Virus record (IMG/VR): IMGVR_UViG_3300007519_000018
Location: 1 to 64,000 of that record
Length of the DNA: 64,000 bases
Direction: 5' to 3' (one strand)
DNA from: a virus
The translations under genes and the position numbers were made by a program. Every line of letters starts with the position of its first letter. Position 1 is the first letter of the stretch. The notes below the pieces were generated by a model. It was not told where the DNA came from, ran no database searches, and saw only the letters and a program-made list of their open reading frames with translations. Shown piece after piece: positions 1 through 64,000 of this stretch.

Positions 1-150
1 CGGACCGACTGGACGCCGTTCGATGTCTACGAAATCGACCTAACCCGACCTGATCGGCCGTCGATCCGTCTTGTCGCTTCACGCAGCAAAGGTGATCCGC
101 CCCCGGTGACGGTGGAGACGCCGCGAGATGCGCACACTGTCACCAGTTGA
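1..150 (+). CDS. C-terminal end of a gene cut by the window edge
   Basis: Frame 1 is open from the first base to a TGA at 148-150, giving 49 residues that begin with WTPFDVYEID-like sequence. The residues are of ordinary composition, and the next gene starts 38 bases downstream on the same strand, so this is likely the tail of a real gene. I do not recognise the family. Confidence 0.45.
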   Translation, partial: RTDWTPFDVYEIDLTRPDRPSIRLVASRSKGDPPPVTVETPRDAHTVTS

Positions 151-188
151 TCTATCACACCCCATCACGCACCAGAAAGGCCAGCACC

Positions 189-401
189 ATGACCACCAAC
201 CGAGCAGACACGAAGAACCACTGCGTGCATTGCGAACGCCAGATCACCCTCGATACGAGGTGGCCCCGCCCGAAAGGATCATTGGGCATCTGGTATCACG
301 ACGACCTTTTGGACTACGACTCCTCAGGCTATTCGTGCGGCCTCGACGACGGCGAAGACAACGAAGCCGAGCCTTACTCAACCCAGACGATTCCTCGATG
401 A
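189..401 (+). CDS. small CxxC protein, unknown function
   Basis: A 70-residue protein. I chose the ATG at 189 because AGAAAGG lies at a proper distance upstream (about 174-180); an in-frame ATG at 147 would add 14 residues without a better ribosome site. A CVHC pair near residues 11-14 suggests a small metal-binding knuckle, followed by an acidic tail. Its stop overlaps the next start as ATGA (398-401), so translation is probably coupled. Family not recognised. Confidence 0.6.
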   Translation: MTTNRADTKNHCVHCERQITLDTRWPRPKGSLGIWYHDDLLDYDSSGYSCGLDDGEDNEAEPYSTQTIPR

Positions 402-598
402 GTGCCTTCCGCATGGAGCGCGACATGAGCGACCCGATCCTCATCGGCGGCGACTGGCTCGAAGACCCTGGCAGTCGTTACGTGCCGGTGGACTACCAGT
501 CGGTGTTGGCGACTGTGACGGCTGGTATGGGGACACGTCAAGTCGATTACGAAGAAGCGTTGCTTTCCCACACAGAGTCAGGTAACCTGTTGACATGA
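398..598 (+). CDS. small protein of unknown function
   Basis: A 66-residue acidic protein starting MSAFRMERDM. The start is set by an ATGA overlap with the upstream stop, and its own stop overlaps the macro-domain gene start by another ATGA. A longer reading from 128 exists in the same frame, but its added part is Arg-rich and lies out of frame over the upstream gene. No motif recognised. The position suggests it belongs to one operon with the macro-domain protein. Confidence 0.55.
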   Translation: MSAFRMERDMSDPILIGGDWLEDPGSRYVPVDYQSVLATVTAGMGTRQVDYEEALLSHTESGNLLT

Positions 599-1041
599 TC
601 GAATATCATGAATCCACCGACCTGTTCGAGATCGACGTAGAAGCAATCTGTCACGGGGTGAACACCCGTGGAATTGCTGGCGGTTTAGCCGCATCCGTGT
701 TCAGCCGGTTCCCCGAGAACTATGAGGCGTACCAGAGAGAGTGCTCCCAAGGGAGGCTCACCCCCGGCATGATGATGAGCCACTACGAGAAAGACCAGTA
801 CGTCTACAACCTTGTGACCCAGAAAGAACCCGGGCCTGACGCAAAGATCAACCTGATCGAATATGCGTTCACCGCAATGAGAAGCCATGCCATGGAGAAC
901 GATGTGAAATCCATCGGATGCCCTCAGGTAGGGGCCGGTATCGGAGGTCTTCAATGGAAATATGTGGATCAGGCCATCAAGAAGGTGTGGAGTACGGCAC
1001 AGGGTGTCACCCTCCACATTGTCACCCGTGATAAGTTCTGA
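595..1041 (+). CDS. macro-domain protein (ADP-ribose binding/processing)
   Basis: This 148-residue protein matches a single compact macro domain. The N-terminal HGVN (residues 20-23) followed by the GIAGGLA loop (27-33) corresponds to the conserved Asn and ADP-ribose pocket of this family. VYNLVTQK (70-77) and PQVGAGIGGLQW (110-121) match the later core strand and the diphosphate loop. Known family members bind ADP-ribose or remove it from proteins, DNA or O-acetyl-ADP-ribose. In this phage it could reverse ADP-ribosylation, either made by a host defence (DarT-like) or by the phage's own candidate transferase near 14.7 kb. That link is inference. Start and stop contexts (ATGA upstream) place it in the small plus-strand operon. 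Confidence 0.85.
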   Translation: MIEYHESTDLFEIDVEAICHGVNTRGIAGGLAASVFSRFPENYEAYQRECSQGRLTPGMMMSHYEKDQYVYNLVTQKEPGPDAKINLIEYAFTAMRSHAMENDVKSIGCPQVGAGIGGLQWKYVDQAIKKVWSTAQGVTLHIVTRDKF

Positions 1042-1044
1042 ACC

Positions 1045-1242
1045 ATGAACGAAAAAGAACTCATCGCTCTACTGAATGGCATGTCCGATGAAGCGTCGAG
1101 ACTGATGCCGACGATTGAAGGACTCGCAGAGTATGCGCTGGACAACGAAACGCCGGGGCTCGACGCCATGATCGCTGATGTCATGACCTACATGGCGTGG
1201 GTGAGGCAGTCTGTGGTGGGGTTGGCGAATGCTTCCGGTTGA
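1045..1242 (+). CDS. small protein of unknown function
   Basis: A 65-residue protein beginning MNEKELIALL, 3 bases after the macro-domain stop. It is predicted to be largely helical and has no recognised motif. Its 3' end overlaps the following cysteine-rich gene by 14 bases. Conservation of operon order would be the best support for it being real. Confidence 0.55.
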   Translation: MNEKELIALLNGMSDEASRLMPTIEGLAEYALDNETPGLDAMIADVMTYMAWVRQSVVGLANASG

Positions 1243-1369
1243 GAGGTACTCGATCTGCCTTGAGTGTCCTCGGTTCCGCAAGGGTTTGCGTCAATGCAAG
1301 GAATGCGGATGTTTCATGCCTGTGAAGGTCAAGATCAAATCGCAGTCATGTCCGCTCGGCAAGTGGTGA
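1229..1369 (+). CDS. 46-residue cysteine-rich phage protein
   Basis: ATG at 1229, TGA at 1367-1369. The protein has the pattern CxxCP, then CxxCGCFM, then CPxGKW at the C-terminus, six cysteines in all. Small proteins with this layout occur widely in T4-like cyanophages and other large phages, from memory. The cysteine spacing suggests zinc or Fe-S binding, but the role is unknown. It overlaps the upstream gene by 14 bases and ends only 10 bases from the convergent minus-strand thioesterase gene. Confidence 0.75.
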   Translation: MLPVERYSICLECPRFRKGLRQCKECGCFMPVKVKIKSQSCPLGKW

Positions 1370-1379
1370 CGGTCACCCG

Positions 1380-2135
1380 CTAGGCCGCCCAGCCTGCGTT
1401 GTAGCCGTACAAAAAGTCGATCTGAGGGACCGCATCCAGTTGTGCTGTCATGCGTGTCGCACAGATCGGTGTTCCATGTTCGTTGTACTGGTCGAGCCGT
1501 GTGATCACGTTCCCGTAGGCGCGTCCTTCGATCTGGTGTGTCAGGTACACCTTCTCGAAAGCGGCACCAGTGAACCAGTGGGTGACCAGCGACTGGGTTG
1601 ATCCGAAGCGTCCGACTAGGTGGGCGAGGTTGATGGTGCCGAAGTCGGCGAGGACTGCTGACGCGGCGAGGTCGATGTCGTGGCCCTCCAGCCACATCAT
1701 TGCCCCTCCACGTCGGAACCATCCTTTCAGATAGTCCCAGATGTTGTCAGCGCCACCGATCCCCCAGTCCCATTCGCTTTCACGGAACTGTGGGACGGTC
1801 ACGGTTGGTGTCACGACACCATCAGGTTGGCTGTCTGTTGATGAGAGGACGTTGGAATGTGCGATGAGCCGGTCACCCTGTGTGAGAGTCACTACAGTGA
1901 CCCGTGACGAGTCAATTCGGTTCCGTGTAACAGTCACGGGTTCGTCAGGGTTCGCCTTGGCGTAGAAGAACGTCGATGTGTTGACTGGTCGTCCATCTTG
2001 AGCACCTGAAATTGTGGCCACCGCATGAAGGACTCCACCGAAGACGAACGGCTTTGCACCTCCTGTCCAGATCGAATGCTTCGACTCGGGATGAAAGTGC
2101 TCGTCTTCAGCGGAGTGCGATATGAACGTGCTCAT
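1380..2135 (-). CDS. TesB-like acyl-CoA thioesterase family protein
   Basis: A 251-residue protein whose two halves resemble the double hot-dog fold of TesB-type acyl-CoA thioesterases. The N-terminal half has VFGGVLHAVATIS, then a FFYAKANPDEPVTV stretch and LTQGDRLIAHS, in the order expected for the first hot dog. The C-terminal half has AVLADFGTIN, then VTHWF and CATRM strands of the second. The expected reaction is hydrolysis of acyl-CoA to fatty acid and CoA in the cytoplasm. Start overlaps the upstream stop (ATGA at 2132-2135), so it is the last gene of a three-gene operon. Thioesterases are unusual phage cargo. Assignment rests on pattern resemblance; the catalytic residues were not verified. 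Confidence 0.6.
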   Translation of the reverse strand: MSTFISHSAEDEHFHPESKHSIWTGGAKPFVFGGVLHAVATISGAQDGRPVNTSTFFYAKANPDEPVTVTRNRIDSSRVTVVTLTQGDRLIAHSNVLSSTDSQPDGVVTPTVTVPQFRESEWDWGIGGADNIWDYLKGWFRRGGAMMWLEGHDIDLAASAVLADFGTINLAHLVGRFGSTQSLVTHWFTGAAFEKVYLTHQIEGRAYGNVITRLDQYNEHGTPICATRMTAQLDAVPQIDFLYGYNAGWAA

Positions 2136-2452
2136 TGATCCCTGTCCATGGCGTGACCGATGGCTTTCAATATGTACTGTTCGACAGCGGTACTGATCGT
2201 GTCGGTGGCTAAAGGCCCGTCGATGGTGGCCACATGGCTCCCATCAGTCGACATAATGTTGATGGTGTCTACCCGTAGGCTCCTGATCGTTTCAGCCGAT
2301 TCTCTCAGCAGATGCGACGTGACGTCCACATGGAAGGTGTTTGCGTCCATCACGTCAGCGAGCGCCGTCAAAGTGTCCTCGATCGGTTCGTCACCTACCT
2401 CCACCTTGACGACGGATCTCTCGGCAGCCTGACACTCTCTCGGTTGATTCAT
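2132..2452 (-). CDS. protein of unknown function
   Basis: A 106-residue acidic protein starting MNQPRECQAA. It lies between the LysM-like membrane protein and the thioesterase with ATGA overlaps on both sides, so the three are almost certainly co-translated. The middle (HVDVTSHLLRESAETIRSL) looks alpha/beta. No family recognised. Confidence 0.6.
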   Translation of the reverse strand: MNQPRECQAAERSVVKVEVGDEPIEDTLTALADVMDANTFHVDVTSHLLRESAETIRSLRVDTINIMSTDGSHVATIDGPLATDTISTAVEQYILKAIGHAMDRDQ

Positions 2453-2727
2453 GGAGTGAATGATAGCGCAATCGACTGACCTACGTAGACGTTCGATGAT
2501 CCGTTGTTGAGGGTGATCGTGTCATGGACGGCGTTCTGGATGTTGCCGTTGCAGTGCTTCTCAACGGTTGACCAGATGGTGGGGTCTTGGTGTGTGACTG
2601 TTCCGTATTGGGAGTTGCAGGTGTATGAGTCGAGGGCTTCGATTCGGTTGAAGATGAATAGGATGGTGAGGAAGGAGGCGGTGAATAGGGCGATGTAGGT
2701 GAGGGTGTTGTGGATGCGGTGACTCAT
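2449..2727 (-). CDS. membrane-anchored protein with C-terminal LysM-like domain
   Basis: A 92-residue protein with one hydrophobic segment near the N-terminus (about residues 8-27, YIALFTASFLTILFIF) and a C-terminal half resembling a LysM repeat: DPTIWSTV, then GNIQNAV, LNNG and VYVGQSIAL. LysM modules bind N-acetylglucosamine polymers such as peptidoglycan. The likely topology is an N-terminal anchor with the LysM-like part outside the membrane, suggesting a role at the host envelope such as lysis support or exclusion. That role is inference. First gene of a three-gene minus-strand operon. Confidence 0.55.
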   Translation of the reverse strand: MSHRIHNTLTYIALFTASFLTILFIFNRIEALDSYTCNSQYGTVTHQDPTIWSTVEKHCNGNIQNAVHDTITLNNGSSNVYVGQSIALSFTP

Positions 2728-3059
2728 GGTGGTTAGGTTATCGCCTCTTCGACTCTAACCTTCCAACAGGCGCCATGCTGCTACATGTCTCTCTTATGCC
2801 ACGACAGTCACCACGACGTCCATAGCTACCCGTGGGCCTCTTGAGCCATCACACACGCCACCACGCTCGACACAGGCGCACACAGGGCCACACCTGACCC
2901 CTCCATCGCACATCAACCCCAGCACACACCGCAGACCCCACACCCCCACCCCCACACCTGACCCCTCCATCGCACATCAACCCCAGCACACACCGCAGAC
3001 CCCACACCCCCACCCCCACACCCACAGCCCCGACAAACTTTTTCGATCACACAAACAAC
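2728..3059. other. non-coding, C/A-rich (plus strand) intergenic segment
   Basis: I find no credible gene. The plus strand is strongly C+A-rich with CCACACCC-like runs and contains a 64-bp tandem duplication. It ends where the composition flips to G+T-rich near 3065. Confidence 0.7.
2891..3018. repeat. two exact tandem copies of a 64-bp unit
   Basis: The unit starting CACCTGACCCCTCCATCGCA is present at 2891-2954 and again at 2955-3018 with no difference that I can see; the repeat register continues for a few bases after 3018. Within the unit the motif CCACACCC recurs. Such duplications beside a composition switch could be iterons or recombination products. Confidence 0.85.
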
Positions 3060-3074
3060 CAGCGGGGGCCGCTG
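3060..3074. other. short inverted repeat at the composition switch
   Basis: CAGCGG at 3060-3065 pairs with CCGCTG at 3069-3074 around a GGG loop. On the plus strand it is followed by TGTGGGGTTTTTG, giving it some look of a terminator, but no plus-strand gene reaches it. It lies exactly where plus-strand sequence changes from C/A-rich to G/T-rich. Confidence 0.4.
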
Positions 3075-3189
3075 TGTGGGGTTTTTGTTTTGGGGGGGTT
3101 GTGTTTAGTTTTATCTGGGTGGTGTTAGTGGGTGTAGGGGGGTTTGTGTTTTTTTGTGATGTGGTTCCAGATGTGTTTGATCTATTGTT

Positions 3190-3818
3190 TTATTGTCGTG
3201 GGGTTGGTTGTGTGTGGTGTGTTTTGGGGTGGTTGGTTGGGGTTTGTGGGTTTTGGGGGTTGTGGGGGTGTGGGTGTTTTCGTTGTGGGTGGTGGTGGGG
3301 GTGGTGTTTTTTTGTTTGGTCTGGTGGGTGTTGTTTAAATTTGTGGGCGGTTTTTTGGTGTGTGTGGTGGTTGCGGGTGGTGGGGTTGTACCAGTTTGGT
3401 TGGTTGTGGTTGTTGTGGGTTGCCCATGATTGTGTGATGTCGGGGAGGCGGATGTGGGTGTGTTTGGGTGTTCCCCAGTGGTGGGTGTGGTTGTGGATGA
3501 TTTGGATGGTTTGGGCGATTGATGCTCCGGGCCAGCCGATGTTGTTGAGTGTTTGGTTGGTGTGGTTGGCGAGGATGTGGGGCCATGTGTGTTGGTGGTT
3601 GAGGGCGTATCCGGCGGTGATTGAGTTTCTTGCGGTGGGGAGGTCGGGGTTGGTGGTGGAGTTGGTGTCGTGCCAGTTTTGTTGGTTGACGGTGTAGGTG
3701 TGGTTGGGGATGGGGGTGTGCCAGTTTTGGCCTTGTGTTGTTTTTGTTCCGTTTAGATTTGTTTGTATGTGTGGGGGGGGTGAAGTGTTGGTATTGGATG
3801 TTTTTGTGGTGTTCTCAT
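3190..3818 (-). pseudogene. SGNH/GDSL-hydrolase-like gene, frameshifted at a poly-C tract
   Basis: An open frame runs on the minus strand to a TAA at 3192-3190. It has no ATG of its own, but a coupled ATG at 3818 (ATGA with the upstream stop) starts a frame that meets it at a run of eight C (plus-strand G at 3773-3780); one base gained or lost there would join them. The downstream frame reads TYTVNQQNWHD, then ARNSITAGYAL, TWPHILA and NNIGWPGASI. This matches block I (GDSxTxG, with Asn in place of Asp) and block II (GxPGxS) of SGNH hydrolases. Further on it decays into His/Pro/Gln/Thr-rich text, because the coding strand is almost only A and C. It may be a pseudogene, a phase-variable gene or a sequencing error in the homopolymer. 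Confidence 0.45.
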
Positions 3819-3880
3819 GCGGTGTGGTAGTCGAAGTCGATGATTGTTGGGGTGGTTTGTTTTAGGTATTCGGAGAGCAT
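3815..3880 (-). CDS. possible 21-residue peptide or gene fragment
   Basis: ATG at 3880 gives MLSEYLKQTTPTIIDFDYHTA, ending in an ATGA overlap with the downstream start at 3818. The frame is also open further upstream, so this may be the 3' end of a decayed gene rather than a free peptide. The only support is the coupling arrangement and ordinary-looking residues. Confidence 0.25.
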   Translation of the reverse strand: MLSEYLKQTTPTIIDFDYHTA

Positions 3881-3924
3881 GGTTTGTCCTGTGGGTTTTG
3901 CCGTCGTGTTGGTTGGGTTTAGAT

Positions 3925-4110
3925 TTATCTGTTCTGTTTGGTTGGTGGGGGTCCGTGTTCGAGGGCCTCTTCCAGAAGTTTCCCGTCAATTGAAAATGTA
4001 TTTTTTTCCTTGTTGTATCTTTCGCTGTGGGCGGCGAAAACTATCTCTCCGTCTTCAACGATGGAGAGTGCGGCGTCGTGGCTCGAATCGTTGATGCCGT
4101 AGATCCTCAT
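3925..4110 (-). pseudogene. truncated N-terminus of a NodU/CmcH-type carbamoyltransferase
   Basis: A 61-residue reading starting MRIYGINDSSHDAALSIV, followed by EIVFAAHSERYNK and LLEEALEHG. This is the N-terminal signature of carbamoyltransferases (GIN-D-SHDA plus AxxSERxxxxK), enzymes of about 550-600 residues that carbamoylate sugars or antibiotics. After residue 52 the sequence leaves the family (GPPPTKQNR, stop), and no continuation is seen in the other frames of the C/A-rich DNA that follows. It starts by ATGA overlap with the oxygenase gene, so it is still translated as a stub if the operon is expressed. Confidence 0.6.
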
Positions 4111-4853
4111 CGCGGATCGTCGATATTCCAGTCGGGCGGAATTTTTTGTGGGTCGACATTTGGGATTTGTTCGGAGGGAATCATGTTTATAATTTCCCTG
4201 TAGTTGCTGAATCGTTTCCACCAGTCGTTGGGTAGATTTGGCAGGAGGTTGTGAATCAGGGTGCGGGCGTGTGGCCAGAATGATGTCATGACGAAACGTT
4301 CGCCTGAGGTGACCTCTGTGACTCCATGTAGGTATTGATGTGAGGCCGGGAACGCGATGAACATTCCGGGTTGTGGCCTGACTTCGATTCCTTGGTGCTC
4401 GAAGTAGGTTTGTCCACCTGTGAAGTCGTTGTTGAAGTAGAGCACGGACGCGATGTCGTATTGGTGGAGGCTGAGCGGGGCGTGTTCGCCCCTGATGGGG
4501 CTGAAGATGAGCGTTCCGTCTGAGTGTCCAACATCTGAGTGTGCTGACTGCTTGTCTCCCTGCACCCATTTACGCATGGCGAAGACGTTTGGTTGGAGAA
4601 CGGTTTCTCCGAAAAAATCTTCGATGTGTGTTTTGGCTCGGAGGGAGATTTCCTCAAACAAATCTTGGAGGAAACTCCATTCGTTCTTATCCCTCAGCAC
4701 GTTGGTGTCTTGTGACCAATGTGAACGCTCTTGGTAGTCTGCTCCTGCTGGCTGAACCCAAGGACATTCAGTGTTGAAGAAGTGCATGAATGTTCCGCAC
4801 TCATTCTCTGAGAGGAAATTCGGCGCCACGTAAAGTTGGGGGGCGCTACTCAT
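4107..4853 (-). CDS. 2OG-Fe(II) oxygenase, prolyl-4-hydroxylase-like
   Basis: A 248-residue protein with the double-stranded beta-helix metal site: HSD in QSAHSDVGH (about residues 98-106) and a distal His in YLHGVTEV followed by GERFVMTSFW, where the Arg would bind 2-oxoglutarate. GGQTYFEHQG and PGMFIAFPA are typical strands between them. The family hydroxylates protein side chains, nucleobases or small molecules using oxygen and 2-oxoglutarate in the cytoplasm. The substrate is unknown. It lies in a minus-strand operon with a second oxygenase-like gene (5829-6521) and beside the carbamoyltransferase stub, hinting at a former modification cluster. Confidence 0.8.
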   Translation of the reverse strand: MSSAPQLYVAPNFLSENECGTFMHFFNTECPWVQPAGADYQERSHWSQDTNVLRDKNEWSFLQDLFEEISLRAKTHIEDFFGETVLQPNVFAMRKWVQGDKQSAHSDVGHSDGTLIFSPIRGEHAPLSLHQYDIASVLYFNNDFTGGQTYFEHQGIEVRPQPGMFIAFPASHQYLHGVTEVTSGERFVMTSFWPHARTLIHNLLPNLPNDWWKRFSNYREIINMIPSEQIPNVDPQKIPPDWNIDDPR

Positions 4854-4854
4854 G

Positions 4855-5199
4855 TCAGTCGTCTTCTGTTGCGTCGTCTTCTGTTGCGTTTAGGTTGTCA
4901 TGATAGGAGGCGGCTAGGATTTGCGCCTGACGCTCCATCGTGATTGGGTCCAAAATCTTGGGGAGGCTCACTTCAAGATGGCCGATAATTTTGTAGGCGA
5001 TAACGCTGTTCTCGGTGTCGACGTAGTGGGGTTGAAGGAGACGAAGGTAGTCCCCGTCCCACATGACCACATAGATGCGTGAATCGTCTCCGTCACCAAA
5101 CTTGAAGGTACACATTTGCGTGTGCATCGCATGCCCGGCGGTGCTTAGTTCGGAAATTTGGTCGCTGTCGACGGTTGGGATTTCTGTCTCGTCACTCAT
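4855..5199 (-). CDS. acidic protein of unknown function
   Basis: A 114-residue protein starting MSDETEIPTV and ending in ATEDDATEDD. The last ten residues are a direct repeat at DNA level (a 15-base unit twice), which suggests recent slippage. The centre (IYVVMWDGDYLRLLQP) looks like a small beta domain. Family not recognised. One base separates its stop from the downstream oxygenase start. Confidence 0.65.
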   Translation of the reverse strand: MSDETEIPTVDSDQISELSTAGHAMHTQMCTFKFGDGDDSRIYVVMWDGDYLRLLQPHYVDTENSVIAYKIIGHLEVSLPKILDPITMERQAQILAASYHDNLNATEDDATEDD

Positions 5200-5228
5200 A
5201 CTTTTATCCTAGATGATGGTTGTGTTGT

Positions 5229-5813
5229 TCATTGTTGGATAGCATAAAAAATTGAAGCAAGTTGATGGATGTATAGGTTCCAACAGTCGGTCCAGAAAAC
5301 TGTTCCGTTCGTCGGGTCTTGTTGACCGGCTTTCCAGAACTTTTTGTGCCTATCGAAAATCTGCCTGTTGGCGACTCCGACGACCCATGCCGTGTTGAAC
5401 CGTTCGATCTCAGAGGAGTTGTTGGCGCTCCGTTGGAGAGAAACGAAGGCGTAGTAGTCGGCCATTTGATGTTCGTGGTTGTAGGCCGGAAGCGTTGCCT
5501 CGTAGTTGGGTCTAGGGGCGACTGTTCGATCTTTTGTTTTGACCTCGATGGTCTTTTTTTCGAGTTCAGCGTTGGTGATTCCGAGGTCGTGCTTCGTGGT
5601 GTACATGGGCTCGAATTGTATTTTGTTGTCCTCAAGTACCCGTTCGGACACGATCTCGCCGAGGCATCCGACGATGTTGGCTTCTTCCTTGCGATGTGAT
5701 CCTCGAAACACCGGGAGGCTTTCAGCCCTTTCGGTAGCCTTTCGATACATATCGGGGGTGATATTGACTTTCAGGAAACTGGTGTTTTGTCTGCCGGGCA
5801 CGTCTCGTATCAA
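5229..5813 (-). CDS. PD-(D/E)XK-like nuclease, putative
   Basis: A 194-residue protein with the order expected for a restriction-endonuclease-like fold: GCLGEIVSERVLED (helix with Glu, about residues 49-62), then a strand with Asp in KHDLGITN (about 74-81), then TIEVKTKDR (about 88-96) giving the ExK pair. The spacing matches the D-(x)n-ExK pattern. Possible roles are host DNA degradation or replication intermediates. No fused specificity domain is visible. It sits between an oxygenase gene and an unknown gene in a minus-strand operon. The fold call is moderate because the family is very divergent. Confidence 0.55.
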   Translation of the reverse strand: MIRDVPGRQNTSFLKVNITPDMYRKATERAESLPVFRGSHRKEEANIVGCLGEIVSERVLEDNKIQFEPMYTTKHDLGITNAELEKKTIEVKTKDRTVAPRPNYEATLPAYNHEHQMADYYAFVSLQRSANNSSEIERFNTAWVVGVANRQIFDRHKKFWKAGQQDPTNGTVFWTDCWNLYIHQLASIFYAIQQ

Positions 5814-5828
5814 CCATACGCAGATCCG

Positions 5829-6521
5829 TCAACGGTTGTTTTGTTCTGAAGCGAACTGTCCTGTCGTGAGGGCGTAGGGCGGATTGTCGATATGCCATAC
5901 ATTGACCACGATGACCTGCTTGATGCCAGACTCGATCGGAGTCGTCTCATGGAGGCGGTGGCCAGCGTCGAATACGACAAGCCGGTCGGGTTTGCACGCG
6001 ATCCGTTCCCGACGCTCGATCGGAGAGATCAAAGATGCGGTGTTTTCCTCTTCGAGTCTCATCGAGCCTTCATCGATGCCGTGTTCGTGAATCTCAAGAA
6101 ACGACCCTGTTGATTCGCTGAATCCGTACCAGACGCAGCCGATCCTCGGACCTTGGAACCATTGAGTGTCCGCGTACAGAAATGTGTCTTCGTCGACGTG
6201 CCTAGCAAGAAATTGGCCGTGAACGAAGGTGCGAACCCAGTATTCGAAGCCTGCCACTTCCTCTTCTGGGAAGGGTAGAAGTCCTGTATCCCGCCATATT
6301 TTCTCGATGAGGCGTTGCCGGTTGGTTTGGGCGGGGGATTCCCACCATCCTGACCAGAAAGCGTATGGCGCGTAGCAGTCAGATTGTTCTGAGTGAAATT
6401 CGTTGAGAGTCTTCCCTATGTTTTCTCCGGGCATTTCCGGAGGGAAGAATGATTGATCTTCTCGTATCGGGTGTTCAAGGTCTGTTCCGGATACGAAATT
6501 ATCAAAAACGAATAGGGTCAT
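5829..6521 (-). CDS. 2OG-Fe(II) oxygenase-like protein
   Basis: A 230-residue protein. I place the start at 6521, where ATG overlaps the upstream TGA as ATGA, rather than at 6554. The core has ARHVDEDTF (HxD of the facial triad), a GSFLEIHEHG segment, and FDAGHRLHETTPIESG with a late His followed by IKQVIVVNVWH. This is the layout of Fe(II)/2-oxoglutarate oxygenases, although the usual 2OG-binding Arg after the distal His is not obvious. The substrate is unknown. It is the second such enzyme in this operon; a third lies at 44614. Confidence 0.6.
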   Translation of the reverse strand: MTLFVFDNFVSGTDLEHPIREDQSFFPPEMPGENIGKTLNEFHSEQSDCYAPYAFWSGWWESPAQTNRQRLIEKIWRDTGLLPFPEEEVAGFEYWVRTFVHGQFLARHVDEDTFLYADTQWFQGPRIGCVWYGFSESTGSFLEIHEHGIDEGSMRLEEENTASLISPIERRERIACKPDRLVVFDAGHRLHETTPIESGIKQVIVVNVWHIDNPPYALTTGQFASEQNNR

Positions 6522-6796
6522 TTGTTGAAGATGGTGACCAGTCGCGCCCGCCAAGATGGCTTCTCAAGGATCGTCACGTAAGTGATTTTTTCCGGCTCGG
6601 AAACGGGCGCCGTAACTGTTTCTATGTGTTGTTTTGGGCGCGGATCGAGGCCAGCGTATGGCCCTACGATCTTCCTAGGTGCAGCTTTTTTTGCGACCGT
6701 CTTTTTGACCGTAATCTTCTTAGCGGCAGATTTTTTTGCTGCCGGTGTCTTTTTGACCGCTTTCTTGACGGCCTTTTTTTTCTCGCTGTTTGCCAT
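6518..6796 (-). CDS. lysine/alanine-rich basic protein, histone H1-like tail
   Basis: A 92-residue protein whose first half is built of KKAVKK / AAKKS / VAKKAAP-type repeats (about residues 6-42), then a more ordinary C-terminal half with VTILEKPSWRARLVTIF. Such tails are known from bacterial histone H1-like and HU-fused proteins and bind DNA nonspecifically. A role in phage DNA compaction or host nucleoid takeover is inference. Ribosome site GGAG lies 9 bases before the ATG. Its stop overlaps the oxygenase start. Confidence 0.65.
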   Translation of the reverse strand: MANSEKKKAVKKAVKKTPAAKKSAAKKITVKKTVAKKAAPRKIVGPYAGLDPRPKQHIETVTAPVSEPEKITYVTILEKPSWRARLVTIFNK

Positions 6797-6829
6797 TTTG
6801 TGTTGCTCCGAATTCTGGTTTATTGAACT

Positions 6830-6835
6830 ATTGTA
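6830..6835 (-). promoter_or_regulatory. candidate -10 element (TACAAT)
   Basis: On the minus strand TACAAT stands 33 bases upstream of the basic-protein ATG, in the 45-base gap between divergent genes. No good -35 box is seen. It belongs to a set of TACAAT hexamers found in the few intergenic gaps of this genome. Confidence 0.35.
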
Positions 6836-6841
6836 CTGGAT

Positions 6842-7471
6842 GTGGATCCGTATTCTGACACATATTCAAAGATCGCGCTGGCACTTACAAGCGCTCAAGT
6901 GGCCAAGGAAAGTTTGGTCGCTGAAGAAGGTGTCGGCAGCGATATTCCCTTCAATTTTTTCGGTTGGAGGGAGTCTGAACTCCTAATGATAGTTCAGTTA
7001 GACCCCAGCAAAATGAAAGAGCCAATGGCCGATCGGTTCGATCTTTGCTGCAGCGCAATGCAGGCCATGAGGCAATATTTCGGATGCACGGAAATAACAT
7101 TTATTGCAGAAGGTATCCATTCGAGCAAGCCTGAACTCACCTCGGGGAAAGATCTCGCGCGATTGATGGCTGCCGAGTCTCCGTATGTCCGCGAATGTCT
7201 CACCGTGACCCACGTCAAACTGGACGACAACTACGTTCCGGAAGCAACATTCGTATCTTGCACTTTCCAGTACCTTGCGGGAGAATTCGTTGTGTGGGAC
7301 GACGAGAAGGCTTACACCCGTGGTGTTGGAAAAGTTTTGCGCGAAGTTCCATTCCCGGCTATGATGGCCGCATCCCTACGGATGGGGTTCGAAGATCCTG
7401 ATGATGAAGAGATAGACAGCATCATGGAGCACTTCCTTAGTAGGGGATTCAATGTAAATCATTTTGGGTAA
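6842..7471 (+). CDS. protein of unknown function
   Basis: A 209-residue protein starting with GTG at 6842 (MDPYSDTYSK). The region has no Shine-Dalgarno of note; TATTGT lies 7 bases before the start, so a leaderless transcript is possible. The sequence reads as a mixed alpha/beta globular protein with FNFFGWRESELLMIVQLD and an acidic C-terminus (EDPDDEEIDSIMEHF). No family recognised. It is the first of three plus-strand genes leading to the ribonucleotide reductase. Confidence 0.7.
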   Translation: MDPYSDTYSKIALALTSAQVAKESLVAEEGVGSDIPFNFFGWRESELLMIVQLDPSKMKEPMADRFDLCCSAMQAMRQYFGCTEITFIAEGIHSSKPELTSGKDLARLMAAESPYVRECLTVTHVKLDDNYVPEATFVSCTFQYLAGEFVVWDDEKAYTRGVGKVLREVPFPAMMAASLRMGFEDPDDEEIDSIMEHFLSRGFNVNHFG

Positions 7472-7494
7472 CCTATAGGTAGTAAGGTGGGGGC

Positions 7495-7806
7495 ATGAAT
7501 CATCCTTTTTACAATTCGGGGAGCAGGTGGATCGATGGGCTGGAAGTCTCTTTCTCTCAAGCCACACGCGAGCCATGCATGGTGTGTGGCCATCCGACGG
7601 GGGATTGTGCGGGAAGCCTTCCGCCACCAGAAACAATTGCCGGGTTCAACACCATCGAGTCGCTGGTACCGCAGCAAACATTTCTCTTAGAGGAAAACAT
7701 TTTCGAAGAACGGCAAATAACACCTTTTACTGTTGCTCGCGTTTTGAAGTATCCAAAGGGAAAAATCATCCCGCTTCAAGAAGCAAGAAATCTAGGATTG
7801 GCTTAA
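7495..7806 (+). CDS. small protein with CxxC-H-C knuckle, unknown function
   Basis: A 103-residue protein with CMVCGHPTGDC near residues 28-38, a likely zinc-binding loop, followed by ETIAGFNTIESLVPQQTFLLEENI. Ribosome site GGTGGGGG lies just upstream of the ATG. I have a general memory of similar CGHPTGDC proteins in actinophages but cannot name the role. It precedes the RNR gene by 90 bases. Confidence 0.65.
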   Translation: MNHPFYNSGSRWIDGLEVSFSQATREPCMVCGHPTGDCAGSLPPPETIAGFNTIESLVPQQTFLLEENIFEERQITPFTVARVLKYPKGKIIPLQEARNLGLA

Positions 7807-7830
7807 CACTTTCCGTATTTTGTTACCTAG

Positions 7831-7836
7831 TACAAT
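7831..7836 (+). promoter_or_regulatory. candidate -10 element (TACAAT) upstream of RNR
   Basis: TACAAT in the 90-base gap before the ribonucleotide reductase, 60 bases from its ATG. A -35 match at the usual distance is poor. The gap shows no clear hairpin or cobalamin-riboswitch-like structure by eye. Confidence 0.4.
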
Positions 7837-7896
7837 CAATAAACGGGCGTTACTAACCCGCAAAAAATCATCCAACTAAATTGAAAGAGTCCAATT

Positions 7897-9822
7897 ATGG
7901 CCCTGCTCGCAGAGGAATTCCTAGCCTCGTACGCCTCAAAGTCGCCTCCATGGGGGTTCAATGGGATGGGGGAAATTGTTTACCTCCGCACCTACAGTCG
8001 CCCCAAAGGTGATGGAACCAGCGAAACATGGCCAGAAACGGTTCAACGAGTCATTGAAGGCGCCGTTGAAATCGGTGTTCCGTACACTCAGAAGCAAGCC
8101 GAAGCTCTCTTCGATCACATGTTCAATCTGCGATGTTCTTTCTCGGGTAGGGCGTTATGGCAGTTGGGAACTCCACTCGTTAAGGCGTTTAACGCAGCGT
8201 CGCTGAACAACTGTTACTTCGTGAACATCGAGAAGGTGGAAGATTTTGAGTTCCTTTTCGATCATCTGATGCTTGGTGGTGGAGTCGGATTCTCCGTCGA
8301 GCGTGCAAAGATTCACGAGTTGCCTAAAGTCAAGGCGTCAGTCGAAATCACCAATGAGCGAAGCGACGATGCGGACATCATCGTTCCCGACAGTAGGCAG
8401 GGGTGGTCTCGTCTCGTCCATTCGGTTTTGAAGTCCTACTTCTATACGGGCAAGTCGTTCTCTTACTCTACGATCCTCATTCGCGAGTATGGGGCTCCAC
8501 TGAAGACGTTTGGTGGCACCGCGAGCGGCCCGGGCGCCCTCATTGATGGCATCGTAGATATCTGCAAGGTGATGGACGCGCGAGTGGGGAAGAAGTTGCG
8601 TTCCGTTGACGTCCTCGACATCTGCAACATCATTGGTCGCATTGTCGTCTCTGGCTCTAGTCGTCGTTCTGCACAGATCGCTATCGGTGACCCCGATGAC
8701 GTCCTTTTTTTGCGTGCCAAGAACTGGTCTAGCGGTTCCGTTCCTGCGTGGCGAGCAAACTCGAACAACTCGGTTTATGCGGACTCTTGGGACGAGATCA
8801 TCCCCGAGGTTTGGAAGGGTTACGACGGTTCTGGCGAGCCTTACGGTTTCGTGAATCGCAAGTTGGCCCGTCAATACGGGCGCCTTGGACATAAGAAGCC
8901 AGATCCGACCATCGAGGGATACAACCCCTGCGCTGAGATTGCTCTCGGCGATGGAGAGTCTTGCAACTTGTCAACGATCTTCTTGCCGAAAATCGATTCG
9001 TTGGCTCAGTTCCGCGAGGTTTCTGAACTTCTCTACATGTGTCAGAAGCAGATCACACGGATGGATTACCCGTATGAGAAGACAACGAAGATTGTGTCGA
9101 AGAACGCCCGTTTGGGTCAGTCTGTCACTGGAATTTTGCAGTGCTCAGAGAAGCAACTGTCGTGGCTTGATCCGGTCTACGAGTATCTTGAGGGTCTCGA
9201 CGAGAAATATTCGGAAGAGCACGGTTTCCCGAAGTCTGTCCGTCTGACAACAGTTCAGCCTTCTGGCACGTTGGCTCTTCTTCCCGGAGTCACTCCCGGG
9301 GTTCATCCCGCTTACTCCCAGCATTACATCCGTCGTGTTCGGTTTGGTTCGTCTGATCCGCTCGTTGATTCGTGCCGTAAGCGTGGCTATACGGTCAGGT
9401 GGGACGTCGGCATTGACGGGCGAGAGGATCACACTCGCTACGTTGTGGAGTTCCCCTGCGAGTCGCCGGAGGGCGCTGTCTTGGCCGCAGATATGACTGC
9501 TGTGGAGCAGTTGGAGTGGGTGAAGAAGATGCAGACCGACTGGGCCGATAATGCCGTTTCGGTAACAGTCTATTACCGGCTTGAAGAGTTGCCGGAAATT
9601 AAGCAGTGGATGTCAGAGAACTACACGAATGTCCTGAAGTCGGTGTCATTTTTGCTTCACGCTGACCACAACTTCCCGTTGCCTCCTTACGAGGAATGCA
9701 CGAAGGAAGAGTACGAGAAGATGCTGGCCAAGATCGATTTCTCGGTTCCATTGGTCCAGTCGACATTTACGGATGAATTGATGATCGATGACTGCGCCAC
9801 CGGAGCGTGCCCCATCAAGTAG
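7897..9822 (+). CDS. nrdJ: adenosylcobalamin-dependent (class II) ribonucleotide reductase
   Basis: A 641-residue monomeric class II enzyme that reduces ribonucleotides to deoxyribonucleotides for phage DNA synthesis. NNC gives Cys106 and GESC gives Cys356, the active-site pair. NPCAE gives Cys345, the thiyl-radical Cys, and the VQPSGTLALLPG loop follows. The C-terminus DDCATGACPIK supplies the shuttle pair Cys633 and Cys638. LMLGGGVGFSVE also fits the family. The size is somewhat below the roughly 740 residues of the Lactobacillus enzyme. It needs coenzyme B12 from the host and works without oxygen or iron, giving flexibility across conditions. It stands alone: no thioredoxin or glutaredoxin gene is adjacent. 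It ends in an 8-base convergent overlap with a minus-strand gene. Confidence 0.95.
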   Translation: MALLAEEFLASYASKSPPWGFNGMGEIVYLRTYSRPKGDGTSETWPETVQRVIEGAVEIGVPYTQKQAEALFDHMFNLRCSFSGRALWQLGTPLVKAFNAASLNNCYFVNIEKVEDFEFLFDHLMLGGGVGFSVERAKIHELPKVKASVEITNERSDDADIIVPDSRQGWSRLVHSVLKSYFYTGKSFSYSTILIREYGAPLKTFGGTASGPGALIDGIVDICKVMDARVGKKLRSVDVLDICNIIGRIVVSGSSRRSAQIAIGDPDDVLFLRAKNWSSGSVPAWRANSNNSVYADSWDEIIPEVWKGYDGSGEPYGFVNRKLARQYGRLGHKKPDPTIEGYNPCAEIALGDGESCNLSTIFLPKIDSLAQFREVSELLYMCQKQITRMDYPYEKTTKIVSKNARLGQSVTGILQCSEKQLSWLDPVYEYLEGLDEKYSEEHGFPKSVRLTTVQPSGTLALLPGVTPGVHPAYSQHYIRRVRFGSSDPLVDSCRKRGYTVRWDVGIDGREDHTRYVVEFPCESPEGAVLAADMTAVEQLEWVKKMQTDWADNAVSVTVYYRLEELPEIKQWMSENYTNVLKSVSFLLHADHNFPLPPYEECTKEEYEKMLAKIDFSVPLVQSTFTDELMIDDCATGACPIK

Positions 9823-10042
9823 ATCGGTTGTGTTGTTGGCGGAACAGTTGCTCTTTGTTAGCTGGTTCCGCCAACAGTATGCCTTCTTCGTCGCATAGCC
9901 AGCAGGTCCGATTGTCGACCCAAAAAACGAGACATGGGGCGCAACCGTAAACTGTTGAGGTCCATGACATCATCGCCAGTGCGCTGAATCCAACTTTTAT
10001 CAGGTGGTCCTTGAGGAATTCGGCGGTCGGGTTGTCAGTCAA
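9815..10042 (-). CDS. small protein with two CxxC pairs, unknown function
   Basis: I start this 75-residue protein at TTG 10042, because TTGA overlaps the stop of the nuclease gene; a longer ATG reading from 10111 would lie inside that gene. GCAPC and CWLC in the middle form two CxxC pairs, as in a zinc ribbon. It is the last gene of the nuclease operon and converges on the RNR gene. Function not recognised. Confidence 0.5.
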   Translation of the reverse strand: MTDNPTAEFLKDHLIKVGFSALAMMSWTSTVYGCAPCLVFWVDNRTCWLCDEEGILLAEPANKEQLFRQQHNRST

Positions 10043-10401
10043 GGCTTGACACCGAAATAGTTCGTTGCGTGCCCTGAATCTACGAGTTGTTCGTTTAGGG
10101 AAATCTCGCATTTTTCGTCGGCGTAGATGTTGGCAAGAAGACGACCGTATTTGCCTTTTCCGTCTTTGAATGTCTGGACGAAACAGTCCTTGGTCCGGTC
10201 GAACCAGTCCTCGACGTAGGCTTTTGCGGCAAGGCCTAGTTCTTTTTCGGCAAGATTTTTGGTTCTGATCTCAGGGGTATTGATGCCGTACAGTCGGCAC
10301 CTGACTTTGTGGTGAATGTTGAAACCTAAATCGATGGTCAGATCTACTGTGTCACCATCGACAACTCGTTGGAGTTTTGCTTTGTAGGTGTACAGGTTCA
10401 T
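10039..10401 (-). CDS. staphylococcal-nuclease-like (SNase) endonuclease
   Basis: A 120-residue thermonuclease-fold protein. VVDGDTVDLTID, VRCRLYGINTPE and KGKYGRLLANIY match the family's conserved segments, including the two catalytic Arg and the Glu (RLYGINTPE; YGRLL). Such enzymes cut DNA and RNA with calcium. There is no signal peptide, so it would act in the cytoplasm, for example in host DNA breakdown or DNA processing. Start by ATGA overlap with the upstream small gene. It is transcribed away from the capsid terminator as a separate three-gene unit. Confidence 0.85.
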   Translation of the reverse strand: MNLYTYKAKLQRVVDGDTVDLTIDLGFNIHHKVRCRLYGINTPEIRTKNLAEKELGLAAKAYVEDWFDRTKDCFVQTFKDGKGKYGRLLANIYADEKCEISLNEQLVDSGHATNYFGVKP

Positions 10402-10568
10402 TCGTCGACAAACTTTTCAATCGAGTCCTTGTTCTTTTTGCGTAAAAAGCGGACACTGTCGTTCTCCACAACAATTTCTTCAAGGTCCTCTGGGGTTCCA
10501 CGGAAATCTTTTCCGTGACGTTTGTACTCTTCCCAGTAGTCATTGTCAGCATTACTGTTTCTCGTCAT
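10398..10568 (-). CDS. 56-residue charged protein, unknown function
   Basis: ATG at 10568, TGA at 10400-10398 overlapping the SNase start as ATGA. The product begins MTRNSNADNDYWEEYKRHG and is highly charged. No family recognised. TATAAT lies only 8 bases before the ATG and no Shine-Dalgarno is present, so the transcript may be leaderless. Confidence 0.6.
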   Translation of the reverse strand: MTRNSNADNDYWEEYKRHGKDFRGTPEDLEEIVVENDSVRFLRKKNKDSIEKFVDE

Positions 10569-10576
10569 ACAATAAC

Positions 10577-10582
10577 ATTATA
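10577..10582 (-). promoter_or_regulatory. candidate promoter -10 (TATAAT) for the nuclease operon
   Basis: On the minus strand TATAAT is followed by 8 bases and then the ATG at 10568. Transcription would begin at or next to the start codon. It lies directly after the capsid-gene terminator, which supports a new transcription unit starting here. Confidence 0.5.
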
Positions 10583-10584
10583 CA

Positions 10585-10619
10585 TAAAAAGAAAATCCCC
10601 CGGGTGTTACCCCGGGGGA
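10585..10619 (-). terminator. intrinsic terminator after the major capsid gene
   Basis: TCCCCCGGG at 10596-10604 pairs perfectly with CCCGGGGGA at 10611-10619 (9 bp, 6-base loop). Read on the minus strand, it is followed by TTTTCTTTTT (10595-10585). It lies about 50 bases beyond the capsid stop and closes the 28-kb head operon. Confidence 0.9.
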
Positions 10620-10668
10620 AATTCCACATGGTGCGGCATGAATGCCGCCGGTTACGTACCGTTAAACG

Positions 10669-11994
10669 TTAGGCGTCTGCTGGTGCGGAGTTGAAGCTGA
10701 CGGAGACGAAGGCCTCCGGACGCTTGACCGCGAGGGCCAGACGCTGCTCTGCGAGCACCACGATCGCGTTGCGAACGAAGAAGTCCGAGTGCTGCTCGGA
10801 GATCCGGATGTTCGCTTGCTCTCGATCGTACAACTGGGCGCCGGTACCGAACGCACCGACGAGAGCGGTGCCCTCATCGATGGCCGGGGTCTCGACGACC
10901 GGGAGACGCCACACACGCGGTTCGCCACCAAGGGCGACCGAGATGGCTACGAGGTACTGACCGTTGCTGTCCTTGGTCAACTCGATGTCTTCCCAGTCGT
11001 TCGGGTGAAGAACGACGCCGGTCGGCTCGTAGTAGGCAAGGAACGACAGCGTGGCGGCGCGACGAATCGCGTCAGCCTTGGTGTCGGGAACCGGTAAGGT
11101 TGCGCCGCTGGACCAGTTGTATGTCTGGATGCCAGCAGTGTTCAGCACACCCTCAAGGTTCTCGCCGGTGCCGTCACCAGAGAGGATTTGAGCGTCCTCC
11201 TGAAGGCGGAGGCCGTACATCAACTCGTTGTCGATGATCGAACGCAACTGCGGCTCGTCGGCGAGCACGTTGCGGTGAGCGGCTTCCCAGTGAGCAATGG
11301 TCCGCACGGGCGCCTGAACGCCAGTGAAGGTCATAGCGGACTGCGGCTTGACGCCGAACACGTTAGGCGTACCTGCCGTGCGTTCTGCCACGGTGGCGGC
11401 GTTGTTCGTGAATCCTGTCATCCGGAAGTACTCGACAATTGCTGCCGAGGTGGTTCGTACCGGGAACAGGTCGCGAACACGCTTGGTGCGCATCGGCGGG
11501 ATGACGATGGGGTCACGATCGATCGTACCGAACTGCCCGGGGGTGCCTGAAGGCATAGCCGAGTAGAGGTCCTTGACGTCGTAGCCGTTGGCTGTGGTGA
11601 GGGCACCCTTGTACTGGAAGGGCGACGGCATGTTGGCGCCGTTACGTCCACCCTGAAGGGTCTTGAACTCTTCTGAGCCGAGGAATGCTTCGCCAACGGA
11701 CTTGTACCTGGTGCGAGCCTCGCGGAGGCCCTCTCCGGCGGCGGCGGCGGCGGCGATGGAGTCGCCTTCAGCCTCGGAAGCCCATGCTTCGACGCTCTCA
11801 AGCGACTGAAGGCCGGTGATCAATGACTTGATCTCCTTGATTTCCGTCATGTTGCTGTCGAATGCCGACTTCTGGGCCTGATCGACAATGACAACGCCGT
11901 CTTCGATCTGGAATGAATCTGCGATCGCCTTGTTTGAGGCGGTCTTTTCTCGGAGCGCGGACTGCAACTCCTTGATGCGGTTTGCATCTTCCAT
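10669..11994 (-). CDS. major capsid protein, HK97 fold
   Basis: A 441-residue protein. The N-terminal 110 residues are helical and charged (KELQSALREKTASNK), as in the delta/scaffold domain removed in HK97-type heads. The core follows with YRMTGF-like and VQAPVRTIAHWEAAHRNVL segments, then LQEDAQILSGDGTGENLEGVL, a hallmark of HK97-type capsid proteins. VVLHPNDWEDIELTKD is the usual P-domain motif and the C-terminus ends LAVKRPEAFVSVSF. It forms the icosahedral shell after cleavage by the prohead protease. Strong ribosome site AAGGAGGAGAT upstream. It is last in the head operon, about 19 kb from the protease gene. Confidence 0.95.
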   Translation of the reverse strand: MEDANRIKELQSALREKTASNKAIADSFQIEDGVVIVDQAQKSAFDSNMTEIKEIKSLITGLQSLESVEAWASEAEGDSIAAAAAAGEGLREARTRYKSVGEAFLGSEEFKTLQGGRNGANMPSPFQYKGALTTANGYDVKDLYSAMPSGTPGQFGTIDRDPIVIPPMRTKRVRDLFPVRTTSAAIVEYFRMTGFTNNAATVAERTAGTPNVFGVKPQSAMTFTGVQAPVRTIAHWEAAHRNVLADEPQLRSIIDNELMYGLRLQEDAQILSGDGTGENLEGVLNTAGIQTYNWSSGATLPVPDTKADAIRRAATLSFLAYYEPTGVVLHPNDWEDIELTKDSNGQYLVAISVALGGEPRVWRLPVVETPAIDEGTALVGAFGTGAQLYDREQANIRISEQHSDFFVRNAIVVLAEQRLALAVKRPEAFVSVSFNSAPADA

Positions 11995-12105
11995 ATGAAT
12001 CTCCTCCTTGGAGAAATAATTTGGGTGAACGTGGTTGCAAAGACTACGTGAGCACGCGCCCTCTTACATAAAATAATAGACCAACCACAAGGGTTAATAT
12101 TGCAA
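11995..12105 (-). promoter_or_regulatory. leader region of the major capsid gene
   Basis: A 111-base gap, the largest within the giant-gene block, with the ribosome site AAGGAGGAG next to the capsid ATG. On the minus strand an AT-rich stretch reads GGTCTATTATTTTATGTAAG, which could hold a -10 box (TATTAT). A separate promoter here would let capsid protein be made in excess of the giant proteins. No convincing -35 was found. Confidence 0.3.
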
Positions 12106-13773
12106 CTACAGGATTTTTTCTGATTTACCTTGCGGGGGATTTTGTTGGGCACTTTTCCAACGATTCCTTACATAGTTGGAACCGGTCGACCCAAAGAAGT
12201 CATCAAACGACTTGTCATCATTGATCTCAAAAGCACCATCTCGCGTACGCTTGGCAATGAGCGACGGTGGCTGAACACTATTGTTCCACAGGTAGAAGTC
12301 ATCAAACATATTGGACGTAATCTGACGTGGAACAATAGGCTGCAACTCTCCAGCAATTTGGCTACCGAACCACCCCGGGAGAACCGGACCACCAGAAGCC
12401 TTATTTATTGCATTGCGAGAAGCTAAGCGTCGATCGGCCTCAGCGCCCGGAATGTAGACAAAGTGCCCAACCGTCGCGTAACCGTTGTTTCTCGCCCACT
12501 TCAGGTGCTCTGTCCGCTTACCCGTTCCGGTAACGACCACGTCCGTGCCCGCCTCACGGGCAGCATCCATCGCCCTGTCCGTGACGGCCCTCGAAGCAGG
12601 GTGAACTGCCGCAGCGCCACGACCACCGTCCCACCCCTCAAGTTGAGTCTTGATCCAGTCCGGATCAATGAAGGCAGCTGCATTGGACGCTGGAACATCC
12701 AGAGTCCCATCCTCGACAAGAGTGGTTTTTCCTGAGCCGGTTGTTCCGCCAACAAAATGTAGCGTCCTAGCGCCGCCCGGCTTGTTTCTGTGCTCAGGGG
12801 CGACCCGATTGATGATTTTAGATGTCGCTTCTCGGCCACCAGAACCGACCCTGCCGGACCTCATGCCTGAACGGAGTTCTCTATACTTATCTACCGTGTC
12901 GCCACTCAACGCCTTTCGGACGCTAGGGGGAGCCTCTGAGTACCAGCCGGGATCACTGGCGATCAGTTTCTCCCAAGACGCCGCTGACGACTTCTTCGTC
13001 TTCGTTGCTTTCTTGACCGCTTTCCCAACTTTTCGTACCACTGCAGGTCGCTCGAAAGCTGTTGAGTCCTGAATCAGGCCGTCGTTGTCCCCATCGAGGG
13101 CCTTGGGGTCGTATGGCTGAGCGGAGCGGAGCGCCCTGCCGAGAGACTTGCCATACAACTCTTCGTTGAGAGAAACCTTGCGGCGCGGCTTTTTCTTACC
13201 GAGCCTGTCCTGCTCTTCTTCAAGGATTCGACGGGCCCTTTGACGTTCTAGCCGATCCCGGTATCTCCTGCCCAGCGCGGTCGATCCAGTGCGTCGAGCG
13301 TAATCGGTGATATTGCTACACGGTGTCCATACTGTATTTCCGCCGGTGGAGCGGCGACGAGCTACCCCGATGCAGCCCATTTGGCGAGCACGCCTGCGGG
13401 CGGAGTTTATGTCAGTGAAAACGTCCTCGTCTCCATCGAATGGAATGGAGGACGCAGCTTTGCCTCCAACTGCTCCTGAAACAAGGCCGCCGCCAGACAT
13501 TGTGTCGATTGCAATGACGCCACGCTCGCTGAGTTCTTCCCAGTTCTTTTTGTTCTTAGATTTCTTTTTGCGGCCCTTGCGTTCGCGAACGCTTTCGTAA
13601 TCACGCATTCTAGAAAGGACAGACTTTTTTTCCTGTTCGTTTTCGAGACGCTCGTACTCTTCGTGGGTTTTGCAAGCCATCCACGTTCCGTTTGGGTGTT
13701 GATGAGCACCAGCACAGCCGAGTTCTTTGGCTCGGCGCAGAGCCGCTGCCCTGTTTGCGGTGTCTCCGGACAT
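12106..13773 (-). CDS. modular head-operon protein with zeta-toxin-like kinase domain
   Basis: A 555-residue protein. Near the N-terminus are two copies of a cysteine module of the form GCxG...WxxC followed by Tyr-Arg (about residues 19-46 and 132-165). Residues about 205-240 read KSLGRALRSAQPYDPKALDG, then DGDNDGL and FERP, the shared calcium-loop-like module. GMRSGR follows. The C-terminal third is a P-loop kinase of the zeta-toxin type: GGTTGSGKTT (about 340-349), AAFIDPDWIK, VVTGTG, GHFVYIP and RLASRN. Zeta toxins phosphorylate UDP-N-acetylglucosamine or related sugars and block wall synthesis. No epsilon-type antitoxin is adjacent. I infer a packaged effector or a virion NTP-dependent factor; the substrate is unknown. 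Confidence 0.75.
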   Translation of the reverse strand: MSGDTANRAAALRRAKELGCAGAHQHPNGTWMACKTHEEYERLENEQEKKSVLSRMRDYESVRERKGRKKKSKNKKNWEELSERGVIAIDTMSGGGLVSGAVGGKAASSIPFDGDEDVFTDINSARRRARQMGCIGVARRRSTGGNTVWTPCSNITDYARRTGSTALGRRYRDRLERQRARRILEEEQDRLGKKKPRRKVSLNEELYGKSLGRALRSAQPYDPKALDGDNDGLIQDSTAFERPAVVRKVGKAVKKATKTKKSSAASWEKLIASDPGWYSEAPPSVRKALSGDTVDKYRELRSGMRSGRVGSGGREATSKIINRVAPEHRNKPGGARTLHFVGGTTGSGKTTLVEDGTLDVPASNAAAFIDPDWIKTQLEGWDGGRGAAAVHPASRAVTDRAMDAAREAGTDVVVTGTGKRTEHLKWARNNGYATVGHFVYIPGAEADRRLASRNAINKASGGPVLPGWFGSQIAGELQPIVPRQITSNMFDDFYLWNNSVQPPSLIAKRTRDGAFEINDDKSFDDFFGSTGSNYVRNRWKSAQQNPPQGKSEKIL

Positions 13774-13775
13774 GA

Positions 13776-14144
13776 TTAGGACTCGTTATAGTTGTAGTCC
13801 ATCGAAAGACGAGCTACTTTCGGGTCGCTGATCTTCAGTTTCTCAAGTTTCGCTGCAGCCTTTTGAGCCTCAAAGGTCTCGTAGCCGTATCGCTTCCGGT
13901 ACATCTCTGCTTCTTCAATTTGATCTTCGTAGTCTTCCCCAATGGCTGCGAACAAATCGTTATCTGGCGGATATGGCTTACCTGCCTCTCGTATTCGCAT
14001 GATGAACTTTTGACGCATTTCTTGGTCAATCGAAAAAGGCGGGTAGTCGATCGCGTGCGAGAAGCGTTTGTGGTAGTCACCGAACTTTTTGCGCTCCTCT
14101 ACCTCCTCGTCGGTCAGATCAAGATCGTAGGTATTTACTGTCAT
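13776..14144 (-). CDS. protein of unknown function in the giant-gene block
   Basis: A 122-residue charged, helical protein starting MTVNTYDLDLTDEEVEERKK, with YPPFSIDQEMRQKFI in the centre. AGAGG lies at ribosome-site distance. It is 2 bases from the upstream giant gene and 2 bases from the zeta-like gene. No family recognised. It may be a small partner or inhibitor of a neighbouring effector, but nothing in the sequence proves it. Confidence 0.6.
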   Translation of the reverse strand: MTVNTYDLDLTDEEVEERKKFGDYHKRFSHAIDYPPFSIDQEMRQKFIMRIREAGKPYPPDNDLFAAIGEDYEDQIEEAEMYRKRYGYETFEAQKAAAKLEKLKISDPKVARLSMDYNYNES

Positions 14145-14146
14145 GG

Positions 14147-17100
14147 TTATCCTCTGGCTGCTTTGATCATTACTCTTGCTTCGATACCATCTATCGGCTG
14201 AGAGATATCAAGTACTGCGACCGTTCCGCGGTTATGGACAAGCACAACTTCGCCGTGATCGACGTAGTCGTATCCTAACATAGGGGCATAATAGCCAGCG
14301 TCGTGGGCGGACAATGACTGCATGTACCCCAGCGCATCCCACATTGGTTCGCGACGAGGGTCGTCTGGTTTCAACTTTGAATACTGATCAATCCATTGGT
14401 CATAAATTCTGCCCATATCTGACTGCTCAAGAAGTCCGGCAACTCCAAGACGAGTTTCTGCTTCTTTCAGACGTTTTGTTATTGCCGCCGCAGCGTTTGC
14501 TGGATCCTCATTTTTGAGAACATCGGTACCCTGCTCAGAGATGAGCGATTCGACCTCTCTGGCCAACTTTTTGTGATCGTTCTGGATGTCATTGAGGTCT
14601 TTGCTGTCGATTCCGTTGCCGTCAGGATCAACGAATCCGACCATTCCCGTACCGTAAGCACCCCAGTGGCTACTCTTTTCTGAAGCCCAGTATTCTCCCA
14701 CGCCGTAAGCACGAGCACCCTGACCCGGGATGAAACGATCGTCGTCCTCCTTGTAGGAGTTGATGTAGCCGAGGGCCTTACTGTTCTCACGGCCGACGCC
14801 ACGGTGGATGGGCGTCCATCCAGCATCAATCAATGTTTCGAATTCGTTCTCCGATAGAAGCACCGGCTTACCGTTCATTTCCCCGTTCTCCCAAAGATTC
14901 AGGAGAAGATCGTCAAACGTTTCCTTGTCGATTTCGCCTTTGTCTCGCCCGATGATCCGAGTCTGAACAAAGGCGAGGAAGTCAATGAAATTGTCATCGA
15001 CCTTCGGTTTTCCGCCTGCGTCACGGGCAAGTGGAGTTTTCTGACGTCGATCCTCGAACAGTTTGCGAATACTCTTCTCGGTACGCTCTCCACGCAACTT
15101 GCGTCGCGCCCTGCGGAGCAATCGCGCGAGCTTACGACGCGCCTTTTCGGTGGCAGCAATGTCGGACTGGGTGGCGGTACGACCGAGCAGAGAGTTCCGA
15201 CGCATACGTCGGTTTTGGCGGCGCTGTTCGCGATCTGCATCGGGTTGCATGATGCGGTCGGCGAAGTCCCTCCGACGTTTGCCGGCCTTCTTCGCTGCCC
15301 TTTCGGAAATTGCACCCCCTACGGCGCTGGCACTTGATGAACGCTCATCGTTATAGAAGGTCGATTCCTGACCGAGGCCCACCGATGCCGCTGTTGGGAC
15401 GTCCTTGTTTTCTTTGCGAGCGTCCGTCATCACCCGCTTCTGCGTCGTGTCGTGGAGATGCTCCAGCATTGAGTAGTCGCCACGTAAGCGCATCTCGGCA
15501 AGAGTCTTGATGTCGTCTAGCTGCTTCCGCTTACTGGCGTAAACTTCGGGTGTGATTTCACCGTCTCCAAGACTTGAGTCAAGTGCTGACTGCAAAGTTT
15601 CCAGTAGGTCATTTTCCGGTACAATTTGACGCATCTCGTCTGGCGTCATGCCGACTGTATATAGGCCGTCATCGAGCATGTTTTGACGAGCCCCATCGAG
15701 CGGGCCGTTTTTCGTGAGGTCGTAGAACAAGGCACCTTCTCGCGCCCTTGCTGCATCACGGACAGATGCTTTCTGAGCATCATTCAAGTTGCCCCAAACC
15801 TGACCGTCTCTGTCGTTGACCTTGGTTATACCAGCGACGCCTCCGCGTTTCTTCCGTGAGCGCATGCCGCCACCAAGGCCGCGTGTTGCAGTGACGTCCA
15901 TTTGTGCTGCTTGGCGGTCGGCCCTATCAATTCCTCTGTCGGGGGAAAAGCGGGGGGCCGCTTGGCGTGCTGAACGCATTCCATTTCCGGAGGGATCCTT
16001 TGGGGGTATCGAGTCGACCTTGCCGACCTTGCCGACACCACGATCCTTTCCGTTCTTCTTTGCGTTTCGTTCAAGATCGACGATTGCATCGCTGCCCCAG
16101 ATCCGTCTGATCCAACGTTCGACATCGTGTTTTAAGGGCTTTCTGGGATTCCAATGCGTTCCCCGAAATAAAATACCTACTCCGATTTTTTCCTCGAACT
16201 TTGGGCTATTCGGTCCGGGCCACGTGCTGGTCACGTCGGTCCCCTGCTTCTTGGTCCAGTCGTACAGGCGGTCGGGAACAATAATTACCGACCCATTTCC
16301 GCCCGCATCGTGCAGAACAAAACCATTGGCCTCAAGCATTTTGAAGAAATTTTGGTCACCGGCCTCGATGCGTTTGTGTTGCGGACGTTTCGCCTCGCCG
16401 TTGAGGCCGAAGTAAAGTTCAACCGTCCGCTTGTTTGAGGTGTCGGTAATTTTGGGTAATTTTTCACTACTGACATTCGATGGATTGCCACTCGTTGGGT
16501 TCTTCGGGCTCTTCGGCGCCTTCGGCTTCTTCGGCCCCCTCCTTGATTGCAACCCGCTGATACTGCTAGAGCGACGCTCAGTCAGCGTGTCGAGAGTGTC
16601 ATTCAGTATCTGAGAAAGACTAGAACGATCCGAATTAGACATGCCATCCAAAGGCCCATCGAGTTCGAGTTGGCGCAGGGCTGCCCGGAGGCGCCCCATG
16701 AACTCTGCGTTCGAACCGTAAACACCCTTTCCATCGAGGACCGTAGCGGCTTCCACGACGGCACTACTAATTCCGTTATTCATTTGCGCGTAGCCACCAA
16801 AATTAACGTCGACGCCATCGAGTAGTTCCCGTACTTCTTTTCCGGTTGCGCGCTCCTTGGAAGGGCGCATGCCCTTCGATTTCCTTATCGATTCGAGACC
16901 AAGAGAGTCTTCGACACCACCACCGAATTCGTAGGTGTTGCCGCTGGGGGTTTCAACGAAAAGCGAATGGTGACCGCCACCGTAGTCGCCGCGGTTACCC
17001 CAACTTGCCTCTCGAAAATATTCGTATCTTGCACCTTTGAGAGGCCCCTTTGTGATGCGTCCACGAACGGTTTCGTCTTCTCCGGGTAGTTGTGCGTCCC

Positions 17101-19048
17101 AGCCGGTGCGGCGACGGGCTGGTGTGTAATTGTTTGCGTTCTGCAAAATTTCGCCGGGGAATTCGCCGTAGAACTCTCGCACGTTTTCGAGAACTTCGTC
17201 GAAAACCATTTCCGTTTCATCGGGGTCAAACCCGTCGCGCTCAGCCGTACGCCGCATGTAGTCGACGTTACGGTTGTGTGGGAAGATGTTGTCTGACTCA
17301 CGTTGCTGCGTTGACCGTCTTCCTCGTAGGTCGCGTTGGAGTGCTCGCTGGCGACGAAGTTCGTCGGCGACAACCATTCCGTCGCGATAGTCGCCATCAA
17401 AATTATTGTCAACCCACTTTTCCCACTTTTGTGGAAACCATTGGTTTTCTATTTCGGTGGACGGGTCGATGCCGAGTTCGTCTCTAAGTTCTGCGAGGCG
17501 TTCATCCGTGGCGCTAATGTACGCGTCCATCTCTTCGGGGGCTATGTCGTCAAGTGTGCGACGGCTACGAAGACCCGAGTACAGCTGGGCAATTTGGTCG
17601 TCGTCGAATCCAAGTTCGCGGAGACGCTCCTCGCGTCGATCCGCCATCCGCTTTATCCGTTCGGGGTCCTCAGGGATGATGTTGCCCTTAGAGTCTCGCT
17701 TGACTTGCCCGTCTGAGCGGGATAGGCGCTGTGAGCGCATACCGCCCGCCAGCAGCGGTTGCTCCCTGACCCACCGCTCCAACTCCGCGCCTGTCAGCAG
17801 CGGCCTATTTGGGTCCCTTGCCTCATCCGCTTCCATTTCCGCTAGCGATCGTCGAATTCCGGCGGCGGCGGCGGCGGCGAGCTTCTCGATCTCGTCGAAC
17901 GGGAGGTCACCGGGGAGGTTGTCCCCGTACTTCTCGGGGAGTCCGAGATTTGTCGGGTCGTCCCTGCGCCTCCGCGCCGTCTCCGCTCTCACCCCGGCGC
18001 CTCTGCGGGCCTCTTGTTCGGCTGTCAGACCGAGGCTGCCGATTTTACCATCATCCCGTTGGCGCCGTTCGGAGCGACGGCCCTGAATCGATGAGCCATC
18101 AATGCGGCGAACCAAACTCGACTGATCCCCAAGCAGCTCCCGCAAGCGGTTCTCGTCGAGGGCCGCGGCCGGATTCCCGGCACGACGCTCCTTTTCGATT
18201 TCCATTGAATCGCCGTCAACAAGGGCGGAGACCCGTCGAGCCATATTCTTTGGGACAGTGAACCGTGGGATGATTGGACGTTCCATTCCGGGCACGCCCT
18301 CAAATACGATCCCGTCACTGTCCCCATCGACCCGTCCGGTGATGTCAACGAAAGACATTCCTCGCGGTGCGGAACGAAGACCGCCTCCAACTTTTGGTCC
18401 AAGCGCTTTGACCTCTGGTTCGAATGGGCTCAGGCTGTATCCGCCGTGATTTAGGAGGGACTCAGATTTTGCTTTGAGTACTTCCTTGACTGTGCGGCGA
18501 AGAATCCCTGTTCCGTTCGCCATATTGGAAAGATCGCTACCTAGGTGCGGGTTATTGTCCCTCGACTTGAATCGCATTCCCTTGGTCTCGATTCCGAGAC
18601 CATCAACCCGAACCTTGGCCATAACCGACGAACGTGCGGTTTCGTTGAGCAGCGAGCGGACCTTGAATTCGACTGCGGTTTGGAAATGCTCGTCAGGGAA
18701 GAACGAGAGAGGGACGCCCGACATGTCGAGAATTTTGGTGTTCGCCCGAGTTTTAAATGAAGCCACGTGGACCATGTCATCTCGGTTTGGGAGCCTGACA
18801 TCGAGATTCCCATCGATCATTTCGGCAAGAAGAGGCTCTTCCGACGCCGACAAGCCTCGGAAGGCGCCGACTTCGATCCCGTATGGGAGTTCGTCTTCGA
18901 TGCTTTTTGTTTGGATGTCGTTATACGCTTCCGCCCATGCTTCGCCTTTCGCCGAAAGGCCATAACAGGTTTCAGCAACTTCATCTCGAACGACTAAGCC
19001 AAACAGCTTTCCCGAAATTTTGTCTTTTACGATTGCGTACTGTTTCAC
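14147..19048 (-). CDS. giant modular head-operon protein with ADP-ribosyltransferase-like C-terminus
   Basis: A 1633-residue protein starting with GTG in a GTGA overlap. An N-terminal globular part (about 1-210) is followed by KALGPKVGGGLRS and the shared calcium-loop-like element RVDGDSDGIVFEG plus ERP (about 235-255). A long Arg/Asp-rich, probably disordered region contains six G-[LM]-[RQ]-S boxes. Near the C-terminus (about 1405-1455) GWTPIHRGVGR, then FIPGQGARAYGVGEYWAS and WGAYGTGMVGF resemble phage ADP-ribosyltransferase domains (Arg, then the YG-G-Y-S strand). The conserved Glu was not confirmed. T4 packages an ADP-ribosyltransferase (Alt) in its head, which is the model for my inference that this is an injected effector. 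Exact activity and target are unknown. Confidence 0.6.
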   Translation of the reverse strand: MKQYAIVKDKISGKLFGLVVRDEVAETCYGLSAKGEAWAEAYNDIQTKSIEDELPYGIEVGAFRGLSASEEPLLAEMIDGNLDVRLPNRDDMVHVASFKTRANTKILDMSGVPLSFFPDEHFQTAVEFKVRSLLNETARSSVMAKVRVDGLGIETKGMRFKSRDNNPHLGSDLSNMANGTGILRRTVKEVLKAKSESLLNHGGYSLSPFEPEVKALGPKVGGGLRSAPRGMSFVDITGRVDGDSDGIVFEGVPGMERPIIPRFTVPKNMARRVSALVDGDSMEIEKERRAGNPAAALDENRLRELLGDQSSLVRRIDGSSIQGRRSERRQRDDGKIGSLGLTAEQEARRGAGVRAETARRRRDDPTNLGLPEKYGDNLPGDLPFDEIEKLAAAAAAGIRRSLAEMEADEARDPNRPLLTGAELERWVREQPLLAGGMRSQRLSRSDGQVKRDSKGNIIPEDPERIKRMADRREERLRELGFDDDQIAQLYSGLRSRRTLDDIAPEEMDAYISATDERLAELRDELGIDPSTEIENQWFPQKWEKWVDNNFDGDYRDGMVVADELRRQRALQRDLRGRRSTQQRESDNIFPHNRNVDYMRRTAERDGFDPDETEMVFDEVLENVREFYGEFPGEILQNANNYTPARRRTGWDAQLPGEDETVRGRITKGPLKGARYEYFREASWGNRGDYGGGHHSLFVETPSGNTYEFGGGVEDSLGLESIRKSKGMRPSKERATGKEVRELLDGVDVNFGGYAQMNNGISSAVVEAATVLDGKGVYGSNAEFMGRLRAALRQLELDGPLDGMSNSDRSSLSQILNDTLDTLTERRSSSISGLQSRRGPKKPKAPKSPKNPTSGNPSNVSSEKLPKITDTSNKRTVELYFGLNGEAKRPQHKRIEAGDQNFFKMLEANGFVLHDAGGNGSVIIVPDRLYDWTKKQGTDVTSTWPGPNSPKFEEKIGVGILFRGTHWNPRKPLKHDVERWIRRIWGSDAIVDLERNAKKNGKDRGVGKVGKVDSIPPKDPSGNGMRSARQAAPRFSPDRGIDRADRQAAQMDVTATRGLGGGMRSRKKRGGVAGITKVNDRDGQVWGNLNDAQKASVRDAARAREGALFYDLTKNGPLDGARQNMLDDGLYTVGMTPDEMRQIVPENDLLETLQSALDSSLGDGEITPEVYASKRKQLDDIKTLAEMRLRGDYSMLEHLHDTTQKRVMTDARKENKDVPTAASVGLGQESTFYNDERSSSASAVGGAISERAAKKAGKRRRDFADRIMQPDADREQRRQNRRMRRNSLLGRTATQSDIAATEKARRKLARLLRRARRKLRGERTEKSIRKLFEDRRQKTPLARDAGGKPKVDDNFIDFLAFVQTRIIGRDKGEIDKETFDDLLLNLWENGEMNGKPVLLSENEFETLIDAGWTPIHRGVGRENSKALGYINSYKEDDDRFIPGQGARAYGVGEYWASEKSSHWGAYGTGMVGFVDPDGNGIDSKDLNDIQNDHKKLAREVESLISEQGTDVLKNEDPANAAAAITKRLKEAETRLGVAGLLEQSDMGRIYDQWIDQYSKLKPDDPRREPMWDALGYMQSLSAHDAGYYAPMLGYDYVDHGEVVLVHNRGTVAVLDISQPIDGIEARVMIKAARG

Positions 19049-21003
19049 TTTTTACCTCCAAGCGCGATTACAATTTGTTCACGCTGGTTTTGAAGAATAT
19101 CGATTCTATTTTCTACAATAGTCGAAACAATATTCAGGTGGGTTTTCTCGGCGGTACTCAACGACCCATCCGAATAGAGCCGATTCCGGTATCGCGTGAA
19201 ACTAAACTTTCGCGCTTTTTCCAAAAGTTGAAATACTTGCTGCTGCATCTGACGTTTTTGCGACTCCTTCAACTCTCTATAATACTTGCTGTACACGCCT
19301 TCAATATTGACCGATTGAAACTTTCGTATGCGGGCTTTTGTTCTCTCGCTGATTTTGATTTCATCCAAATCGTAAAGTTCCGACTGAGCAAACAGTGGAA
19401 CAGCAGTAGCCGTGTCGCCCTTTTTGAGAATGGCGATCGAATTTAGTTTCCGATTGGTAACGTCAGAAAGTAGGTCTGCGACCAGAAGTGCTGCCACTTG
19501 GTTCGTGTCAATGTCAGAAAGCGCAATATCTGTTGTCAGTTTGGAGCCATCTACGACCGACTCTGGCGACTCGATCAACAGATTTTTCTTTGCCCCAGTG
19601 CCGGTAATCCCGTAGTCGGGTGTATCGATGCCCAAAAACTTCTGCACTTCAGCGGAAAACCCGTGATTAATATGATCGTTGGGACGTGTCGACTTGCGAA
19701 GAGCGTAAGACTTTCCTGATGTCGAGGTGTACAGATTCCCTTCTCTCTTGAAGATATTTGCTTCGCGAAGTGCTGCCTGCAGGATCGACGGACTGATTTG
19801 CGAAAGAGGCCCACCTTTTTTGATGATTGCAGCAGCTTGGCTTACATCTGTCACATCGTCCGTCGGCGAAGCAGGCTTCTTGGAGGCAGCCGTCTTTGGC
19901 TTTTTTGCTTTCTTGAACATGTCCCCGATAGTTTTACCTGTGGGGAGTTTCTCCGTGTAGGACATCCCGTCGCCGGTTTCTTCAACTAGGTATTTTAGTC
20001 GCGCTGCCGGGTCTGAACTGTTGTCTGTTTTGATTGCCTTGTTTACTGTTCGACCAAGTTTTCGACGTTCACCAACAGTAAGTTTTCGAACCTTTTTGAT
20101 TTCGACGACCCCACCGTTGTTCAGGACATACGTCACGTTGGTTACACCAGTATTCGACATCAGGCCAAGTTCTTCCCCACCGAAATTGTCGACCGACTGC
20201 AACCGCATGACATAGGTTGCATCCTCCATGTCACGGTTGTCTGGAATTGTTCGTAGAACCGCGCTACTCACAACTGGTTCCAGAACGAAACTGTCTCGTC
20301 GGACAAGGCGAACAGCGTCTCCATCAACTTTGCTCATCCCTTTGATGATTTCGCCAACCGCCTTATCGCGGGCGACCGCATTCGTTTTTGGCGAGACCCG
20401 AGGAATTTGTGGACGTCGAACCGTCGTTACATTGCCCACGCCCGGGGAGCCAGTGATTGGATCGCCCTCAACGGTGTCGACTTGCATAGCACGCGGACCC
20501 CTGAGCGCCCTGCGAATGGCGGAAATTGCCCGACCGAGCGGTCCGGGAAGACCGAACAGTTTTGCTCCACACGTCGACAAACGGTTATCGGTGAAACGGC
20601 CACCATACTGGTATCCCTCTGGACATCTGCTTGTTCCGTTGCCGGGAGACCTGCGCCGTCTCCCACCCCCGCCGCCGGGAGTAAGTGCCCGCGCGATTCC
20701 GGAGCGAATGGGGCTCCTGTAGGGGGAAATGTTTCCCGGAAGGATTGCTGATCCGACCGACTGGGCGGCCTGTCCGGCCCGGCTACTTGACCCGATGAGC
20801 CCAACGCGCTTTACTCGGTAGTTGCCATTGCGGACCGAAAGACCCTTGTACTCGATGACTTCTTCTAGTCGGGCGCCGACTCCACGCAGATACGGCGTGT
20901 TGACTTTCGTGTTCAGATCGACCAGTATCACCCTTTTCACGCTGATGGCTGGACACGCCTCGCATCCTGTTTCTTTGTCGTACAAGAATGACTCAACCAT
21001 CAT
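19045..21003 (-). CDS. modular head-operon protein with Cys module and possible kinase-like region
   Basis: A 652-residue protein. Start at ATG 21003, overlapping the upstream stop as ATGA. Near residue 120 it has a Gly/Arg-rich linker, then SRCPEGYQYGGRFTDN and CGAKLFG. This cysteine element is shared with the 1680-residue protein (FRCPPGTPAANQFTDE...NCF) and is followed by AISAIRRALRG. In the C-terminal half, SYALRKSTRPNDHINHGFSA, KNLLIESPE, LLVADLLSDVTNRKLNSI and VPLFAQSELYD follow each other in an order reminiscent of HipA- or PI3K-like kinase folds found near phage heads. The catalytic residues are not clear, so that call is weak. It probably belongs to the same virion-associated family as its neighbours. 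Confidence 0.5.
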   Translation of the reverse strand: MMVESFLYDKETGCEACPAISVKRVILVDLNTKVNTPYLRGVGARLEEVIEYKGLSVRNGNYRVKRVGLIGSSSRAGQAAQSVGSAILPGNISPYRSPIRSGIARALTPGGGGGRRRRSPGNGTSRCPEGYQYGGRFTDNRLSTCGAKLFGLPGPLGRAISAIRRALRGPRAMQVDTVEGDPITGSPGVGNVTTVRRPQIPRVSPKTNAVARDKAVGEIIKGMSKVDGDAVRLVRRDSFVLEPVVSSAVLRTIPDNRDMEDATYVMRLQSVDNFGGEELGLMSNTGVTNVTYVLNNGGVVEIKKVRKLTVGERRKLGRTVNKAIKTDNSSDPAARLKYLVEETGDGMSYTEKLPTGKTIGDMFKKAKKPKTAASKKPASPTDDVTDVSQAAAIIKKGGPLSQISPSILQAALREANIFKREGNLYTSTSGKSYALRKSTRPNDHINHGFSAEVQKFLGIDTPDYGITGTGAKKNLLIESPESVVDGSKLTTDIALSDIDTNQVAALLVADLLSDVTNRKLNSIAILKKGDTATAVPLFAQSELYDLDEIKISERTKARIRKFQSVNIEGVYSKYYRELKESQKRQMQQQVFQLLEKARKFSFTRYRNRLYSDGSLSTAEKTHLNIVSTIVENRIDILQNQREQIVIALGGKK

Positions 21004-21650
21004 GCGCACTCTCTGCAGTCGTCGTCTCGCGTGAACTCGTTTACGAGTTTTGTTCCATCAGACATCTCGACCTCAAGTTCCCAGTTATCGTAATCGCGGA
21101 GATAGTTGGCAAAGGTTGGCTCCATTGCGACAAAGTCGGTTAGCACAGAAAATGCATGCTTGTAATCCATTTCGGTTACGACAGGTGGAATACCGTCGTC
21201 GAATCCAAGGCTTTTCATTTCTTGAAAATCGCTAAAGAAGACATCATCGCTGTCTTCCCAGTATCCTTCGAGAGACTTCTTGCCCTTTTTGAACCGTTTC
21301 TTCATCCTGCGATTGAAGTCGCCGTCGCTCCAATTCTTCAGTTTCTTGAGTTTCCCTTTACAGTTCTTCATGGTTGGATGGTGGCAGCCTTCATTCGGCC
21401 ACAAACCAGTAGTTTCATGATGAAGCCAAGCGCATATTCTGCTCAACGGATACAACTCCGGATGGTTCTTCAGGATTACCCTGCAGCGCGTGAAGCCTCC
21501 CGGCTTCCTCATGATTGGGCGCCAGTAGCGAAGAAGTCGCTCTAGGTTGCCGCGTCTTGGTCCACGTCCGCGAAGGACGTCGCCAGTGATACGCTCCTGA
21601 GGGAGGTCCAAAAGTATATCTTGAATTGCTTTGATCTCTAGATCAATCAT
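21000..21650 (-). CDS. His/Cys-containing protein of unknown function
   Basis: A 216-residue protein. The core GGFTRCRVILKNHPEL, ICAWLHHETTGLWPNEG and CHHPTMKNCKG carries a cluster of His and Cys suggestive of a metal site. I remember similar CxxxHHxxTGxWP segments from actinophage head-gene regions but cannot assign a role. A Lys-rich stretch follows (RRMKKRFKKGKKS) and the C-terminus ends DDDCRECA. Coupled by overlap to the modular protein downstream. Confidence 0.6.
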   Translation of the reverse strand: MIDLEIKAIQDILLDLPQERITGDVLRGRGPRRGNLERLLRYWRPIMRKPGGFTRCRVILKNHPELYPLSRICAWLHHETTGLWPNEGCHHPTMKNCKGKLKKLKNWSDGDFNRRMKKRFKKGKKSLEGYWEDSDDVFFSDFQEMKSLGFDDGIPPVVTEMDYKHAFSVLTDFVAMEPTFANYLRDYDNWELEVEMSDGTKLVNEFTRDDDCRECA

Positions 21651-21667
21651 GATACCTACAGTTTAGT

Positions 21668-22069
21668 TTATTCAGTGCCTTCTTCGGCGTTGGAACCCGA
21701 AGTCAACCGCTTGTGCCGCTCTTGTGATGCAATGCGTTCTTCGAGGGATCGAGTTGCTATAAGTTTTTTTGGGCGCTGCGATTTAGGTACATTTAGAAAA
21801 CCGTACCTGAAACTGTTCCAAATCTGCTCATCTGTCTCGTCCCTGAATAGATTGGTATGAGAAGTGTAAGAAATGTTGTAATCGTTATACATTTCTCGAA
21901 TCAGAGTTATACGTTTTTCTGTATGCGGATCGCTACCAAACTCAATTTTGCGGAAAGCACCAATAATTTGGTCGCGCGACAAAACCTTTTCGGCCTGCGA
22001 TCGGGTCACGCCAAGCACTTTTTCCACTTTCTCGTTCCAGTCAATTAACCACTTTGGTTCTGAACCCAT
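21668..22069 (-). CDS. protein of unknown function in the giant-gene block
   Basis: A 133-residue protein starting MGSEPKWLIDWNEKVEKVLG. It is charged and mostly helical by eye. GAGGA is placed well before the ATG. It sits between the HEMTH metalloprotease-like protein and a His/Cys protein. No family recognised. Confidence 0.6.
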   Translation of the reverse strand: MGSEPKWLIDWNEKVEKVLGVTRSQAEKVLSRDQIIGAFRKIEFGSDPHTEKRITLIREMYNDYNISYTSHTNLFRDETDEQIWNSFRYGFLNVPKSQRPKKLIATRSLEERIASQERHKRLTSGSNAEEGTE

Positions 22070-22076
22070 AAAATCC

Positions 22077-24575
22077 TCAATTAATCCTCATGTCGGCGTC
22101 CGGGAAAAGCCACTTCTGTACCTTCGCTACCACCGCCAGCTCTTCGTCGTTCAGGCCGCGGGTGCTATCTCCCCACTTAATAAATATTTCGTTGCCAAGA
22201 GCGTTCGCTGCCCCAAGTTCAGCAAACAACTCCATGTCATGAAAGTCAAACAATATATCCGCGTCGCGGGCTATGTGCGCAGCCATATAGCTGGCCCATG
22301 GACCTTGTGATCCAAGTTTTGCGATCATTCGAACGAGTTCCCGCTCCCGTTCTGTCAGGTCATCGAAACGTTTTGTCCCAGCAAAGAATTGTTCGAGCAA
22401 TGCGCGTAGCGCTGCTAGGTCGCCTATGCTCATCTTTCCCTGTAGATCACTTAGGATGATCGCCAGATCGTCGTACGCCGCTTTGGTAAGAGCTTCTCGA
22501 ACGTTGATCGAACCGAGGCTGGAATCCAGAAGTTGCCGAACCGTAATGGCACCATCTGTTCCGGGTACCCGAAGTGGCCTAACGGTGTCAACTTCTCCCC
22601 GCTGTTTGGCCATGTCGCCGAGTCGTATCATTGCTTCGACGATTGGCTTTACATCCTCAGCGGTAACAGCTGGCGTATCCTTGGTTTTGGGCAGGCCATG
22701 TTCGAGCATCAACGCCAAGTCGGGCACGGGGATTGGGGTCCCGTCCGAGAGTTTTAGGATTGGTGCAACGACCCTGCCATTCCATGGCGTCTTACTCATG
22801 TAAGACATTGGGGTTGAAAATAACTCGCTATTTTGACCCACCAGTTTAGCGAAAAACATTTGGTGGATTTGATCCCACGCGATTGGATCGCCAGCCTTCC
22901 ACGAGTGGCCAGTTGGGTTGGGGAAAACCCGACGACCCAGTGCGTTAAAAAAGTCTGCGATCCCCTGCGACGCTCCAATTTTCTGACCGCTCCCATCGGC
23001 TTTCGCGATCGGATTGTTCCAGAGGCCATCGAGGCGGGGATTCTCGGAGTCCATCCCGGCCAACAAATGCTGCATAACGGCGTAATCCCCATACTTTCGC
23101 ACCAATATTTGTTCTCTGAGCGCCCGTTTTACTTCCGTGTCCGACATCGATTTTTCGATATGTTCTTTTACTCTGTTGTGTACGTCTAGAACGGTTAGTC
23201 CTTCATCTCGATCGAAGCCCGCAGCAGAAAGAGCGTCATCCATCGACATTGTCATGTGGGCAACGTGCGTCATTTCATGACTGGTGATAGCGCGTTGAGC
23301 CATAGCCCGGGCCTCCTGCCATGCTTGCACCGATTCAGCGTCGCCGAAGTCGCCGGGAGTGTCTTCCAGCATGGTGAAAAACATTTTGTTTACTTCCAAC
23401 TGGAAATTGCCGAAATCATCCAAATTCCCGCGTTTGTCGTAACTCGTCTCCTCTTGATATTTTACCTTAAACATCATCGATGGTGTGTCATCGGGTCCGA
23501 CCGGGACGAAGTCGAAGCCATTGGTGAATTTCGCGAGCCTCTGCCTTCCCTTATACTCGATCGATCCATCGGCGGTATTGAATCCGGGCTGATTTAGACT
23601 ATAAGCGGAAATGTCGAATCTCATGTCGTTGAGTCGCTGGTTCCAACTCAATGCCAACATGAAGCCCATCGCGTGCTCGTAATGCGCTGGAAGAAGCTCA
23701 TTATTGGCTAACTTGTCAGCAAAATAGTCTGCTTTTGAAACTCCGCTAATAAAGTTTGGGTGCGCTTGGTTCATCGCTGAACGAAGGTCTCCGTACGTTT
23801 TGATTGGTTTTCCGCCATGGAACATGTCGAGAACGCGCTTCGTATCCTTCTCGTAAATGTTACTGTAATGCTCCTTTGATCGCTGCACCCAACGGTCACT
23901 CGGAGTACTAGGCAGATAATTCCGAATAGAGGCCATTCCGGTTACTTGCCGTGCCTCAATACGGTTTTGTGCCCGCCGAAACTTTTTTGCTCGCCTCACC
24001 TGACGAGAGGAAACGTCCGCAACCGCACCCGAAACGCGTCGAGCAAACTGTGTTCCCTCCTGCACGAAACCGTCACCGTCCGCATCTCCCGAATCGGGAT
24101 CGAACGTTGCCCCACGAACGAAACCGCGAACGGCGCCCGTCGCCCGATCACCAATGCGCCCTGCTCCGCGCCTAAGCGCCCGACCGAGGGCTTTCTCGTG
24201 ATTGCCGCTGGACATCAGCGACTTCAACTCGCTCGCGCGCACTTCCTTTTCTTCGATGATCTCTTCTGCCGATTTCGAGTTTGTCTTGGGAAACTTTAAA
24301 ATGGTTTCAGTTCCAGCCAGCATGCTGTCGGGGATTGGCTGCACTCGGCTTTCGATGATGTTCCGCCAACGATCATTAGGGGAATCGACACCAGACCACA
24401 GGAATTCGTGAAAATCTGACGTCAAGATGCGCTTTACCGGCTTGTGCGCGATGAAGGATAAAAAATTTACGTTATGGGTTTTCCGTTCCTTGTCGACGAG
24501 CACACCATCTGACTCTCCATCGATAACAAAATAAAGTGTTCCTACACTGGTTCTACCTACGGGGATCGCTTTCAT
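22077..24575 (-). CDS. modular head-operon protein with HExxH metalloprotease-like domain
   Basis: An 832-residue protein. The N-terminal part (1-125) is unique; then comes EKALGRALRRGAGR and the shared element DADGDGFVQEGTQFAR (about 158-173), a variant of the calcium-loop-like module. A central domain contains ITSHEMTHVAHM (HExxH at about residues 432-436), the zinc site of gluzincin/metzincin-type peptidases. The third ligand is not identified. A downstream HDMELFAELGAANALG segment could supply one. It overlaps the preceding giant gene's stop by ATGA. Possible jobs are maturation of head proteins, peptidoglycan entry, or action inside the host. Confidence 0.6.
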   Translation of the reverse strand: MKAIPVGRTSVGTLYFVIDGESDGVLVDKERKTHNVNFLSFIAHKPVKRILTSDFHEFLWSGVDSPNDRWRNIIESRVQPIPDSMLAGTETILKFPKTNSKSAEEIIEEKEVRASELKSLMSSGNHEKALGRALRRGAGRIGDRATGAVRGFVRGATFDPDSGDADGDGFVQEGTQFARRVSGAVADVSSRQVRRAKKFRRAQNRIEARQVTGMASIRNYLPSTPSDRWVQRSKEHYSNIYEKDTKRVLDMFHGGKPIKTYGDLRSAMNQAHPNFISGVSKADYFADKLANNELLPAHYEHAMGFMLALSWNQRLNDMRFDISAYSLNQPGFNTADGSIEYKGRQRLAKFTNGFDFVPVGPDDTPSMMFKVKYQEETSYDKRGNLDDFGNFQLEVNKMFFTMLEDTPGDFGDAESVQAWQEARAMAQRAITSHEMTHVAHMTMSMDDALSAAGFDRDEGLTVLDVHNRVKEHIEKSMSDTEVKRALREQILVRKYGDYAVMQHLLAGMDSENPRLDGLWNNPIAKADGSGQKIGASQGIADFFNALGRRVFPNPTGHSWKAGDPIAWDQIHQMFFAKLVGQNSELFSTPMSYMSKTPWNGRVVAPILKLSDGTPIPVPDLALMLEHGLPKTKDTPAVTAEDVKPIVEAMIRLGDMAKQRGEVDTVRPLRVPGTDGAITVRQLLDSSLGSINVREALTKAAYDDLAIILSDLQGKMSIGDLAALRALLEQFFAGTKRFDDLTERERELVRMIAKLGSQGPWASYMAAHIARDADILFDFHDMELFAELGAANALGNEIFIKWGDSTRGLNDEELAVVAKVQKWLFPDADMRIN

Positions 24576-27500
24576 TCGCCAACCTCACGTAATGCCGCTT
24601 CGTACACTGGGCTATGACTATCTAAGGATTTGGAACCACGCATGTTTCGCATCCCCTGTTGAACGATGGGTCGGAGGGTGGCTTGGCGTGCGGAAACTTC
24701 ATCGTCCAAGCGAACAAGCAGTGCTTCCTCGACGTTACGGACACGACCGATTCGTGCGCCAGAATCCGTTGAGGAGGTGAGGTCTCTTCTACTGAAGAGA
24801 TCGATGCCATCCGCGTTCGTGTACCTGACGTTTACGCCCGCACGATCAAATCGAATCCGATCGGCATTTGCGGCGCGATGCTGGCGAAGCAGGTTTGCGC
24901 TTTTGATGTTTGGTAGGCGACCGTTTGAAAGCGACTCTAACAAGAAGTCGATTTCTGCATCGGACCATCCTGCTCTTTTTAGATTCTGTGCGGTTCCGCT
25001 CGCTTGGAAGTCGATATCTCCGCGACGCAATTCGAGCCTCTTCCAGCCAAGGGAATCGATCGGAACATCAATCCGCTCGATGTCCGCAATGTCGAATCCG
25101 CCAGCGATTGCTGTTTCCATTGGAATGTCTGCCGAACCAAAACTTCTTGGAAGACGTGTCATCATCCCGTTTTGTTCGACTTCGGGCGGCATGTCACGCA
25201 TCTGCACGCCACGAAAATCGCCGGTAAGTCCAGCGTGTAAAAGATTTCCCATCCGTAAGGCTGTATCGCCTTCGCCTCGTCTAGAAACTGCCAACTGGGA
25301 AGCGTAGCGACGAGGGTCGGTGTCGTTCAGGCGGGTCATCGCGGCGGGATCTCGGAGAATGTCGCCAAGAGCGTATGCCGACCTCATCGACACTTCCGGT
25401 CGGAGAACGATGTCTGACTCCCCATACGGGGAAAGAGGTCCATGTGGAGAGTCGCCACTGTGGTCGAAGAAGCCGGAGCGACGCAATGCGGGGAATCCGC
25501 CACGTCCGCTTCGCTCTAGGAGGTCGTCGACAATATTATCGTGTACGGCATGGGTGGCGTGTCCAATGAGTGGTCGACTATCGGGTGGCGCACCCGTCGG
25601 CCAGCCATTGTTCCGTTCGAATTCGGCCATCATCATTGAACGATCCGCCCGCGTTGGACTTCCTGTTTCAAGCAGGTCATTCAACTCGTCGGAAGAAACG
25701 CGGCTGCGAACCCGGCGGTCAACGCCCTCATGCCATTGCTCTGCCGCCTCGGCAACCTTTTTGGTGACAGCGTCGCTTCCTGATCGCTCGATGAAATCGC
25801 GAGTTTCCGGCGTCATCGAAAATTCACGACCATCTGCGGTGCGTAGGTTGTCGCTGAGGTCGCCGTCTGCAAGTCTGTCGGCGGTGAGGATCATGCTTGT
25901 CGCGGTGGAGCGGTCGAGCGTCTGGTCGCGGGCCGAAAAGTCTGGGTTGAACGGCTCGATGGAGTTGTCCGCAAAGCCTCGATCCATGTCATTGCGACGC
26001 TTGATCATTTTTGTTCGGACAGCAGAATCTTGGCTGAAGTGAGACCTGACGTGACGGGGTTGTTCAACCTGCCGACCACGAAGGACTCTTTCTAGGTCAG
26101 AGCGTTCACGCATTTCGGCGACGCTTCCCGGATTGCCCCATTCGGACATGTCTCCGAGTAGCCGACCAGCGAAGTCGGAGGATGATTCCTGACGCGAAGG
26201 AATCATGGTTTGGACTCCGTCGACGTCTTCGACGACGTCGAACGAGCCGGGGGGCAGGGTGAGTTTAGAATTTTCTCCGTCCTCATTTTCGCGCCACATT
26301 CCACGCGATCCCTTCGGCACAACTATTTTTGTGCGGTTTCCGGAATTCGCGTAGTCGATGTTGCTTTCCTCGCGGGAAGAAACTACTTGCAGTTCTACGA
26401 AACCTCTGGACCTCTTTGACCGCAGTCCATCGAGTAGGAGTTGGAAACTCCGTCCGTCCTCCGCTTCGATGTAGGTGTCGATCGGGATCAGGTCGTCGCC
26501 GTCGTCAAATATGACGTATCCTTCAACAGTTTCAGATACTGGGTTCCGTTCCATCGCATCCAAAACAGGAAGAATGGTTTCGGCAATTTCTTTTGAAGGA
26601 GATGGATGTGGGCCAGTGTTGTCCACTTCCTGCCCGCGAACCTCTGCCGCTCGCTTAACCGCATCTTCGAGGTCGGTTCCACCATGAACGTAACTTTTGT
26701 TCCGTTCCTTTAGGTCTTTGGTCATTGCGGCTTGTTCGACATTGTTCATGGAGCGCATCGCTTCCATCGACTGCTCCGAACCGTGCCCTGCTGGATCCTC
26801 TGTCCACGATTTTGGCGCATCCGGGTAGCGTCCGGGAATGCTTTGTTCGGTTTGGATCATCGCCTGCCGATAGCGGTCATCGTCGTAAATTTCGTCGTCG
26901 TCGCCAGCATTCTTTTTGTAAGGCTTCTTCGACTTGCGGAAAATTTTTCCAGAATCGTTCCGTTCAAATTTGCTGGAACGTTCTTGCCTGATTTTATCGC
27001 TGGCGTTACGGCGTCGAGCATTCTCGTCGGCGATCTGCGCCATTCCCTTTGACGCCATCCACAGGCGTGCGGTGTCGTCGTCGTCTAATTGCTCTCCGGC
27101 GTCAATTCGTTCGAGCAGTTGATCGGCGTCAGTCTGTAAGACCTTAAATCTGCCATCTAGGCCGTCGGCGCCCAACTGACTGTAAGGGACGTCAGGCCAT
27201 CCCCATGTTCTGGCAATTGATTTGCGTGGAATCTCTTGGTTGCCGCCTCTCTTGTCATCAGGTCGACCGCCGTGGCGGGCAATGAAGTAACGCTCCATGA
27301 GATCCCATGGTCCCTGAGTCGAAAGAATTTCTCCCGTTTCCTTATCAACCATCCATGTAATTTCACTTGGAATGATGCTCAGTTCCGTGTCGTCCGGAAC
27401 GGGTGAGCCCGGAGGGCTGTTCGGTGGATTCGTGGCAGGGATGTTGGGTGGGGTTGGCGGGGGTGTATTTCCCGGAGGTGCAGGCGACCATTTCGGAGGT

Positions 27501-29614
27501 CCGGATGGAGTTACGGGCGAGTTGATATCCGACTTCCCATTCATCCACTCGATTTGCTGATCAATCAGATCACTGTCGATGACGCCCATTTTCTGAAGAG
27601 CACGAAGTTCGGTCATGCCCTCCATGAGCATGACTGCAAGGGTGATCCCTGATTCTTGTCTGAGCGGGCCCTCTCCGTTTTCTCCCCAGAATTCCTTGAC
27701 TTTGTCTTGGTAGTATTTACCGGACAGGATGTGAAGCATGCTTCCTTCGAAGGCATGGATGCCGACGGGAGGAAAACCCTCCGGCAGGTATTCCGCTGGA
27801 AGGAGACCCTGTATGACGCTGTTCAATGCCTCCCCCCACTGCTCGTTACTCCACTGATCAGGTGGATCCGTCAAAGCCACCACCCCATTTTTACCCACCG
27901 CATAGGTGACACCACGATTGTTCCAATCGTCAATGACCAGTTTCTGAACAGCGGCGTACTGCTGCAGATGGCCCATTTCGTGGTAACCAATATGTCGCGC
28001 CTGCGCTTGGAGCGATCCATGCCGCGCGGCAGAAAGGTCAGACGCGTACCTGTCCTTCCAACGCTCTAGATCGATCTCGCCCTGAAAGAATTCTTGAAGC
28101 GCCTGCCATTGCTGACCCTCGCTGCCGGTTCCATCCGTTGAGACGATCCTGATCTTTCCGTCGTCCAGATAGAAGGCTCCATCATCATCGATCATTGGTC
28201 GCAGAACTTGGACGAGCGGGTTGACCTCCATGGTCATGCCGAAACCAGTAGTGTTTTGGTAACTAATTGGAGAGAGTTCCGCTTCGGTCAACCAGTAATT
28301 TTCGAGATTCCCATTTTCGCGACCGGCATCGTATGGCCTGAAAGTTATTTTTTTGAGGAGGCGCACTGATTCAGGGTCGTCATGGAACTCGTGGAGGATG
28401 GACTCAAGAGTCCCTCTGAGTACATCGTGATGTCGATCAACGAGGATCTCCACCATCTTTGCCGCGTCCGCTGGGTCAACTGACGGATCAACGTAGTCGA
28501 GGTAATCCTGACGAAGCCTCGCATCCAGATTCTGGAGATTCTCCAAAAGAGTTTTGTTCGGGTCGTAGACGGAATCTCCAAAAATGCCGGAGAACAAGCC
28601 TTCGAATTCGACATCCCACATGCCGTTGTTCCTCAGACCCAAAATGGTGTCCCACAAGTCTGCGTTTAGGTCGGTATCACCAGTTGCAGACACCATCTTT
28701 CGCAACGTGTCCAGCGCTGCATCTTTTTCCGCAAGCCGTTGATCGAAAACGCTTTTTGGGGCAAGCATCTGCGAGGCCGCTTCCATTGCGCGCCTGTTGG
28801 AAGCAAAACGCGGATCATCCGCATCAGCTTCCAGCATCTCCATGTACCGCCCCATCGCTACATGGTTGTTGAACCAACTACCTACACGACCAAGCCGTCG
28901 GATGGCGGATACTGGGGCCACGAAACAGTTGGTCCCGAACTCGTCCGTGAACTGGTTTGCTGCCGGAGTTCCGGGAGGACAACGGAATTTTCCTAGTTCG
29001 TCGACGATGACACCAATTGCTCTCGCTGAGCGGGAACCGAGACTGCCGCCGGGGACAACTGAGCCGATGCTCCTACCGAGAGCTTTCGTTTCCACTCCGT
29101 CAGGAAGAGACTTGACGTTTACCGTTCGCTTCGAATCTTCGATCCTTGCGCCAGTTCTTGGGTCCGCTTCGTATTCGTTGACAATAATTTTCGGCGTCTT
29201 TTTTTTGAAGGCAAGCGCCTCCATCATCCCCAATCGCCGCTCGTCTGGTCGAAGTTCCTTGGGGGGAGAAACCCACCCGAAGTTTGGTTCATCGCCCTTG
29301 CGGAGCATATCCTTTGCGGTCACATGCAATTTTAGAACATCGCCGGGTTGACGCGTCTTGTTCGGCGCAAACCTTACTTCTGGTATGGTCTCCTTGACAC
29401 CGGAACCGGCGGTCCTCTTCTGGGACTCCTTGTCGTTCCCGCCGACGGCGTCGCCGATGAGCGCTTTGACGGACCACTCTGCATCAATCTCTGATCTGGT
29501 GCTGGAGATTGCAGCGTGAATACGGAACTGTTGGCCTAGCCACTCGTAATCACGACGGTGGGTGCCTAAAACTCGTTCCGAATGTATATATCTGGTGGCT
29601 CGGGTTAGGGCCAT
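24572..29614 (-). CDS. 1680-residue modular head-operon protein with HExGH metalloprotease-like domain
   Basis: The longest protein in the window. After a unique N-terminal part comes KALGRSIGSVVPGG, then the cysteine element KFRCPPGTPAANQF...NCFV (about 205-235), also seen in the 652-residue protein. A large globular part follows with YHEMGHLQQYAAVQ (HExGH near 543-548) and a later GMTELRALQKMG. A Pro-rich linker near 720-760 separates it from a disordered region with GLRSKRSRG. Toward the C-terminus, IVLRPEVSMRSAYALGD and METAIAGGFDIADIERIDVP resemble the conserved core of actinobacterial DUF3626-type proteins, from memory. Zn-peptidase plus a second possible catalytic domain would make it a multi-effector. 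The virion location is inferred from its place between protease and capsid genes. Confidence 0.55.
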   Translation of the reverse strand: MALTRATRYIHSERVLGTHRRDYEWLGQQFRIHAAISSTRSEIDAEWSVKALIGDAVGGNDKESQKRTAGSGVKETIPEVRFAPNKTRQPGDVLKLHVTAKDMLRKGDEPNFGWVSPPKELRPDERRLGMMEALAFKKKTPKIIVNEYEADPRTGARIEDSKRTVNVKSLPDGVETKALGRSIGSVVPGGSLGSRSARAIGVIVDELGKFRCPPGTPAANQFTDEFGTNCFVAPVSAIRRLGRVGSWFNNHVAMGRYMEMLEADADDPRFASNRRAMEAASQMLAPKSVFDQRLAEKDAALDTLRKMVSATGDTDLNADLWDTILGLRNNGMWDVEFEGLFSGIFGDSVYDPNKTLLENLQNLDARLRQDYLDYVDPSVDPADAAKMVEILVDRHHDVLRGTLESILHEFHDDPESVRLLKKITFRPYDAGRENGNLENYWLTEAELSPISYQNTTGFGMTMEVNPLVQVLRPMIDDDGAFYLDDGKIRIVSTDGTGSEGQQWQALQEFFQGEIDLERWKDRYASDLSAARHGSLQAQARHIGYHEMGHLQQYAAVQKLVIDDWNNRGVTYAVGKNGVVALTDPPDQWSNEQWGEALNSVIQGLLPAEYLPEGFPPVGIHAFEGSMLHILSGKYYQDKVKEFWGENGEGPLRQESGITLAVMLMEGMTELRALQKMGVIDSDLIDQQIEWMNGKSDINSPVTPSGPPKWSPAPPGNTPPPTPPNIPATNPPNSPPGSPVPDDTELSIIPSEITWMVDKETGEILSTQGPWDLMERYFIARHGGRPDDKRGGNQEIPRKSIARTWGWPDVPYSQLGADGLDGRFKVLQTDADQLLERIDAGEQLDDDDTARLWMASKGMAQIADENARRRNASDKIRQERSSKFERNDSGKIFRKSKKPYKKNAGDDDEIYDDDRYRQAMIQTEQSIPGRYPDAPKSWTEDPAGHGSEQSMEAMRSMNNVEQAAMTKDLKERNKSYVHGGTDLEDAVKRAAEVRGQEVDNTGPHPSPSKEIAETILPVLDAMERNPVSETVEGYVIFDDGDDLIPIDTYIEAEDGRSFQLLLDGLRSKRSRGFVELQVVSSREESNIDYANSGNRTKIVVPKGSRGMWRENEDGENSKLTLPPGSFDVVEDVDGVQTMIPSRQESSSDFAGRLLGDMSEWGNPGSVAEMRERSDLERVLRGRQVEQPRHVRSHFSQDSAVRTKMIKRRNDMDRGFADNSIEPFNPDFSARDQTLDRSTATSMILTADRLADGDLSDNLRTADGREFSMTPETRDFIERSGSDAVTKKVAEAAEQWHEGVDRRVRSRVSSDELNDLLETGSPTRADRSMMMAEFERNNGWPTGAPPDSRPLIGHATHAVHDNIVDDLLERSGRGGFPALRRSGFFDHSGDSPHGPLSPYGESDIVLRPEVSMRSAYALGDILRDPAAMTRLNDTDPRRYASQLAVSRRGEGDTALRMGNLLHAGLTGDFRGVQMRDMPPEVEQNGMMTRLPRSFGSADIPMETAIAGGFDIADIERIDVPIDSLGWKRLELRRGDIDFQASGTAQNLKRAGWSDAEIDFLLESLSNGRLPNIKSANLLRQHRAANADRIRFDRAGVNVRYTNADGIDLFSRRDLTSSTDSGARIGRVRNVEEALLVRLDDEVSARQATLRPIVQQGMRNMRGSKSLDSHSPVYEAALREVGE

Positions 29615-29637
29615 TGGGACCCACTCTTTCCCGGCGC

Positions 29638-30990
29638 TCAGGCGAGACCGTCGACGTCGCCGTCCTCGTTGGTTAGCATTTCGAACTCCGCAATCGACTG
29701 CATGAACGCGGCATCAACGTCCGAAAGGACATCTGCCTTCTTTGAGGCCGACCAGTTGGCGGGAAGCATGTCTTCCTTGCCCATTTCACGAGCGCGCTTC
29801 ATGATGTGCTTCTTCGCCGTCTCCTTGTCGGCTGCGCGACCGTGGGCCATGATGGCGTTACGGAGATCGTCGACGTTGGAGATAGGGAACGAACCGTCAG
29901 ACATGGCGAGGCCCTCTTTGGCCATCTCCTCACGCTGTTCCTCGTTGAAGGCGCGCTTGAGGGCGATCTCTGCGGCTTCCGCCTCGATTTCTTCTGCCTC
30001 GTCCGGCTCGTAAGCGTCGTATCCAAGAACCTCGCCGTCGAGGGCGACGAACACGTCGTACGACTTTCCGTCAATTCCATCAATCTCGACTGCGTAGCAG
30101 TCAAAACCTTCGAAGGTGTCTGGTTCGACCGCCATCACTGAACCATCGAGCCCGTCGAGGCTTTTCACTGCGATATCGCATGCCTCGGTGAAGCCGATAA
30201 GTTCCGTTTCCTCGTACAAAGACTTCTGCTCGAAAACTGAATCGTCGAGGCGATGGAAGGCGAGAACTTCGCCCGTAGTTCCTTCCATGTAGACCTCGAT
30301 CGCTCGCCCATCCTTGACTTGAAGATCGACGATGTAGACGTCGCTGCTCTGGGCGTAGCCGGAATCAATAACCGTTCCGTCGAACTCGGCCTCCGCTTTG
30401 CCTTCAATCTCGATGAGACCCGGCATCCCCTTCTCCGACATGCACCCGCCCGGGCAGTCGTCGCACATGCCGCTGCTTCCGGAGTAAACCTTGCGATCGA
30501 TTGCGCAAAGGAATCCGGATTTACCGACGTTTGCTGTTTTCTTGCCCATCGTATTCAGGCGACGCTTGCGGGCATCACCCATCCAGCGCTTGGCGACGGG
30601 GGCGTCCTCTTCGTCTTCGTCGTCTTCGTCGTCTTCGTCGTCTACGGCGGTGTCGTCGTCGGTCTCGGGATCTGACTCGACGTCGGTGGCGTCTTCCTCG
30701 TCGGCCTCGGGATCAACGTCGGGGGCGTCCTCGTCTTCCTCTTCTTCGTCGTCAATTTCAGAGCCAACGGCGGCGAGTGCCTTTTCCACCAACTCGTCCT
30801 CGTCGTCGATTTCTTCCATTTCCTCATCGGAAACTGGAACCATCTTCATGGAAACGGGTATTGCTCCGCACTTTCCACAGACTTTCGCGCCCGCCGTGTA
30901 TCCGCACTCATCTCCACTGAGACCTTTTGCGCACTTAAGAACACCACCGTCAGCGTCAATCTTGACAACTGCTTTCTCGTCGTAACTCAT
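29638..30990 (-). CDS. acidic head-associated protein with zinc ribbon and PepSY-like repeats
   Basis: A 450-residue protein starting at ATG 30990 with AAGGAG upstream. An N-terminal four-Cys ribbon (CAKG..ECGY...CGKCG) is followed by an extremely acidic stretch (about residues 65-150, runs such as DDEDDEDDEDEED). Then come a Cys-rich CDDCPGGC motif and two PepSY-like halves (IEVYMEGTTGEVLAFHR; YDVFVALDGEVLGYD). The C-terminus SDGSFPISNVDDLRNAI, then AKKHIMKRAREMG and LPANW, matches the small domain called DUF6582 as I remember it from phage head proteins. It sits directly after the prohead protease, where scaffold or protease regulators lie. The acidic region may act as scaffold. Confidence 0.65.
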   Translation of the reverse strand: MSYDEKAVVKIDADGGVLKCAKGLSGDECGYTAGAKVCGKCGAIPVSMKMVPVSDEEMEEIDDEDELVEKALAAVGSEIDDEEEEDEDAPDVDPEADEEDATDVESDPETDDDTAVDDEDDEDDEDEEDAPVAKRWMGDARKRRLNTMGKKTANVGKSGFLCAIDRKVYSGSSGMCDDCPGGCMSEKGMPGLIEIEGKAEAEFDGTVIDSGYAQSSDVYIVDLQVKDGRAIEVYMEGTTGEVLAFHRLDDSVFEQKSLYEETELIGFTEACDIAVKSLDGLDGSVMAVEPDTFEGFDCYAVEIDGIDGKSYDVFVALDGEVLGYDAYEPDEAEEIEAEAAEIALKRAFNEEQREEMAKEGLAMSDGSFPISNVDDLRNAIMAHGRAADKETAKKHIMKRAREMGKEDMLPANWSASKKADVLSDVDAAFMQSIAEFEMLTNEDGDVDGLA

Positions 30991-31174
30991 CGTTGCTGGC
31001 TCCTTACAGTGCATGTTCTTGAGTAGACAATCATTTTGAAAATACTACACCTTCACATGGCATCATAGCCTTAAGGCGTGGAGACCACGCAGAAGTATTT
31101 GGGGTAATTTTCACTAAGACCGTTTGTCAAATTGTACCCTAGATTGGTGTTGGTTGAGGGGAAAGCCCAAATAA
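30991..31174 (-). promoter_or_regulatory. 184-base gap with inverted repeat and candidate promoter
   Basis: The gap between protease and the acidic head gene holds GCGTGG-AGA-CCACGC at 31076-31090 and, on the minus strand, TACAAT directly followed by TTGACA (31136-31125). TTGACA could be a -35, but its -10 at the right distance is poor; TACAAT could be a -10 of its own. The hairpin has only a weak T run. It may allow separate expression of the acidic protein. Confidence 0.35.
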
Positions 31175-34100
31175 TCAATTGTTCGGGATGCTGACAGTCC
31201 TTCCTTGAGAGTTTGTCCTCTCCTGTGTCCGGCTAGTTATTTCTTCAGTTGTCCCCGTTATGAATGTTCCCATCGCTGCTTCAGCAAAAATATCAAGGAG
31301 CCTCGTGAAAATGTCTACCCTTGATCCGCCTGTTTCCATTTGTCGATCGACCACGACCATGAGGGCGTCCATTATCTGGTCTACCTCGTCTTGGGTGACC
31401 GTAACTGTTCCGACGTTCGTCCTGCGGTCACCAAGTTTTCCGGAGTCTTGACGGCCCATAATGCCCTGCAAGAGTCTAAGCGCGTCAGATGTTTGTCTGT
31501 CGCTGCTTGAGCGTGCTTCTCTAATTTCCTTGTCGAGAGAATCTTCAATCTTTTTGAAGAATGTTGCCTCTTCAATAATCTGGGTGCGACCCTTTTTCTC
31601 GGAGCGAAGGCCGCCAACGCTTCTCGAATTCGCATATTCCTGAACAGATTCACTTGGCTTATAGTTGCGCATTGAGCGCATGCCAGCCTCTGAAAGGAAA
31701 CGCGCAGCCCCCGTTCCGGTATTAGGGATATCGTCTTCATCAATCCCGCCGACCCGGAGGGCAGCGGCCGAGTCGCCCTGCTCGATGGCGCCATTACGTT
31801 GGTAGCCGTCGACCATCTCGCCAATAACCGTATTCAACGATCGTGCCGCTTGCATACTCGCAGACTCTTTTGCTGTGAGTTCCCTGCCTTGGAACTGCTC
31901 CATGTATTCATCGAGCGTGGCTTGCATTGATTCGAGCATCGTCATCGTGACCTCGTCGCCCTCGTTGGTAAGATCAGAAAGAGCATCCCAAACCTCTTGA
32001 TGATCCTCTGATGCATCACCGTCAGCAACGGCGTCGGCGAGACGTGTTTGGTTCCCTGAGACACGTTTGTCAACTTTAGATAGATCCCGTTTGCGTTGTT
32101 CCGTCCATTGGGCCGGGGAGATTTCTGGCGACTGTTCCTCTGGAACTGCGTCTCCAGTGGGCTGTTCGGGTGGAGCGGATGGACTTGGTGCTGGCGGAGT
32201 ATTGGCCAATTCCTGAGTGATTTGACGTCGCCGAGACTGGCGTTCTTCCCTGCGCTCCTGCTCCTCTATCTTCTTGCCTATTTCTGTGGAAAGGCGCCGG
32301 AAATCGACTTCCTTCATGCCGCTCTTCTTGGGAGAATAAAAAGCATAGAGTTCGTCAAACTGCTGATCTGGGGGTAGTTCATCCCATCCTTCGGGTTTGA
32401 TTTCTTCCCACTTTTTGCCCACATTTTGGCTGTTTGCAATTCTGGTACCCATTGGGCGCCCGGGCCGGTTGGCTGTTTCTGCTACAGCCGACGAACGCTC
32501 CTCCGGGCCGGGTCGCTTACTGGAACGGAGACCGCTTCCGCGCGCCGACTGCGCTCCGTCAAGAATTGACCACCCCTTGGGGGAGATGTCGTCAACTTCT
32601 AGACCAGCAAACCGATCCCTGATGGGCGGCTCGGATTCAGACTGGCCCCATTCCAGAAGGCTGGACATGTTGCGCTTTGTCATGCCGGGAGGTGTTGGTC
32701 TTTTACCAGCAAAACCACCGCCCTTCTTGAGATTGGGTGATTCGTATGTCCCATTTGGCGACAGGGCGGCAAAGTCGATTATGTCTTTTGCCGCACGCAT
32801 GGGGGCTGGGACTTCGCTGGACTCGTTCCGCTTTGCGTACTCGTTGAACCCTGACTGAATTCTTTGAGCCAAATCTTGAGGCATCTTTTCAGAGTTGCCT
32901 TGGAGCCATTTGTCGAGTTCGGAAAACGCTGTAATTCCCTGAGCATTTTTCTGCTCCCGTTCCAATGAGCGACGAATGTCGCCGCGCTCATCAGCGTTGA
33001 GTTTCAGGGAGACGCCGTTTTCTGGAATCCGAGAGTTGCTCCGGGGTCCCATGGAGTTCATTTTCTGACGGTCCGGGTCGAGATTGCCGTCAACCCATTT
33101 TCCGTTCCTTGCTCCACCCTTCATCCGTGAAAGAAAGTCCGACAGTTCAAGGATGGAACCCGAATCATCGTCGCCAATGCGAGAGTTCAGGGTGTCGATA
33201 GCAATCTGCAAATTTGAACGATCAATTATCGACGGTCCTGTTTTGGGGTCGATCTGAGATGCGAGCGATCGCAGCGTATCTGCTACCGGTCGGTCAAGTG
33301 ATGCGTTGTCGACAAAATCCTGAAGCGTCTCAGCGTAGGAGATACGATCACGTGCAGGCGCCGCCAATTCGATCTGATCGCTGTTCTTCCGCGACCTCAT
33401 TCCACGTCCACGATTTTTCCGAGTAAACCACTCTGCCGCCTCGTTCACTCCGTCGCGAAGTTTTTTGCTTTTATCTCTAGTGCTGTAAGGGCTATTGTTT
33501 GCGGCGCCGGTCAAGGTTGGTTGTTGGACGAATTCTCTCGCCTCGTCAGCCGACGGGATTCTTTCATTGATCCAACTGATGTCCTCTTCAAGAATGGACC
33601 GCTCGACTCGATTGTCATCAAGATCGTTGATCGCCTCAAGCGTCTGATCCATGTAGTAGGCGTAGTCGCCCTCTTCGATCACGTCGGCGTCGAAGTTGTC
33701 TTTTAGCCACTTTTCTGCCGCCGCCTCCGGATTACTTGAGTTGCGGATCTCATCAAGTTCATATTTGTTCATTGACAGAGAGCGAGTAGCGGAACGCAGT
33801 TGATCGCGCATATCGCTTTCGTCTTTATTCAGATCACTGAGTTTCTCCTCGACCTGCTCTGCGTAATCAGCCAAGTCGTCAACGTGATTGCTGATTGAAG
33901 AAATTCGATCTTCGGATTCCCCAAGTTCGGACAAGTCGTCTAGGAACCATGATTCGTAATTATCTGAAAGGCGTTGAGCGTCTTCTGGGGTGAACTTGTC
34001 TGCTCCACCCAATCGATTTGCCAATATGGCTGTCGCCAGTTCCGTATTGGAACGACCTTGTTCTGTTTCAAGAATAGACATTGCCCATAAGTCGTCGTAC

Positions 34101-36106
34101 GACTTTCCGGCACGCTTCTTCATGGCTTCGACTTGTGAAGAAACGATCTCTTTAGCTTCGTCAAGCTCGTCCTTGATTTCGGCGAAATCCATTTTTTCAA
34201 GACGATTCTTATATGTGTTTTTACGCATAGACCGAAGACCTTCATCTCCGGTTCCAGTGTTTGCGGATGGCGCCTGCGGAAGGTTCGGTAACTTTGGTGT
34301 TGACGGCGTGGCTGGGCGCTCAAAGGGCGAGCCCTCCTGAACCAAGCCATCGTTGTCGCCGTCTATTGCGTTTGGATCGAACCGTTGCGTTACGGCCCGC
34401 AGGGACCTAAGTGCTTTTTTTGAACCACCCCCAAAGATGTTCTTGCTGGCATTATAGATTGCCTGCATGAACTCTTCGGTTGTCCCTGAGAGCACTTTGA
34501 TTCCGTGCTCGGTCACCTCGACTTCGGTTTTGTGATACTCGAAGATTGGATCGAGGGCTTCTTTGACCCTGAAAACCTGCGAGGGGTCGCACTCAATGAT
34601 GACGTTTTGCTGTTCCTCATTGAAACCCGACATTTCTGACATGTATTCGAGTGACTTCTCGTCGTCGTCGTGATGCTTCTCTCGCTGACGGAAAATGTCG
34701 GCCATCGTCGGCTCGGGCGTTTCCTGAGCGTAAGCCCTACTCGTGGAATGATTCGGCTTTGTCCGCATAGAGATCGCTGGCATCCGGGGAGGGACAACGG
34801 CACTCATGGGCTGGAAGGTCATCTGAGGAACGACCCTTTCCGGCTTTCCGAACATGTACTGCTGCGTTTCCCGGTCCCAATGATACGGAAGGCGGTAGTA
34901 CTTCTTCATTCCTTCTTTCATCTTCGCAAAGACGACGAGGTTCCCGGTTGCGGTCATCAATTGGATTGGAGCCTGAACCCGTGAAGCGATCTCTATTTCA
35001 AGAGAATTTCGCTTTTCTGGGCTAAGAGGCTGAGCCGCTCCGTCGGAGAAGATGTCACGATTCGGTTCCGGCTTCCTTGCCGAAATCATCTGCATCATCA
35101 TGTGATTCTTCTCGGAGACATCCGTGATCTCGTCATCAAAATCGATTTCGTCGCCCCAGACGCTCTTCACTTGCTCAAGTACGTGATCGAGAGCAATTTC
35201 CTCAAACTCTTCCTCGAAAAATGATTCGTAATCAGAGAAATCGAACTCTTGTTTCCATTCAGCATCTTTTTTCTTTGAGCTTTCGTAGCGCTCAAGGAGT
35301 CGGCGACCCTTTGCGGCAAGTTTTGCGGCATCGCTACGGTCCTGAGGGGATGGTTCTCCCCATGCTGCAGCAGAAAGCGCTAGTCGGGTCGGCTTGCCGT
35401 CCGGTTTCTTCATTGGGCCCGAAGGATTCGTGAAGAATCGCGTCAAGAAAGAGCCCTTCCTGCACATCTTCTGCGGCGTGTTTGCGGCTCCGCGAACTCC
35501 CGGCTTCAGGTTTGCGCCATCCGTCTGAGCGAAGTGACTGCGCCCCTCGGCGGTCAGACCACCCTCAGGGTCTTTGAGTTTGGCTTGCTTGATTGAGATC
35601 GTTCCAGTCAACTGGTTCGCTCCGTGGAGAACCGGGCTGACCTCGTAAAGTTCGACTTCCTTTAGGACGTTCGCCTGCTTTGAAGGGTCGAAAACTGCGT
35701 CGAGCGTTTTGTATCCAATTGACCATTCCTGCTCAAGGCCGAAGAATTGGACATTGGAAAACGCCTCGCGACCTTTTTCTGAGTTCAGGTTGAACTGAAC
35801 CTTCGCGTACAGTCCGCCAATTCCTGCCCTTTTCATCTTTTCTGGGAGACGAGGGTCGGAGGCTGGAACCTCATAAATCTCAAGGATTTTCCCGATTGGG
35901 TCGTTCCAGTTGTGTCCCCATACGACGCGCGGCTTCCTGCGCTTCAGGCTTCCGTCGAACACTCCGGGTGCGCAAATATCACCGACGGAGTCCTTGTTGC
36001 CGATTCCGGCGACGAAACACTCCACGATGCCCTTGGCATCATTTACGGAAACTTGACCGGCGGGTGCCGCTTTGAACTCGATATCATCGAATTGTGAATC
36101 AGGCAT
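31175..36106 (-). CDS. prohead protease (HK97 S78-like) with giant modular C-terminal extension
   Basis: A 1643-residue protein, started at ATG 36106 with AAAGGGAGAG at proper distance. Residues 1-175 are a herpesvirus/HK97-type serine protease: VVWGHNWNDPIG with His65, EWSIGYKT with Ser129, and ELYEVSPVLHGAN. Typical prohead proteases have 200-250 residues, so about 1,450 are extra. These include LNPNAIDGDNDG-type module FDPNAIDGDNDGLVQEG plus FERP (about 575-600) and five G-[LM]-R-S boxes (GLRSMRK, GMRSRKN, GLRSSKR, GMRSMRN, GLRSEKK). The protease cleaves capsid and scaffold proteins inside the prohead. The extension could be an internal scaffold or cargo released by self-cleavage. This is inference. 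Confidence 0.85.
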   Translation of the reverse strand: MPDSQFDDIEFKAAPAGQVSVNDAKGIVECFVAGIGNKDSVGDICAPGVFDGSLKRRKPRVVWGHNWNDPIGKILEIYEVPASDPRLPEKMKRAGIGGLYAKVQFNLNSEKGREAFSNVQFFGLEQEWSIGYKTLDAVFDPSKQANVLKEVELYEVSPVLHGANQLTGTISIKQAKLKDPEGGLTAEGRSHFAQTDGANLKPGVRGAANTPQKMCRKGSFLTRFFTNPSGPMKKPDGKPTRLALSAAAWGEPSPQDRSDAAKLAAKGRRLLERYESSKKKDAEWKQEFDFSDYESFFEEEFEEIALDHVLEQVKSVWGDEIDFDDEITDVSEKNHMMMQMISARKPEPNRDIFSDGAAQPLSPEKRNSLEIEIASRVQAPIQLMTATGNLVVFAKMKEGMKKYYRLPYHWDRETQQYMFGKPERVVPQMTFQPMSAVVPPRMPAISMRTKPNHSTSRAYAQETPEPTMADIFRQREKHHDDDEKSLEYMSEMSGFNEEQQNVIIECDPSQVFRVKEALDPIFEYHKTEVEVTEHGIKVLSGTTEEFMQAIYNASKNIFGGGSKKALRSLRAVTQRFDPNAIDGDNDGLVQEGSPFERPATPSTPKLPNLPQAPSANTGTGDEGLRSMRKNTYKNRLEKMDFAEIKDELDEAKEIVSSQVEAMKKRAGKSYDDLWAMSILETEQGRSNTELATAILANRLGGADKFTPEDAQRLSDNYESWFLDDLSELGESEDRISSISNHVDDLADYAEQVEEKLSDLNKDESDMRDQLRSATRSLSMNKYELDEIRNSSNPEAAAEKWLKDNFDADVIEEGDYAYYMDQTLEAINDLDDNRVERSILEEDISWINERIPSADEAREFVQQPTLTGAANNSPYSTRDKSKKLRDGVNEAAEWFTRKNRGRGMRSRKNSDQIELAAPARDRISYAETLQDFVDNASLDRPVADTLRSLASQIDPKTGPSIIDRSNLQIAIDTLNSRIGDDDSGSILELSDFLSRMKGGARNGKWVDGNLDPDRQKMNSMGPRSNSRIPENGVSLKLNADERGDIRRSLEREQKNAQGITAFSELDKWLQGNSEKMPQDLAQRIQSGFNEYAKRNESSEVPAPMRAAKDIIDFAALSPNGTYESPNLKKGGGFAGKRPTPPGMTKRNMSSLLEWGQSESEPPIRDRFAGLEVDDISPKGWSILDGAQSARGSGLRSSKRPGPEERSSAVAETANRPGRPMGTRIANSQNVGKKWEEIKPEGWDELPPDQQFDELYAFYSPKKSGMKEVDFRRLSTEIGKKIEEQERREERQSRRRQITQELANTPPAPSPSAPPEQPTGDAVPEEQSPEISPAQWTEQRKRDLSKVDKRVSGNQTRLADAVADGDASEDHQEVWDALSDLTNEGDEVTMTMLESMQATLDEYMEQFQGRELTAKESASMQAARSLNTVIGEMVDGYQRNGAIEQGDSAAALRVGGIDEDDIPNTGTGAARFLSEAGMRSMRNYKPSESVQEYANSRSVGGLRSEKKGRTQIIEEATFFKKIEDSLDKEIREARSSSDRQTSDALRLLQGIMGRQDSGKLGDRRTNVGTVTVTQDEVDQIMDALMVVVDRQMETGGSRVDIFTRLLDIFAEAAMGTFITGTTEEITSRTQERTNSQGRTVSIPNN

Positions 36107-36171
36107 GGTTTCTCTCCCTTTGATCATTATCAATGATAAACGACTGGAGAGTAGGCTGATGCAACTACGGC

Positions 36172-36177
36172 ATTGTA
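36172..36177 (-). promoter_or_regulatory. candidate -10 element (TACAAT) upstream of the protease
   Basis: Minus-strand TACAAT in the 98-base gap between portal stop and protease start, about 65 bases before the ATG. A small inverted repeat CTGTTT/AAACAG lies just upstream (36184-36199). No clear -35. Confidence 0.35.
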
Positions 36178-36204
36178 ATTATTCTGTTTACGGAAACAGG
36201 GGTG

Positions 36205-38202
36205 CTATTTACGTAAACGCCATGCCCGTCGTGCCTCGGCTTCAGCGACCTTGGAAGGAGAATTAGCCAGAAGATTTACAAAATGGCTAGTGACGGATGC
36301 TTTTACAACCGTATTCCTGATCTCGGGAGAAGAAATTCCGTACGAGGAACGAATTTCCATTGTCAATTCTTCTCGCGACTGATCGACGATTGACCTGATT
36401 CGACCAAGAGCGGCATTCGCTGCCACGACCATTTCTTCGCTGAAGTTGACAGACTTGCCTTCCATATTTTCCTTCATGATCGCCATAAGTACAGGACGAA
36501 TGTCTTCGTCATATTGCTTGTACCAAACATCTGCTGGCATGAACATGTCGACATCGAGAGTTCCTTCGAGCAACGCCTTCCTGCACTTCGACCCGGAAGC
36601 CTTCTCGATGACCACCCTTTGCTGACGCTCCATCAACCGCTCAATGCTTCGTTCAAGAATCTGAGTCCAACGCTCAAGCCCTTGTTCTTCCGCGACCTTG
36701 ATTTCAATATTTTTGAATGCCGGGTCCGCCAATTGACCGTCCGGCTGTGCGGCAACAGCCGCTTGAGGTGACCCCTGCTCCGACGCCATTGATCCCTGCA
36801 TCGTATTTGGATCCAATGGCGGCTGGTTCTGTGCAGCGACTTCACCCACCCCGCCCATCTCTGGGTCGCCGGACTGTTCTCCGCCCGGGTCGGCACCCGG
36901 AGGCATCCCGGGAACTCCCGGCTGAGGCCCGCCCATCTGCATCTCTGGCTTGGGCATTTCCTTTTCGGTATTGGCAACTGGCGTCAAGTTGGGGTTCATG
37001 AGCAGCGAGTCAGCAAGATCAGACTTGACCTTCTTCTTCCCTGTTGCCGTGCGGTATTCGTTGGGGCTAATGAGGCCCTGCTGGAGTTCCTGAAGCAAAT
37101 ACTGCTCTCGCTCCTGCTTGTAGATCACGAGGATCGGCACTTCACTGGTGTCGAAATCGATGTAATGCTCATCGTCGAGTTCATCCAGCGACCGGGCAAG
37201 CGGCTCCAAGTGCGGCATCATGGTTTCGATCCAGAAGACGCGGATTTCCTCTGCGGCATTCGAGAAAGTCCTGCCAGAAGCATTACCGATAACGGACTCC
37301 GGCACGCCGAAGGAGGCAAGGATCTCCTCCTTGGTTATTTGGCGCATCTGGATATAGGAAGCATCACGAGGGTTCGAAGATGTGTCCACGTAATCGACGC
37401 CATCTTCGGACGCGATTACCGTGGTTCCACCAACGCGACCAAGGTTTCCGCGGAAGCGGTTCGCAAGTTCTGCCTTGTCGTCCTCGTCAATGTCCCCCTT
37501 GAGGACCAGCAGGCCACCCGGACGTCCATCGTTGAGCAGGTAGTTCCGGTTGTAAAGTTTCGCCAAGTTCTCAATCTCGATAGCAACACCAGCGGATTCC
37601 ATCGGAGTCAAGGAAAGGTATGGGTCAAGTGGGTGCGGTTTCCTGACCCAAATAACTTCACTAGGGGGAAGTATGATCTTGTCACCGCTTGGCATCGAAA
37701 CCTCGTACCCGGAGACGAATGTCTTCGGGTCGGGGATGGGTGCCGTGTGCTGTGGCGGCAGGAGGTTGATGCCAATAATTCGCCCATCACGACCGCGAAC
37801 TTTTTCGATAAAGGCCCCACGGCTACTCATCAGCAATTGCGACGACAAGCGGTAACGGAAAGCGAACGAATTTTCACCAATATTGCTCTTGACGTTCAGT
37901 AAATCAAGGACCGAGGAGTTTTTCGCCTTAGATTTGGTGACGATTTCGCCTTCGGGGTCATTGTTTTTACGTAGCACTACCGGCAGCCGGGCTTGGTTTC
38001 CGGCGATCGCATCAATACACCGAGACACCCATACGACTTTCGCCATACCTTCTCGGTACGCCCGCTCGATGTCCCACGAATCTCGATACGCCCTGCCTGC
38101 AAAGTTGACGTTATTGGCGACAGGTGCCCCCACGCCAACTTTGGCAGCCTTGCTCGCCGAGTTTCCACCAAGCGACTTATTCTCCGTTGAGTTCCATGCC
38201 AT
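36205..38202 (-). CDS. portal protein, HK97/phage lambda-type family
   Basis: A 665-residue protein. The first 400 residues match HK97-type portals: WVSRCIDAIAGNQARLPVVL, SSRGAFIEKV, LLPPQHTAPIPDP, NGRPGG-like NDGRPGGLLVLKG, and IASFGVPESVIG-type EEILASFGVPESVIGNASG. A Pro/Gly/Gln-rich linker (about 430-520) leads to a C-terminal helical domain of about 150 residues, longer than in small phages. The portal forms the dodecameric DNA gate at one head vertex and binds the terminase, which is encoded divergently at 38484. It follows a small membrane-protein gene by two bases. Confidence 0.93.
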   Translation of the reverse strand: MAWNSTENKSLGGNSASKAAKVGVGAPVANNVNFAGRAYRDSWDIERAYREGMAKVVWVSRCIDAIAGNQARLPVVLRKNNDPEGEIVTKSKAKNSSVLDLLNVKSNIGENSFAFRYRLSSQLLMSSRGAFIEKVRGRDGRIIGINLLPPQHTAPIPDPKTFVSGYEVSMPSGDKIILPPSEVIWVRKPHPLDPYLSLTPMESAGVAIEIENLAKLYNRNYLLNDGRPGGLLVLKGDIDEDDKAELANRFRGNLGRVGGTTVIASEDGVDYVDTSSNPRDASYIQMRQITKEEILASFGVPESVIGNASGRTFSNAAEEIRVFWIETMMPHLEPLARSLDELDDEHYIDFDTSEVPILVIYKQEREQYLLQELQQGLISPNEYRTATGKKKVKSDLADSLLMNPNLTPVANTEKEMPKPEMQMGGPQPGVPGMPPGADPGGEQSGDPEMGGVGEVAAQNQPPLDPNTMQGSMASEQGSPQAAVAAQPDGQLADPAFKNIEIKVAEEQGLERWTQILERSIERLMERQQRVVIEKASGSKCRKALLEGTLDVDMFMPADVWYKQYDEDIRPVLMAIMKENMEGKSVNFSEEMVVAANAALGRIRSIVDQSREELTMEIRSSYGISSPEIRNTVVKASVTSHFVNLLANSPSKVAEAEARRAWRLRK

Positions 38203-38204
38203 AC

Positions 38205-38423
38205 TTACTCAAGTCCTAGTAACAGGCCAAATGCGCCGCTCGCAACTCCAGCGACAACAAGCCCCCATCCCGTAGAAATGGAGATGGCGACACCTGCGCT
38301 GGTAAGCACTATAAATGATAGCATCAAGAGGTTGGCGGCATTCTTTCTAGTGAATAATCTTCGAAAAAAAATTGCCAGCCGCATTCTAATTATCGCGACC
38401 TTCTTCGGTCCTTCTTTAGGCAT
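38205..38423 (-). CDS. small membrane protein
   Basis: A 72-residue protein with a basic N-terminus (MPKEGPKKVAIIRMRLAIFFRRLFTRK) and two hydrophobic stretches: LLMLSFIVLTSAGVAI (about 32-48) and GLVVAGVASGAFGLLLGL (about 54-71). The hairpin membrane topology would allow a holin role, but position at the start of the head operon and lack of a nearby endolysin make this uncertain. Confidence 0.6.
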   Translation of the reverse strand: MPKEGPKKVAIIRMRLAIFFRRLFTRKNAANLLMLSFIVLTSAGVAISISTGWGLVVAGVASGAFGLLLGLE

Positions 38424-38447
38424 GGGTCACAACTTAGCGCATCTTCC

Positions 38448-38453
38448 TACAGT
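38448..38453 (+). promoter_or_regulatory. candidate -10 element (TACAGT) for the terminase operon
   Basis: TACAGT lies 31 bases before the terminase ATG in the 60-base gap between divergent operons; a ribosome site GAGGTAAG follows. It resembles the TACAAT hexamers of other gaps. The -35 is not obvious. Confidence 0.35.
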
Positions 38454-38483
38454 ATGGTAGGAACAACCACGAAGAGGTAAGCA

Positions 38484-40916
38484 ATGGCCGAACCAGACTG
38501 GGGCAAGGTTCTGGAATACCTAGAACCCAAGAAGCCCCAATACTGCCCAGAAGAAGCATCGTTGACACAGAAGGTGTTCCTGCGGACATACGCCCTTGAG
38601 GCGTTTTTTGGCGGAGCAGCTGGTGGTGGGAAAGCTGTTTCGGTAGACACACCCATACCCACACCCGAAGGTTTCAAACCAATCAAGGACATCCACCCCG
38701 GCGACGAAATCTTTGGCCTAGACGGTAAACCATACTACGTCCTAGCCGAGTCTGAGATACACAAGAAGCCGACGTACCGTCTAACCTTTGACGACGGGTC
38801 CAGTGTCGCCGCCGCTGACGACCATGAATGGCTCACATACGACGCCAAAGACATGGAAAGGCTCACCAAAGGAACCGACGAATACAGAGCTACCCGTAGA
38901 GCTACAAGAGAATCACGGGCCACTATGTCCCAAGGCCCCCGTAAATCGCTAGCCGTAGCCGAACGAAACAGGGTGGAATCCGCTAAGAATATCAAACCGC
39001 AACCTACCGGCAGCATCCGTACCACACAAGAAATTGTGGACACGCTCACGGTCCGCGGCGGGCGAGCTAACCACGCTATCCCTGTAGCCGCAGCTATCCA
39101 AACCCCACACGTAGACCTACCCATCGACCCCTACACGCTAGGGGCGTGGCTTGGAGACGGCTACTCTTCTGCTGGATCGATATGTGGCGAAGACCCTGAA
39201 ATATGGGATGAGTGCCCATACGCAATCAAGTCTGTACGCCACCCCATTACAGACAACGCCAACTATGCCATAGTCCTGTTTGACGGCTTAAGAACACTTC
39301 TACGAACTAATAACCTCCTCAACAACAAGCATATTCCTCACGCTTACCTGTGGGCCTCTGAAGAACAACGTGTCGCAATACTCCAAGGCCTCATGGACAC
39401 TGACGGAAACGTGAATGGAGCTAGCGTCGAATTCGTAAACACAAACAAAAACTTGGTAGAAGGCGTGGCGCATCTTGCACGCTCACTCGGAATGAAAGTT
39501 AATGTTCGAGAAGGACAGTCCACCCTTTACGGTATTGTAAAGGGACTCAAATGGACGGTAAAGTTTGCTGCCAACAGGACTGTGTTCAAACTGGCACGAA
39601 AGGCCAACACGCAGAAAATTGCTGCACGCCGCACAAACAGGTTCCGCTACATCAAGGGTGTCGAACTTCTTGGGGACACCAACGTCAAATGTATCAAAGT
39701 TTCGTCCCCCGACAACCTGTTCCTATGCGACGAGCACTTTATCCCAACACACAATTCGTCGGCCCTTCTGATGGCTGCCCTTCAGTACGTCGACGTTCCG
39801 GGCTACAGCGCGATTCTCTTCCGTCGAACGTACGCCGACCTCGCTCTCCCCGGAGCCATCATGGACCGTTTTCAGTCGTGGCTCGCGAATGAAGAGGATG
39901 TCAGGTGGAACGCCAACAATTACACGGCGACCTTTCCTAGTGGTGCCCGCATCACCTTCGGCTATCTAAACAATGTGAACGATTATTTACGCTATAAGGG
40001 ATCAGAGTTTCAGTTTATTGGGGTGGACGAGGTGACGGAAATCAGGGAATCTGATTACCGGTACCTATTCTCTCGCCTCCGTCGCCCGGCGAGCGGCCCG
40101 CTGGCAAAGGTTCCGCTGAGGATGAGGGCGGCATCAAACCCTGCTCCCAACTGGGTCCGTCAACGGTTCATCGTTGAGGGAATGGCAGCTGGGAGAATTT
40201 TTGTCCCATCGAAACTTACCGACAACCCGGGAATTGACGCAGAGTCGTACCGTCAGTCACTGAGTGAGCTTGATCCCGTCGAGCGACGTCGGCTAGAAGA
40301 GGGCGATTGGTGGTCGACGACCCTTGGCTCGCTGTTCGAGAGGGAGAGTATCGTCCTGCTGGACCCTCACGAAGTGCCAGAAATTACGTCGGCGGCAAGG
40401 GCTGTTCGTTTTTGGGACTTGGCGGCATCGGAGCCATCTCCCTCTTATCCTGATCCGGACTGGACGGTCGGAACCTTGATGCTTTTCGATAAAGGGATCG
40501 CCCATATTTTGGATGTCCAGAGGGCGAGGGTGAAGGGCGAGAAGGTCGAGCAGCTGATCGCCCAGACCGCATACGAGGATGGTCACGCCGTTGCGATCAG
40601 GATGGAGCAGGAGCCGGGTTCGGCGGGCAAGGCGCTGGTGGATCAGTACGCCCGATATGTGCTTTCCGGTTTCGACTTTGGGGGGATTCGCTCGACGGGA
40701 GATAAATTGACTCGCGCTCGTCCGTTTGCTGCCGCGGTTGCAAATGGGAACGTGCGCTGTGTAAGATCAGTGTGGCTGACGGATTGGCTTGACGAATTGT
40801 CATCCTTTCCTGAAGCCGCGAACCACGACGACCAAGTCGACTCCGCTGTCGGCGCTTTTACATTTTTAACCGGATTGGGTTTGCCTCAGCGGAAAAGAAT
40901 CGCTATAGTCGTCTAG
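38484..40916 (+). CDS. terL: terminase large subunit interrupted by an intein
   Basis: An 810-residue precursor; removal of the 374-residue intein leaves a 436-residue terminase. The N-extein begins MAEPDWGKVL and ends FFGGAAGGGK, the first part of Walker A; the C-extein continues SSALLMAALQ, restoring GGAAGGGKS. Walker B is FQFIGVDEVTE. The nuclease domain has VRFWDLAAS (first catalytic Asp) and NHDDQVDSAVGAF (last acidic residues). The enzyme packages DNA into the head through the portal using ATP, then cuts it. No small terminase gene was recognised nearby. The gene reads away from the head operon. Confidence 0.95.
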   Translation: MAEPDWGKVLEYLEPKKPQYCPEEASLTQKVFLRTYALEAFFGGAAGGGKAVSVDTPIPTPEGFKPIKDIHPGDEIFGLDGKPYYVLAESEIHKKPTYRLTFDDGSSVAAADDHEWLTYDAKDMERLTKGTDEYRATRRATRESRATMSQGPRKSLAVAERNRVESAKNIKPQPTGSIRTTQEIVDTLTVRGGRANHAIPVAAAIQTPHVDLPIDPYTLGAWLGDGYSSAGSICGEDPEIWDECPYAIKSVRHPITDNANYAIVLFDGLRTLLRTNNLLNNKHIPHAYLWASEEQRVAILQGLMDTDGNVNGASVEFVNTNKNLVEGVAHLARSLGMKVNVREGQSTLYGIVKGLKWTVKFAANRTVFKLARKANTQKIAARRTNRFRYIKGVELLGDTNVKCIKVSSPDNLFLCDEHFIPTHNSSALLMAALQYVDVPGYSAILFRRTYADLALPGAIMDRFQSWLANEEDVRWNANNYTATFPSGARITFGYLNNVNDYLRYKGSEFQFIGVDEVTEIRESDYRYLFSRLRRPASGPLAKVPLRMRAASNPAPNWVRQRFIVEGMAAGRIFVPSKLTDNPGIDAESYRQSLSELDPVERRRLEEGDWWSTTLGSLFERESIVLLDPHEVPEITSAARAVRFWDLAASEPSPSYPDPDWTVGTLMLFDKGIAHILDVQRARVKGEKVEQLIAQTAYEDGHAVAIRMEQEPGSAGKALVDQYARYVLSGFDFGGIRSTGDKLTRARPFAAAVANGNVRCVRSVWLTDWLDELSSFPEAANHDDQVDSAVGAFTFLTGLGLPQRKRIAIVV
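38634..39755 (+). mobile_element. class 3-type intein with LAGLIDADG endonuclease
   Basis: Residues 51-424 of the precursor. It starts with Ala (AVSVDTPIPTPEG), not Cys or Ser, and ends IPTHN before Ser425. The residues that mark class 3 inteins are present: Trp116 after the block B His (DDHEW), Cys403 in block F (VKCIKV) and Thr422 in block G (PTHN). A LAGLIDADG homing endonuclease is inserted: LGAWLGDGY (219-227) and LQGLMDTDGNV (300-310). The insertion point is the ATP-binding P-loop, a favoured site for inteins. Codon use in the intein is richer in C-ending codons than the exteins, consistent with later acquisition. Confidence 0.9.
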
Positions 40917-40951
40917 TAATCCACCCACTCCAACTACTACCGGAGACATAA

Positions 40952-41452
40952 ATGACTACTAACCCGATTGAGGACGTGAAGACTCTTCGTCGCCTCATCA
41001 TGACACTTGACAAAATCGTCACCGATTACATCGAGGGAGATCCGGACCCAGCCGAAGCAGCCGGTCTGTTCCTTGAAATGAACCTCGCAAAGCTCGACGT
41101 TTCATACCTGTATTCGTCCGTCGAGGGTCGATTGATCTCTCTCTTGAAGGACGACATCATGACGTTGCGTGACGGAGCCATAATCGAGCGCAGGACCGCT
41201 TCGTCTCGAACCAAATGGCAGCACAAAGAGATTGCGTCAGCCGTAGTTGACCGCATCATCCGCTCGTCCGTCGACGTCGATACCGGTGAAGTGATGCTCG
41301 CTCCGACGGATATCGCCATGAAAATTCTGGACTATGTCCAGCCTTCGTACTGGCGTGCAAAAAAACTCGGAGAAATTGGGATCAACCCAGACATGTACTG
41401 CGAGTCCGAACACAAAACCAACATCGTCGTTCGAAAGGGGAACGCAGAATGA
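40952..41452 (+). CDS. conserved-looking protein of unknown function
   Basis: A 166-residue protein with MTLDKIVTDYIEGDPDP, then LFLEMNLAKLDVSYLYSSVEGRLISLL, mostly helical. It ends by ATGA overlap with the Rad52-like gene and so is probably co-translated with the recombination block. CGGAGAC serves as ribosome site. I do not recognise the family; a role in DNA recombination or replication is suggested only by position. Confidence 0.7.
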   Translation: MTTNPIEDVKTLRRLIMTLDKIVTDYIEGDPDPAEAAGLFLEMNLAKLDVSYLYSSVEGRLISLLKDDIMTLRDGAIIERRTASSRTKWQHKEIASAVVDRIIRSSVDVDTGEVMLAPTDIAMKILDYVQPSYWRAKKLGEIGINPDMYCESEHKTNIVVRKGNAE

Positions 41453-42114
41453 CCGTCAGTCACCTACTCCAACAATTTTCGGAACCATTTCCGAAAGAAG
41501 TTGAACGAAGCCTCAAAAAGGGTGGAGTCAACCTCATCTACATCCCAGTCAGCGAAGTGATCACTCGCCTCAATAATGTTCTGGGTCCTGACAACTGGAC
41601 CTCGGAAATCATCCGTTGCGAACGCGATTCGCTTGATCCCGAGTTCGTCGTCGCCCATGTCCGACTTGTCATAACATTCGAGGGCGAAGACGGCTTCCAG
41701 AAAATGGTTGCAAAGGATGGCGTCGGAGGTCAGAAGATTAAGCGCACGAAGCAGGGCGACATTGTCGACCTTGGTGACGAATTCAAGGGCGCTGTTTCCG
41801 ATGCTCTCAAAAAAACCGCCCAGCAGTTAGGCATCGGTCTCTACCTTGCTCGCACCGGCGAGTCTCTAGCCATCGAAGTCGAAGCGTCGCGTCCTGTTAT
41901 CGACGAAGCAACAGTTGAGTTGTGGACCAAATTCTTGGGCTACACGAAAGAGATGAACGCTGACCAAAAGGCCGAGTTGGGTAACGTTTGGTCGGAGTTC
42001 TCTGACGGAGCACCAAAACCGACCCTCGATACGGCTACGGCAGAAGATTTGGAGTTCCTGATCGTTGAGTCCACCCGCATCTCGCTTGGGGGCGAATGGA
42101 CTGAACAGGAATGA
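41449..42114 (+). CDS. Rad52/Rad22-family single-strand annealing protein
   Basis: A 221-residue protein. Residues about 30-140 contain YIPVSEVITRLNNVLGPDNW, VVAHVRLVITFEGEDG and KDGVGGQK, then LGDEFKGAVSDALKKTAQQLGIGLYL, the Rad52 signature of an annealing core that ends in a helix-rich GDAxKxAArxxGxxLY-like motif. These proteins coat single-stranded DNA and anneal complementary strands during phage recombination or end repair. The gene overlaps a RecB/Cas4-like nuclease gene, the usual annealase plus exonuclease pairing. Confidence 0.9.
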   Translation: MTVSHLLQQFSEPFPKEVERSLKKGGVNLIYIPVSEVITRLNNVLGPDNWTSEIIRCERDSLDPEFVVAHVRLVITFEGEDGFQKMVAKDGVGGQKIKRTKQGDIVDLGDEFKGAVSDALKKTAQQLGIGLYLARTGESLAIEVEASRPVIDEATVELWTKFLGYTKEMNADQKAELGNVWSEFSDGAPKPTLDTATAEDLEFLIVESTRISLGGEWTEQE

Positions 42115-42896
42115 CGAATTTGGTGGTCGAGCCACTCGTTCCCCCTCCGCATCTTTCTCCATCGTCAATGGGGACGTTCAATCAGTGCCCGCAGAAATTT
42201 AGGTACAGCAAGATTGAACAAATATCCGATGAGCCAACTTCTGCAACCCTGATGGGCAACTTCGTACACGAAGTCCTCGAATATTTTTACGCCGCCCAAA
42301 GCGAACACAGGACAATCGGAACGCTTAAGACTTTGGCGAGTACAACGTGGGAGAAGAGCGATTGGCTGGATCGAGTCACCCCTTGGATCGGCAATGACGC
42401 TGAAGTGATCAGAATGTTCCGTTGGAACTCTTGGTGGTGTCTGGAAAACATCTTCAAGGTCGAACAACCAGAGACCGTAGATCCAACCTATATCGAATAC
42501 GAACTGAATGGCGATCTCGCAGGGGTGAGGTTGAAGGGATTCATTGACCGTCTGACGATCAACGACACAGAGACGGTCATCGCCGATTACAAGACAGGCA
42601 AAACTCCGCAACCGAAGTGGGTTGCCGACAAGTTTTTGCAGTTGAAGATTTATGGTTCCCTAACTGTCGAACTTGGTGTTGGGCGACCCGATTATCTTTC
42701 CCTGTTGTATCTAAAAGACGGAACCCTTTTCCGTCACGAATTCACGGATGACGACATCGAGGAGACTCGCGTCTACGTCAGGACAACAAAAGATGCCATC
42801 GATAAGGCGTGCGCCACTCACGAGTTCGAAACCCGAAAGTCACGATTGTGTGACTGGTGCGCATACAAGCGCATCTGCCCAGCATGGAGACGTTAA
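42111..42896 (+). CDS. RecB/Cas4-like PD-(D/E)XK exonuclease with Fe-S cysteines
   Basis: A 261-residue nuclease. LSPSSMGTFNQCPQKF gives the first Cys of a four-Cys cluster; CDWCAYKRICP at the C-terminus gives the other three, as in Cas4/AddB-type Fe-S nucleases. MGNFVHEVLE supplies the conserved His, VRLKGFIDRL the Asp, and VIADYKTGK the D/E-x-K pair. QLKIYG is the following QxxxY motif. It would resect DNA to give 3' single strands for the Rad52-like protein encoded just upstream (ATGA overlap). Confidence 0.9.
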   Translation: MTNLVVEPLVPPPHLSPSSMGTFNQCPQKFRYSKIEQISDEPTSATLMGNFVHEVLEYFYAAQSEHRTIGTLKTLASTTWEKSDWLDRVTPWIGNDAEVIRMFRWNSWWCLENIFKVEQPETVDPTYIEYELNGDLAGVRLKGFIDRLTINDTETVIADYKTGKTPQPKWVADKFLQLKIYGSLTVELGVGRPDYLSLLYLKDGTLFRHEFTDDDIEETRVYVRTTKDAIDKACATHEFETRKSRLCDWCAYKRICPAWRR

Positions 42897-43399
42897 TGCT
42901 TACCGATGACATTTTTGCGCAGATGGTCGCCGAGGAAGTGAAGAACAAACTTACACCATCGCGAAGATCAGAGTTGATGCAAAAAGAGAATTGGGACAGG
43001 TGGAAGCGCGCCCTAGGAGGTCTCATGAACAACATCAACGAACAGATCGACTCCCTAAAAATTGACGCCGAGGCGGACCATTCCCGCTATCGGGCAATGG
43101 GTAGCGATGGCAAGAATCTTGTGGAGATGGCGGAGGCTGCATATTCGCAGCGGTTAAAGAAAATCAATCGCTTTAGATTCCATGTAGAGAATCGTCTCGC
43201 TCAAGTTGACAGCATGATTCAGGGTAAGGGATTGGTTGAGGAGGCGTCATCTAATGATGTCGAGTTCTACAGGAACGCGATTGAAGAGCATCGAAAGCTG
43301 CTAGACCAGCACGACATAGAGGCAACGGCGGTGGATAAAGCCCTGTGGGCGGCTCTTGAGCGCAGATGGGAATTCGATCAGATTAAGGTGGATTGGTAA
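42896..43399 (+). CDS. helical protein of unknown function in the recombination block
   Basis: A 167-residue protein; the start MLTDDIFAQM at 42896 overlaps the preceding TAA by one base (TAATG). Long charged helices are evident (NRLAQVDSMIQ; YRNAIEEHRKLLDQHDIEATAVDKALWAALERRWEFD), likely coiled coil. Family not recognised. Confidence 0.7.
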   Translation: MLTDDIFAQMVAEEVKNKLTPSRRSELMQKENWDRWKRALGGLMNNINEQIDSLKIDAEADHSRYRAMGSDGKNLVEMAEAAYSQRLKKINRFRFHVENRLAQVDSMIQGKGLVEEASSNDVEFYRNAIEEHRKLLDQHDIEATAVDKALWAALERRWEFDQIKVDW

Positions 43400-43752
43400 T
43401 GAAAAGAACTCCCTTGAATAAGAAATCCTCCCTAAAGCGAAGTGGCTTTTCTCGCCGCCGGAGCAAGAAAATGGAGGAGACTTACAAGGAGCGTCGAAAG
43501 CTGGTGGAACGCATGTTGGGCGAGCAGCCGTATTGCCAAGCGTGCCCTGTTTTCGCCAGACATGATGGAGTTGCTACATATGTCAGGAATGGGAGCGTTG
43601 ACATCCATGAACTTGTTCGACGAAGTCAGGGTGGATCGATCTTGGATGAGTCGAACTGTATGGCTGTGTGTCGGCCTTGTCATATGCGTATTGGAAATAA
43701 CCCACAACTTGCTTTCGATTTAGGTCTCGCTAAAAAGAGTTGGGAAAGATGA
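43399..43752 (+). CDS. HNH endonuclease-like protein
   Basis: A 117-residue protein starting at ATG 43399 (TAATG overlap). The N-terminus is highly basic (MKRTPLNKKSSLKRSGFSRRRSKK). A CQAC pair, then VDIHELVRRSQGGSI, then NCMAVCRPCHMRIGNNP give the HNH/treble-clef layout with two CxxC pairs, His at VDIHE, Asn at ESN and His in PCHMRI. HNH enzymes nick or cut DNA; in phages they help packaging or homing. Placement between recombination genes suggests a DNA-processing role. Confidence 0.8.
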   Translation: MKRTPLNKKSSLKRSGFSRRRSKKMEETYKERRKLVERMLGEQPYCQACPVFARHDGVATYVRNGSVDIHELVRRSQGGSILDESNCMAVCRPCHMRIGNNPQLAFDLGLAKKSWER

Positions 43753-44261
43753 TTCCTTTAGGTATCGATCCTTCGCTTACGTCATCTGGTTTCTGTGTTG
43801 GGGACAAGATGTTTAGCTATAACCCTAAAACGAAAGGCGTGGAGAGACTTATCGAGATCCGGGATTTGATGATTTCGCTGATCGAAGATGAATCTGTTGA
43901 TGCCGTAGTAATCGAAGGTTACGCCTTTGGCGCACGCAACTCTCATGCGCATGGGCTTGGAGAACTTGGCGGAGTGCTGCGGGTTGCTGTACGCGAAGCA
44001 GATATTTGCTTGGTGGACGTCCCACCCACTCTTCGCGCGAAGTTTGCTACTGGTAGAGGAAACGCAAGTAAATCTGAGGTCGTCAGCGCCGTTTCTGCTC
44101 GAACCGGAATCCTTTTCGAGGGCAGAGGCGCTGATGACATGTGTGACGCTTGGCTGTTTAGGGAGATGGCGTGGGCGGCGAAGGGTAGAAGCAAATATGA
44201 GTGGCCAAAACTGAACTTGGACGCTTTGGAAAAAATTGACTGGACCGAACTTCCATTTTAA
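43749..44261 (+). CDS. RuvC-like Holliday-junction resolvase
   Basis: A 170-residue protein starting at ATG 43749 (ATGA overlap). GIDPSLTSSGF gives the first acidic residue (Asp7), VVIEGYAFG the Glu (Glu56), and GRGADDMCDAW the last two Asp (Asp130 and Asp133). This is the RNase H-fold RuvC arrangement. It resolves branched DNA before packaging. The KFATGRGNASKSEV basic segment is also typical. It closes the recombination group. Confidence 0.88.
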   Translation: MIPLGIDPSLTSSGFCVGDKMFSYNPKTKGVERLIEIRDLMISLIEDESVDAVVIEGYAFGARNSHAHGLGELGGVLRVAVREADICLVDVPPTLRAKFATGRGNASKSEVVSAVSARTGILFEGRGADDMCDAWLFREMAWAAKGRSKYEWPKLNLDALEKIDWTELPF

Positions 44262-44269
44262 GGAGCATT

Positions 44270-44614
44270 ATGAACAGGCGATCACAACCTATTAGTCAAG
44301 TTGAGATTGAAGAAAGTCTTTTGCGTCTCGTAGACGATCTGGAAGATGAGACTGAAGCATTCGAAGTCCTCTCAGAAGATCTCGCAAAGAAAGAGTCGCT
44401 CTACAAAGCAAATTGGGCGAAAGAGTACCTTGGTGCAAAAGGCTCCATCAAGGAACGCGAGTCATGGGCTGATTACAAAATGGCTGACGCTCACTACGAC
44501 TACAAGATTGCCGAGGCTCTACTGAAGGCAAAGCGTGAAAAATTGTTGTCGTTGCGGACGGCTATCGACGCCATGAGAACACTGAATGCAAATGTTCGCG
44601 CTCAGGTTGTGTGA
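44270..44614 (+). CDS. coiled-coil protein of unknown function
   Basis: A 114-residue, strongly charged helical protein (VDDLEDETEAFEVLSEDLAKK; YKIAEALLKAKREKLLSLR) with AAGGAG upstream. Similar small helical proteins accompany recombination genes in other phages, from memory, but no function is known to me. Its TGA overlaps the next start (TGATG). Confidence 0.7.
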   Translation: MNRRSQPISQVEIEESLLRLVDDLEDETEAFEVLSEDLAKKESLYKANWAKEYLGAKGSIKERESWADYKMADAHYDYKIAEALLKAKREKLLSLRTAIDAMRTLNANVRAQVV

Positions 44615-45231
44615 TGAGTTCTGATCGTTACAACTCGTTCCCTATAGTGTCGCTGAATGGGTACGTTGCAGATTTAAGTTCCGGCTACGGCATCAAAAAT
44701 GACGTAATTGTTTCTCAGATCATCGACTATGACCAAGTGGTTGATCCAACCGGAAAGATGTCGCTAGAGAACAACCACACCTATTACGAGGACAACCTTC
44801 TCCCTGACACCGAAGAAATAGAGCATCTGAAGAGTGTCATCGTTGAAATCATGTCGGACATAACCGGGCGAGATTATCTGATCACCGAAAGTTGGTCGAT
44901 CATTCTCGAATCGGGCCAATCGATATCCGCTCACTCTCATAACGTCCACGCCGCGGTCGACCTGAACGAATATTTCGCTTTTGCATACTATCCGTTCGCT
45001 CCCGCCGGGTCGTGCTCCCTGCAGTTTCTTTCGACCCACAGCAACACGATCAGCACGACTGTTTCAGCGGGAATCAAAACTGGGACTTTGTTGATCTTCA
45101 ACTCCTACCTCCTCCACTGGACCAACCGTCAAATGGGTGGATCGGACAGGGTCAGCGTGAGTGGCAATCTTGCTCCAGTTTCCCCGACTACGGTGCCAAT
45201 GGACGACTGGTCGAAATACTCTAAAGGATAA
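44614..45231 (+). CDS. 2OG-Fe(II) oxygenase-family protein
   Basis: A 205-residue protein. ESWSIILESGQSISAHSHNVH gives the first metal ligands (His-x-His rather than His-x-Asp), FAFAYYPFAPAGSCSLQFL the following strands, and GTLLIFNSYLLHWTNRQMGG then DRVSVSGNL the distal His and the Arg that binds 2-oxoglutarate. This is the order in the oxygenase family Pfam calls 2OG-FeII_Oxy_5, common in marine and freshwater phages. Substrate unknown. Third oxygenase-like gene of the window. Confidence 0.75.
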   Translation: MSSDRYNSFPIVSLNGYVADLSSGYGIKNDVIVSQIIDYDQVVDPTGKMSLENNHTYYEDNLLPDTEEIEHLKSVIVEIMSDITGRDYLITESWSIILESGQSISAHSHNVHAAVDLNEYFAFAYYPFAPAGSCSLQFLSTHSNTISTTVSAGIKTGTLLIFNSYLLHWTNRQMGGSDRVSVSGNLAPVSPTTVPMDDWSKYSKG

Positions 45232-45241
45232 ATACTTAGCC

Positions 45242-46027
45242 ATGATTGAAAACATCGATAAATCTCTCAAAAGTTTACTCGTCGACATCGACGGCCTTCG
45301 CCCCTTGGAAGGTAATCCTCGAAAGGGAAACGTGGATGCGATCATGGCGTCGTACCGAGAGTTCGGTCAGATGAAACCCATCGTGATTCACGTAAGTGAC
45401 GATGGTTCCAAAACCGTGAAAACCGTGATTGCGGGCAACCATCAGTTGGAGGCGGCGCGACGACTGGGCTGGACGCAAATAGCGGCCGTCCAAATGGATG
45501 TCGATCCAGAAAAAGCCGTAGCGTTTGCTCTTGCTGACAATAGGACGACGGAAATGGGTCACAGCGATTCCGCTCTCGTCTACGATTTGATGCAGACGAT
45601 TCAAGAGTCCGACTACGATGATCTTTTTGAAAATCTTGGGTGGGACGAATTCGAAATTGCTGTTCTCGAAGAATTTTCCTACAGCCAGTCAGGCGATGTT
45701 GCTTCCTCTGGCGGTTTCACGCCGCCGGTAATCACTGTTCCGGATCCCTTCCAGTTCAACGTTGAGCCCGCCGTTGACGGCGAGGAAGCGCGAATCGTTG
45801 CTGGCCCAGACGTCGACCACAAGCAGGTCGCGATTCAAGGGAGTACCGTGGCATCGCCGGGCTCTGCACCTCAAGCGGTCGTTCAATACACACTTGTTTT
45901 TGATGACCCGGCCCAGCAGCGACGATGGTACGACTTTATTCGTTGGCTGCGGAACGACGTTGGTTACGACGGTGACACTACGGCTCAAAAAATAATTTCG
46001 TTCATCGATGCGCACTCGGAAGTGTGA
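45242..46027 (+). CDS. ParB/sulfiredoxin-fold protein, first of a pair
   Basis: A 261-residue protein starting at ATG 45242. The ParB-like domain (about 1-130) has GLRPLEGNPRKGNVDAIMAS, then IAGNHQLEAARRLGW (the phosphate/nucleotide-binding box), and FALADNRTTE. After a Pro/Ser-rich linker a separate C-terminal piece of about 60 residues follows (YTLVFDDPAQQRRWYDFIRW). Members of this fold act as DNA-binding CTPases, nucleases or ATPases. It is followed by a tiny ORF and a PAPS-reductase-like gene, as in IbrA/IbrB-type pairs. Confidence 0.85.
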   Translation: MIENIDKSLKSLLVDIDGLRPLEGNPRKGNVDAIMASYREFGQMKPIVIHVSDDGSKTVKTVIAGNHQLEAARRLGWTQIAAVQMDVDPEKAVAFALADNRTTEMGHSDSALVYDLMQTIQESDYDDLFENLGWDEFEIAVLEEFSYSQSGDVASSGGFTPPVITVPDPFQFNVEPAVDGEEARIVAGPDVDHKQVAIQGSTVASPGSAPQAVVQYTLVFDDPAQQRRWYDFIRWLRNDVGYDGDTTAQKIISFIDAHSEV

Positions 46028-46028
46028 T

Positions 46029-46148
46029 GTGGTTTACGAATATGGATTTGTTGAACTCGATGACGCGATGGCAGATGAAGCATTCTTCAAGAAAAAAACT
46101 CCGGTAACATTTGCATCTTGGGTGGGAAACGGTACAGTTGGTCCATGA
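46029..46148 (+). CDS. 39-residue protein inside the ParB / PAPS-reductase cassette
   Basis: GTG at 46029 to TGA at 46146-46148. The product reads MVYEYGFVELDDAMADEAFF and ends in FASWVGNGTVGP. Its stop overlaps the start of the PAPS-reductase-like gene as ATGA, and it begins 2 bases after the ParB stop, so it is well placed for coupled translation. A second frame in the same gap gives a 26-residue peptide, which looks less natural. Confidence 0.5.
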   Translation: MVYEYGFVELDDAMADEAFFKKKTPVTFASWVGNGTVGP

Positions 46149-47293
46149 CTCGACAGAGAATGTTCTTAGACATGAGTTGCGTAGACGCCGCTCGCGAGCG
46201 CATCCGTCACGTCTACGACACGTTCGACACTGTCTGCGTCCAGTTTTCCGGAGGCAAAGATTCGACGGCTGTCCTGTACCTTGCCAAGGAGCTTCACGAA
46301 GAGCGTGGCCTCGGTCCGGTCAAGGTTATTTTTAGAGACGAGGAGATGGTCTCGCCCGTCGTCCTTGATTACGTCGAAAAGGTACGCAACTTCGACTGGA
46401 TTGACATGGAGTGGTACTGCCTCCCATACGGAGCAGAGATCTGGGTTCTGGGCCGTCGCGAACCAATCCTTCTCTGGGACGAAAAACGCCGCAAAAACGG
46501 GCGCCTCGTGCGGGATTTCCCCGAAGGTGCAATTACTGGATACCACTTCGGTATTGATCACACCGAGGGCTTGCCTGAGTCGGTTGACTATTACACGATG
46601 CAGGGCAAAAAGGGTTCAACCGCATTCATTACTGGCGTTCGCGCCGCGGAGTCAATGGTTCGCTATAGATCATGTGTTCAGAAGTTGCATGAAAATTACA
46701 TCGTGAAGCCGTATCGGATGAAGAGCAGCATTCCGATGAAATTTGCAAAGATTATCTACGACTGGAACACGAACGACGTTTTTAAATTCATCTCGGAAGA
46801 GCATGACGCCCCCTATTGTGAGTACTACGACTTGGCGGCGATTACGGGGTCGAACACCAGAGTTGGCATCCCACTCCACTCCGTGGCAATCAGGAGAATC
46901 GGTGATCTCGTAGCGACTGAGCCAGATTTCTACGATCGGCTATGGGAGTGCTTCCCCCAGATCGACGCTCAGCGCAGATGGTGGAAGGATTATGACATCG
47001 AGGCTGTTATTGAGAACTATTCCCAGATGGGCTGGGATGGGGTCAAGCAGGTTATCGATACGTTAATGCTTGGATCCGCCGAGCGTTCGCGGGCGCAGGC
47101 GTATACGGCTGATTTTCGTCGCAAGCACGCTAAGGACCCATATTCGTATCCAATGAACTGGCTAATACGAAACCTGATACTGAATGAAATTACAGTTGCT
47201 GCTGCAGCGCCAGTAGGACCGGGGACGAGGGCCGATACCCTGCGTAAGAAGGCTCGTCAAAAACTAGCGGAAGAGCAAATTAATGCAAATTGA
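46145..47293 (+). CDS. PAPS reductase-like PP-loop ATPase (IbrA-like)
   Basis: A 382-residue protein; start ATG at 46145 chosen because of the ATGA overlap. VCVQFSGGKDSTAVL (SGGKDS at residues 35-40) is the PP-loop that adenylates substrates in PAPS reductases and sulfurtransferases. VKVIFRDEEMVSPVV and FITGVRAAESMVRYR continue the fold. KIIYDWNTNDVFKFI and the YDLAA segment are typical of the IbrA/DUF3440-like branch. Family members assimilate sulfate, thiolate tRNA or modify DNA sulfur (DndC). The Cys used by true PAPS reductases for catalysis (ECGIH) is absent at the C-terminus, so sulfate reduction is unlikely. Flanked by two ParB-like genes. Confidence 0.85.
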   Translation: MTRQRMFLDMSCVDAARERIRHVYDTFDTVCVQFSGGKDSTAVLYLAKELHEERGLGPVKVIFRDEEMVSPVVLDYVEKVRNFDWIDMEWYCLPYGAEIWVLGRREPILLWDEKRRKNGRLVRDFPEGAITGYHFGIDHTEGLPESVDYYTMQGKKGSTAFITGVRAAESMVRYRSCVQKLHENYIVKPYRMKSSIPMKFAKIIYDWNTNDVFKFISEEHDAPYCEYYDLAAITGSNTRVGIPLHSVAIRRIGDLVATEPDFYDRLWECFPQIDAQRRWWKDYDIEAVIENYSQMGWDGVKQVIDTLMLGSAERSRAQAYTADFRRKHAKDPYSYPMNWLIRNLILNEITVAAAAPVGPGTRADTLRKKARQKLAEEQINAN

Positions 47294-47834
47294 AATGGTT
47301 CCAACCGAAGAGTTGAACATTCCATCTTGGAACGCAACACATATTCTTAGACCGGATCTTCTGGTTTTAGCGGAGTCGATGGCCACTGACGGAGCGCTTT
47401 CGCCCTTGATCGTTCAGCGTTCTGGCTCGAACATCATTGATGGCTCTCAACGGCTAAAGTTGATTCTTGGCAACAAGCACCTTTTAGAGATGTTTCCTGA
47501 GGTTCCGGTTCTCTGGAAAGATGTTTCAGACACAAAGGCCATGGTTATGCACGTCCAACTCAATCGCGGTCGCGGTTCAGTTGTGGCGAAACGATTGTCG
47601 GCGATTGTTCGGACCTTGTTTCGCAGCCGGGCCATGAATGTTGTCGACTTTAAAAATAGTTTTTGCATGAAGGGCGATGAATTGGAACTGCTGCTTGATG
47701 GAACAATTCTCAAGCAGCGGAAAGTCGCAAACCATAGATATTCTCGTGCTTGGGTTCCCGTCGAAGCACCTCCGGGGACGATTGAGTCGGAAGGGTCCTT
47801 TAGGGCCGAGGTGCCTCCAAATCAGGACCGGTAA
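47283..47834 (+). CDS. second ParB/sulfiredoxin-fold protein
   Basis: A 183-residue protein. VPTEELNIPSWNATHILRPD and LIVQRSGSNIIDGSQRLKLI match ParB boxes, with IDGSQR in place of GNHQLE. FRSRAMNVVDFKNSF may begin a small helical domain. The start overlaps the PAPS-reductase-like stop by 11 bases. Its divergence from the first ParB protein suggests the two are not recent duplicates. Confidence 0.75.
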   Translation: MQIEMVPTEELNIPSWNATHILRPDLLVLAESMATDGALSPLIVQRSGSNIIDGSQRLKLILGNKHLLEMFPEVPVLWKDVSDTKAMVMHVQLNRGRGSVVAKRLSAIVRTLFRSRAMNVVDFKNSFCMKGDELELLLDGTILKQRKVANHRYSRAWVPVEAPPGTIESEGSFRAEVPPNQDR

Positions 47835-47860
47835 AAACCCGACGAAGTCTTTATTGGTGC

Positions 47861-47866
47861 TACAAT
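47861..47866 (+). promoter_or_regulatory. candidate -10 element (TACAAT) before the head-tail genes
   Basis: TACAAT in the 68-base gap upstream of the small basic protein; ribosome site AAAGGGG lies before the ATG at 47903. Part of the TACAAT set in this genome. Confidence 0.4.
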
Positions 47867-47902
47867 TGGCATGTAACAACCACTTTTCGAAAGGGGTGCA
47901 AC

Positions 47903-48055
47903 ATGAATCAACCGAAGAAAAGAAGTCGAGCCTTTAGACGTTCTGGTAAAAAGCGTCGTGTAGCCCGCTCAATTCGTCAGCTTCTAACACGCAAGCTGAC
48001 ACGAGATAAACGGATTCGAGATATCGTCAAAAAACGTCGTTTGAAGATAGTCTAA
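47903..48055 (+). CDS. 50-residue highly basic protein
   Basis: ATG at 47903, TAA at 48053-48055. About half of the residues are Arg or Lys (MNQPKKRSRAFRRSGKKRR...), with a likely helix LLTRKLTRDKRIRDIVKK. A good ribosome site (AAAGGGG) and upstream TACAAT support expression. It probably binds DNA or RNA, or is a small virion component. Family not recognised. Confidence 0.65.
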   Translation: MNQPKKRSRAFRRSGKKRRVARSIRQLLTRKLTRDKRIRDIVKKRRLKIV

Positions 48056-48058
48056 TTT

Positions 48059-48685
48059 GTGCTCGTTTCAATTTACGATTTGACGACTTATATGGACATC
48101 ACGTTTTCGCTGCGTCAACAAGATGCGGCGGAAATGGTGTTGGATGGTCTTCAGAGTGAAATGGAGACCTATCTTCGTCGCCCAATCGAGGCATCCAGTT
48201 CTGTAGAGGAGCACACGCTCGACAACAACCATGTTGGCGTTCCGATGTCGTCGTTTTTCTACAATACGTCTCTTGGTGCGACGATGTCGCCGATCAGTTA
48301 TACCCAGCCGCCCACCACCCTCTACCTTGCGAACACTCCGATTGTTGGCGTTTCTCAAGTTCGGATCAAGCAGAATCTCCAAACTGAGTGGGTTGTAATG
48401 GAGAACGAACGTGACTATGTCGTCCGGCGTTATGGTCTAGATTTATACAGAGGCTGGGCAGATGATCGCGTCGAGATCACCTACAGCGCCGGTCTAGATG
48501 GTGAAAATATCAAGGTTTTCAAGTTGATGATCTTGCGTGCCGCTACTCGGGAAATGCAAAACATGCATGACGATGTCGTGGGCGTCAAAGATCTCGAACC
48601 AAGAAATGTTGCAGTCGCAGAAACTGGCTTCCTTGACAGAGAACTTATGATCTTGAAGAAGTATCGACGTGTGCGAGTTGGCTGA
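48059..48685 (+). CDS. head-tail connector (gp6-like adaptor)
   Basis: A 208-residue protein starting GTG at 48059. The pattern of an N-terminal helical part (AEMVLDGLQSEMETYLRRPI), then LANTPIVGVSQVRI, YVVRRYGLDLYRGW and VEITYSAGLDG, then a C-terminal helix, fits the adaptor that binds under the portal. Its place just before a tail-completion protein and a terminator-like protein supports this. Confidence 0.75.
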   Translation: MLVSIYDLTTYMDITFSLRQQDAAEMVLDGLQSEMETYLRRPIEASSSVEEHTLDNNHVGVPMSSFFYNTSLGATMSPISYTQPPTTLYLANTPIVGVSQVRIKQNLQTEWVVMENERDYVVRRYGLDLYRGWADDRVEITYSAGLDGENIKVFKLMILRAATREMQNMHDDVVGVKDLEPRNVAVAETGFLDRELMILKKYRRVRVG

Positions 48686-49143
48686 TGGGTAAAATCCACA
48701 TCGATCTCGATTGGGATCCGACGGACATGCGAGATCAGGTCACCGACATGGATGACAGATCTGACGAATTCAAACCTATTTTCCGAAAAATGCAGCGATA
48801 CTTTGAAAACGAATGGTCTGAGAATATAATGGCGAACGGCCTAAAAGTCGGTGGGTGGAAACCTCTCGATGCAGAATATGCTGCATGGAAATCTAAGCAT
48901 GTTCCCGGCGCTCCACCCATGATCAGATCTGGATCCCTTTTCTCAAGCCTTCGAGACCTTCGCGGAGCCCCAAACGAAATAAACAAAACCTCAGCCACGT
49001 TCGGGACAAACATAAAATACGCCAAGTTCCATCAATACGGTACAACCAAAATGTCGAAGCGTGAAATTGTTTACGAACCAGTCGAGTTCCGCAGAGACTG
49101 GGGAGACAAGATCGCTAGATACATCGCGGACGGGCAAGTCTAA
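48685..49143 (+). CDS. tail completion / virion morphogenesis protein (gpS or gp10-like)
   Basis: A 152-residue protein. MIRSGSLFSSLRD, then TFGTNIKYAKFHQYGTTKM, are hallmarks of the Mu gpG / P2 gpS-type tail completion and HK97 gp10-type neck proteins. It would help join head and contractile tail. TGATG overlap upstream, TAATG downstream. Confidence 0.85.
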   Translation: MGKIHIDLDWDPTDMRDQVTDMDDRSDEFKPIFRKMQRYFENEWSENIMANGLKVGGWKPLDAEYAAWKSKHVPGAPPMIRSGSLFSSLRDLRGAPNEINKTSATFGTNIKYAKFHQYGTTKMSKREIVYEPVEFRRDWGDKIARYIADGQV

Positions 49144-49742
49144 TGTTTCTCATGCATGGCGCACATTTCGCCAAATCCTATGTTTCAACATATCTTAATA
49201 ACGATATTCCGACACGGATCGTCTCCTATCGGAACGGATGGAACTTGGATAGCGAACAACTTCCTTCTCCGGAAAAATACCTCACGTACGAGCCGATAGC
49301 ACTGGATGCGTGGCCAACGATTATCACGGTCGCAATCTCAATGTCTGGGATGGAGAGGGACGGCTGGTATAAAGGCAACCCTGAGTATCGGGTCAAATAC
49401 AGTATGCGTACATACGTATGGGTGCGTGACGAGGGCTCCGATGCAGCAACAATGATGCGCGACAGGTTGACGACAGTTGTTCGTTCTGCTCTTCTTGATC
49501 GCCCGTGCTTGAAGGCCACCGATCCTAGAGAAACTTTCATGGCGTTGATTGACGAGGGAACCTTGCGGGAGGAGTACTCGGACCTCACGCTCCTGAAGGG
49601 TGACAGGGTTCTCGCTGGGGCGTATCTTTCTTACGATCTTGAAATCAATGAGATCGTTGCTCGCGAGGACGTTGGGACCGTCTCCGAATTCCAGTTGATG
49701 GAAGTTGTTGCTGGCCCGACTGGGGGGGCGTTTGATTTATGA
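49143..49742 (+). CDS. putative tail terminator
   Basis: A 199-residue protein between the tail completion gene and the sheath gene. YLNNDIPTRIVSYRNGW, then VRYSMRTYVWVRDEG-like KYSMRTYVWV and MMRDRLTTVVRSALL fit a phage tail terminator or neck fold (beta sheet with one long helix). Assignment depends mostly on gene order. Confidence 0.5.
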   Translation: MFLMHGAHFAKSYVSTYLNNDIPTRIVSYRNGWNLDSEQLPSPEKYLTYEPIALDAWPTIITVAISMSGMERDGWYKGNPEYRVKYSMRTYVWVRDEGSDAATMMRDRLTTVVRSALLDRPCLKATDPRETFMALIDEGTLREEYSDLTLLKGDRVLAGAYLSYDLEINEIVAREDVGTVSEFQLMEVVAGPTGGAFDL

Positions 49743-49996
49743 GTGACTGTTCGTGCATCAAGTTGATGAATGGGCTTTCTGACGTGTTTGGCTTCGATCA
49801 CGCACGACAGAATTGTTTCGTCATCGCAAATTCAAGTCAAAACCCTGTTGAACTCTGCGGCGGTGGCCATAGCGCCGCACCCGGTGACATTTGGCTGATT
49901 TTTAAAGACGACTACGTATCTGGGGTTTCGAGTTCGAACTCGAAGGTGAAGGTTTTAGCAAAATTTGGCGCAAAATCCCAATTGCTCAAGTCCTAG
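49739..49996 (+). CDS. small protein of unknown function
   Basis: An 85-residue protein (MSDCSCIKLMNGLSDVFGFD) with five Cys and a C-terminal KVLAKFGAKSQLLKS. ATGA overlap with the terminator-like gene. Between neck and sheath genes, so perhaps a minor structural protein. Not recognised. Confidence 0.6.
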   Translation: MSDCSCIKLMNGLSDVFGFDHARQNCFVIANSSQNPVELCGGGHSAAPGDIWLIFKDDYVSGVSSSNSKVKVLAKFGAKSQLLKS

Positions 49997-50001
49997 TACG
50001 G

Positions 50002-50007
50002 TACAAT
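50002..50007 (+). promoter_or_regulatory. candidate -10 element (TACAAT), possible leaderless start
   Basis: TACAAT is followed by six bases (AAATAG) and then the ATG at 50014. No Shine-Dalgarno is present in the 17-base gap. If active, transcription would start at or next to the ATG. Confidence 0.4.
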
Positions 50008-50013
50008 AAATAG

Positions 50014-50361
50014 ATGGCGAAAAATATTTTCAAACAGGTCTCTAAAGCTGAGTGCCTTGCAGCAGCAGCAGAGGGAAATATTGGTATCTGCAATTTGACG
50101 TCACAAAAAGTCGAAATCGACGATGAAGGCCATTTCGTCGAGGCGCGAGGTCACGCAATCGTTGGCAAAACGAACCCGATGATTGAAGTTCTTTCCGCTA
50201 GGGGAACCATCGCAGTCAACGAAAAGAAGGCCGAGGATTCGAAAAAAGTCTTCAAGTCTTCCAAGCGGACTGATACAAAGGAATTGGAAGTAGAAAGTGC
50301 GGTTGAAGACGATCCCGCAATTTCCGAGGAAGAAGTATCGTCAAAGATCGATAACGTCTGA
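50014..50361 (+). CDS. protein of unknown function upstream of the sheath gene
   Basis: A 115-residue protein. The N-terminal half (CNLTSQKVEIDDEGHFVEARGHAI) looks like a small beta domain; the C-terminal half is acidic and probably disordered (ELEVESAVEDDPAISEEEVSS). Not recognised. Confidence 0.6.
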   Translation: MAKNIFKQVSKAECLAAAAEGNIGICNLTSQKVEIDDEGHFVEARGHAIVGKTNPMIEVLSARGTIAVNEKKAEDSKKVFKSSKRTDTKELEVESAVEDDPAISEEEVSSKIDNV

Positions 50362-50381
50362 TAATCTATAAGTGACAGTTC

Positions 50382-50408
50382 AGTTTCAGAGCATAAAGTT
50401 CTGAAACT
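50382..50408. other. inverted repeat in the sheath-gene leader
   Basis: AGTTTCAGA at 50382-50390 pairs perfectly with TCTGAAACT at 50400-50408 around a 9-base loop. It lies 39 bases before the sheath ATG. There is no T run, so it is more likely an RNA-stability or regulatory hairpin than a terminator. Confidence 0.5.
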
Positions 50409-50446
50409 TAAATCAGTCGCCAGCAAACGGAAGAAAAGGAAGCCCT

Positions 50447-51922
50447 ATGCCGGGAGTCGTAATCAGCACAGCAGTCCGCACGGGTCCCGCCGGGAACACC
50501 GTTCGGGAAACATCGCAGGCCTTCTTCGTCGGCTTGTCCGATCGTGGATCCTCGACGCGGGCGGTGAAAGTAACCAGCACCGAGGAATTTCAGAACGTCT
50601 ATGGCGGATATGTCAGTTATGCATATCTCCATGACACTGTTCAGACTTTCTTCGAAGAGGGCGGAACACAGTGCTACATCGGTCGCGCTGTCGGCCCTGG
50701 TGCCACTACCGGCTTCCTGACGCTCGAAGACGACGCGCAGACAGATTCCCTCACCATCACCGCAAATGGTGCTGGTGCATGGAGCGCCAATGTCAGGGTG
50801 GCCGTCATCGCTGGCCTCGCCGCTGGATCCCGTCAGCTTCAGTTGACCTACGCCAACGTCATCATCTTCAACACTGGCGATATTCTCACCGTTGCGGAAA
50901 TGGCCGGAAAGATCAACCGAGACACGACCGCGTCCCACTACATCACAGCAGAAGTCGTCGGTGCAAACCTTCCCGCAATTCTCACGGCCACGGCGATTTC
51001 GACCGGCGATGATGATCGCGCGAATGTGACACACGCCGAGTACAACAGCGCGCTCACGCTTTTCCTTGACTCATACGGCGCTGGCGTTGTAGCCAACCCT
51101 GAGAGCACGGTCGATCAGGTCAAGGCCGGATTGATTACGCACGCGAATTCATACAACCGAATCTGCTACATCCACCTCCCGGCCGGAACGCCGGTCGCGG
51201 ACGACGGGGCAGACAATGTCGCAGATGTGGCGCGTTCGCTGACGGCTTCGACGGAAAACGCCGAGCATGCTCAGCTGATTTTCCCTTGGGTATACAAGCC
51301 GACAGACATCGCTGGCGTCAACCGTATGATCCCGCCGGTCGGCTATGCCGCCGGTTGTCGGTCACGGGCACACAACCAGATTGGTGCCCAGCAGGCCGGT
51401 GCAGGAATCATTTCAAGCGCCCGCTACATCAACGGACTTGAGTATGACCTCGACAAGGCGAATGGCGATCGACTCGATAGCGCAAACGTTGTCGCTATCC
51501 GCCGAATCAACAATGCGATTCGCATCTACGGGGCTCGCACACTGTCTTCCGACACGTCGAACTTCCGGTACATCACCGGACAAGACTTGGTCAACCATGT
51601 GGTCGTTGAGGCCAACCGTTCGCTTGAGGATCTCCTGTTCAGTGTGATCGACGGGCGGAACAACATTTTTGCCAGCGTCGAAGCCAAGATGATCGCAATT
51701 CTTGAGCCTCTTCGTCTCGCTGGAGCACTGTATGAGGCGTTCGACCTCTACGGGAAGCGGATCGACTACGGATACACCGTCAAGTGTGACAAATCCCTGA
51801 ACCCAGTCACCCAGTTGGCTGATGGTCTCGTTAAAGCTAAGGTCGGAATCCGCGTGTCAAGCGTCGGAGACAAGATCGAGGTCGACATCGTCAAGAGCAA
51901 CTTGACGGCGTCGGTCGTCTAA
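50447..51922 (+). CDS. tail sheath protein
   Basis: A 491-residue protein that forms the contractile sheath. MPGVVISTAVRTGPAGN, then FVGLSDRGSSTRAVKVTS and YLHDTVQTFFEEGGTQCYIGRAVG form the usual N-terminal domain. The C-terminal domain shows PPVGYAAGCRSRAHNQIG, then NAIRIYGARTL and NFRYITGQDLVNHVVVEANRSLEDLLF, ending KAKVGIRVSSVGDKIEVDIV. These are standard for phage sheaths and related contractile machines. Ribosome site AAAAGGAAG. This establishes the myovirus morphology. Confidence 0.96.
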   Translation: MPGVVISTAVRTGPAGNTVRETSQAFFVGLSDRGSSTRAVKVTSTEEFQNVYGGYVSYAYLHDTVQTFFEEGGTQCYIGRAVGPGATTGFLTLEDDAQTDSLTITANGAGAWSANVRVAVIAGLAAGSRQLQLTYANVIIFNTGDILTVAEMAGKINRDTTASHYITAEVVGANLPAILTATAISTGDDDRANVTHAEYNSALTLFLDSYGAGVVANPESTVDQVKAGLITHANSYNRICYIHLPAGTPVADDGADNVADVARSLTASTENAEHAQLIFPWVYKPTDIAGVNRMIPPVGYAAGCRSRAHNQIGAQQAGAGIISSARYINGLEYDLDKANGDRLDSANVVAIRRINNAIRIYGARTLSSDTSNFRYITGQDLVNHVVVEANRSLEDLLFSVIDGRNNIFASVEAKMIAILEPLRLAGALYEAFDLYGKRIDYGYTVKCDKSLNPVTQLADGLVKAKVGIRVSSVGDKIEVDIVKSNLTASVV

Positions 51923-51937
51923 TCGGAGGAATAACAA

Positions 51938-52402
51938 ATGTCTAAGACTTCACAGCGACAGATTCTCGCCGACATCGCGCCGGTGGACAGCAATCATCCC
52001 AAGTGGGAGGGCTTCCGCTTCGCTCAAGTTTCGGGTGGAGAGATCACCGCTTCAGTTGAGAAGATCTATGAGGGGGGTGCGAAGTTCCCATCCGTGCTTT
52101 GCGCGCCTTTCGAGATTGGTGACATCACGCTGACGGCTCACTTCGACGACGATTACACTGAGAGCGACGGAGCCAGCGGAATTGCCAGAAAGTTGGCTTC
52201 GCTCCGCCCTCTCGTTGGTCAGGCGTACTACAACGTCAACATCAAGACGTACGACTGCGACATCGAGGTGCTTGGCACCGACCGGGTGTACACCAGCGCC
52301 CTGCTTGTTGGGCTCACCGAGCCAGAAGGTGACTCGTCCTCTGGGGCGCCAGCGACATTCGCGCTGACGTTTGCAATCCAGAGCGTCAACTCCACCACCT
52401 GA
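51938..52402 (+). CDS. tail tube protein
   Basis: A 154-residue protein directly after the sheath gene, the normal place of the tube. GFRFAQVSGGEITASVEKIYEGG, PFEIGDITLTAHFDDD and VLGTDRVYTSALLVGLTEPEGDSSS-type segments fit the tube beta barrel; PATFALTFAIQSVN is the last strand. A strong terminator follows, as expected for a very abundant protein. Confidence 0.85.
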   Translation: MSKTSQRQILADIAPVDSNHPKWEGFRFAQVSGGEITASVEKIYEGGAKFPSVLCAPFEIGDITLTAHFDDDYTESDGASGIARKLASLRPLVGQAYYNVNIKTYDCDIEVLGTDRVYTSALLVGLTEPEGDSSSGAPATFALTFAIQSVNSTT

Positions 52403-52434
52403 TTTATCCGCGTCTGGCTTCGGCCTAGCACTTT

Positions 52435-52475
52435 AGAGACCCTTTTCCTTCGCTGGAGAGGGGTCTCTTTATTTT
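52435..52475 (+). terminator. intrinsic terminator after the tail tube gene
   Basis: AGAGACCC at 52435-52442 pairs with GGGTCTCT at 52461-52468; the stem continues inward with further pairs (CC with GG around TTCGCT). It is followed by TTTATTTTAT. It separates sheath/tube transcription from the chaperone and tape measure genes. Confidence 0.88.
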
Positions 52476-52521
52476 ATGAGGAGTTCCGTTCGGGGTAACT
52501 CCGATGTGCTAATTTTTCAGC

Positions 52522-53040
52522 ATGACCGAAAGCCTTTACATCGAAGAAAATGAGCCCTCCGCTGAGCCCGCAAAGGCCTCAAAAGCGAAGGCTTCCATCG
52601 TTTCCCCTCTCTCCCGTTTGAAGGAAACCATTTCAAAGAAGGTGGAGCGATCAGTGATCCACCTTGAGGTGCCGGACCGCAAGGGGGTTTACCTCATTAT
52701 CAGCCCCAACGTAGCGCAGAATCAGATGAAGAGCTGGCGGCGCAACGCTGGCGAAGATTCCAAAAAGGGCATGGATCCAACGAAGTTTGCCGCTTACGTC
52801 GTTGGCCATACGACCACCGGAATCATTATGGATGGCGAGGAAGTGTTTGATGCGGACGGCAATTCTCTGAACTTTGCATCCAAAGACGTTTTGGAGTCGA
52901 CGGACACAACGAGGCCTGTACCTGACGCCGTTTTGGCATTTTTCAATCTTGACCCACACGTCGAGCAGGGTGCTCTAGCGATTCTGGAGGCAGCTGGCTA
53001 CGGTGACACCGTTGAAGCGGTGGACCCTACGAAGGACTGA
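52522..53040 (+). CDS. tail assembly chaperone, short form (gpG-like)
   Basis: A 172-residue protein between tube and tape measure genes. PDRKGVYLIISPNVAQNQMKS and PTKFAAYVVGHTTTGI fit the chaperones that bind the tape measure before tail polymerisation. Start lacks a ribosome site; GCTAAT lies 8 bases before the ATG, so a leaderless start is possible. A -1 frameshift near its 3' end yields a longer form (next entry). Confidence 0.8.
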   Translation: MTESLYIEENEPSAEPAKASKAKASIVSPLSRLKETISKKVERSVIHLEVPDRKGVYLIISPNVAQNQMKSWRRNAGEDSKKGMDPTKFAAYVVGHTTTGIIMDGEEVFDADGNSLNFASKDVLESTDTTRPVPDAVLAFFNLDPHVEQGALAILEAAGYGDTVEAVDPTKD

Positions 53041-53225
53041 TTGACGATTTAGCCGATGATGGCTACGTAATCAGTGCTGCGCGACTAGCGGAATTGTGGG
53101 GAACTAGCCCTATCGACTTGTTATCTGTAGATGATGACGAATGGTTGGTACTTATGGCATGTGCTAAAGTGGTAGAGCGCGATCGTGAAGAATCGGAGCG
53201 TAAGCGCAAGCATAATAATCGCTAA
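53022..53225 (+). CDS. -1 frameshift extension of the tail assembly chaperone (gpGT-like)
   Basis: The -1 frame opens after a TGA at 53013-53015 and continues past the chaperone stop to a TAA at 53223-53225. It encodes GLIDDLADDGYVISAARLA, then ELWGTSPIDLLSVDDDEW, and a charged end (KRKHNNR). The shift must occur between 53016 and 53037; the best site is C-CCT at 53025-53028, where a Pro tRNA can slip from CCT to CCC. The fused protein would have about 234 residues. Such frameshifts between tube and tape measure genes are near universal in long-tailed phages. Confidence 0.8.
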   Translation, partial: GPYEGLIDDLADDGYVISAARLAELWGTSPIDLLSVDDDEWLVLMACAKVVERDREESERKRKHNNR

Positions 53226-53242
53226 CCTGAGGGTTGAGACCT

Positions 53243-56200
53243 ATGGCTGATGCAAGTCTAGTAATCAAGATTAGTGCGACTGGTGAACGCAACCTCAAGT
53301 CGATCCGTAGAGACCTTGACAGGATTAGCGCCTCCGCTGTAACTACTTCTGCAGCCCTGCAGGCTTTCGCCCGGAGTTACAACGACGCTTGGGACAAACA
53401 CCTCAAGAACGTCGAAAAGAACTTCACACGGCACTTCGACGACCTCGATCGGATGGTCTCAATGGCCGGTGGCACGCTGCTGAAAGGGCTCGGCTTGGCG
53501 CTCAAGGCAACCGCTGCCGAGTTTGTCCTAATGGGCGCATCAATGCTTGGTGTTCACGCACTGTTTGCTACCGGCAACTGGTTGATGAAGGGTTACCGGG
53601 GGGCAATGGCCCTGTTGGCTGGAGCGGCAGCGTCGACTGCCGTGGCTCTTGCTTCTGTGGCGGCCGCAATCCGCGAACAGAGCGCCGCAATGTACGCTTA
53701 CAAGGCGACCGGATACAAGCAGTTTGGAGACAACCTGAATCGCGTCCGTGTAGTTATGCGCGGTCTAGAAACAGATACCCGTTTCGCTTCCGTTGGGGTG
53801 GAGAACTTAAACGCAGCGTACGCAGCAGTCTCCCAGAGGTCGACGTTCACGGCAGGTTCTCAGGGCCTACTGAGTGGTCTTATGGACTTTGCTTCAGCAG
53901 GTCAGCCATTAGAGCAAGGGGTCAAGGCCGCTGGCCAATTGATCGGCATTCTCCAAGATCCAAAAGCATCGTTTAGCGAGATAACCAAATCCGCTGAAGC
54001 GCTTGGTCCAGCCATGCAGAAGGCGATGAAGGAAGCTGAGAAGCAAGGCATCAACACCGCAACTGAACTGAAGAAAGCAATCAACGACGGCACGCTCGTT
54101 TCGATGGGTGGCGTTGAAGGCCAGTTCGATGCAGTAAACGGAACTCTCGTGAGCATCATGAAGGGCGGCTTCAACCAAATTCGCTCAATGTTTGCTGATA
54201 TGGGTCAACCTTTCCTCAAGCCGTTGAAGGAGGCTGCTGACGAGATCCTTGTCATCTTCAAGCGCACGTTCATGCGGCTACGGGGTGACCTTGGCAAGTT
54301 CGGCACGGGATCGTTTATCACCTCGCTTGTGAGTATGTCCGAGAAACTCGAAAATGTGTTCGTGAAGTTGATCCGTGATTACTTGCCTCAGGTTATCGGA
54401 ATGTTCGGCAGGTGGTCCGATAAGTGGGATTCTTTCACAAATGGATGGAACAGGCTTCTCGACGGGATGCGGCCACTTATAGATGGGGCGAAAGTTCTTG
54501 AAGGTGTTCTAAAGAACATCTTCGGTCCTGTCTGGACCCAAATTAAAGAAAAGTTTGGCTCTTTCAACGACCAGCTTAAGGAGAACGAACCTCAACTTTT
54601 ATCATTCGGTACTGCTCTGGGTGACATGCTTGTCTCCTTTAGCAAAGTGACCGACAAGATGCGCGAGCTTTTCTTCACGGCGCTTCCATTCATCACCAAA
54701 ATGCTTGAAGGCGTCAAGCAGATCACGGATCTCCTCGGCACGATGCTCGGTTCTATGGGGAAAATTTTTGGTGGTAAGGGTGACGGTTTTGGTGCTTTTG
54801 GAATGTTGATGGGCCTCGGCCTTATCGGCCGTTCAATGAAAAACACTAAAGGCGGATTTGTTCAGAAATCGATGGTTTCGAGCATGAACGTTCAAGCAAA
54901 TCAAGTTACCGTCACGGGCGCAACTGCAGGTGGGCAAATGTATCCGGGTGCAGCAACATCTCAGCAAGCGTTTAATACACCCTATGGTCCGGGTCGCACT
55001 GTTGGCGGGCTGGGTGGTGGTGCTGGATCTGGATTTTTGTCCGCAAGAAATGGTCCGACATCTAATTATTACCCACCCGGATCTTTAGGTGGACCTATTA
55101 GTCACCGCGCTGGAGTGGCTCAGGGTATGTCCTCGGGGCAAGTTGCTGCCTATAACAAAGGTACCCGTGCGGCAGCGGCGGCACAGGCTCCGATGACCTC
55201 TTCCGGCATGACGGGTTTGCCAAGCCGATTGCAACAGTTCAGTGGCTCTAGAGGCCCCCGGGCCATGCGCAACAACTCTAAAATGTACGGCAATTTTAGT
55301 AAATACAATAACTCTGCAAGTGGAAAAATGGGAACGATGGTTGGTCTCGGCCTGCTCAGTTCCGTAATGCCGGAAGAGACACAAGGCGCAATGTCCTTAG
55401 GGGCCAGTCTTGCAGTGATCAATCCTGCCCTCGGTCTTGGCGTTGCAGGCATCGGTACCGCCATGACTTCAAAGAATGCAGCTGTCGGCGTCGGCGGCGG
55501 TGTTGTTGGTGGAGCAGCATTGGGGATGATGGTCGCTGGCCCTGTGGGTGCTGCTGTTGGTGGAATTCTTGGTGGAGTACTCGGCGGGATTAAGGCCAAC
55601 AGCAACAAGCACAATGCTATGAGGGAAGAGGCTCGCGAACAGGGTCGTAGCGCAAGTAAGCAAATTCTTGAAGGGCTGATGACGGGTATAAGCGATGCGT
55701 CTAAAAACGACGACATCAAAGCGTTCACATCGGAAAATTTGGGCGAGACGCTCGGTTTGAATCTGCTGGATGATGCGGTGAAGGATTCGTTCGACTTCCA
55801 GAAGCAGAATGGTTTGAGATCGCATGAGCAGCGTCAGGCTCTTGTTGAAAAACTTTACGCGCAACGCGACGTTCTCGGATTCGAGATGTCTGAAGAAGAA
55901 AAGAAAAAAGCACTTGAGAAGCCAAACGAATTTTTGGAAACGATCAATAAAGAGTTGGCTCCGACGTTTGAAGCGGCAACTGAAATCACCAACAAATTCG
56001 AGTCACGAATGGACTTGTTCACGTCTTCTCTTCGCATGACAGAAGAGGAAGTGATGAGGCTTGCTCAGACCACTGGCGTGAACCTTTACGATGCCGCACA
56101 AAATACCGGAGACATGATAAAGCAACTTGCTGACGGGCTGATTACTTCAAAAGAAAAGATGGATCAAGCGATGGCAGATATCGGCGCCAGAGGGATGTCG

Positions 56201-57358
56201 AAGCTATCTGTAGAGAAGAGGCGCCTTGAAGCCCCACATGTCATGGACGAAGCAGCCCAAAACATCTTGGATATGTCACGATCTGGAAACTTCGATACCG
56301 CTAATGCGGTTGGGCTGACGGAGGACATCTATGGAGGCCTAATTGACTTTTACGAAGGTGACACTACGAAGGCGATGCTCACTTTTCTGGATCAGTTTGC
56401 GGATGGTAAAGCGTTCGAAGAGGGGAACACGCTGTCAGCCATGAAACCTGCAGACATAGCAACTTTTCTGGCGGCTATTCAACCTGCATTGGACGAGATG
56501 CAAAGCGGTAGGGATAAAATAGGTTTCGATCTGTTCTCTGGCATTTTTGCTGACTCTGGACTTTCTGTCGTACTCAAAGACCCTGAATACTTTTCTAAAC
56601 TGACTGACAAGCAACTTATCGCATTTGGCGATAAATTTACAGCTGAAAACATTAAGGACAAGTCAGGCATCGAACTGAAAGATATGTTGGCAGAATTGTT
56701 CCCAGATATGCAAGCGAAGTTTGAAGTGGTGGAGGACATCATTGCGGGGGCGGCGCTAGATCTAGAAACAAAGTCCGCTGAGTTCGTGGCAGCATTGACC
56801 GGCATGATTACCGCACTGAGCAATGGTTTGAGCAATCTCAATATCCCGGATCCGCCAGCACCGGTTCCCGACACCGGCGTCGATCCCGATACGTCGACTC
56901 CTCGTGGGGACACGCTTTCATCGAGATACTCGCGAACAATGTCAGCGCACAGTCAACTAGATTCGATGGCGTCGGGTAAACGATTTGTTACTTCCGGCTG
57001 GCGTAACTTCGATCTTGGCAGCCCAAGTTCAGACCACGTCAATGGCCGCGCATATGATTTGACCGGACAGAATCTTGGTGCGTACAAGTCCCTCGTTGAC
57101 GCCAGCGGAGGGTTTGGGGAGTTCCATGGTTCCGCTGGAAGCCGCCATCTTCACGTTGTTCCTAATACGTCTGGTGGGGCGCCGATGGGCGATTCATCGT
57201 CACCTGCGACACTCGGTGGTGGCGGCGGCGGCGGGATGACCAACAATAATAACTACACGATAAATATTAACGGATCTGATCAGTCGCCGGAACAAATTGC
57301 TGAGGCTGTAATGCAACGGATAAAGAGCGACGAGATGTCAATGAGTGAGCGTCGCTGA
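53243..57358 (+). CDS. tape measure protein with C-terminal M15-type peptidase
   Basis: A 1371-residue protein, started at ATG 53243 (GAGGG upstream). It spans the tube and sets tail length; at about 1.5 angstrom per residue this suggests a tail near 200 nm. Hydrophobic segments lie at about 80-145 and 750-785 (GVGGGVVGGAALGMMVAG). Near the C-terminus (about 1245-1305) FVTSGWRNFD, SDHVNGRAYDL and RHLHVVP give the zinc ligands (HxxxxxxD and HxH) of D-Ala-D-Ala-carboxypeptidase-like M15 enzymes, so the tip can cut peptidoglycan during infection. A Gly-rich stretch and NNNNYTININGSDQS close the protein. TGATG overlap with the next gene. Confidence 0.92.
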   Translation: MADASLVIKISATGERNLKSIRRDLDRISASAVTTSAALQAFARSYNDAWDKHLKNVEKNFTRHFDDLDRMVSMAGGTLLKGLGLALKATAAEFVLMGASMLGVHALFATGNWLMKGYRGAMALLAGAAASTAVALASVAAAIREQSAAMYAYKATGYKQFGDNLNRVRVVMRGLETDTRFASVGVENLNAAYAAVSQRSTFTAGSQGLLSGLMDFASAGQPLEQGVKAAGQLIGILQDPKASFSEITKSAEALGPAMQKAMKEAEKQGINTATELKKAINDGTLVSMGGVEGQFDAVNGTLVSIMKGGFNQIRSMFADMGQPFLKPLKEAADEILVIFKRTFMRLRGDLGKFGTGSFITSLVSMSEKLENVFVKLIRDYLPQVIGMFGRWSDKWDSFTNGWNRLLDGMRPLIDGAKVLEGVLKNIFGPVWTQIKEKFGSFNDQLKENEPQLLSFGTALGDMLVSFSKVTDKMRELFFTALPFITKMLEGVKQITDLLGTMLGSMGKIFGGKGDGFGAFGMLMGLGLIGRSMKNTKGGFVQKSMVSSMNVQANQVTVTGATAGGQMYPGAATSQQAFNTPYGPGRTVGGLGGGAGSGFLSARNGPTSNYYPPGSLGGPISHRAGVAQGMSSGQVAAYNKGTRAAAAAQAPMTSSGMTGLPSRLQQFSGSRGPRAMRNNSKMYGNFSKYNNSASGKMGTMVGLGLLSSVMPEETQGAMSLGASLAVINPALGLGVAGIGTAMTSKNAAVGVGGGVVGGAALGMMVAGPVGAAVGGILGGVLGGIKANSNKHNAMREEAREQGRSASKQILEGLMTGISDASKNDDIKAFTSENLGETLGLNLLDDAVKDSFDFQKQNGLRSHEQRQALVEKLYAQRDVLGFEMSEEEKKKALEKPNEFLETINKELAPTFEAATEITNKFESRMDLFTSSLRMTEEEVMRLAQTTGVNLYDAAQNTGDMIKQLADGLITSKEKMDQAMADIGARGMSKLSVEKRRLEAPHVMDEAAQNILDMSRSGNFDTANAVGLTEDIYGGLIDFYEGDTTKAMLTFLDQFADGKAFEEGNTLSAMKPADIATFLAAIQPALDEMQSGRDKIGFDLFSGIFADSGLSVVLKDPEYFSKLTDKQLIAFGDKFTAENIKDKSGIELKDMLAELFPDMQAKFEVVEDIIAGAALDLETKSAEFVAALTGMITALSNGLSNLNIPDPPAPVPDTGVDPDTSTPRGDTLSSRYSRTMSAHSQLDSMASGKRFVTSGWRNFDLGSPSSDHVNGRAYDLTGQNLGAYKSLVDASGGFGEFHGSAGSRHLHVVPNTSGGAPMGDSSSPATLGGGGGGGMTNNNNYTININGSDQSPEQIAEAVMQRIKSDEMSMSERR

Positions 57359-58806
57359 TGGCTGTTGGCGACTGGCCAAGTTTCAGCGGGGGCGCAGATA
57401 TTTCTTTTGTCGACCGCACGCCGCCCGGAACAATCGTCACAGCAGCGGGCGGCCCTGGGAGACGCTCTGGTGTCAAGTATATGGCGACCACCCGATTTGG
57501 ACTCATCAAGATAAACGCCTTCAAGTATCAGATTGTTACAGCTTACGTCAGAGAGTCGCAGTCATTTAACGGAGCAAAAGAAAAACTTTATGACTGGCTC
57601 CCCCTTCGGGGAGGTTGTTACTTGACTGTTGCCCGACCTATCACTGGGATGCATTATTATGGAACAAACTTTGGTACTGCTTCTCGTGATCGGAATTCTT
57701 ATCATTTTTTAGATGGGTCAAAAAGTAGTGGCGGAGTAAGTTGCGTGAAAGAATCAGACGGGTCGTACTTATACGCCGTTAAAGCTCCGCAAGCAAAATG
57801 GATTTCGGGCACTTATTACTACCGTCAGAATGTAGGTGTGTACATGCCCCTTTTTTCTTTTGCTACCAAAGAAGGCTCGGAGGCAAGCGGTTGGGCGTTT
57901 ACGAACAGGCCGCAGGGGGGCACCCCCAACGCAGTTGCTCCGTTGGGTCCCAATGTCGGCCCCTTGCTGCCGTTTATGCCAGCCCCACAAACAAAACTAC
58001 CGTCAAGTGGCGGAGGCGGAGGCGGAGGCGGTGGAGGAGGCGGTGGAGGAGGCGGTGGCGGACAGCCATCTGCAAACGTCGCCCCAACCCCAGCAGAAAC
58101 CAAAGTTGTTGTTCGCGTCCCATACGGATACACCAAACCACCAACCAAAGGAATCGAGAACCGTCCTCGAATCGTCCAAAACTACGTCGAATACATCAAA
58201 GACTCTTCCACCAAACTCGGATACAAACAGATCACCGGTCAAGAAACGTTCCACTTCCCGTACGTCCCCAACAACATCTCATATTCCGGTCTAGGTTCAG
58301 AGTGGACCAATATTGATAGGCAAGGAAATTATCCCCTTGTCGAATGGTCGAAGTGGCAATTGATGAGGGTCGAGATGGAATTCTTGTTGGCCGAAGACCG
58401 TGCTGTCGGTGGGGGAATTTTAGTTCCTGACGGCATTTTTGTTAGCGTTAAGAACCGGATCAATACCCTGCGGAAGATGGCTCAAAGGCAGGCACCAGTT
58501 TCTGTTTTCAATCTCGATGATCTTTTCCGGATTCAGGTGCGACGTGCGGCAGCAACCAGAAAGCCGATGCAGTTTGTGATTGCGGACATTAACGTCTCTT
58601 CAAGTAGAAGGTCGATGGACTCGAACGAGAAGGAGATTACAGCAGCGACAGTCAAACTGACGTTGCAGGAAATCTTGATCGAGAATGTCACTATCGTAAA
58701 AATGTCACCTCCGCAGTTTTCGGAACCAATTTTGGCGAATCGGAGAGGGTCGGATACGACTTCTAGCGATGGTTTCAATGATCCCCTGTTCCATTGGGGC
58801 TTCTGA
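57358..58806 (+). CDS. baseplate/tail tube adaptor-like protein with poly-Gly linker
   Basis: A 482-residue protein. The first 210 residues (MAVGDWPSFSGGADISFVDR...) are separated from the rest by an uninterrupted run of about 20 Gly. The second half has FHFPYVPNNISYSGLGSEWT, then YPLVEWSKWQLMRVEMEFLL and AATVKLTLQEI, resembling the tube-hub adaptors (XkdP/gp53 class) encoded after tape measures, but no LysM repeat is visible. It would connect tube and hub. The place is typical; the exact assignment is moderate. Confidence 0.65.
   Translation: MAVGDWPSFSGGADISFVDRTPPGTIVTAAGGPGRRSGVKYMATTRFGLIKINAFKYQIVTAYVRESQSFNGAKEKLYDWLPLRGGCYLTVARPITGMHYYGTNFGTASRDRNSYHFLDGSKSSGGVSCVKESDGSYLYAVKAPQAKWISGTYYYRQNVGVYMPLFSFATKEGSEASGWAFTNRPQGGTPNAVAPLGPNVGPLLPFMPAPQTKLPSSGGGGGGGGGGGGGGGGGGQPSANVAPTPAETKVVVRVPYGYTKPPTKGIENRPRIVQNYVEYIKDSSTKLGYKQITGQETFHFPYVPNNISYSGLGSEWTNIDRQGNYPLVEWSKWQLMRVEMEFLLAEDRAVGGGILVPDGIFVSVKNRINTLRKMAQRQAPVSVFNLDDLFRIQVRRAAATRKPMQFVIADINVSSSRRSMDSNEKEITAATVKLTLQEILIENVTIVKMSPPQFSEPILANRRGSDTTSSDGFNDPLFHWGF
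58008..58064 (+). repeat. GGCGGA/GGTGGA repeat coding for poly-glycine
   Basis: A run of GGN codons, alternating GGC, GGA and GGT, encodes about 20 consecutive glycines in the adaptor-like protein. The unit repeats (GGAGGCGGTGGA) suggest growth by slippage, so its length may vary between isolates. Confidence 0.85.
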
Positions 58807-59858
58807 TGGCTGCCGAAACAAATTCGGCTCCGCTCAACGAGCGCAGGAAATACATTGTTTTTGATGATCCATCACTACTCGGTGCCGAAACAGACATAAC
58901 AAATAGTTTAATATCTGCAAAATTTAGTTCAGGAATTGATCTTGCCACACAGCTAACTTTAGAAATAGTTGACCCAAATTTTAGTTTTGCAAGATCAAAT
59001 TACTTCTCCATAACGAGAGATGTTTACTTTAAAAGCAACTCTCTCGGATCAATCAACGAGTCATTGAAAGTATCAGGACAAATTGCGTTAGAACGACTCA
59101 AATATCACCATCTTGAGGTGTCTGCAGTTACCTGCAGTGGAGGACCGGGAACTTCTCCAATTTGGACAATAGAATGCAGAACTAAAGCGATCCAACAGAT
59201 GAGACGGGATCGCAACCCCGGAGCAATTGAGGGCGCCTCTCAGAACTATGTGATCACGGCTGGCCGAAAGTACGGAATGAACACAGTTGCCGAAACGACG
59301 TCGAAATCGAAGAATATCAACAAGGCATCAAACGACAGGCGCTCCGACTCCGCATGGGATGTCGTCAAGAGCCTCGCTAGTGAGGCCAAATTTATAACGT
59401 TCGAATCGGATGGGATTCTATTTTTTGCTTCACAAAAATGGATGCTTGGCCTATGGGGTTCAACTCGGACCAATTTTGATGCGGATTTGATTACACGTTA
59501 CGGCGGACTTCTCCGAAATGGGTACAACGTCATTCCTGTTCGCTACCCCTCAAAAGAATCCGACATTATTAGGGTTCATCAAATGCCTCAGATGAGAAGA
59601 TCCGATAACAATCCGCTGCTTGTTGAGGGTTCAATGGTGGTTGACTCTATTGCCGGGTCGATTCTCAGGCCGGGAATGACCATTCAACTCACCAACTACC
59701 CAACATTTGAGGGCCTGTACCTAATAAGTCAGGTTGACTACAATGTTCTTACCAACGATCCAGCGACAATCACTTTCCGCTCACCAGAACGCGAAGATAA
59801 AGACATCATAGACTACGTAGTCGGCGCAACGAGTCCTTCGACGGCCTACTCAAACTGA
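58806..59858 (+). CDS. baseplate hub protein (gpD/gp27-like)
   Basis: A 350-residue protein, start ATG 58806 in a TGATG overlap. LISAKFSSGIDLATQLTLEIVDP, then WTIECRTKAIQQMRRDR, SAWDVVKSLASEAKFITFESDGILFF and GSILRPGMTIQLTNYPTFEGLYLISQVDYNV follow the layout of late-control gpD/gp27 hubs. It forms the centre of the baseplate to which the spike binds. Confidence 0.82.
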   Translation: MAAETNSAPLNERRKYIVFDDPSLLGAETDITNSLISAKFSSGIDLATQLTLEIVDPNFSFARSNYFSITRDVYFKSNSLGSINESLKVSGQIALERLKYHHLEVSAVTCSGGPGTSPIWTIECRTKAIQQMRRDRNPGAIEGASQNYVITAGRKYGMNTVAETTSKSKNINKASNDRRSDSAWDVVKSLASEAKFITFESDGILFFASQKWMLGLWGSTRTNFDADLITRYGGLLRNGYNVIPVRYPSKESDIIRVHQMPQMRRSDNNPLLVEGSMVVDSIAGSILRPGMTIQLTNYPTFEGLYLISQVDYNVLTNDPATITFRSPEREDKDIIDYVVGATSPSTAYSN

Positions 59859-59872
59859 GAGGATGAGTACTG

Positions 59873-60253
59873 ATGGCTGGACAATCATATTCTACTGTCG
59901 TTGGCGGTTCGTCGAATCCTGAACCGGGCGGACTACTCTATTTCGCCACAGTTCATTCGATTTCCAACGGAAAACTTCGAGTAAATGTGCCAATGCTTGG
60001 TTTCATTAGCAGTCCGTGCGATCACCTAAATTCCTATGGGAACGACAGGTATGCAGTCGGCGATCGGGTCGTTGTCGGTTTTCTTGAAGGCGGAAAACAG
60101 TATCTGGTGCTGTTCGGTCGCGTGAACCACACTCGGACCGCTTTCCCCACATACGGACAGTACTTGGCACTTGCCGGTCGAGTTTCTGCACTCGAATCTA
60201 CCGTAGCAACACTACAAGCTGCCGTCACGGCACTCCAAGGACACACCCATTAA
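59873..60253 (+). CDS. baseplate spike protein (gpV/gp5-like)
   Basis: A 126-residue protein with an OB-fold core (FATVHSISNGKLRVNVPMLG; AVGDRVVVGFLEGGKQYLVLFGRV) as in gpV. A short trimeric coiled coil follows (GRVSALESTVATLQAAVTALQ), ending in GHTH. An HxH ending is where central spikes bind an iron ion at the tip. There is no lysozyme domain; peptidoglycan cutting is probably done by the tape measure's M15 domain. Confidence 0.85.
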   Translation: MAGQSYSTVVGGSSNPEPGGLLYFATVHSISNGKLRVNVPMLGFISSPCDHLNSYGNDRYAVGDRVVVGFLEGGKQYLVLFGRVNHTRTAFPTYGQYLALAGRVSALESTVATLQAAVTALQGHTH

Positions 60254-60303
60254 TAAGAGCACATGCTAACGTCGTGTAAACTGGAGTTTGTAAGGAGATC
60301 AAC

Positions 60304-60600
60304 ATGGACGCAATCAAATTTCCGCTAAAATTCAGCAAGGCCGGTATCGACCGCTTAACAGACGGAACAACCGACTACTACAAGCAACTACTCGCTCTTT
60401 CCATAATCACCGAACCCCACTCACTCCCAATCACACCAGATTTTGGGATTTGGGACCCAACATTCAACACCGTGGAAAAAGGTCAATTTGTCCTGCACGC
60501 GGCAAGATTTGTGCCGGAGGTCGAGATCGGTGAGATCGACTCCAGCGTTGACGACAGCGGACAGAACATCGTATCTTTCTCATTCACGGTTAGGGGCTAA
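60304..60600 (+). CDS. gp25-like baseplate wedge protein
   Basis: A 98-residue protein between spike and J-like genes, the usual place of gp25. KFPLKFSKAGIDRLTDGT, YYKQLLALSIITEPHSLPITPDFGIWDP, then VEIGEIDSSVDDSGQNIVSFSFTV fit gp25 (an IRxxLxxx-type helix, then P-D-F-G, then a C-terminal beta hairpin). Ribosome site AAGGAG. Confidence 0.75.
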   Translation: MDAIKFPLKFSKAGIDRLTDGTTDYYKQLLALSIITEPHSLPITPDFGIWDPTFNTVEKGQFVLHAARFVPEVEIGEIDSSVDDSGQNIVSFSFTVRG

Positions 60601-60605
60601 TCGCC

Positions 60606-61835
60606 ATGCCTGCAGATTTTTCTCAGTACGTCGATCTGATACCATACGATCTATCCCCGACCGACGTTTATCTGGGGGCGATCGAGTTGGGTCGTGTCGT
60701 CCTGCCTGAATTCGAGATCCGCCAAGGAACACCAGACGACGCGATGTTGCAAGCGTTCTCCTATATTACGGCACTCAACGTTGGAGCAATCAACCGGATA
60801 CCACCAAGACTCATGGAGGGAATCGCCGCCCTGATGGGGGTGCCGCGGAACTATGGCCAAAAGGCTACGGTTTCGGCGACGATAACACTAAACGACTATG
60901 AGTCTTTCGTGTTGCCTATAGGGACTATTTTTATTCACTCGACTTCGACAGTCGTTGGGGTGATGACGACTCAATACGAAACGACAGAGGCGGTGAGCGT
61001 TGACCAGTCTGACGCGGAAGATGGCTCGGGAAACCCAAATCCTGTCCCAACCGTAGATGTTCAGTTGGCGGCTTCCTACGTTGGAATCAGCCCACACATT
61101 AATGCCGGAGACAATCTTCAGGTGGAAACGATCCTCCCTCAAATTGCGTCCACCATTTATTTAGGAGACTTTTTGAATGGAAGCAATCCGGAGGACGGTT
61201 CTTATTACCTGTCACGGGCAAGAACCTATCTTGAAAGCCTGTCGTCCAATACGGCAACCGCACGACAGGTGGAAGCGCACGTTCTGACAACTTTCAATTA
61301 CGCTACGCGTTGCAAGGTGTACGATCTGACCGATAGTGATAGTTCGGTTTTGTTCACCGCAACCGACGCTCCGGGTAATGCAGCGATATTTGTTTGGGGT
61401 GTTGAGGCCGCCGTCACCTCAAGTCGTCTTTACGATATTCTCGTTTCCGTCACAACCAAATCAACCGCAGGCCTGTACTTTACGGCTTCCAACTTTACAA
61501 CGGTGAATGTGGGAGTTCAGGCCAGTGTCGCCTACAACTCTTCTTACGTTGCTGCAGATGTTGAAGATGCCATTACTGTTGCGTTGCTAGGGTTCCTGTC
61601 CCCCAATGGGTTCACTAGCAAGGCCGAGAAGATCAAAGTGACTGAACTTCAATCAATCGTTTCCAGTGTTGATGGTGTCGATTTTGTCGACAGTTTGACA
61701 ATTTCCGATGCCAGCAACCTTCCTAGCGGCATTATTCAGCTGAATGCAAATGGGGACATTGAATTCTTGAGGAAAGGCCTTCTCGCCACGAGTAATGAGT
61801 TAAACATTTCAATTTCATTGTTCAGTCAATCATGA
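60606..61835 (+). CDS. baseplate J-like protein (gp6-like wedge)
   Basis: A 409-residue protein. IRQGTPDDAMLQAFSYITALNVGAIN and GIAALMGVPRNYGQKATVSATITL are the J-like N-terminus. YYLSRARTYLESLSSNTATARQVEAHVLT and the C-terminal VEDAITVALLGFLSPN, KVTELQSIVSSVDGVDFVDSL fit the family. It builds the baseplate wedge with the gp25-like protein. Confidence 0.92.
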   Translation: MPADFSQYVDLIPYDLSPTDVYLGAIELGRVVLPEFEIRQGTPDDAMLQAFSYITALNVGAINRIPPRLMEGIAALMGVPRNYGQKATVSATITLNDYESFVLPIGTIFIHSTSTVVGVMTTQYETTEAVSVDQSDAEDGSGNPNPVPTVDVQLAASYVGISPHINAGDNLQVETILPQIASTIYLGDFLNGSNPEDGSYYLSRARTYLESLSSNTATARQVEAHVLTTFNYATRCKVYDLTDSDSSVLFTATDAPGNAAIFVWGVEAAVTSSRLYDILVSVTTKSTAGLYFTASNFTTVNVGVQASVAYNSSYVAADVEDAITVALLGFLSPNGFTSKAEKIKVTELQSIVSSVDGVDFVDSLTISDASNLPSGIIQLNANGDIEFLRKGLLATSNELNISISLFSQS

Positions 61836-64000
61836 CAGTCGAAGACGCAAACCTCTTAAACGGGTATGATGCCCTTGAGGCGTTCCGACGTACCGACTTG
61901 AGTGTTCGACCGGTTTCTGAAGTGACTTCGAATCACACTTGGACCAGTAACAATGCGTCGATGGTTGTTTCAGAGGAGGAGTCGCAGCGGTACGTTGCTA
62001 ACTATTTTTCACTTGCGGTTACCCCTAATAACACAAACACTGTAACCGTGTCGCTGCCGAGTATTGCACTTCCGGCTGATAGACCCAAAAATTTTGTTTC
62101 AGAGTTGCATATTTCGGTGTACAGCAATTCCAGCATGTCAGTTTCTGCTCGCATCGCCCCAAGCGGCGAAAGCCTCCCAAGTTGGGGAGCCACAACAACG
62201 CGTCCGACGGCATGGGAGGTTGTTCGGTCAAATACATTCAGCGTGCCGACAGATGCTGGTTACACGCACGCGAAGACTTCCATTACGTTCTCCGGACATG
62301 ACGGGCAACCTTTTTACATAACAATGCCGGTTTTTAGCAATGACCTCTTTTTCCGCGAAAGCGGTTTTGTGAATGTGGCTCGCCGGTTCATGCCTTCATA
62401 CTACTGGGACATCGACTCTCAGCAGGAAAATCCCAGCAACCCGATGTACCGTTTGTTCGATATTTTCACTCGCCACGCGAACGAAACATCTGTGACGTAC
62501 GAAAAGTACTTCAGCTTTGAGCCAGACGAGCGTTTAGCCACCGACGTCGACGGCGAACTTACACTCAGCACTTTGGTGAACCCAAGTGTGATCGATCCGG
62601 CAAACCGGTCTTGGCTGTCCCAGTTCACGGGGGCGGCGTTGCGCTCCAACGCTGATGCAATCAACTTCGAATACGATGTGTTCACGAAAGAAACCAACGT
62701 TTCCGGCAATTCTGTAAACGCAGGTGCCCTCTGGTCTGTTGTTGACTTGCATGCCGATATGGGCGAACTTGCTACAAACGGAATTTCATCAGATGACACT
62801 CTAAGGGACATCGTTGACCAGTTCGTCACAAGTGGATCTGCTGTTACTTGGGACATGGTAAAGGGTTCTGCCGGATCTAACAAAACTGAACTAACAACTA
62901 TTACGTATACGGCGGCTACGACGTCTCCTGCATTGGCATACACTTACGAGGGTCCGTTCAGTCTGCCCGTCACTGATCCGGTCTCGTTGCGTCAATCCGA
63001 TCTTCATGGCATTATCACTGCGGCTGACGACCTTTCCAGTTCTTCGCTAACCCTGAAAAGTAGATTCTCTGACCCTGTGCTCAAAAGCAGGGTGGAAGGA
63101 AACTTTGTTTTTTCTGTAGCAAATCAATTAACCGGTGAAGACACTACGAGAATTTATGAATCATTATACGATTCTCCATCTTCGGAATTTGTCTACAGCG
63201 TGGATGCAAATTTCAGTGGCTACACAGTAGCTGGATCGACGGATGATAACTATTCAACCGACTGTGATGCTTTAGGTAAAGTGGTTGCCACCGGTCGTAT
63301 TTCATATACGTCGGGAGGTTCGGACACCGGTATTTTAGAAATATTTGAAAAGCCTGACGCAGATTCTGTTTACGGTTCCCCCACAACTTTTTCGCATTCT
63401 GAAGATGCGGGCAACTCTTCTCTCGGGTTCAATCATCGCGTCAGAGTGTCCTACGACGGAACCGCCGTCGGGTCGATGCGTGGCGTCACCAATGATCTCA
63501 TCCGAGTTTACGGCAAAGATCCTTCCACTGGGAACTGGGCTATTCGTGGGAGCAGCATTACTGTTGACGTATCCGATTTTTGGCTCAACTCGGATGGAAC
63601 AAAATTGTTGGTCATCGGAACCAATAACACTGTCCGATTTTTTGAATTCGATATCACCGACGGATGGGCTGAAACACGCGCACAGATAACGCCAACGTGG
63701 ACAGTCACTGGACCTAATTCTTCTTCCGCCAGATGCTCCATGAATAGTGACGGATCAATAATCGCTATTTCTCACCCGTATGCAACGTTCAATGGGTTTG
63801 ACGACGACGGAAACGCACTGTCGTATGCATCCGCTGGCATTGTTGAAACTTATATGTGGTTGAATTCGGCGTGGATAGCAATAGAAACACCACAGATTGG
63901 CGTCGCATCAGATCTTTCTGGAATCGAAATTAGACTTGATAGTTACGGGAGAACGCTTGCCGTTGGAGTTCCAAACTACGACAGTGGAGTTGGATGCGTT
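61832..64000 (+). CDS. tail/baseplate protein with beta-propeller-like part, cut by window end
   Basis: ATG at 61832 (ATGA overlap) opens a frame that stays open to the window end (723 codons). The first 250 residues (FRRTDLSVRPVSEV; FDIFTRHANETSVTYEKYFSF) probably bind the baseplate wedge. The last 150 visible residues show repeats of the type DFWLNSDGTKLLVIGTNN and CSMNSDGSIIAISHPYA, then IRLDSYGRTLAVGVPNYDSG, each with SxDGxxLAIG as in FG-GAP/seven-bladed propellers. This suggests a receptor-binding or adhesin part. The 3' end is unseen. Confidence 0.7.
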   Translation, partial: MTVEDANLLNGYDALEAFRRTDLSVRPVSEVTSNHTWTSNNASMVVSEEESQRYVANYFSLAVTPNNTNTVTVSLPSIALPADRPKNFVSELHISVYSNSSMSVSARIAPSGESLPSWGATTTRPTAWEVVRSNTFSVPTDAGYTHAKTSITFSGHDGQPFYITMPVFSNDLFFRESGFVNVARRFMPSYYWDIDSQQENPSNPMYRLFDIFTRHANETSVTYEKYFSFEPDERLATDVDGELTLSTLVNPSVIDPANRSWLSQFTGAALRSNADAINFEYDVFTKETNVSGNSVNAGALWSVVDLHADMGELATNGISSDDTLRDIVDQFVTSGSAVTWDMVKGSAGSNKTELTTITYTAATTSPALAYTYEGPFSLPVTDPVSLRQSDLHGIITAADDLSSSSLTLKSRFSDPVLKSRVEGNFVFSVANQLTGEDTTRIYESLYDSPSSEFVYSVDANFSGYTVAGSTDDNYSTDCDALGKVVATGRISYTSGGSDTGILEIFEKPDADSVYGSPTTFSHSEDAGNSSLGFNHRVRVSYDGTAVGSMRGVTNDLIRVYGKDPSTGNWAIRGSSITVDVSDFWLNSDGTKLLVIGTNNTVRFFEFDITDGWAETRAQITPTWTVTGPNSSSARCSMNSDGSIIAISHPYATFNGFDDDGNALSYASAGIVETYMWLNSAWIAIETPQIGVASDLSGIEIRLDSYGRTLAVGVPNYDSGVGCV

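Follow-up and report, generated by a model that had tools for sequence, protein, structure and literature searches.

Large modular proteins with a phage-specific spacer between the portal and capsid genes of an uncultured bacteriophage: candidate capsid-loaded effector polyproteins

Introduction

What is encoded by a series of very large genes placed between the portal and the capsid genes of a phage, and why do otherwise unrelated proteins of this series share the same short modules? The window, which is the whole 64,000-nt stretch of DNA analysed here, belongs to an uncultured bacteriophage and shows a portal-capsid gap of 24.2 kb in which six large genes and four small ones lie. A first-pass annotation, made from the letters of this stretch, had described six modular minus-strand genes in this region and had read them as a polymorphic effector system built on head-protein tags, loaded into the capsid. 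The gene content of the gap, the domains of its large proteins and those of related phages, and the short sequences repeated in them are described below.

Gene organization of the portal-capsid gap

All six genes of the first-pass annotation were located at their place, with lengths about as given there: they encode proteins of 1652 (the protease fusion), 1680, 832, 654 (652 in that annotation), 1633 and 555 aa (Table 1). The series also contains four genes absent from its list, encoding proteins of 458 (very acidic), 133, 216 and 122 aa. The start codon of the protease fusion is TTG, and an ATG nine codons downstream gives the end at 36106 that was used before. Portal homologues were found in 36 of the 50 related records searched, the gap ranges from 14.0 to 48.3 kb across 36 records (near-copies counted), and the gene order from portal to capsid is largely kept in the uncultured relatives. 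Of 426 stretches found to bear the capsid gene, 80 were retained. The summed residues of the proteins of at least 400 aa range from 4,890 to 15,327 per region in 24 regions, constant partners and incomplete regions counted; the intervals of G038 and G052 are incomplete, and a few others are incomplete at their ends. Homologues of the 216-aa gene stand alone (198-222 aa) in 18 of the 23 matched regions and are joined into a larger protein in the other five.

Table 1. Features of the portal-capsid gap and its borders in the window, in the order of the series from portal to capsid.
Feature	Coordinates	Strand	Remarks
Portal protein gene	36205..38202	-	Phage_portal, 3.9e-49; upstream border of the series
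Prohead protease with fused cargo part (~1.4 thousand residues)	31175..36133	-	1652 aa in all
Peptidase_S78 domain, residues 36-179	35597..36028	-	Pfam PF04586, 7.4e-11
DUF6321 domain, residues 187-258	35360..35575	-	Pfam PF19846, 4.1e-26, above cut-off
DxDxDG...QEG..FERP module, residues 585-610	34304..34381	-	between backbone and cassettes
Spacer GLRS, residue 632	34229..34240	-	
Spacer GMRS, residue 911	33392..33403	-	
Spacer GLRS, residue 1201	32522..32533	-	
Spacer GMRS, residue 1484	31673..31684	-	
Spacer GLRS, residue 1508	31601..31612	-	
Acidic protein, 458 aa	29638..31014	-	421-709 aa in 22 relatives
1680-aa giant	24572..29614	-	N-terminal ~700 residues and C-terminal part conserved, middle variable
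RCPPGTPAANQFTDEFGTNC module of 1680-aa protein	28922..28981	-	core invariant in 10/10 aligned sequences
HExxH of 1680-aa protein, residues 545-549	27968..27982	-	H, E and H invariant, 10/10
Spacer GLRS, residue 1063 of 1680-aa protein	26417..26428	-	
832-aa protein	22077..24575	-	first ~90 residues most widely conserved, remainder variable
DxDxDG module of 832-aa protein	24039..24104	-	
HExxH of 832-aa protein, residues 433-437	23265..23279	-	
Small gene, 133 aa	21668..22069	-	BLAST homologues in 4 regions
216-aa gene	21000..21650	-	homologues in 23 matched regions
654-aa protein	19045..21009	-	size nearly constant, 651-688 aa in 17/21 matched regions
RCPEGYQYGGRFTD..STCG module of 654-aa protein	20569..20628	-	largely invariant in 26 aligned sequences
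Atypical kinase fold, residues 406-648 of 654-aa protein	19066..19794	-	predicted structure
1633-aa giant	14147..19048	-	N-terminal 1-330 and C-terminal domain conserved, middle variable
Spacer GLRS, residue 223 of 1633-aa protein	18371..18382	-	
DxDxDG module of 1633-aa protein	18272..18346	-	
Spacer GMRS, residue 436 of 1633-aa protein	17732..17743	-	
Spacer GLRS, residue 492 of 1633-aa protein	17564..17575	-	
Spacer GMRS, residue 1023 of 1633-aa protein	15971..15982	-	
Spacer GMRS, residue 1061 of 1633-aa protein	15857..15868	-	
Candidate ART-like C-terminal domain, residues 1311-1633	14150..15118	-	conserved RG, G.GEY and NR
Small gene, 122 aa	13776..14144	-	BLAST homologues in 7 regions
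555-aa protein	12106..13773	-	DUF3721, DxDxDG module and zeta-type kinase
DUF3721 stretch, residues 6-37 of 555-aa protein	13663..13758	-	Pfam PF12518, 1.8e-12, two stretches
DxDxDG module of 555-aa protein, residues 221-245	13039..13113	-	seen by eye
Spacer GMRS, residue 303 of 555-aa protein	12856..12867	-	28 residues ahead of zeta domain
Zeta-type kinase domain, residues 331-455 of 555-aa protein	12409..12783	-	PF06414, 2.5e-9; second search 1.6e-11
HK97-type major capsid protein	10669..11994	-	Phage_capsid, 2.5e-45; downstream border of the series

Domains of the large proteins

The S78 protease proposed in the first gene shows a profile match of 42.9 bits against a curated cut-off of 21. 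This domain is N-terminal in the first giant of all 24 regions compared, in genes that range from 460 to 4,736 aa: 17 regions show a gene of 1,002-4,736 aa and seven show one of 460-868 aa. The two HExxH motifs noticed earlier are present, at residue 545 of the 1680-aa protein and residue 433 of the 832-aa protein; the alignment of the former contains 10 sequences, the window's own among them. No Pfam peptidase matched the HExxH proteins of the window, and a profile of the putative metallopeptidase of the 1680-aa protein, compared with solved structures, gave an unrelated M protein as its best match (E 0.05). The 654-aa protein has a module related to the RCPPGTPAANQFTDEFGTNC module of the 1680-aa protein.

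The kinase-like fold suspected in the 654-aa protein was recovered in its predicted structure, which shows the CotH/CtkA/HipA fold, with a best Z of 14.0 to CotH kinase (229 aligned residues, 3.5 A) and Z of 13.5 to CtkA and 12.5 to HipA (212-229 residues across the three); the best Foldseek match of this part was 8.0e-5. The pLDDT of the model is 67.7 overall and mostly 70-90 in the kinase part, and residues D512, D516 and R520 are invariant in the alignment of the protein. By sequence, the best match of its profile to solved structures was 0.19, and the answer came from the fold search. One scan of cellular genomes returned a sole relative, in a 12-kb contig of a Phycisphaerae MAG; since this is possibly a stray phage contig, no host is claimed.

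The model of the C-terminal domain of the 1633-aa protein, the candidate ADP-ribosyltransferase (ART)-like region, is good (pLDDT 88), but Foldseek found nothing below 1e-3; the PARP rows are weak (Z about 4) and stand among unrelated ones, PARP3 having a Z of 4.3 at 4.7 A across 115 residues and an unrelated row a higher Z of 5.0. In the 555-aa protein, the zeta-toxin-like kinase inferred earlier is upheld by a match of 37.3 bits against a cut-off of 22.3 and by the P-loop GGTTGSGKTT; the zeta profile is broad and also matched 14 of 14 control genomes, 13 of them above cut-off. The view that the system is not of the MuF type also stands, the family being absent from the profile matches of the gap proteins: it was found neither in the ten proteins from the portal to the 122-aa gene by Pfam (E<=1) or PHROGs (<=0.1), nor in the 555-aa protein by Pfam (<=1) or PHROGs (<=0.001). 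Among 50,697 phage records, none matched the 1680-, 654- or 555-aa protein (limits 1e-3, 1e-2 and 1e-3, respectively).

Domain content of the relatives

The giants of 14 relatives contain the Pfam domains ArdC-N with MPTase-PolyVal, zeta, NUDIX, RNase_T and UvrD, as well as DnaJ, Sigma70_r4, pentapeptide and KTSC, and the 2,281-aa protein of one relative combines zeta, pentapeptide, ArdC-N and MPTase-PolyVal. The searches for ArdC-N, zeta and KTSC covered 29 records, a set that includes G013 and G007 and excludes G008, G030, G047 and G052. ArdC-N is present in nine of these records, with every match within the portal-capsid gap and spread over three different genes, and zeta is present in 17, with 17 of its 18 matches within the gap. 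Profile searches found neither ArdC-N nor KTSC in the record of the window, whose giants show few recognised domains, zeta being the only conflict-related Pfam domain above cut-off. The comparison of relatives that had been suggested as a check shows that the N-terminal backbones stay, together with the DxDxDG module in many phages, and that the domains swap.

A phage-specific spacer in the large proteins

The sharing of short modules was borne out, since the DxDxDG module and G[LM]RS both occur far above chance counts. The DxDxDG...EG pattern shows 54 matches in 32 regions versus a shuffled mean of 0.0, and 11 regions show none; in the window it is found in the protease, 832-aa and 1633-aa proteins, plus one doubtful match. 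G[LM]RS was counted 123 times in 24 regions versus 8.6 by chance, with 12 copies in the 7,935 gap residues of the window versus one in 12,493 residues outside the gap. Most of these phages show one short spacer that recurs in their unrelated giants, and the spacer word changes from phage to phage: GxRS in the window phage, and STRS, GFAS, GMAS, GLSSG, FSSG, SGRM and GMSS in relatives. The patterns were chosen by hand for each genome after k-mer counts had been inspected. Among 29 distinct phages (G030, G047 and G007 left out as copies of G029, G046 and G008; the near relatives G016/G029, G042/G050 and G026/G034/G036 retained), 19 show at least seven copies of one spacer class, three show five copies, and seven show no enriched spacer, including G028 with its 3,987-aa protease fusion. 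A short spacer repeated through the giants of one phage and differing between phages is what is new here; no description of it in such proteins was recognised in the literature searched, mostly at abstract level. The reading of GMRS as an internal ATG translation start was rejected because GLRS makes up half of the window copies and the spacer of other phages is STRS, GFAS or GLSS.

The spacers are located in hydrophilic stretches, with a hydrophobic share of 0.18-0.21 near them versus 0.27 overall. In seven proteins, with a few domain matches below the Pfam cut-off counted, one of 87 spacers falls inside a domain versus 8.3 expected, and none falls within 41 mapped domains. This mapping covers 41 of the 49 gap matches, the eight in G028, G035 and G037 being left out because those phages have no spacer class; non-gap matches (one zeta in G043, two KTSC in G042 and one in G028) and three KTSC matches below cut-off were also left out. 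In 14 of the 17 zeta-bearing phages a spacer lies 27-87 residues ahead of the zeta domain, whatever word is used; the exceptions are G038, with no spacer in its zeta gene, and G035 and G037, with no spacer class.

Some cassettes are gained or lost at the spacers. At the site of the residue-1508 spacer of the protease fusion, G003 carries an extra cassette of 135 residues, and 12 of the 13 rows aligned at this orthologous site carry the spacer word of the phage in question (the G012 row has no residues in the stretch shown). Seven of 30 indels, some of them overlapping, are bounded by a spacer at both ends, versus 0.87 for decoy hydrophilic positions (200 draws, maximum 4), after removal of indels with flank identity <0.3, spacerless proteins and repeat events in the same protein; the other 23 are not so bounded, and neither are four of the eight with the cleanest flanks.

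Discussion

The large proteins are probably capsid-loaded effector polyproteins of the polyvalent type, cut by the fused S78 protease at the phage-specific spacer. The conserved N-terminal backbone, which in four window proteins has the DxDxDG module near its end, probably brings the giant into the prohead. The variable part behind it can be read as a string of cassettes, typically of 100-300 residues each, with short hydrophilic spacers between them; in the relatives these cassettes carry domains of the antirestriction, nuclease, kinase, transcription-factor-like, helicase and other types, and the modules are probably anti-host. The S78 prohead protease of the same phage most likely cuts at this spacer, which is private to the phage lineage; after assembly, the protease would divide each string into its separate effectors inside the capsid. 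The freed effectors would be packed alongside the DNA and would enter the host, and reach their targets there, with it. Presence in the virion and injection are suggested by where the genes lie, by precedents and by the fused prohead protease.

That the spacer is uncut, and serves either as a flexible linker or as a docking tag whose repetition lets each cassette bind scaffold, capsid or DNA in giants that stay whole as beads on a string, is rather unlikely. The hydrophilic surroundings of the spacers and their position outside domains suit such a linker, and the N4 virion RNA polymerase, in the part of the polyvalent protein survey used here, is packaged unprocessed though it contains a peptidase domain (PMC5512222). 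The capsid points the same way, its junction seldom matching the phage's spacer: the sequence EGLREA at residue 88 of the window's capsid protein is similar to the window spacer; the best whole-capsid match of a phage's own spacer is the N-terminal junction, the presumed processing site, in only four of 15 phages (the window, G002, G003 and G045), and this match was dropped as proof of cutting. A plain linker, however, need not carry one phage-specific, lineage-switching sequence in unrelated proteins, the tail would need to let uncut chains through that reach 4,736 residues, and the protease is itself fused to its supposed substrate. Of the head-protein tags of the first-pass annotation, the shared modules exist, but the spacer resembles a protease site more than a tag.

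It is improbable that the giants serve as a core or scaffold, determine the size of the head and are then discarded or broken down, with inserted domains that matter little. The portal-capsid position, the protease fusion, the acidic partner and the small or constant-size genes alongside agree with such a role, but the size of the giants differs severalfold among relatives, and no scaffold is known to include ArdC, zeta, UvrD, NUDIX, exonuclease or pentapeptide domains. A spacer without protein function, consisting of short DNA repeats for cassette recombination homogenised by gene conversion, is very improbable. Some cassettes have indeed been gained, lost or duplicated at spacers, and the copies of the DxDxDG module are near identical within one genome; codon sharing between spacer copies is slightly above expectation in 15 of 17 genomes and clearly so in G029 and G045 (1.79 and 1.62), an excess from which it follows that DNA copying plays some part. 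Against this, codons mostly vary from copy to copy, and codon sharing stays near background in 15 of the 17 genomes (ratio 0.92-1.30). At the DNA level most copies are distinct words: the window has 11 among 12 copies and G020 has 30 among 33, G029 only 26 among 50.

It is quite possible, though put forward tentatively, that the giants are a bacterial-virus counterpart of viral polyproteins, with effector strings, in-capsid cutting at a private word and lineages that switch this word. In this reading lineages switch the word across their cassettes, word and protease co-evolve as a result, and a cassette from a foreign phage would be useful only after gaining the resident word. If the giants are indeed cut at the spacer, the private word would let any phage of the clade be divided on paper into its effectors; the 291 internal segments of 21 regions, near relatives counted, would provide many bounded candidates for anti-defence or host-takeover proteins. 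How a protease changes specificity jointly with its sites, which number in the dozens, would become a testable general question.

Comparison with known systems

The nearest cultured phages by capsid and protease are the Gordonia phages GMA6 and DalanDe and the Brevibacterium phage Cantare, with capsid identities of 49%, 49% and 58% (over 77% of the capsid), respectively. Like the window, the three show large genes and an HExxH protein; these stand ahead of the protease and, in GMA6 and Cantare, within the portal-capsid gap (the DalanDe stretch was read without portal); GMA6 has an annotated ART, and DalanDe has S78 within a 1,633-aa protein. Unlike in the window, their protease gene adjoins the capsid gene. 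They were dropped as a model because the spacer is missing: their tested genes contain no repeated spacer and no 4-mer in more than five copies.

The MuF polymorphic toxins of temperate phages are phage proteins with exchangeable effector parts, a feature in common with the window system, where the domains are strung in tandem. T4 gp21 and phiKZ gp175 are head proteases whose cuts, in several packaged proteins, follow a short motif. The SPN3US prohead protease gp245 likewise has several substrates, head and ejection proteins that it cuts at the short motif AXE; in the passages considered, 13 of 14 cuts take N-terminal propeptides off eight proteins, and long propeptides are cut repeatedly (PMC10052503). 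The proposed likeness consists of one head protease, several packaged substrates and a short motif; unlike the proposal made here, the SPN3US passages contain neither motif switching nor effector cassettes in a string (PMC10052503).

Polyvalent proteins, in the parts of their survey used here, are very large and combine several domains; up to 35% of them are encoded by phages, mostly of the portal-terminase type, and are likely packaged. Their domains include ArdC-N, MPTase, zeta-type kinase and ART, and embedded peptidases are thought to free parts of them (PMC5512222). The domain set found in the relatives, ArdC-N with MPTase-PolyVal and a zeta-type kinase within giants next to portal genes, is that of polyvalent proteins (PMC5512222); the system is not without kin. 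The polymorphic effector system of the first-pass annotation thus holds as to its modular, effector-like character and its place in the head operon, but not as a system apart. MPTase-PolyVal is present in the cassettes of some relatives and absent from the window. The assemblin-like peptidase is always C-terminal in the survey (Iyer et al., 2017; PMC5512222), whereas the S78 (assemblin-like) protease is N-terminal here in 24 of 24 regions. Like polyvalent proteins as described there, the giants contain, in the relatives, several conflict-related domains and lie beside portal, terminase and head genes; unlike them, several giants stand in a row from portal to capsid, with conserved backbones and a phage-specific spacer at the cassette borders.

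Gene organization of the portal-capsid interval

The series of giant genes between portal and capsid is real and widespread in an uncultured phage clade. A capsid search of virus contigs gave 426 relatives, of which 80 were kept, and a portal search matched 36 of 50 records picked by capsid or portal hits. The gap between portal and capsid ranges from 14.0 to 48.3 kb (median 25.0) in the 36 records with both ends placed: 34 portal-matched records, the window and the related record G002, near-copies included. In the window, the portal-capsid distance on the minus strand is 24.2 kb and the gap contains ten genes, four small and the six large minus-strand genes reported by the first-pass annotation, which are confirmed. 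Family searches of the window proteins show S78, DUF6321, DUF3721 and zeta toxin above cut-off. The window belongs to a 70.8-kb virus record, and its capsid, portal, 1680-aa and 555-aa proteins have 100% identical counterparts in a 155.9-kb record. A tail-sheath gene suggests a myovirus.

The interval was read in 32 regions, some truncated at one end: the window and two successive sets of relatives, of 23 and eight regions. Most show the order portal, protease fusion (the first giant, with the S78 prohead protease at its N-terminal end), acidic protein, 1680-like giant, 832-like, 133, 216, 654, 1633-like giant, 122, 555-like and capsid, named by the lengths in residues of the window proteins; in more divergent phages, genes of the series are absent, split or fused. 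The giants have conserved ends and variable middles. Among regions, protease gene lengths span 460 to 4,736 aa, and the best counterpart to the 1680-aa protein measures 520 to 3,372 aa. The 654-like protein measures 651-688 aa in 17 of the 21 matched regions.

Features of the window and of one related contig, with their positions
Feature	Stretch	Positions	Observation
B12-dependent ribonucleotide reductase gene	Window	7897-9822	
Small staphylococcal-nuclease (SNase) homologue	Window	10039-10401	2.2e-10; downstream of the capsid gene, same strand
Large terminase gene	Window	38484-40916	LAGLIDADG/homing-endonuclease matches between N- and C-terminal parts, an intein-like arrangement
2OG-Fe(II) oxygenase, ParB-like and PAPS-reductase-like genes	Window	44611-47293	Cluster; might have a DNA modification role
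1374-aa gene	Window	53234-57358	Sole GLRS outside the window gap; no PHROGs match and no Pfam match above cut-off; perhaps tape measure, from its position
Relative of the 654-aa protein	L172	7151-9124	43% identical; encoded on a 12-kb contig assigned to a Phycisphaerae MAG

Spacer words and their placement

An open count of four-letter words per phage shows that most of these phages have a word of their own, the spacer, repeated in the giants and delimiting segments here called cassettes. GxRS (GLRS and GMRS in the window) is the word of the window and of nine further regions, two of which duplicate others. Record G020 shows 35 copies of STRS; G012 has GMAS; G034, G026, G036 and G024 have GFAS, GLAS or GFGS; G045 has GLSSG, G046 FSSG and G043 SGRM; G042 combines GFSS with GLSS, and G049 GMSS with GMRS. 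Among 29 distinct phages, 19 carry one class in seven or more copies, three (G023, G038 and G050) in five, and seven (G028, G033, G035, G037, G040, G041 and G048) show no class by word counts. In G028 (L135, L136) the protease fusion is 3,987 aa long and has five KTSC matches; a spacer word there may be so degenerate that such counts miss it. Window spacers number 12 in 7,935 gap residues (protease fusion five, 1680 one, 1633 five, 555 one) versus one in 12,493 elsewhere.

Late in the protease fusion, or in the following gene when the fusion is split, an orthologous site reads GLRS, GMRS, GFRS, GFAS, GFSS or STRS depending on the phage (12 of 13 rows). In a kinship tree of S78 and the 654-like protein (27 rows), spacer labels require 13 changes, against a possible minimum of 10 and a shuffled mean of 17.7; the word therefore tracks kinship yet has switched, as between sister phages G020 and G049. 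Spacer copies share codons at close to the background rate in 15 of 17 genomes (ratio 0.92-1.30) and more often in G029 and G045. Cassette copying is seen within single giants and between giants of one phage.

Domains carried by the giants

A Pfam search of 100 pieces, taken from 14 relatives and with domains positioned for some proteins, shows ArdC-N with MPTase-PolyVal, zeta toxin, pentapeptide repeats, KTSC, NUDIX, RNase_T, Sigma70 region 4, DnaJ, UvrD, DRAT (2e-5) and several HTH families. ArdC-N occurs in nine of 29 records, always inside the gap: the protease fusion carries it in G026, G028, G034, G036 and G046, the following gene in G045, and the last giant ahead of the capsid in G016, G029 and G049. 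Its profile also matches two of 14 control genomes. KTSC occurs in 10 of 29 records; the G042 matches all lie outside the gap, and those of G028 both in and outside it. One of 14 controls also matches KTSC. Zeta occurs in 17 of 29, with a broad profile that also matches 14 of 14 controls. Domains of these types have early or host-directed roles and, since they are encoded in a head operon, we infer their delivery by the virion.

The C-terminal half of the 654-aa protein has a predicted atypical kinase fold, and residues 1-200 show mostly low model confidence despite conserved stretches. The 1633-aa protein ends in a candidate ART domain that is well folded in the predicted structure. Four window proteins contain, late in the N-terminal backbone, a DxDxDG module that may resemble a calcium-binding loop; its pattern found no match in 11 of 32 regions. 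Because copies inside one phage are often near identical, this module may also be under concerted evolution. In G029, G042, G012 and G049 it is near identical across different giants of each phage and differs between phages, as if homogenised.

Function of the spacer

The spacer is hardly chance or a mere linker. The orthologous site, the tree and the codon sharing described above speak for this, as do the following observations. Only one of 87 spacers in seven proteins lies inside a domain (8.3 expected), and none inside 41 mapped domains. A spacer stands 27-87 residues upstream of the zeta domain in 14 of 17 zeta-bearing phages, the exceptions being G038, without a spacer in that gene, and G035 and G037, without a spacer class. 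ArdC-N starts 16-19 residues past a spacer in G034, G036 and G049, in cassettes of 325-363 residues; the remaining five phages mapped have their nearest preceding spacer 58 to 1,688 residues away. In close pairs, seven of 30 indels are bounded by spacers at both ends (mean 0.87, maximum 4, in 200 decoy draws of positions from hydrophilic stretches), as are four of the eight whose flank identity reaches 0.8 or more; before merging, the count was nine of 40 versus 0.33 expected under random placement. The hydrophobic share is 0.18-0.21 near spacers (blocks -8 to +15) versus 0.27 overall; around other G..S words the dip is confined to the word itself (0.225).

Judged from sequence, the simplest account would be that the spacer is a protease site: one short word, identical in every substrate of a phage, possibly changing when the protease changes, and cut by the S78 protease encoded in the same series as a fusion to the first giant. 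SPN3US provides a precedent, its head protease cutting several packaged proteins at a short motif (PMC10052503), and polyvalent proteins have been likened to polyproteins released by embedded peptidases (PMC5512222). The protease-site account is weakened because seven phages show no visible word, because some indels end away from spacers, and because the best whole-capsid match to the phage's own spacer falls at the N-terminal junction in only four of 15 phages; its chief rival is that the giants stay uncut and the spacer is a docking tag or linker. What is new and testable here is the phage-specific spacer and its tie to cassette borders; the system itself is best filed with the polyvalent proteins, as a variant of them.
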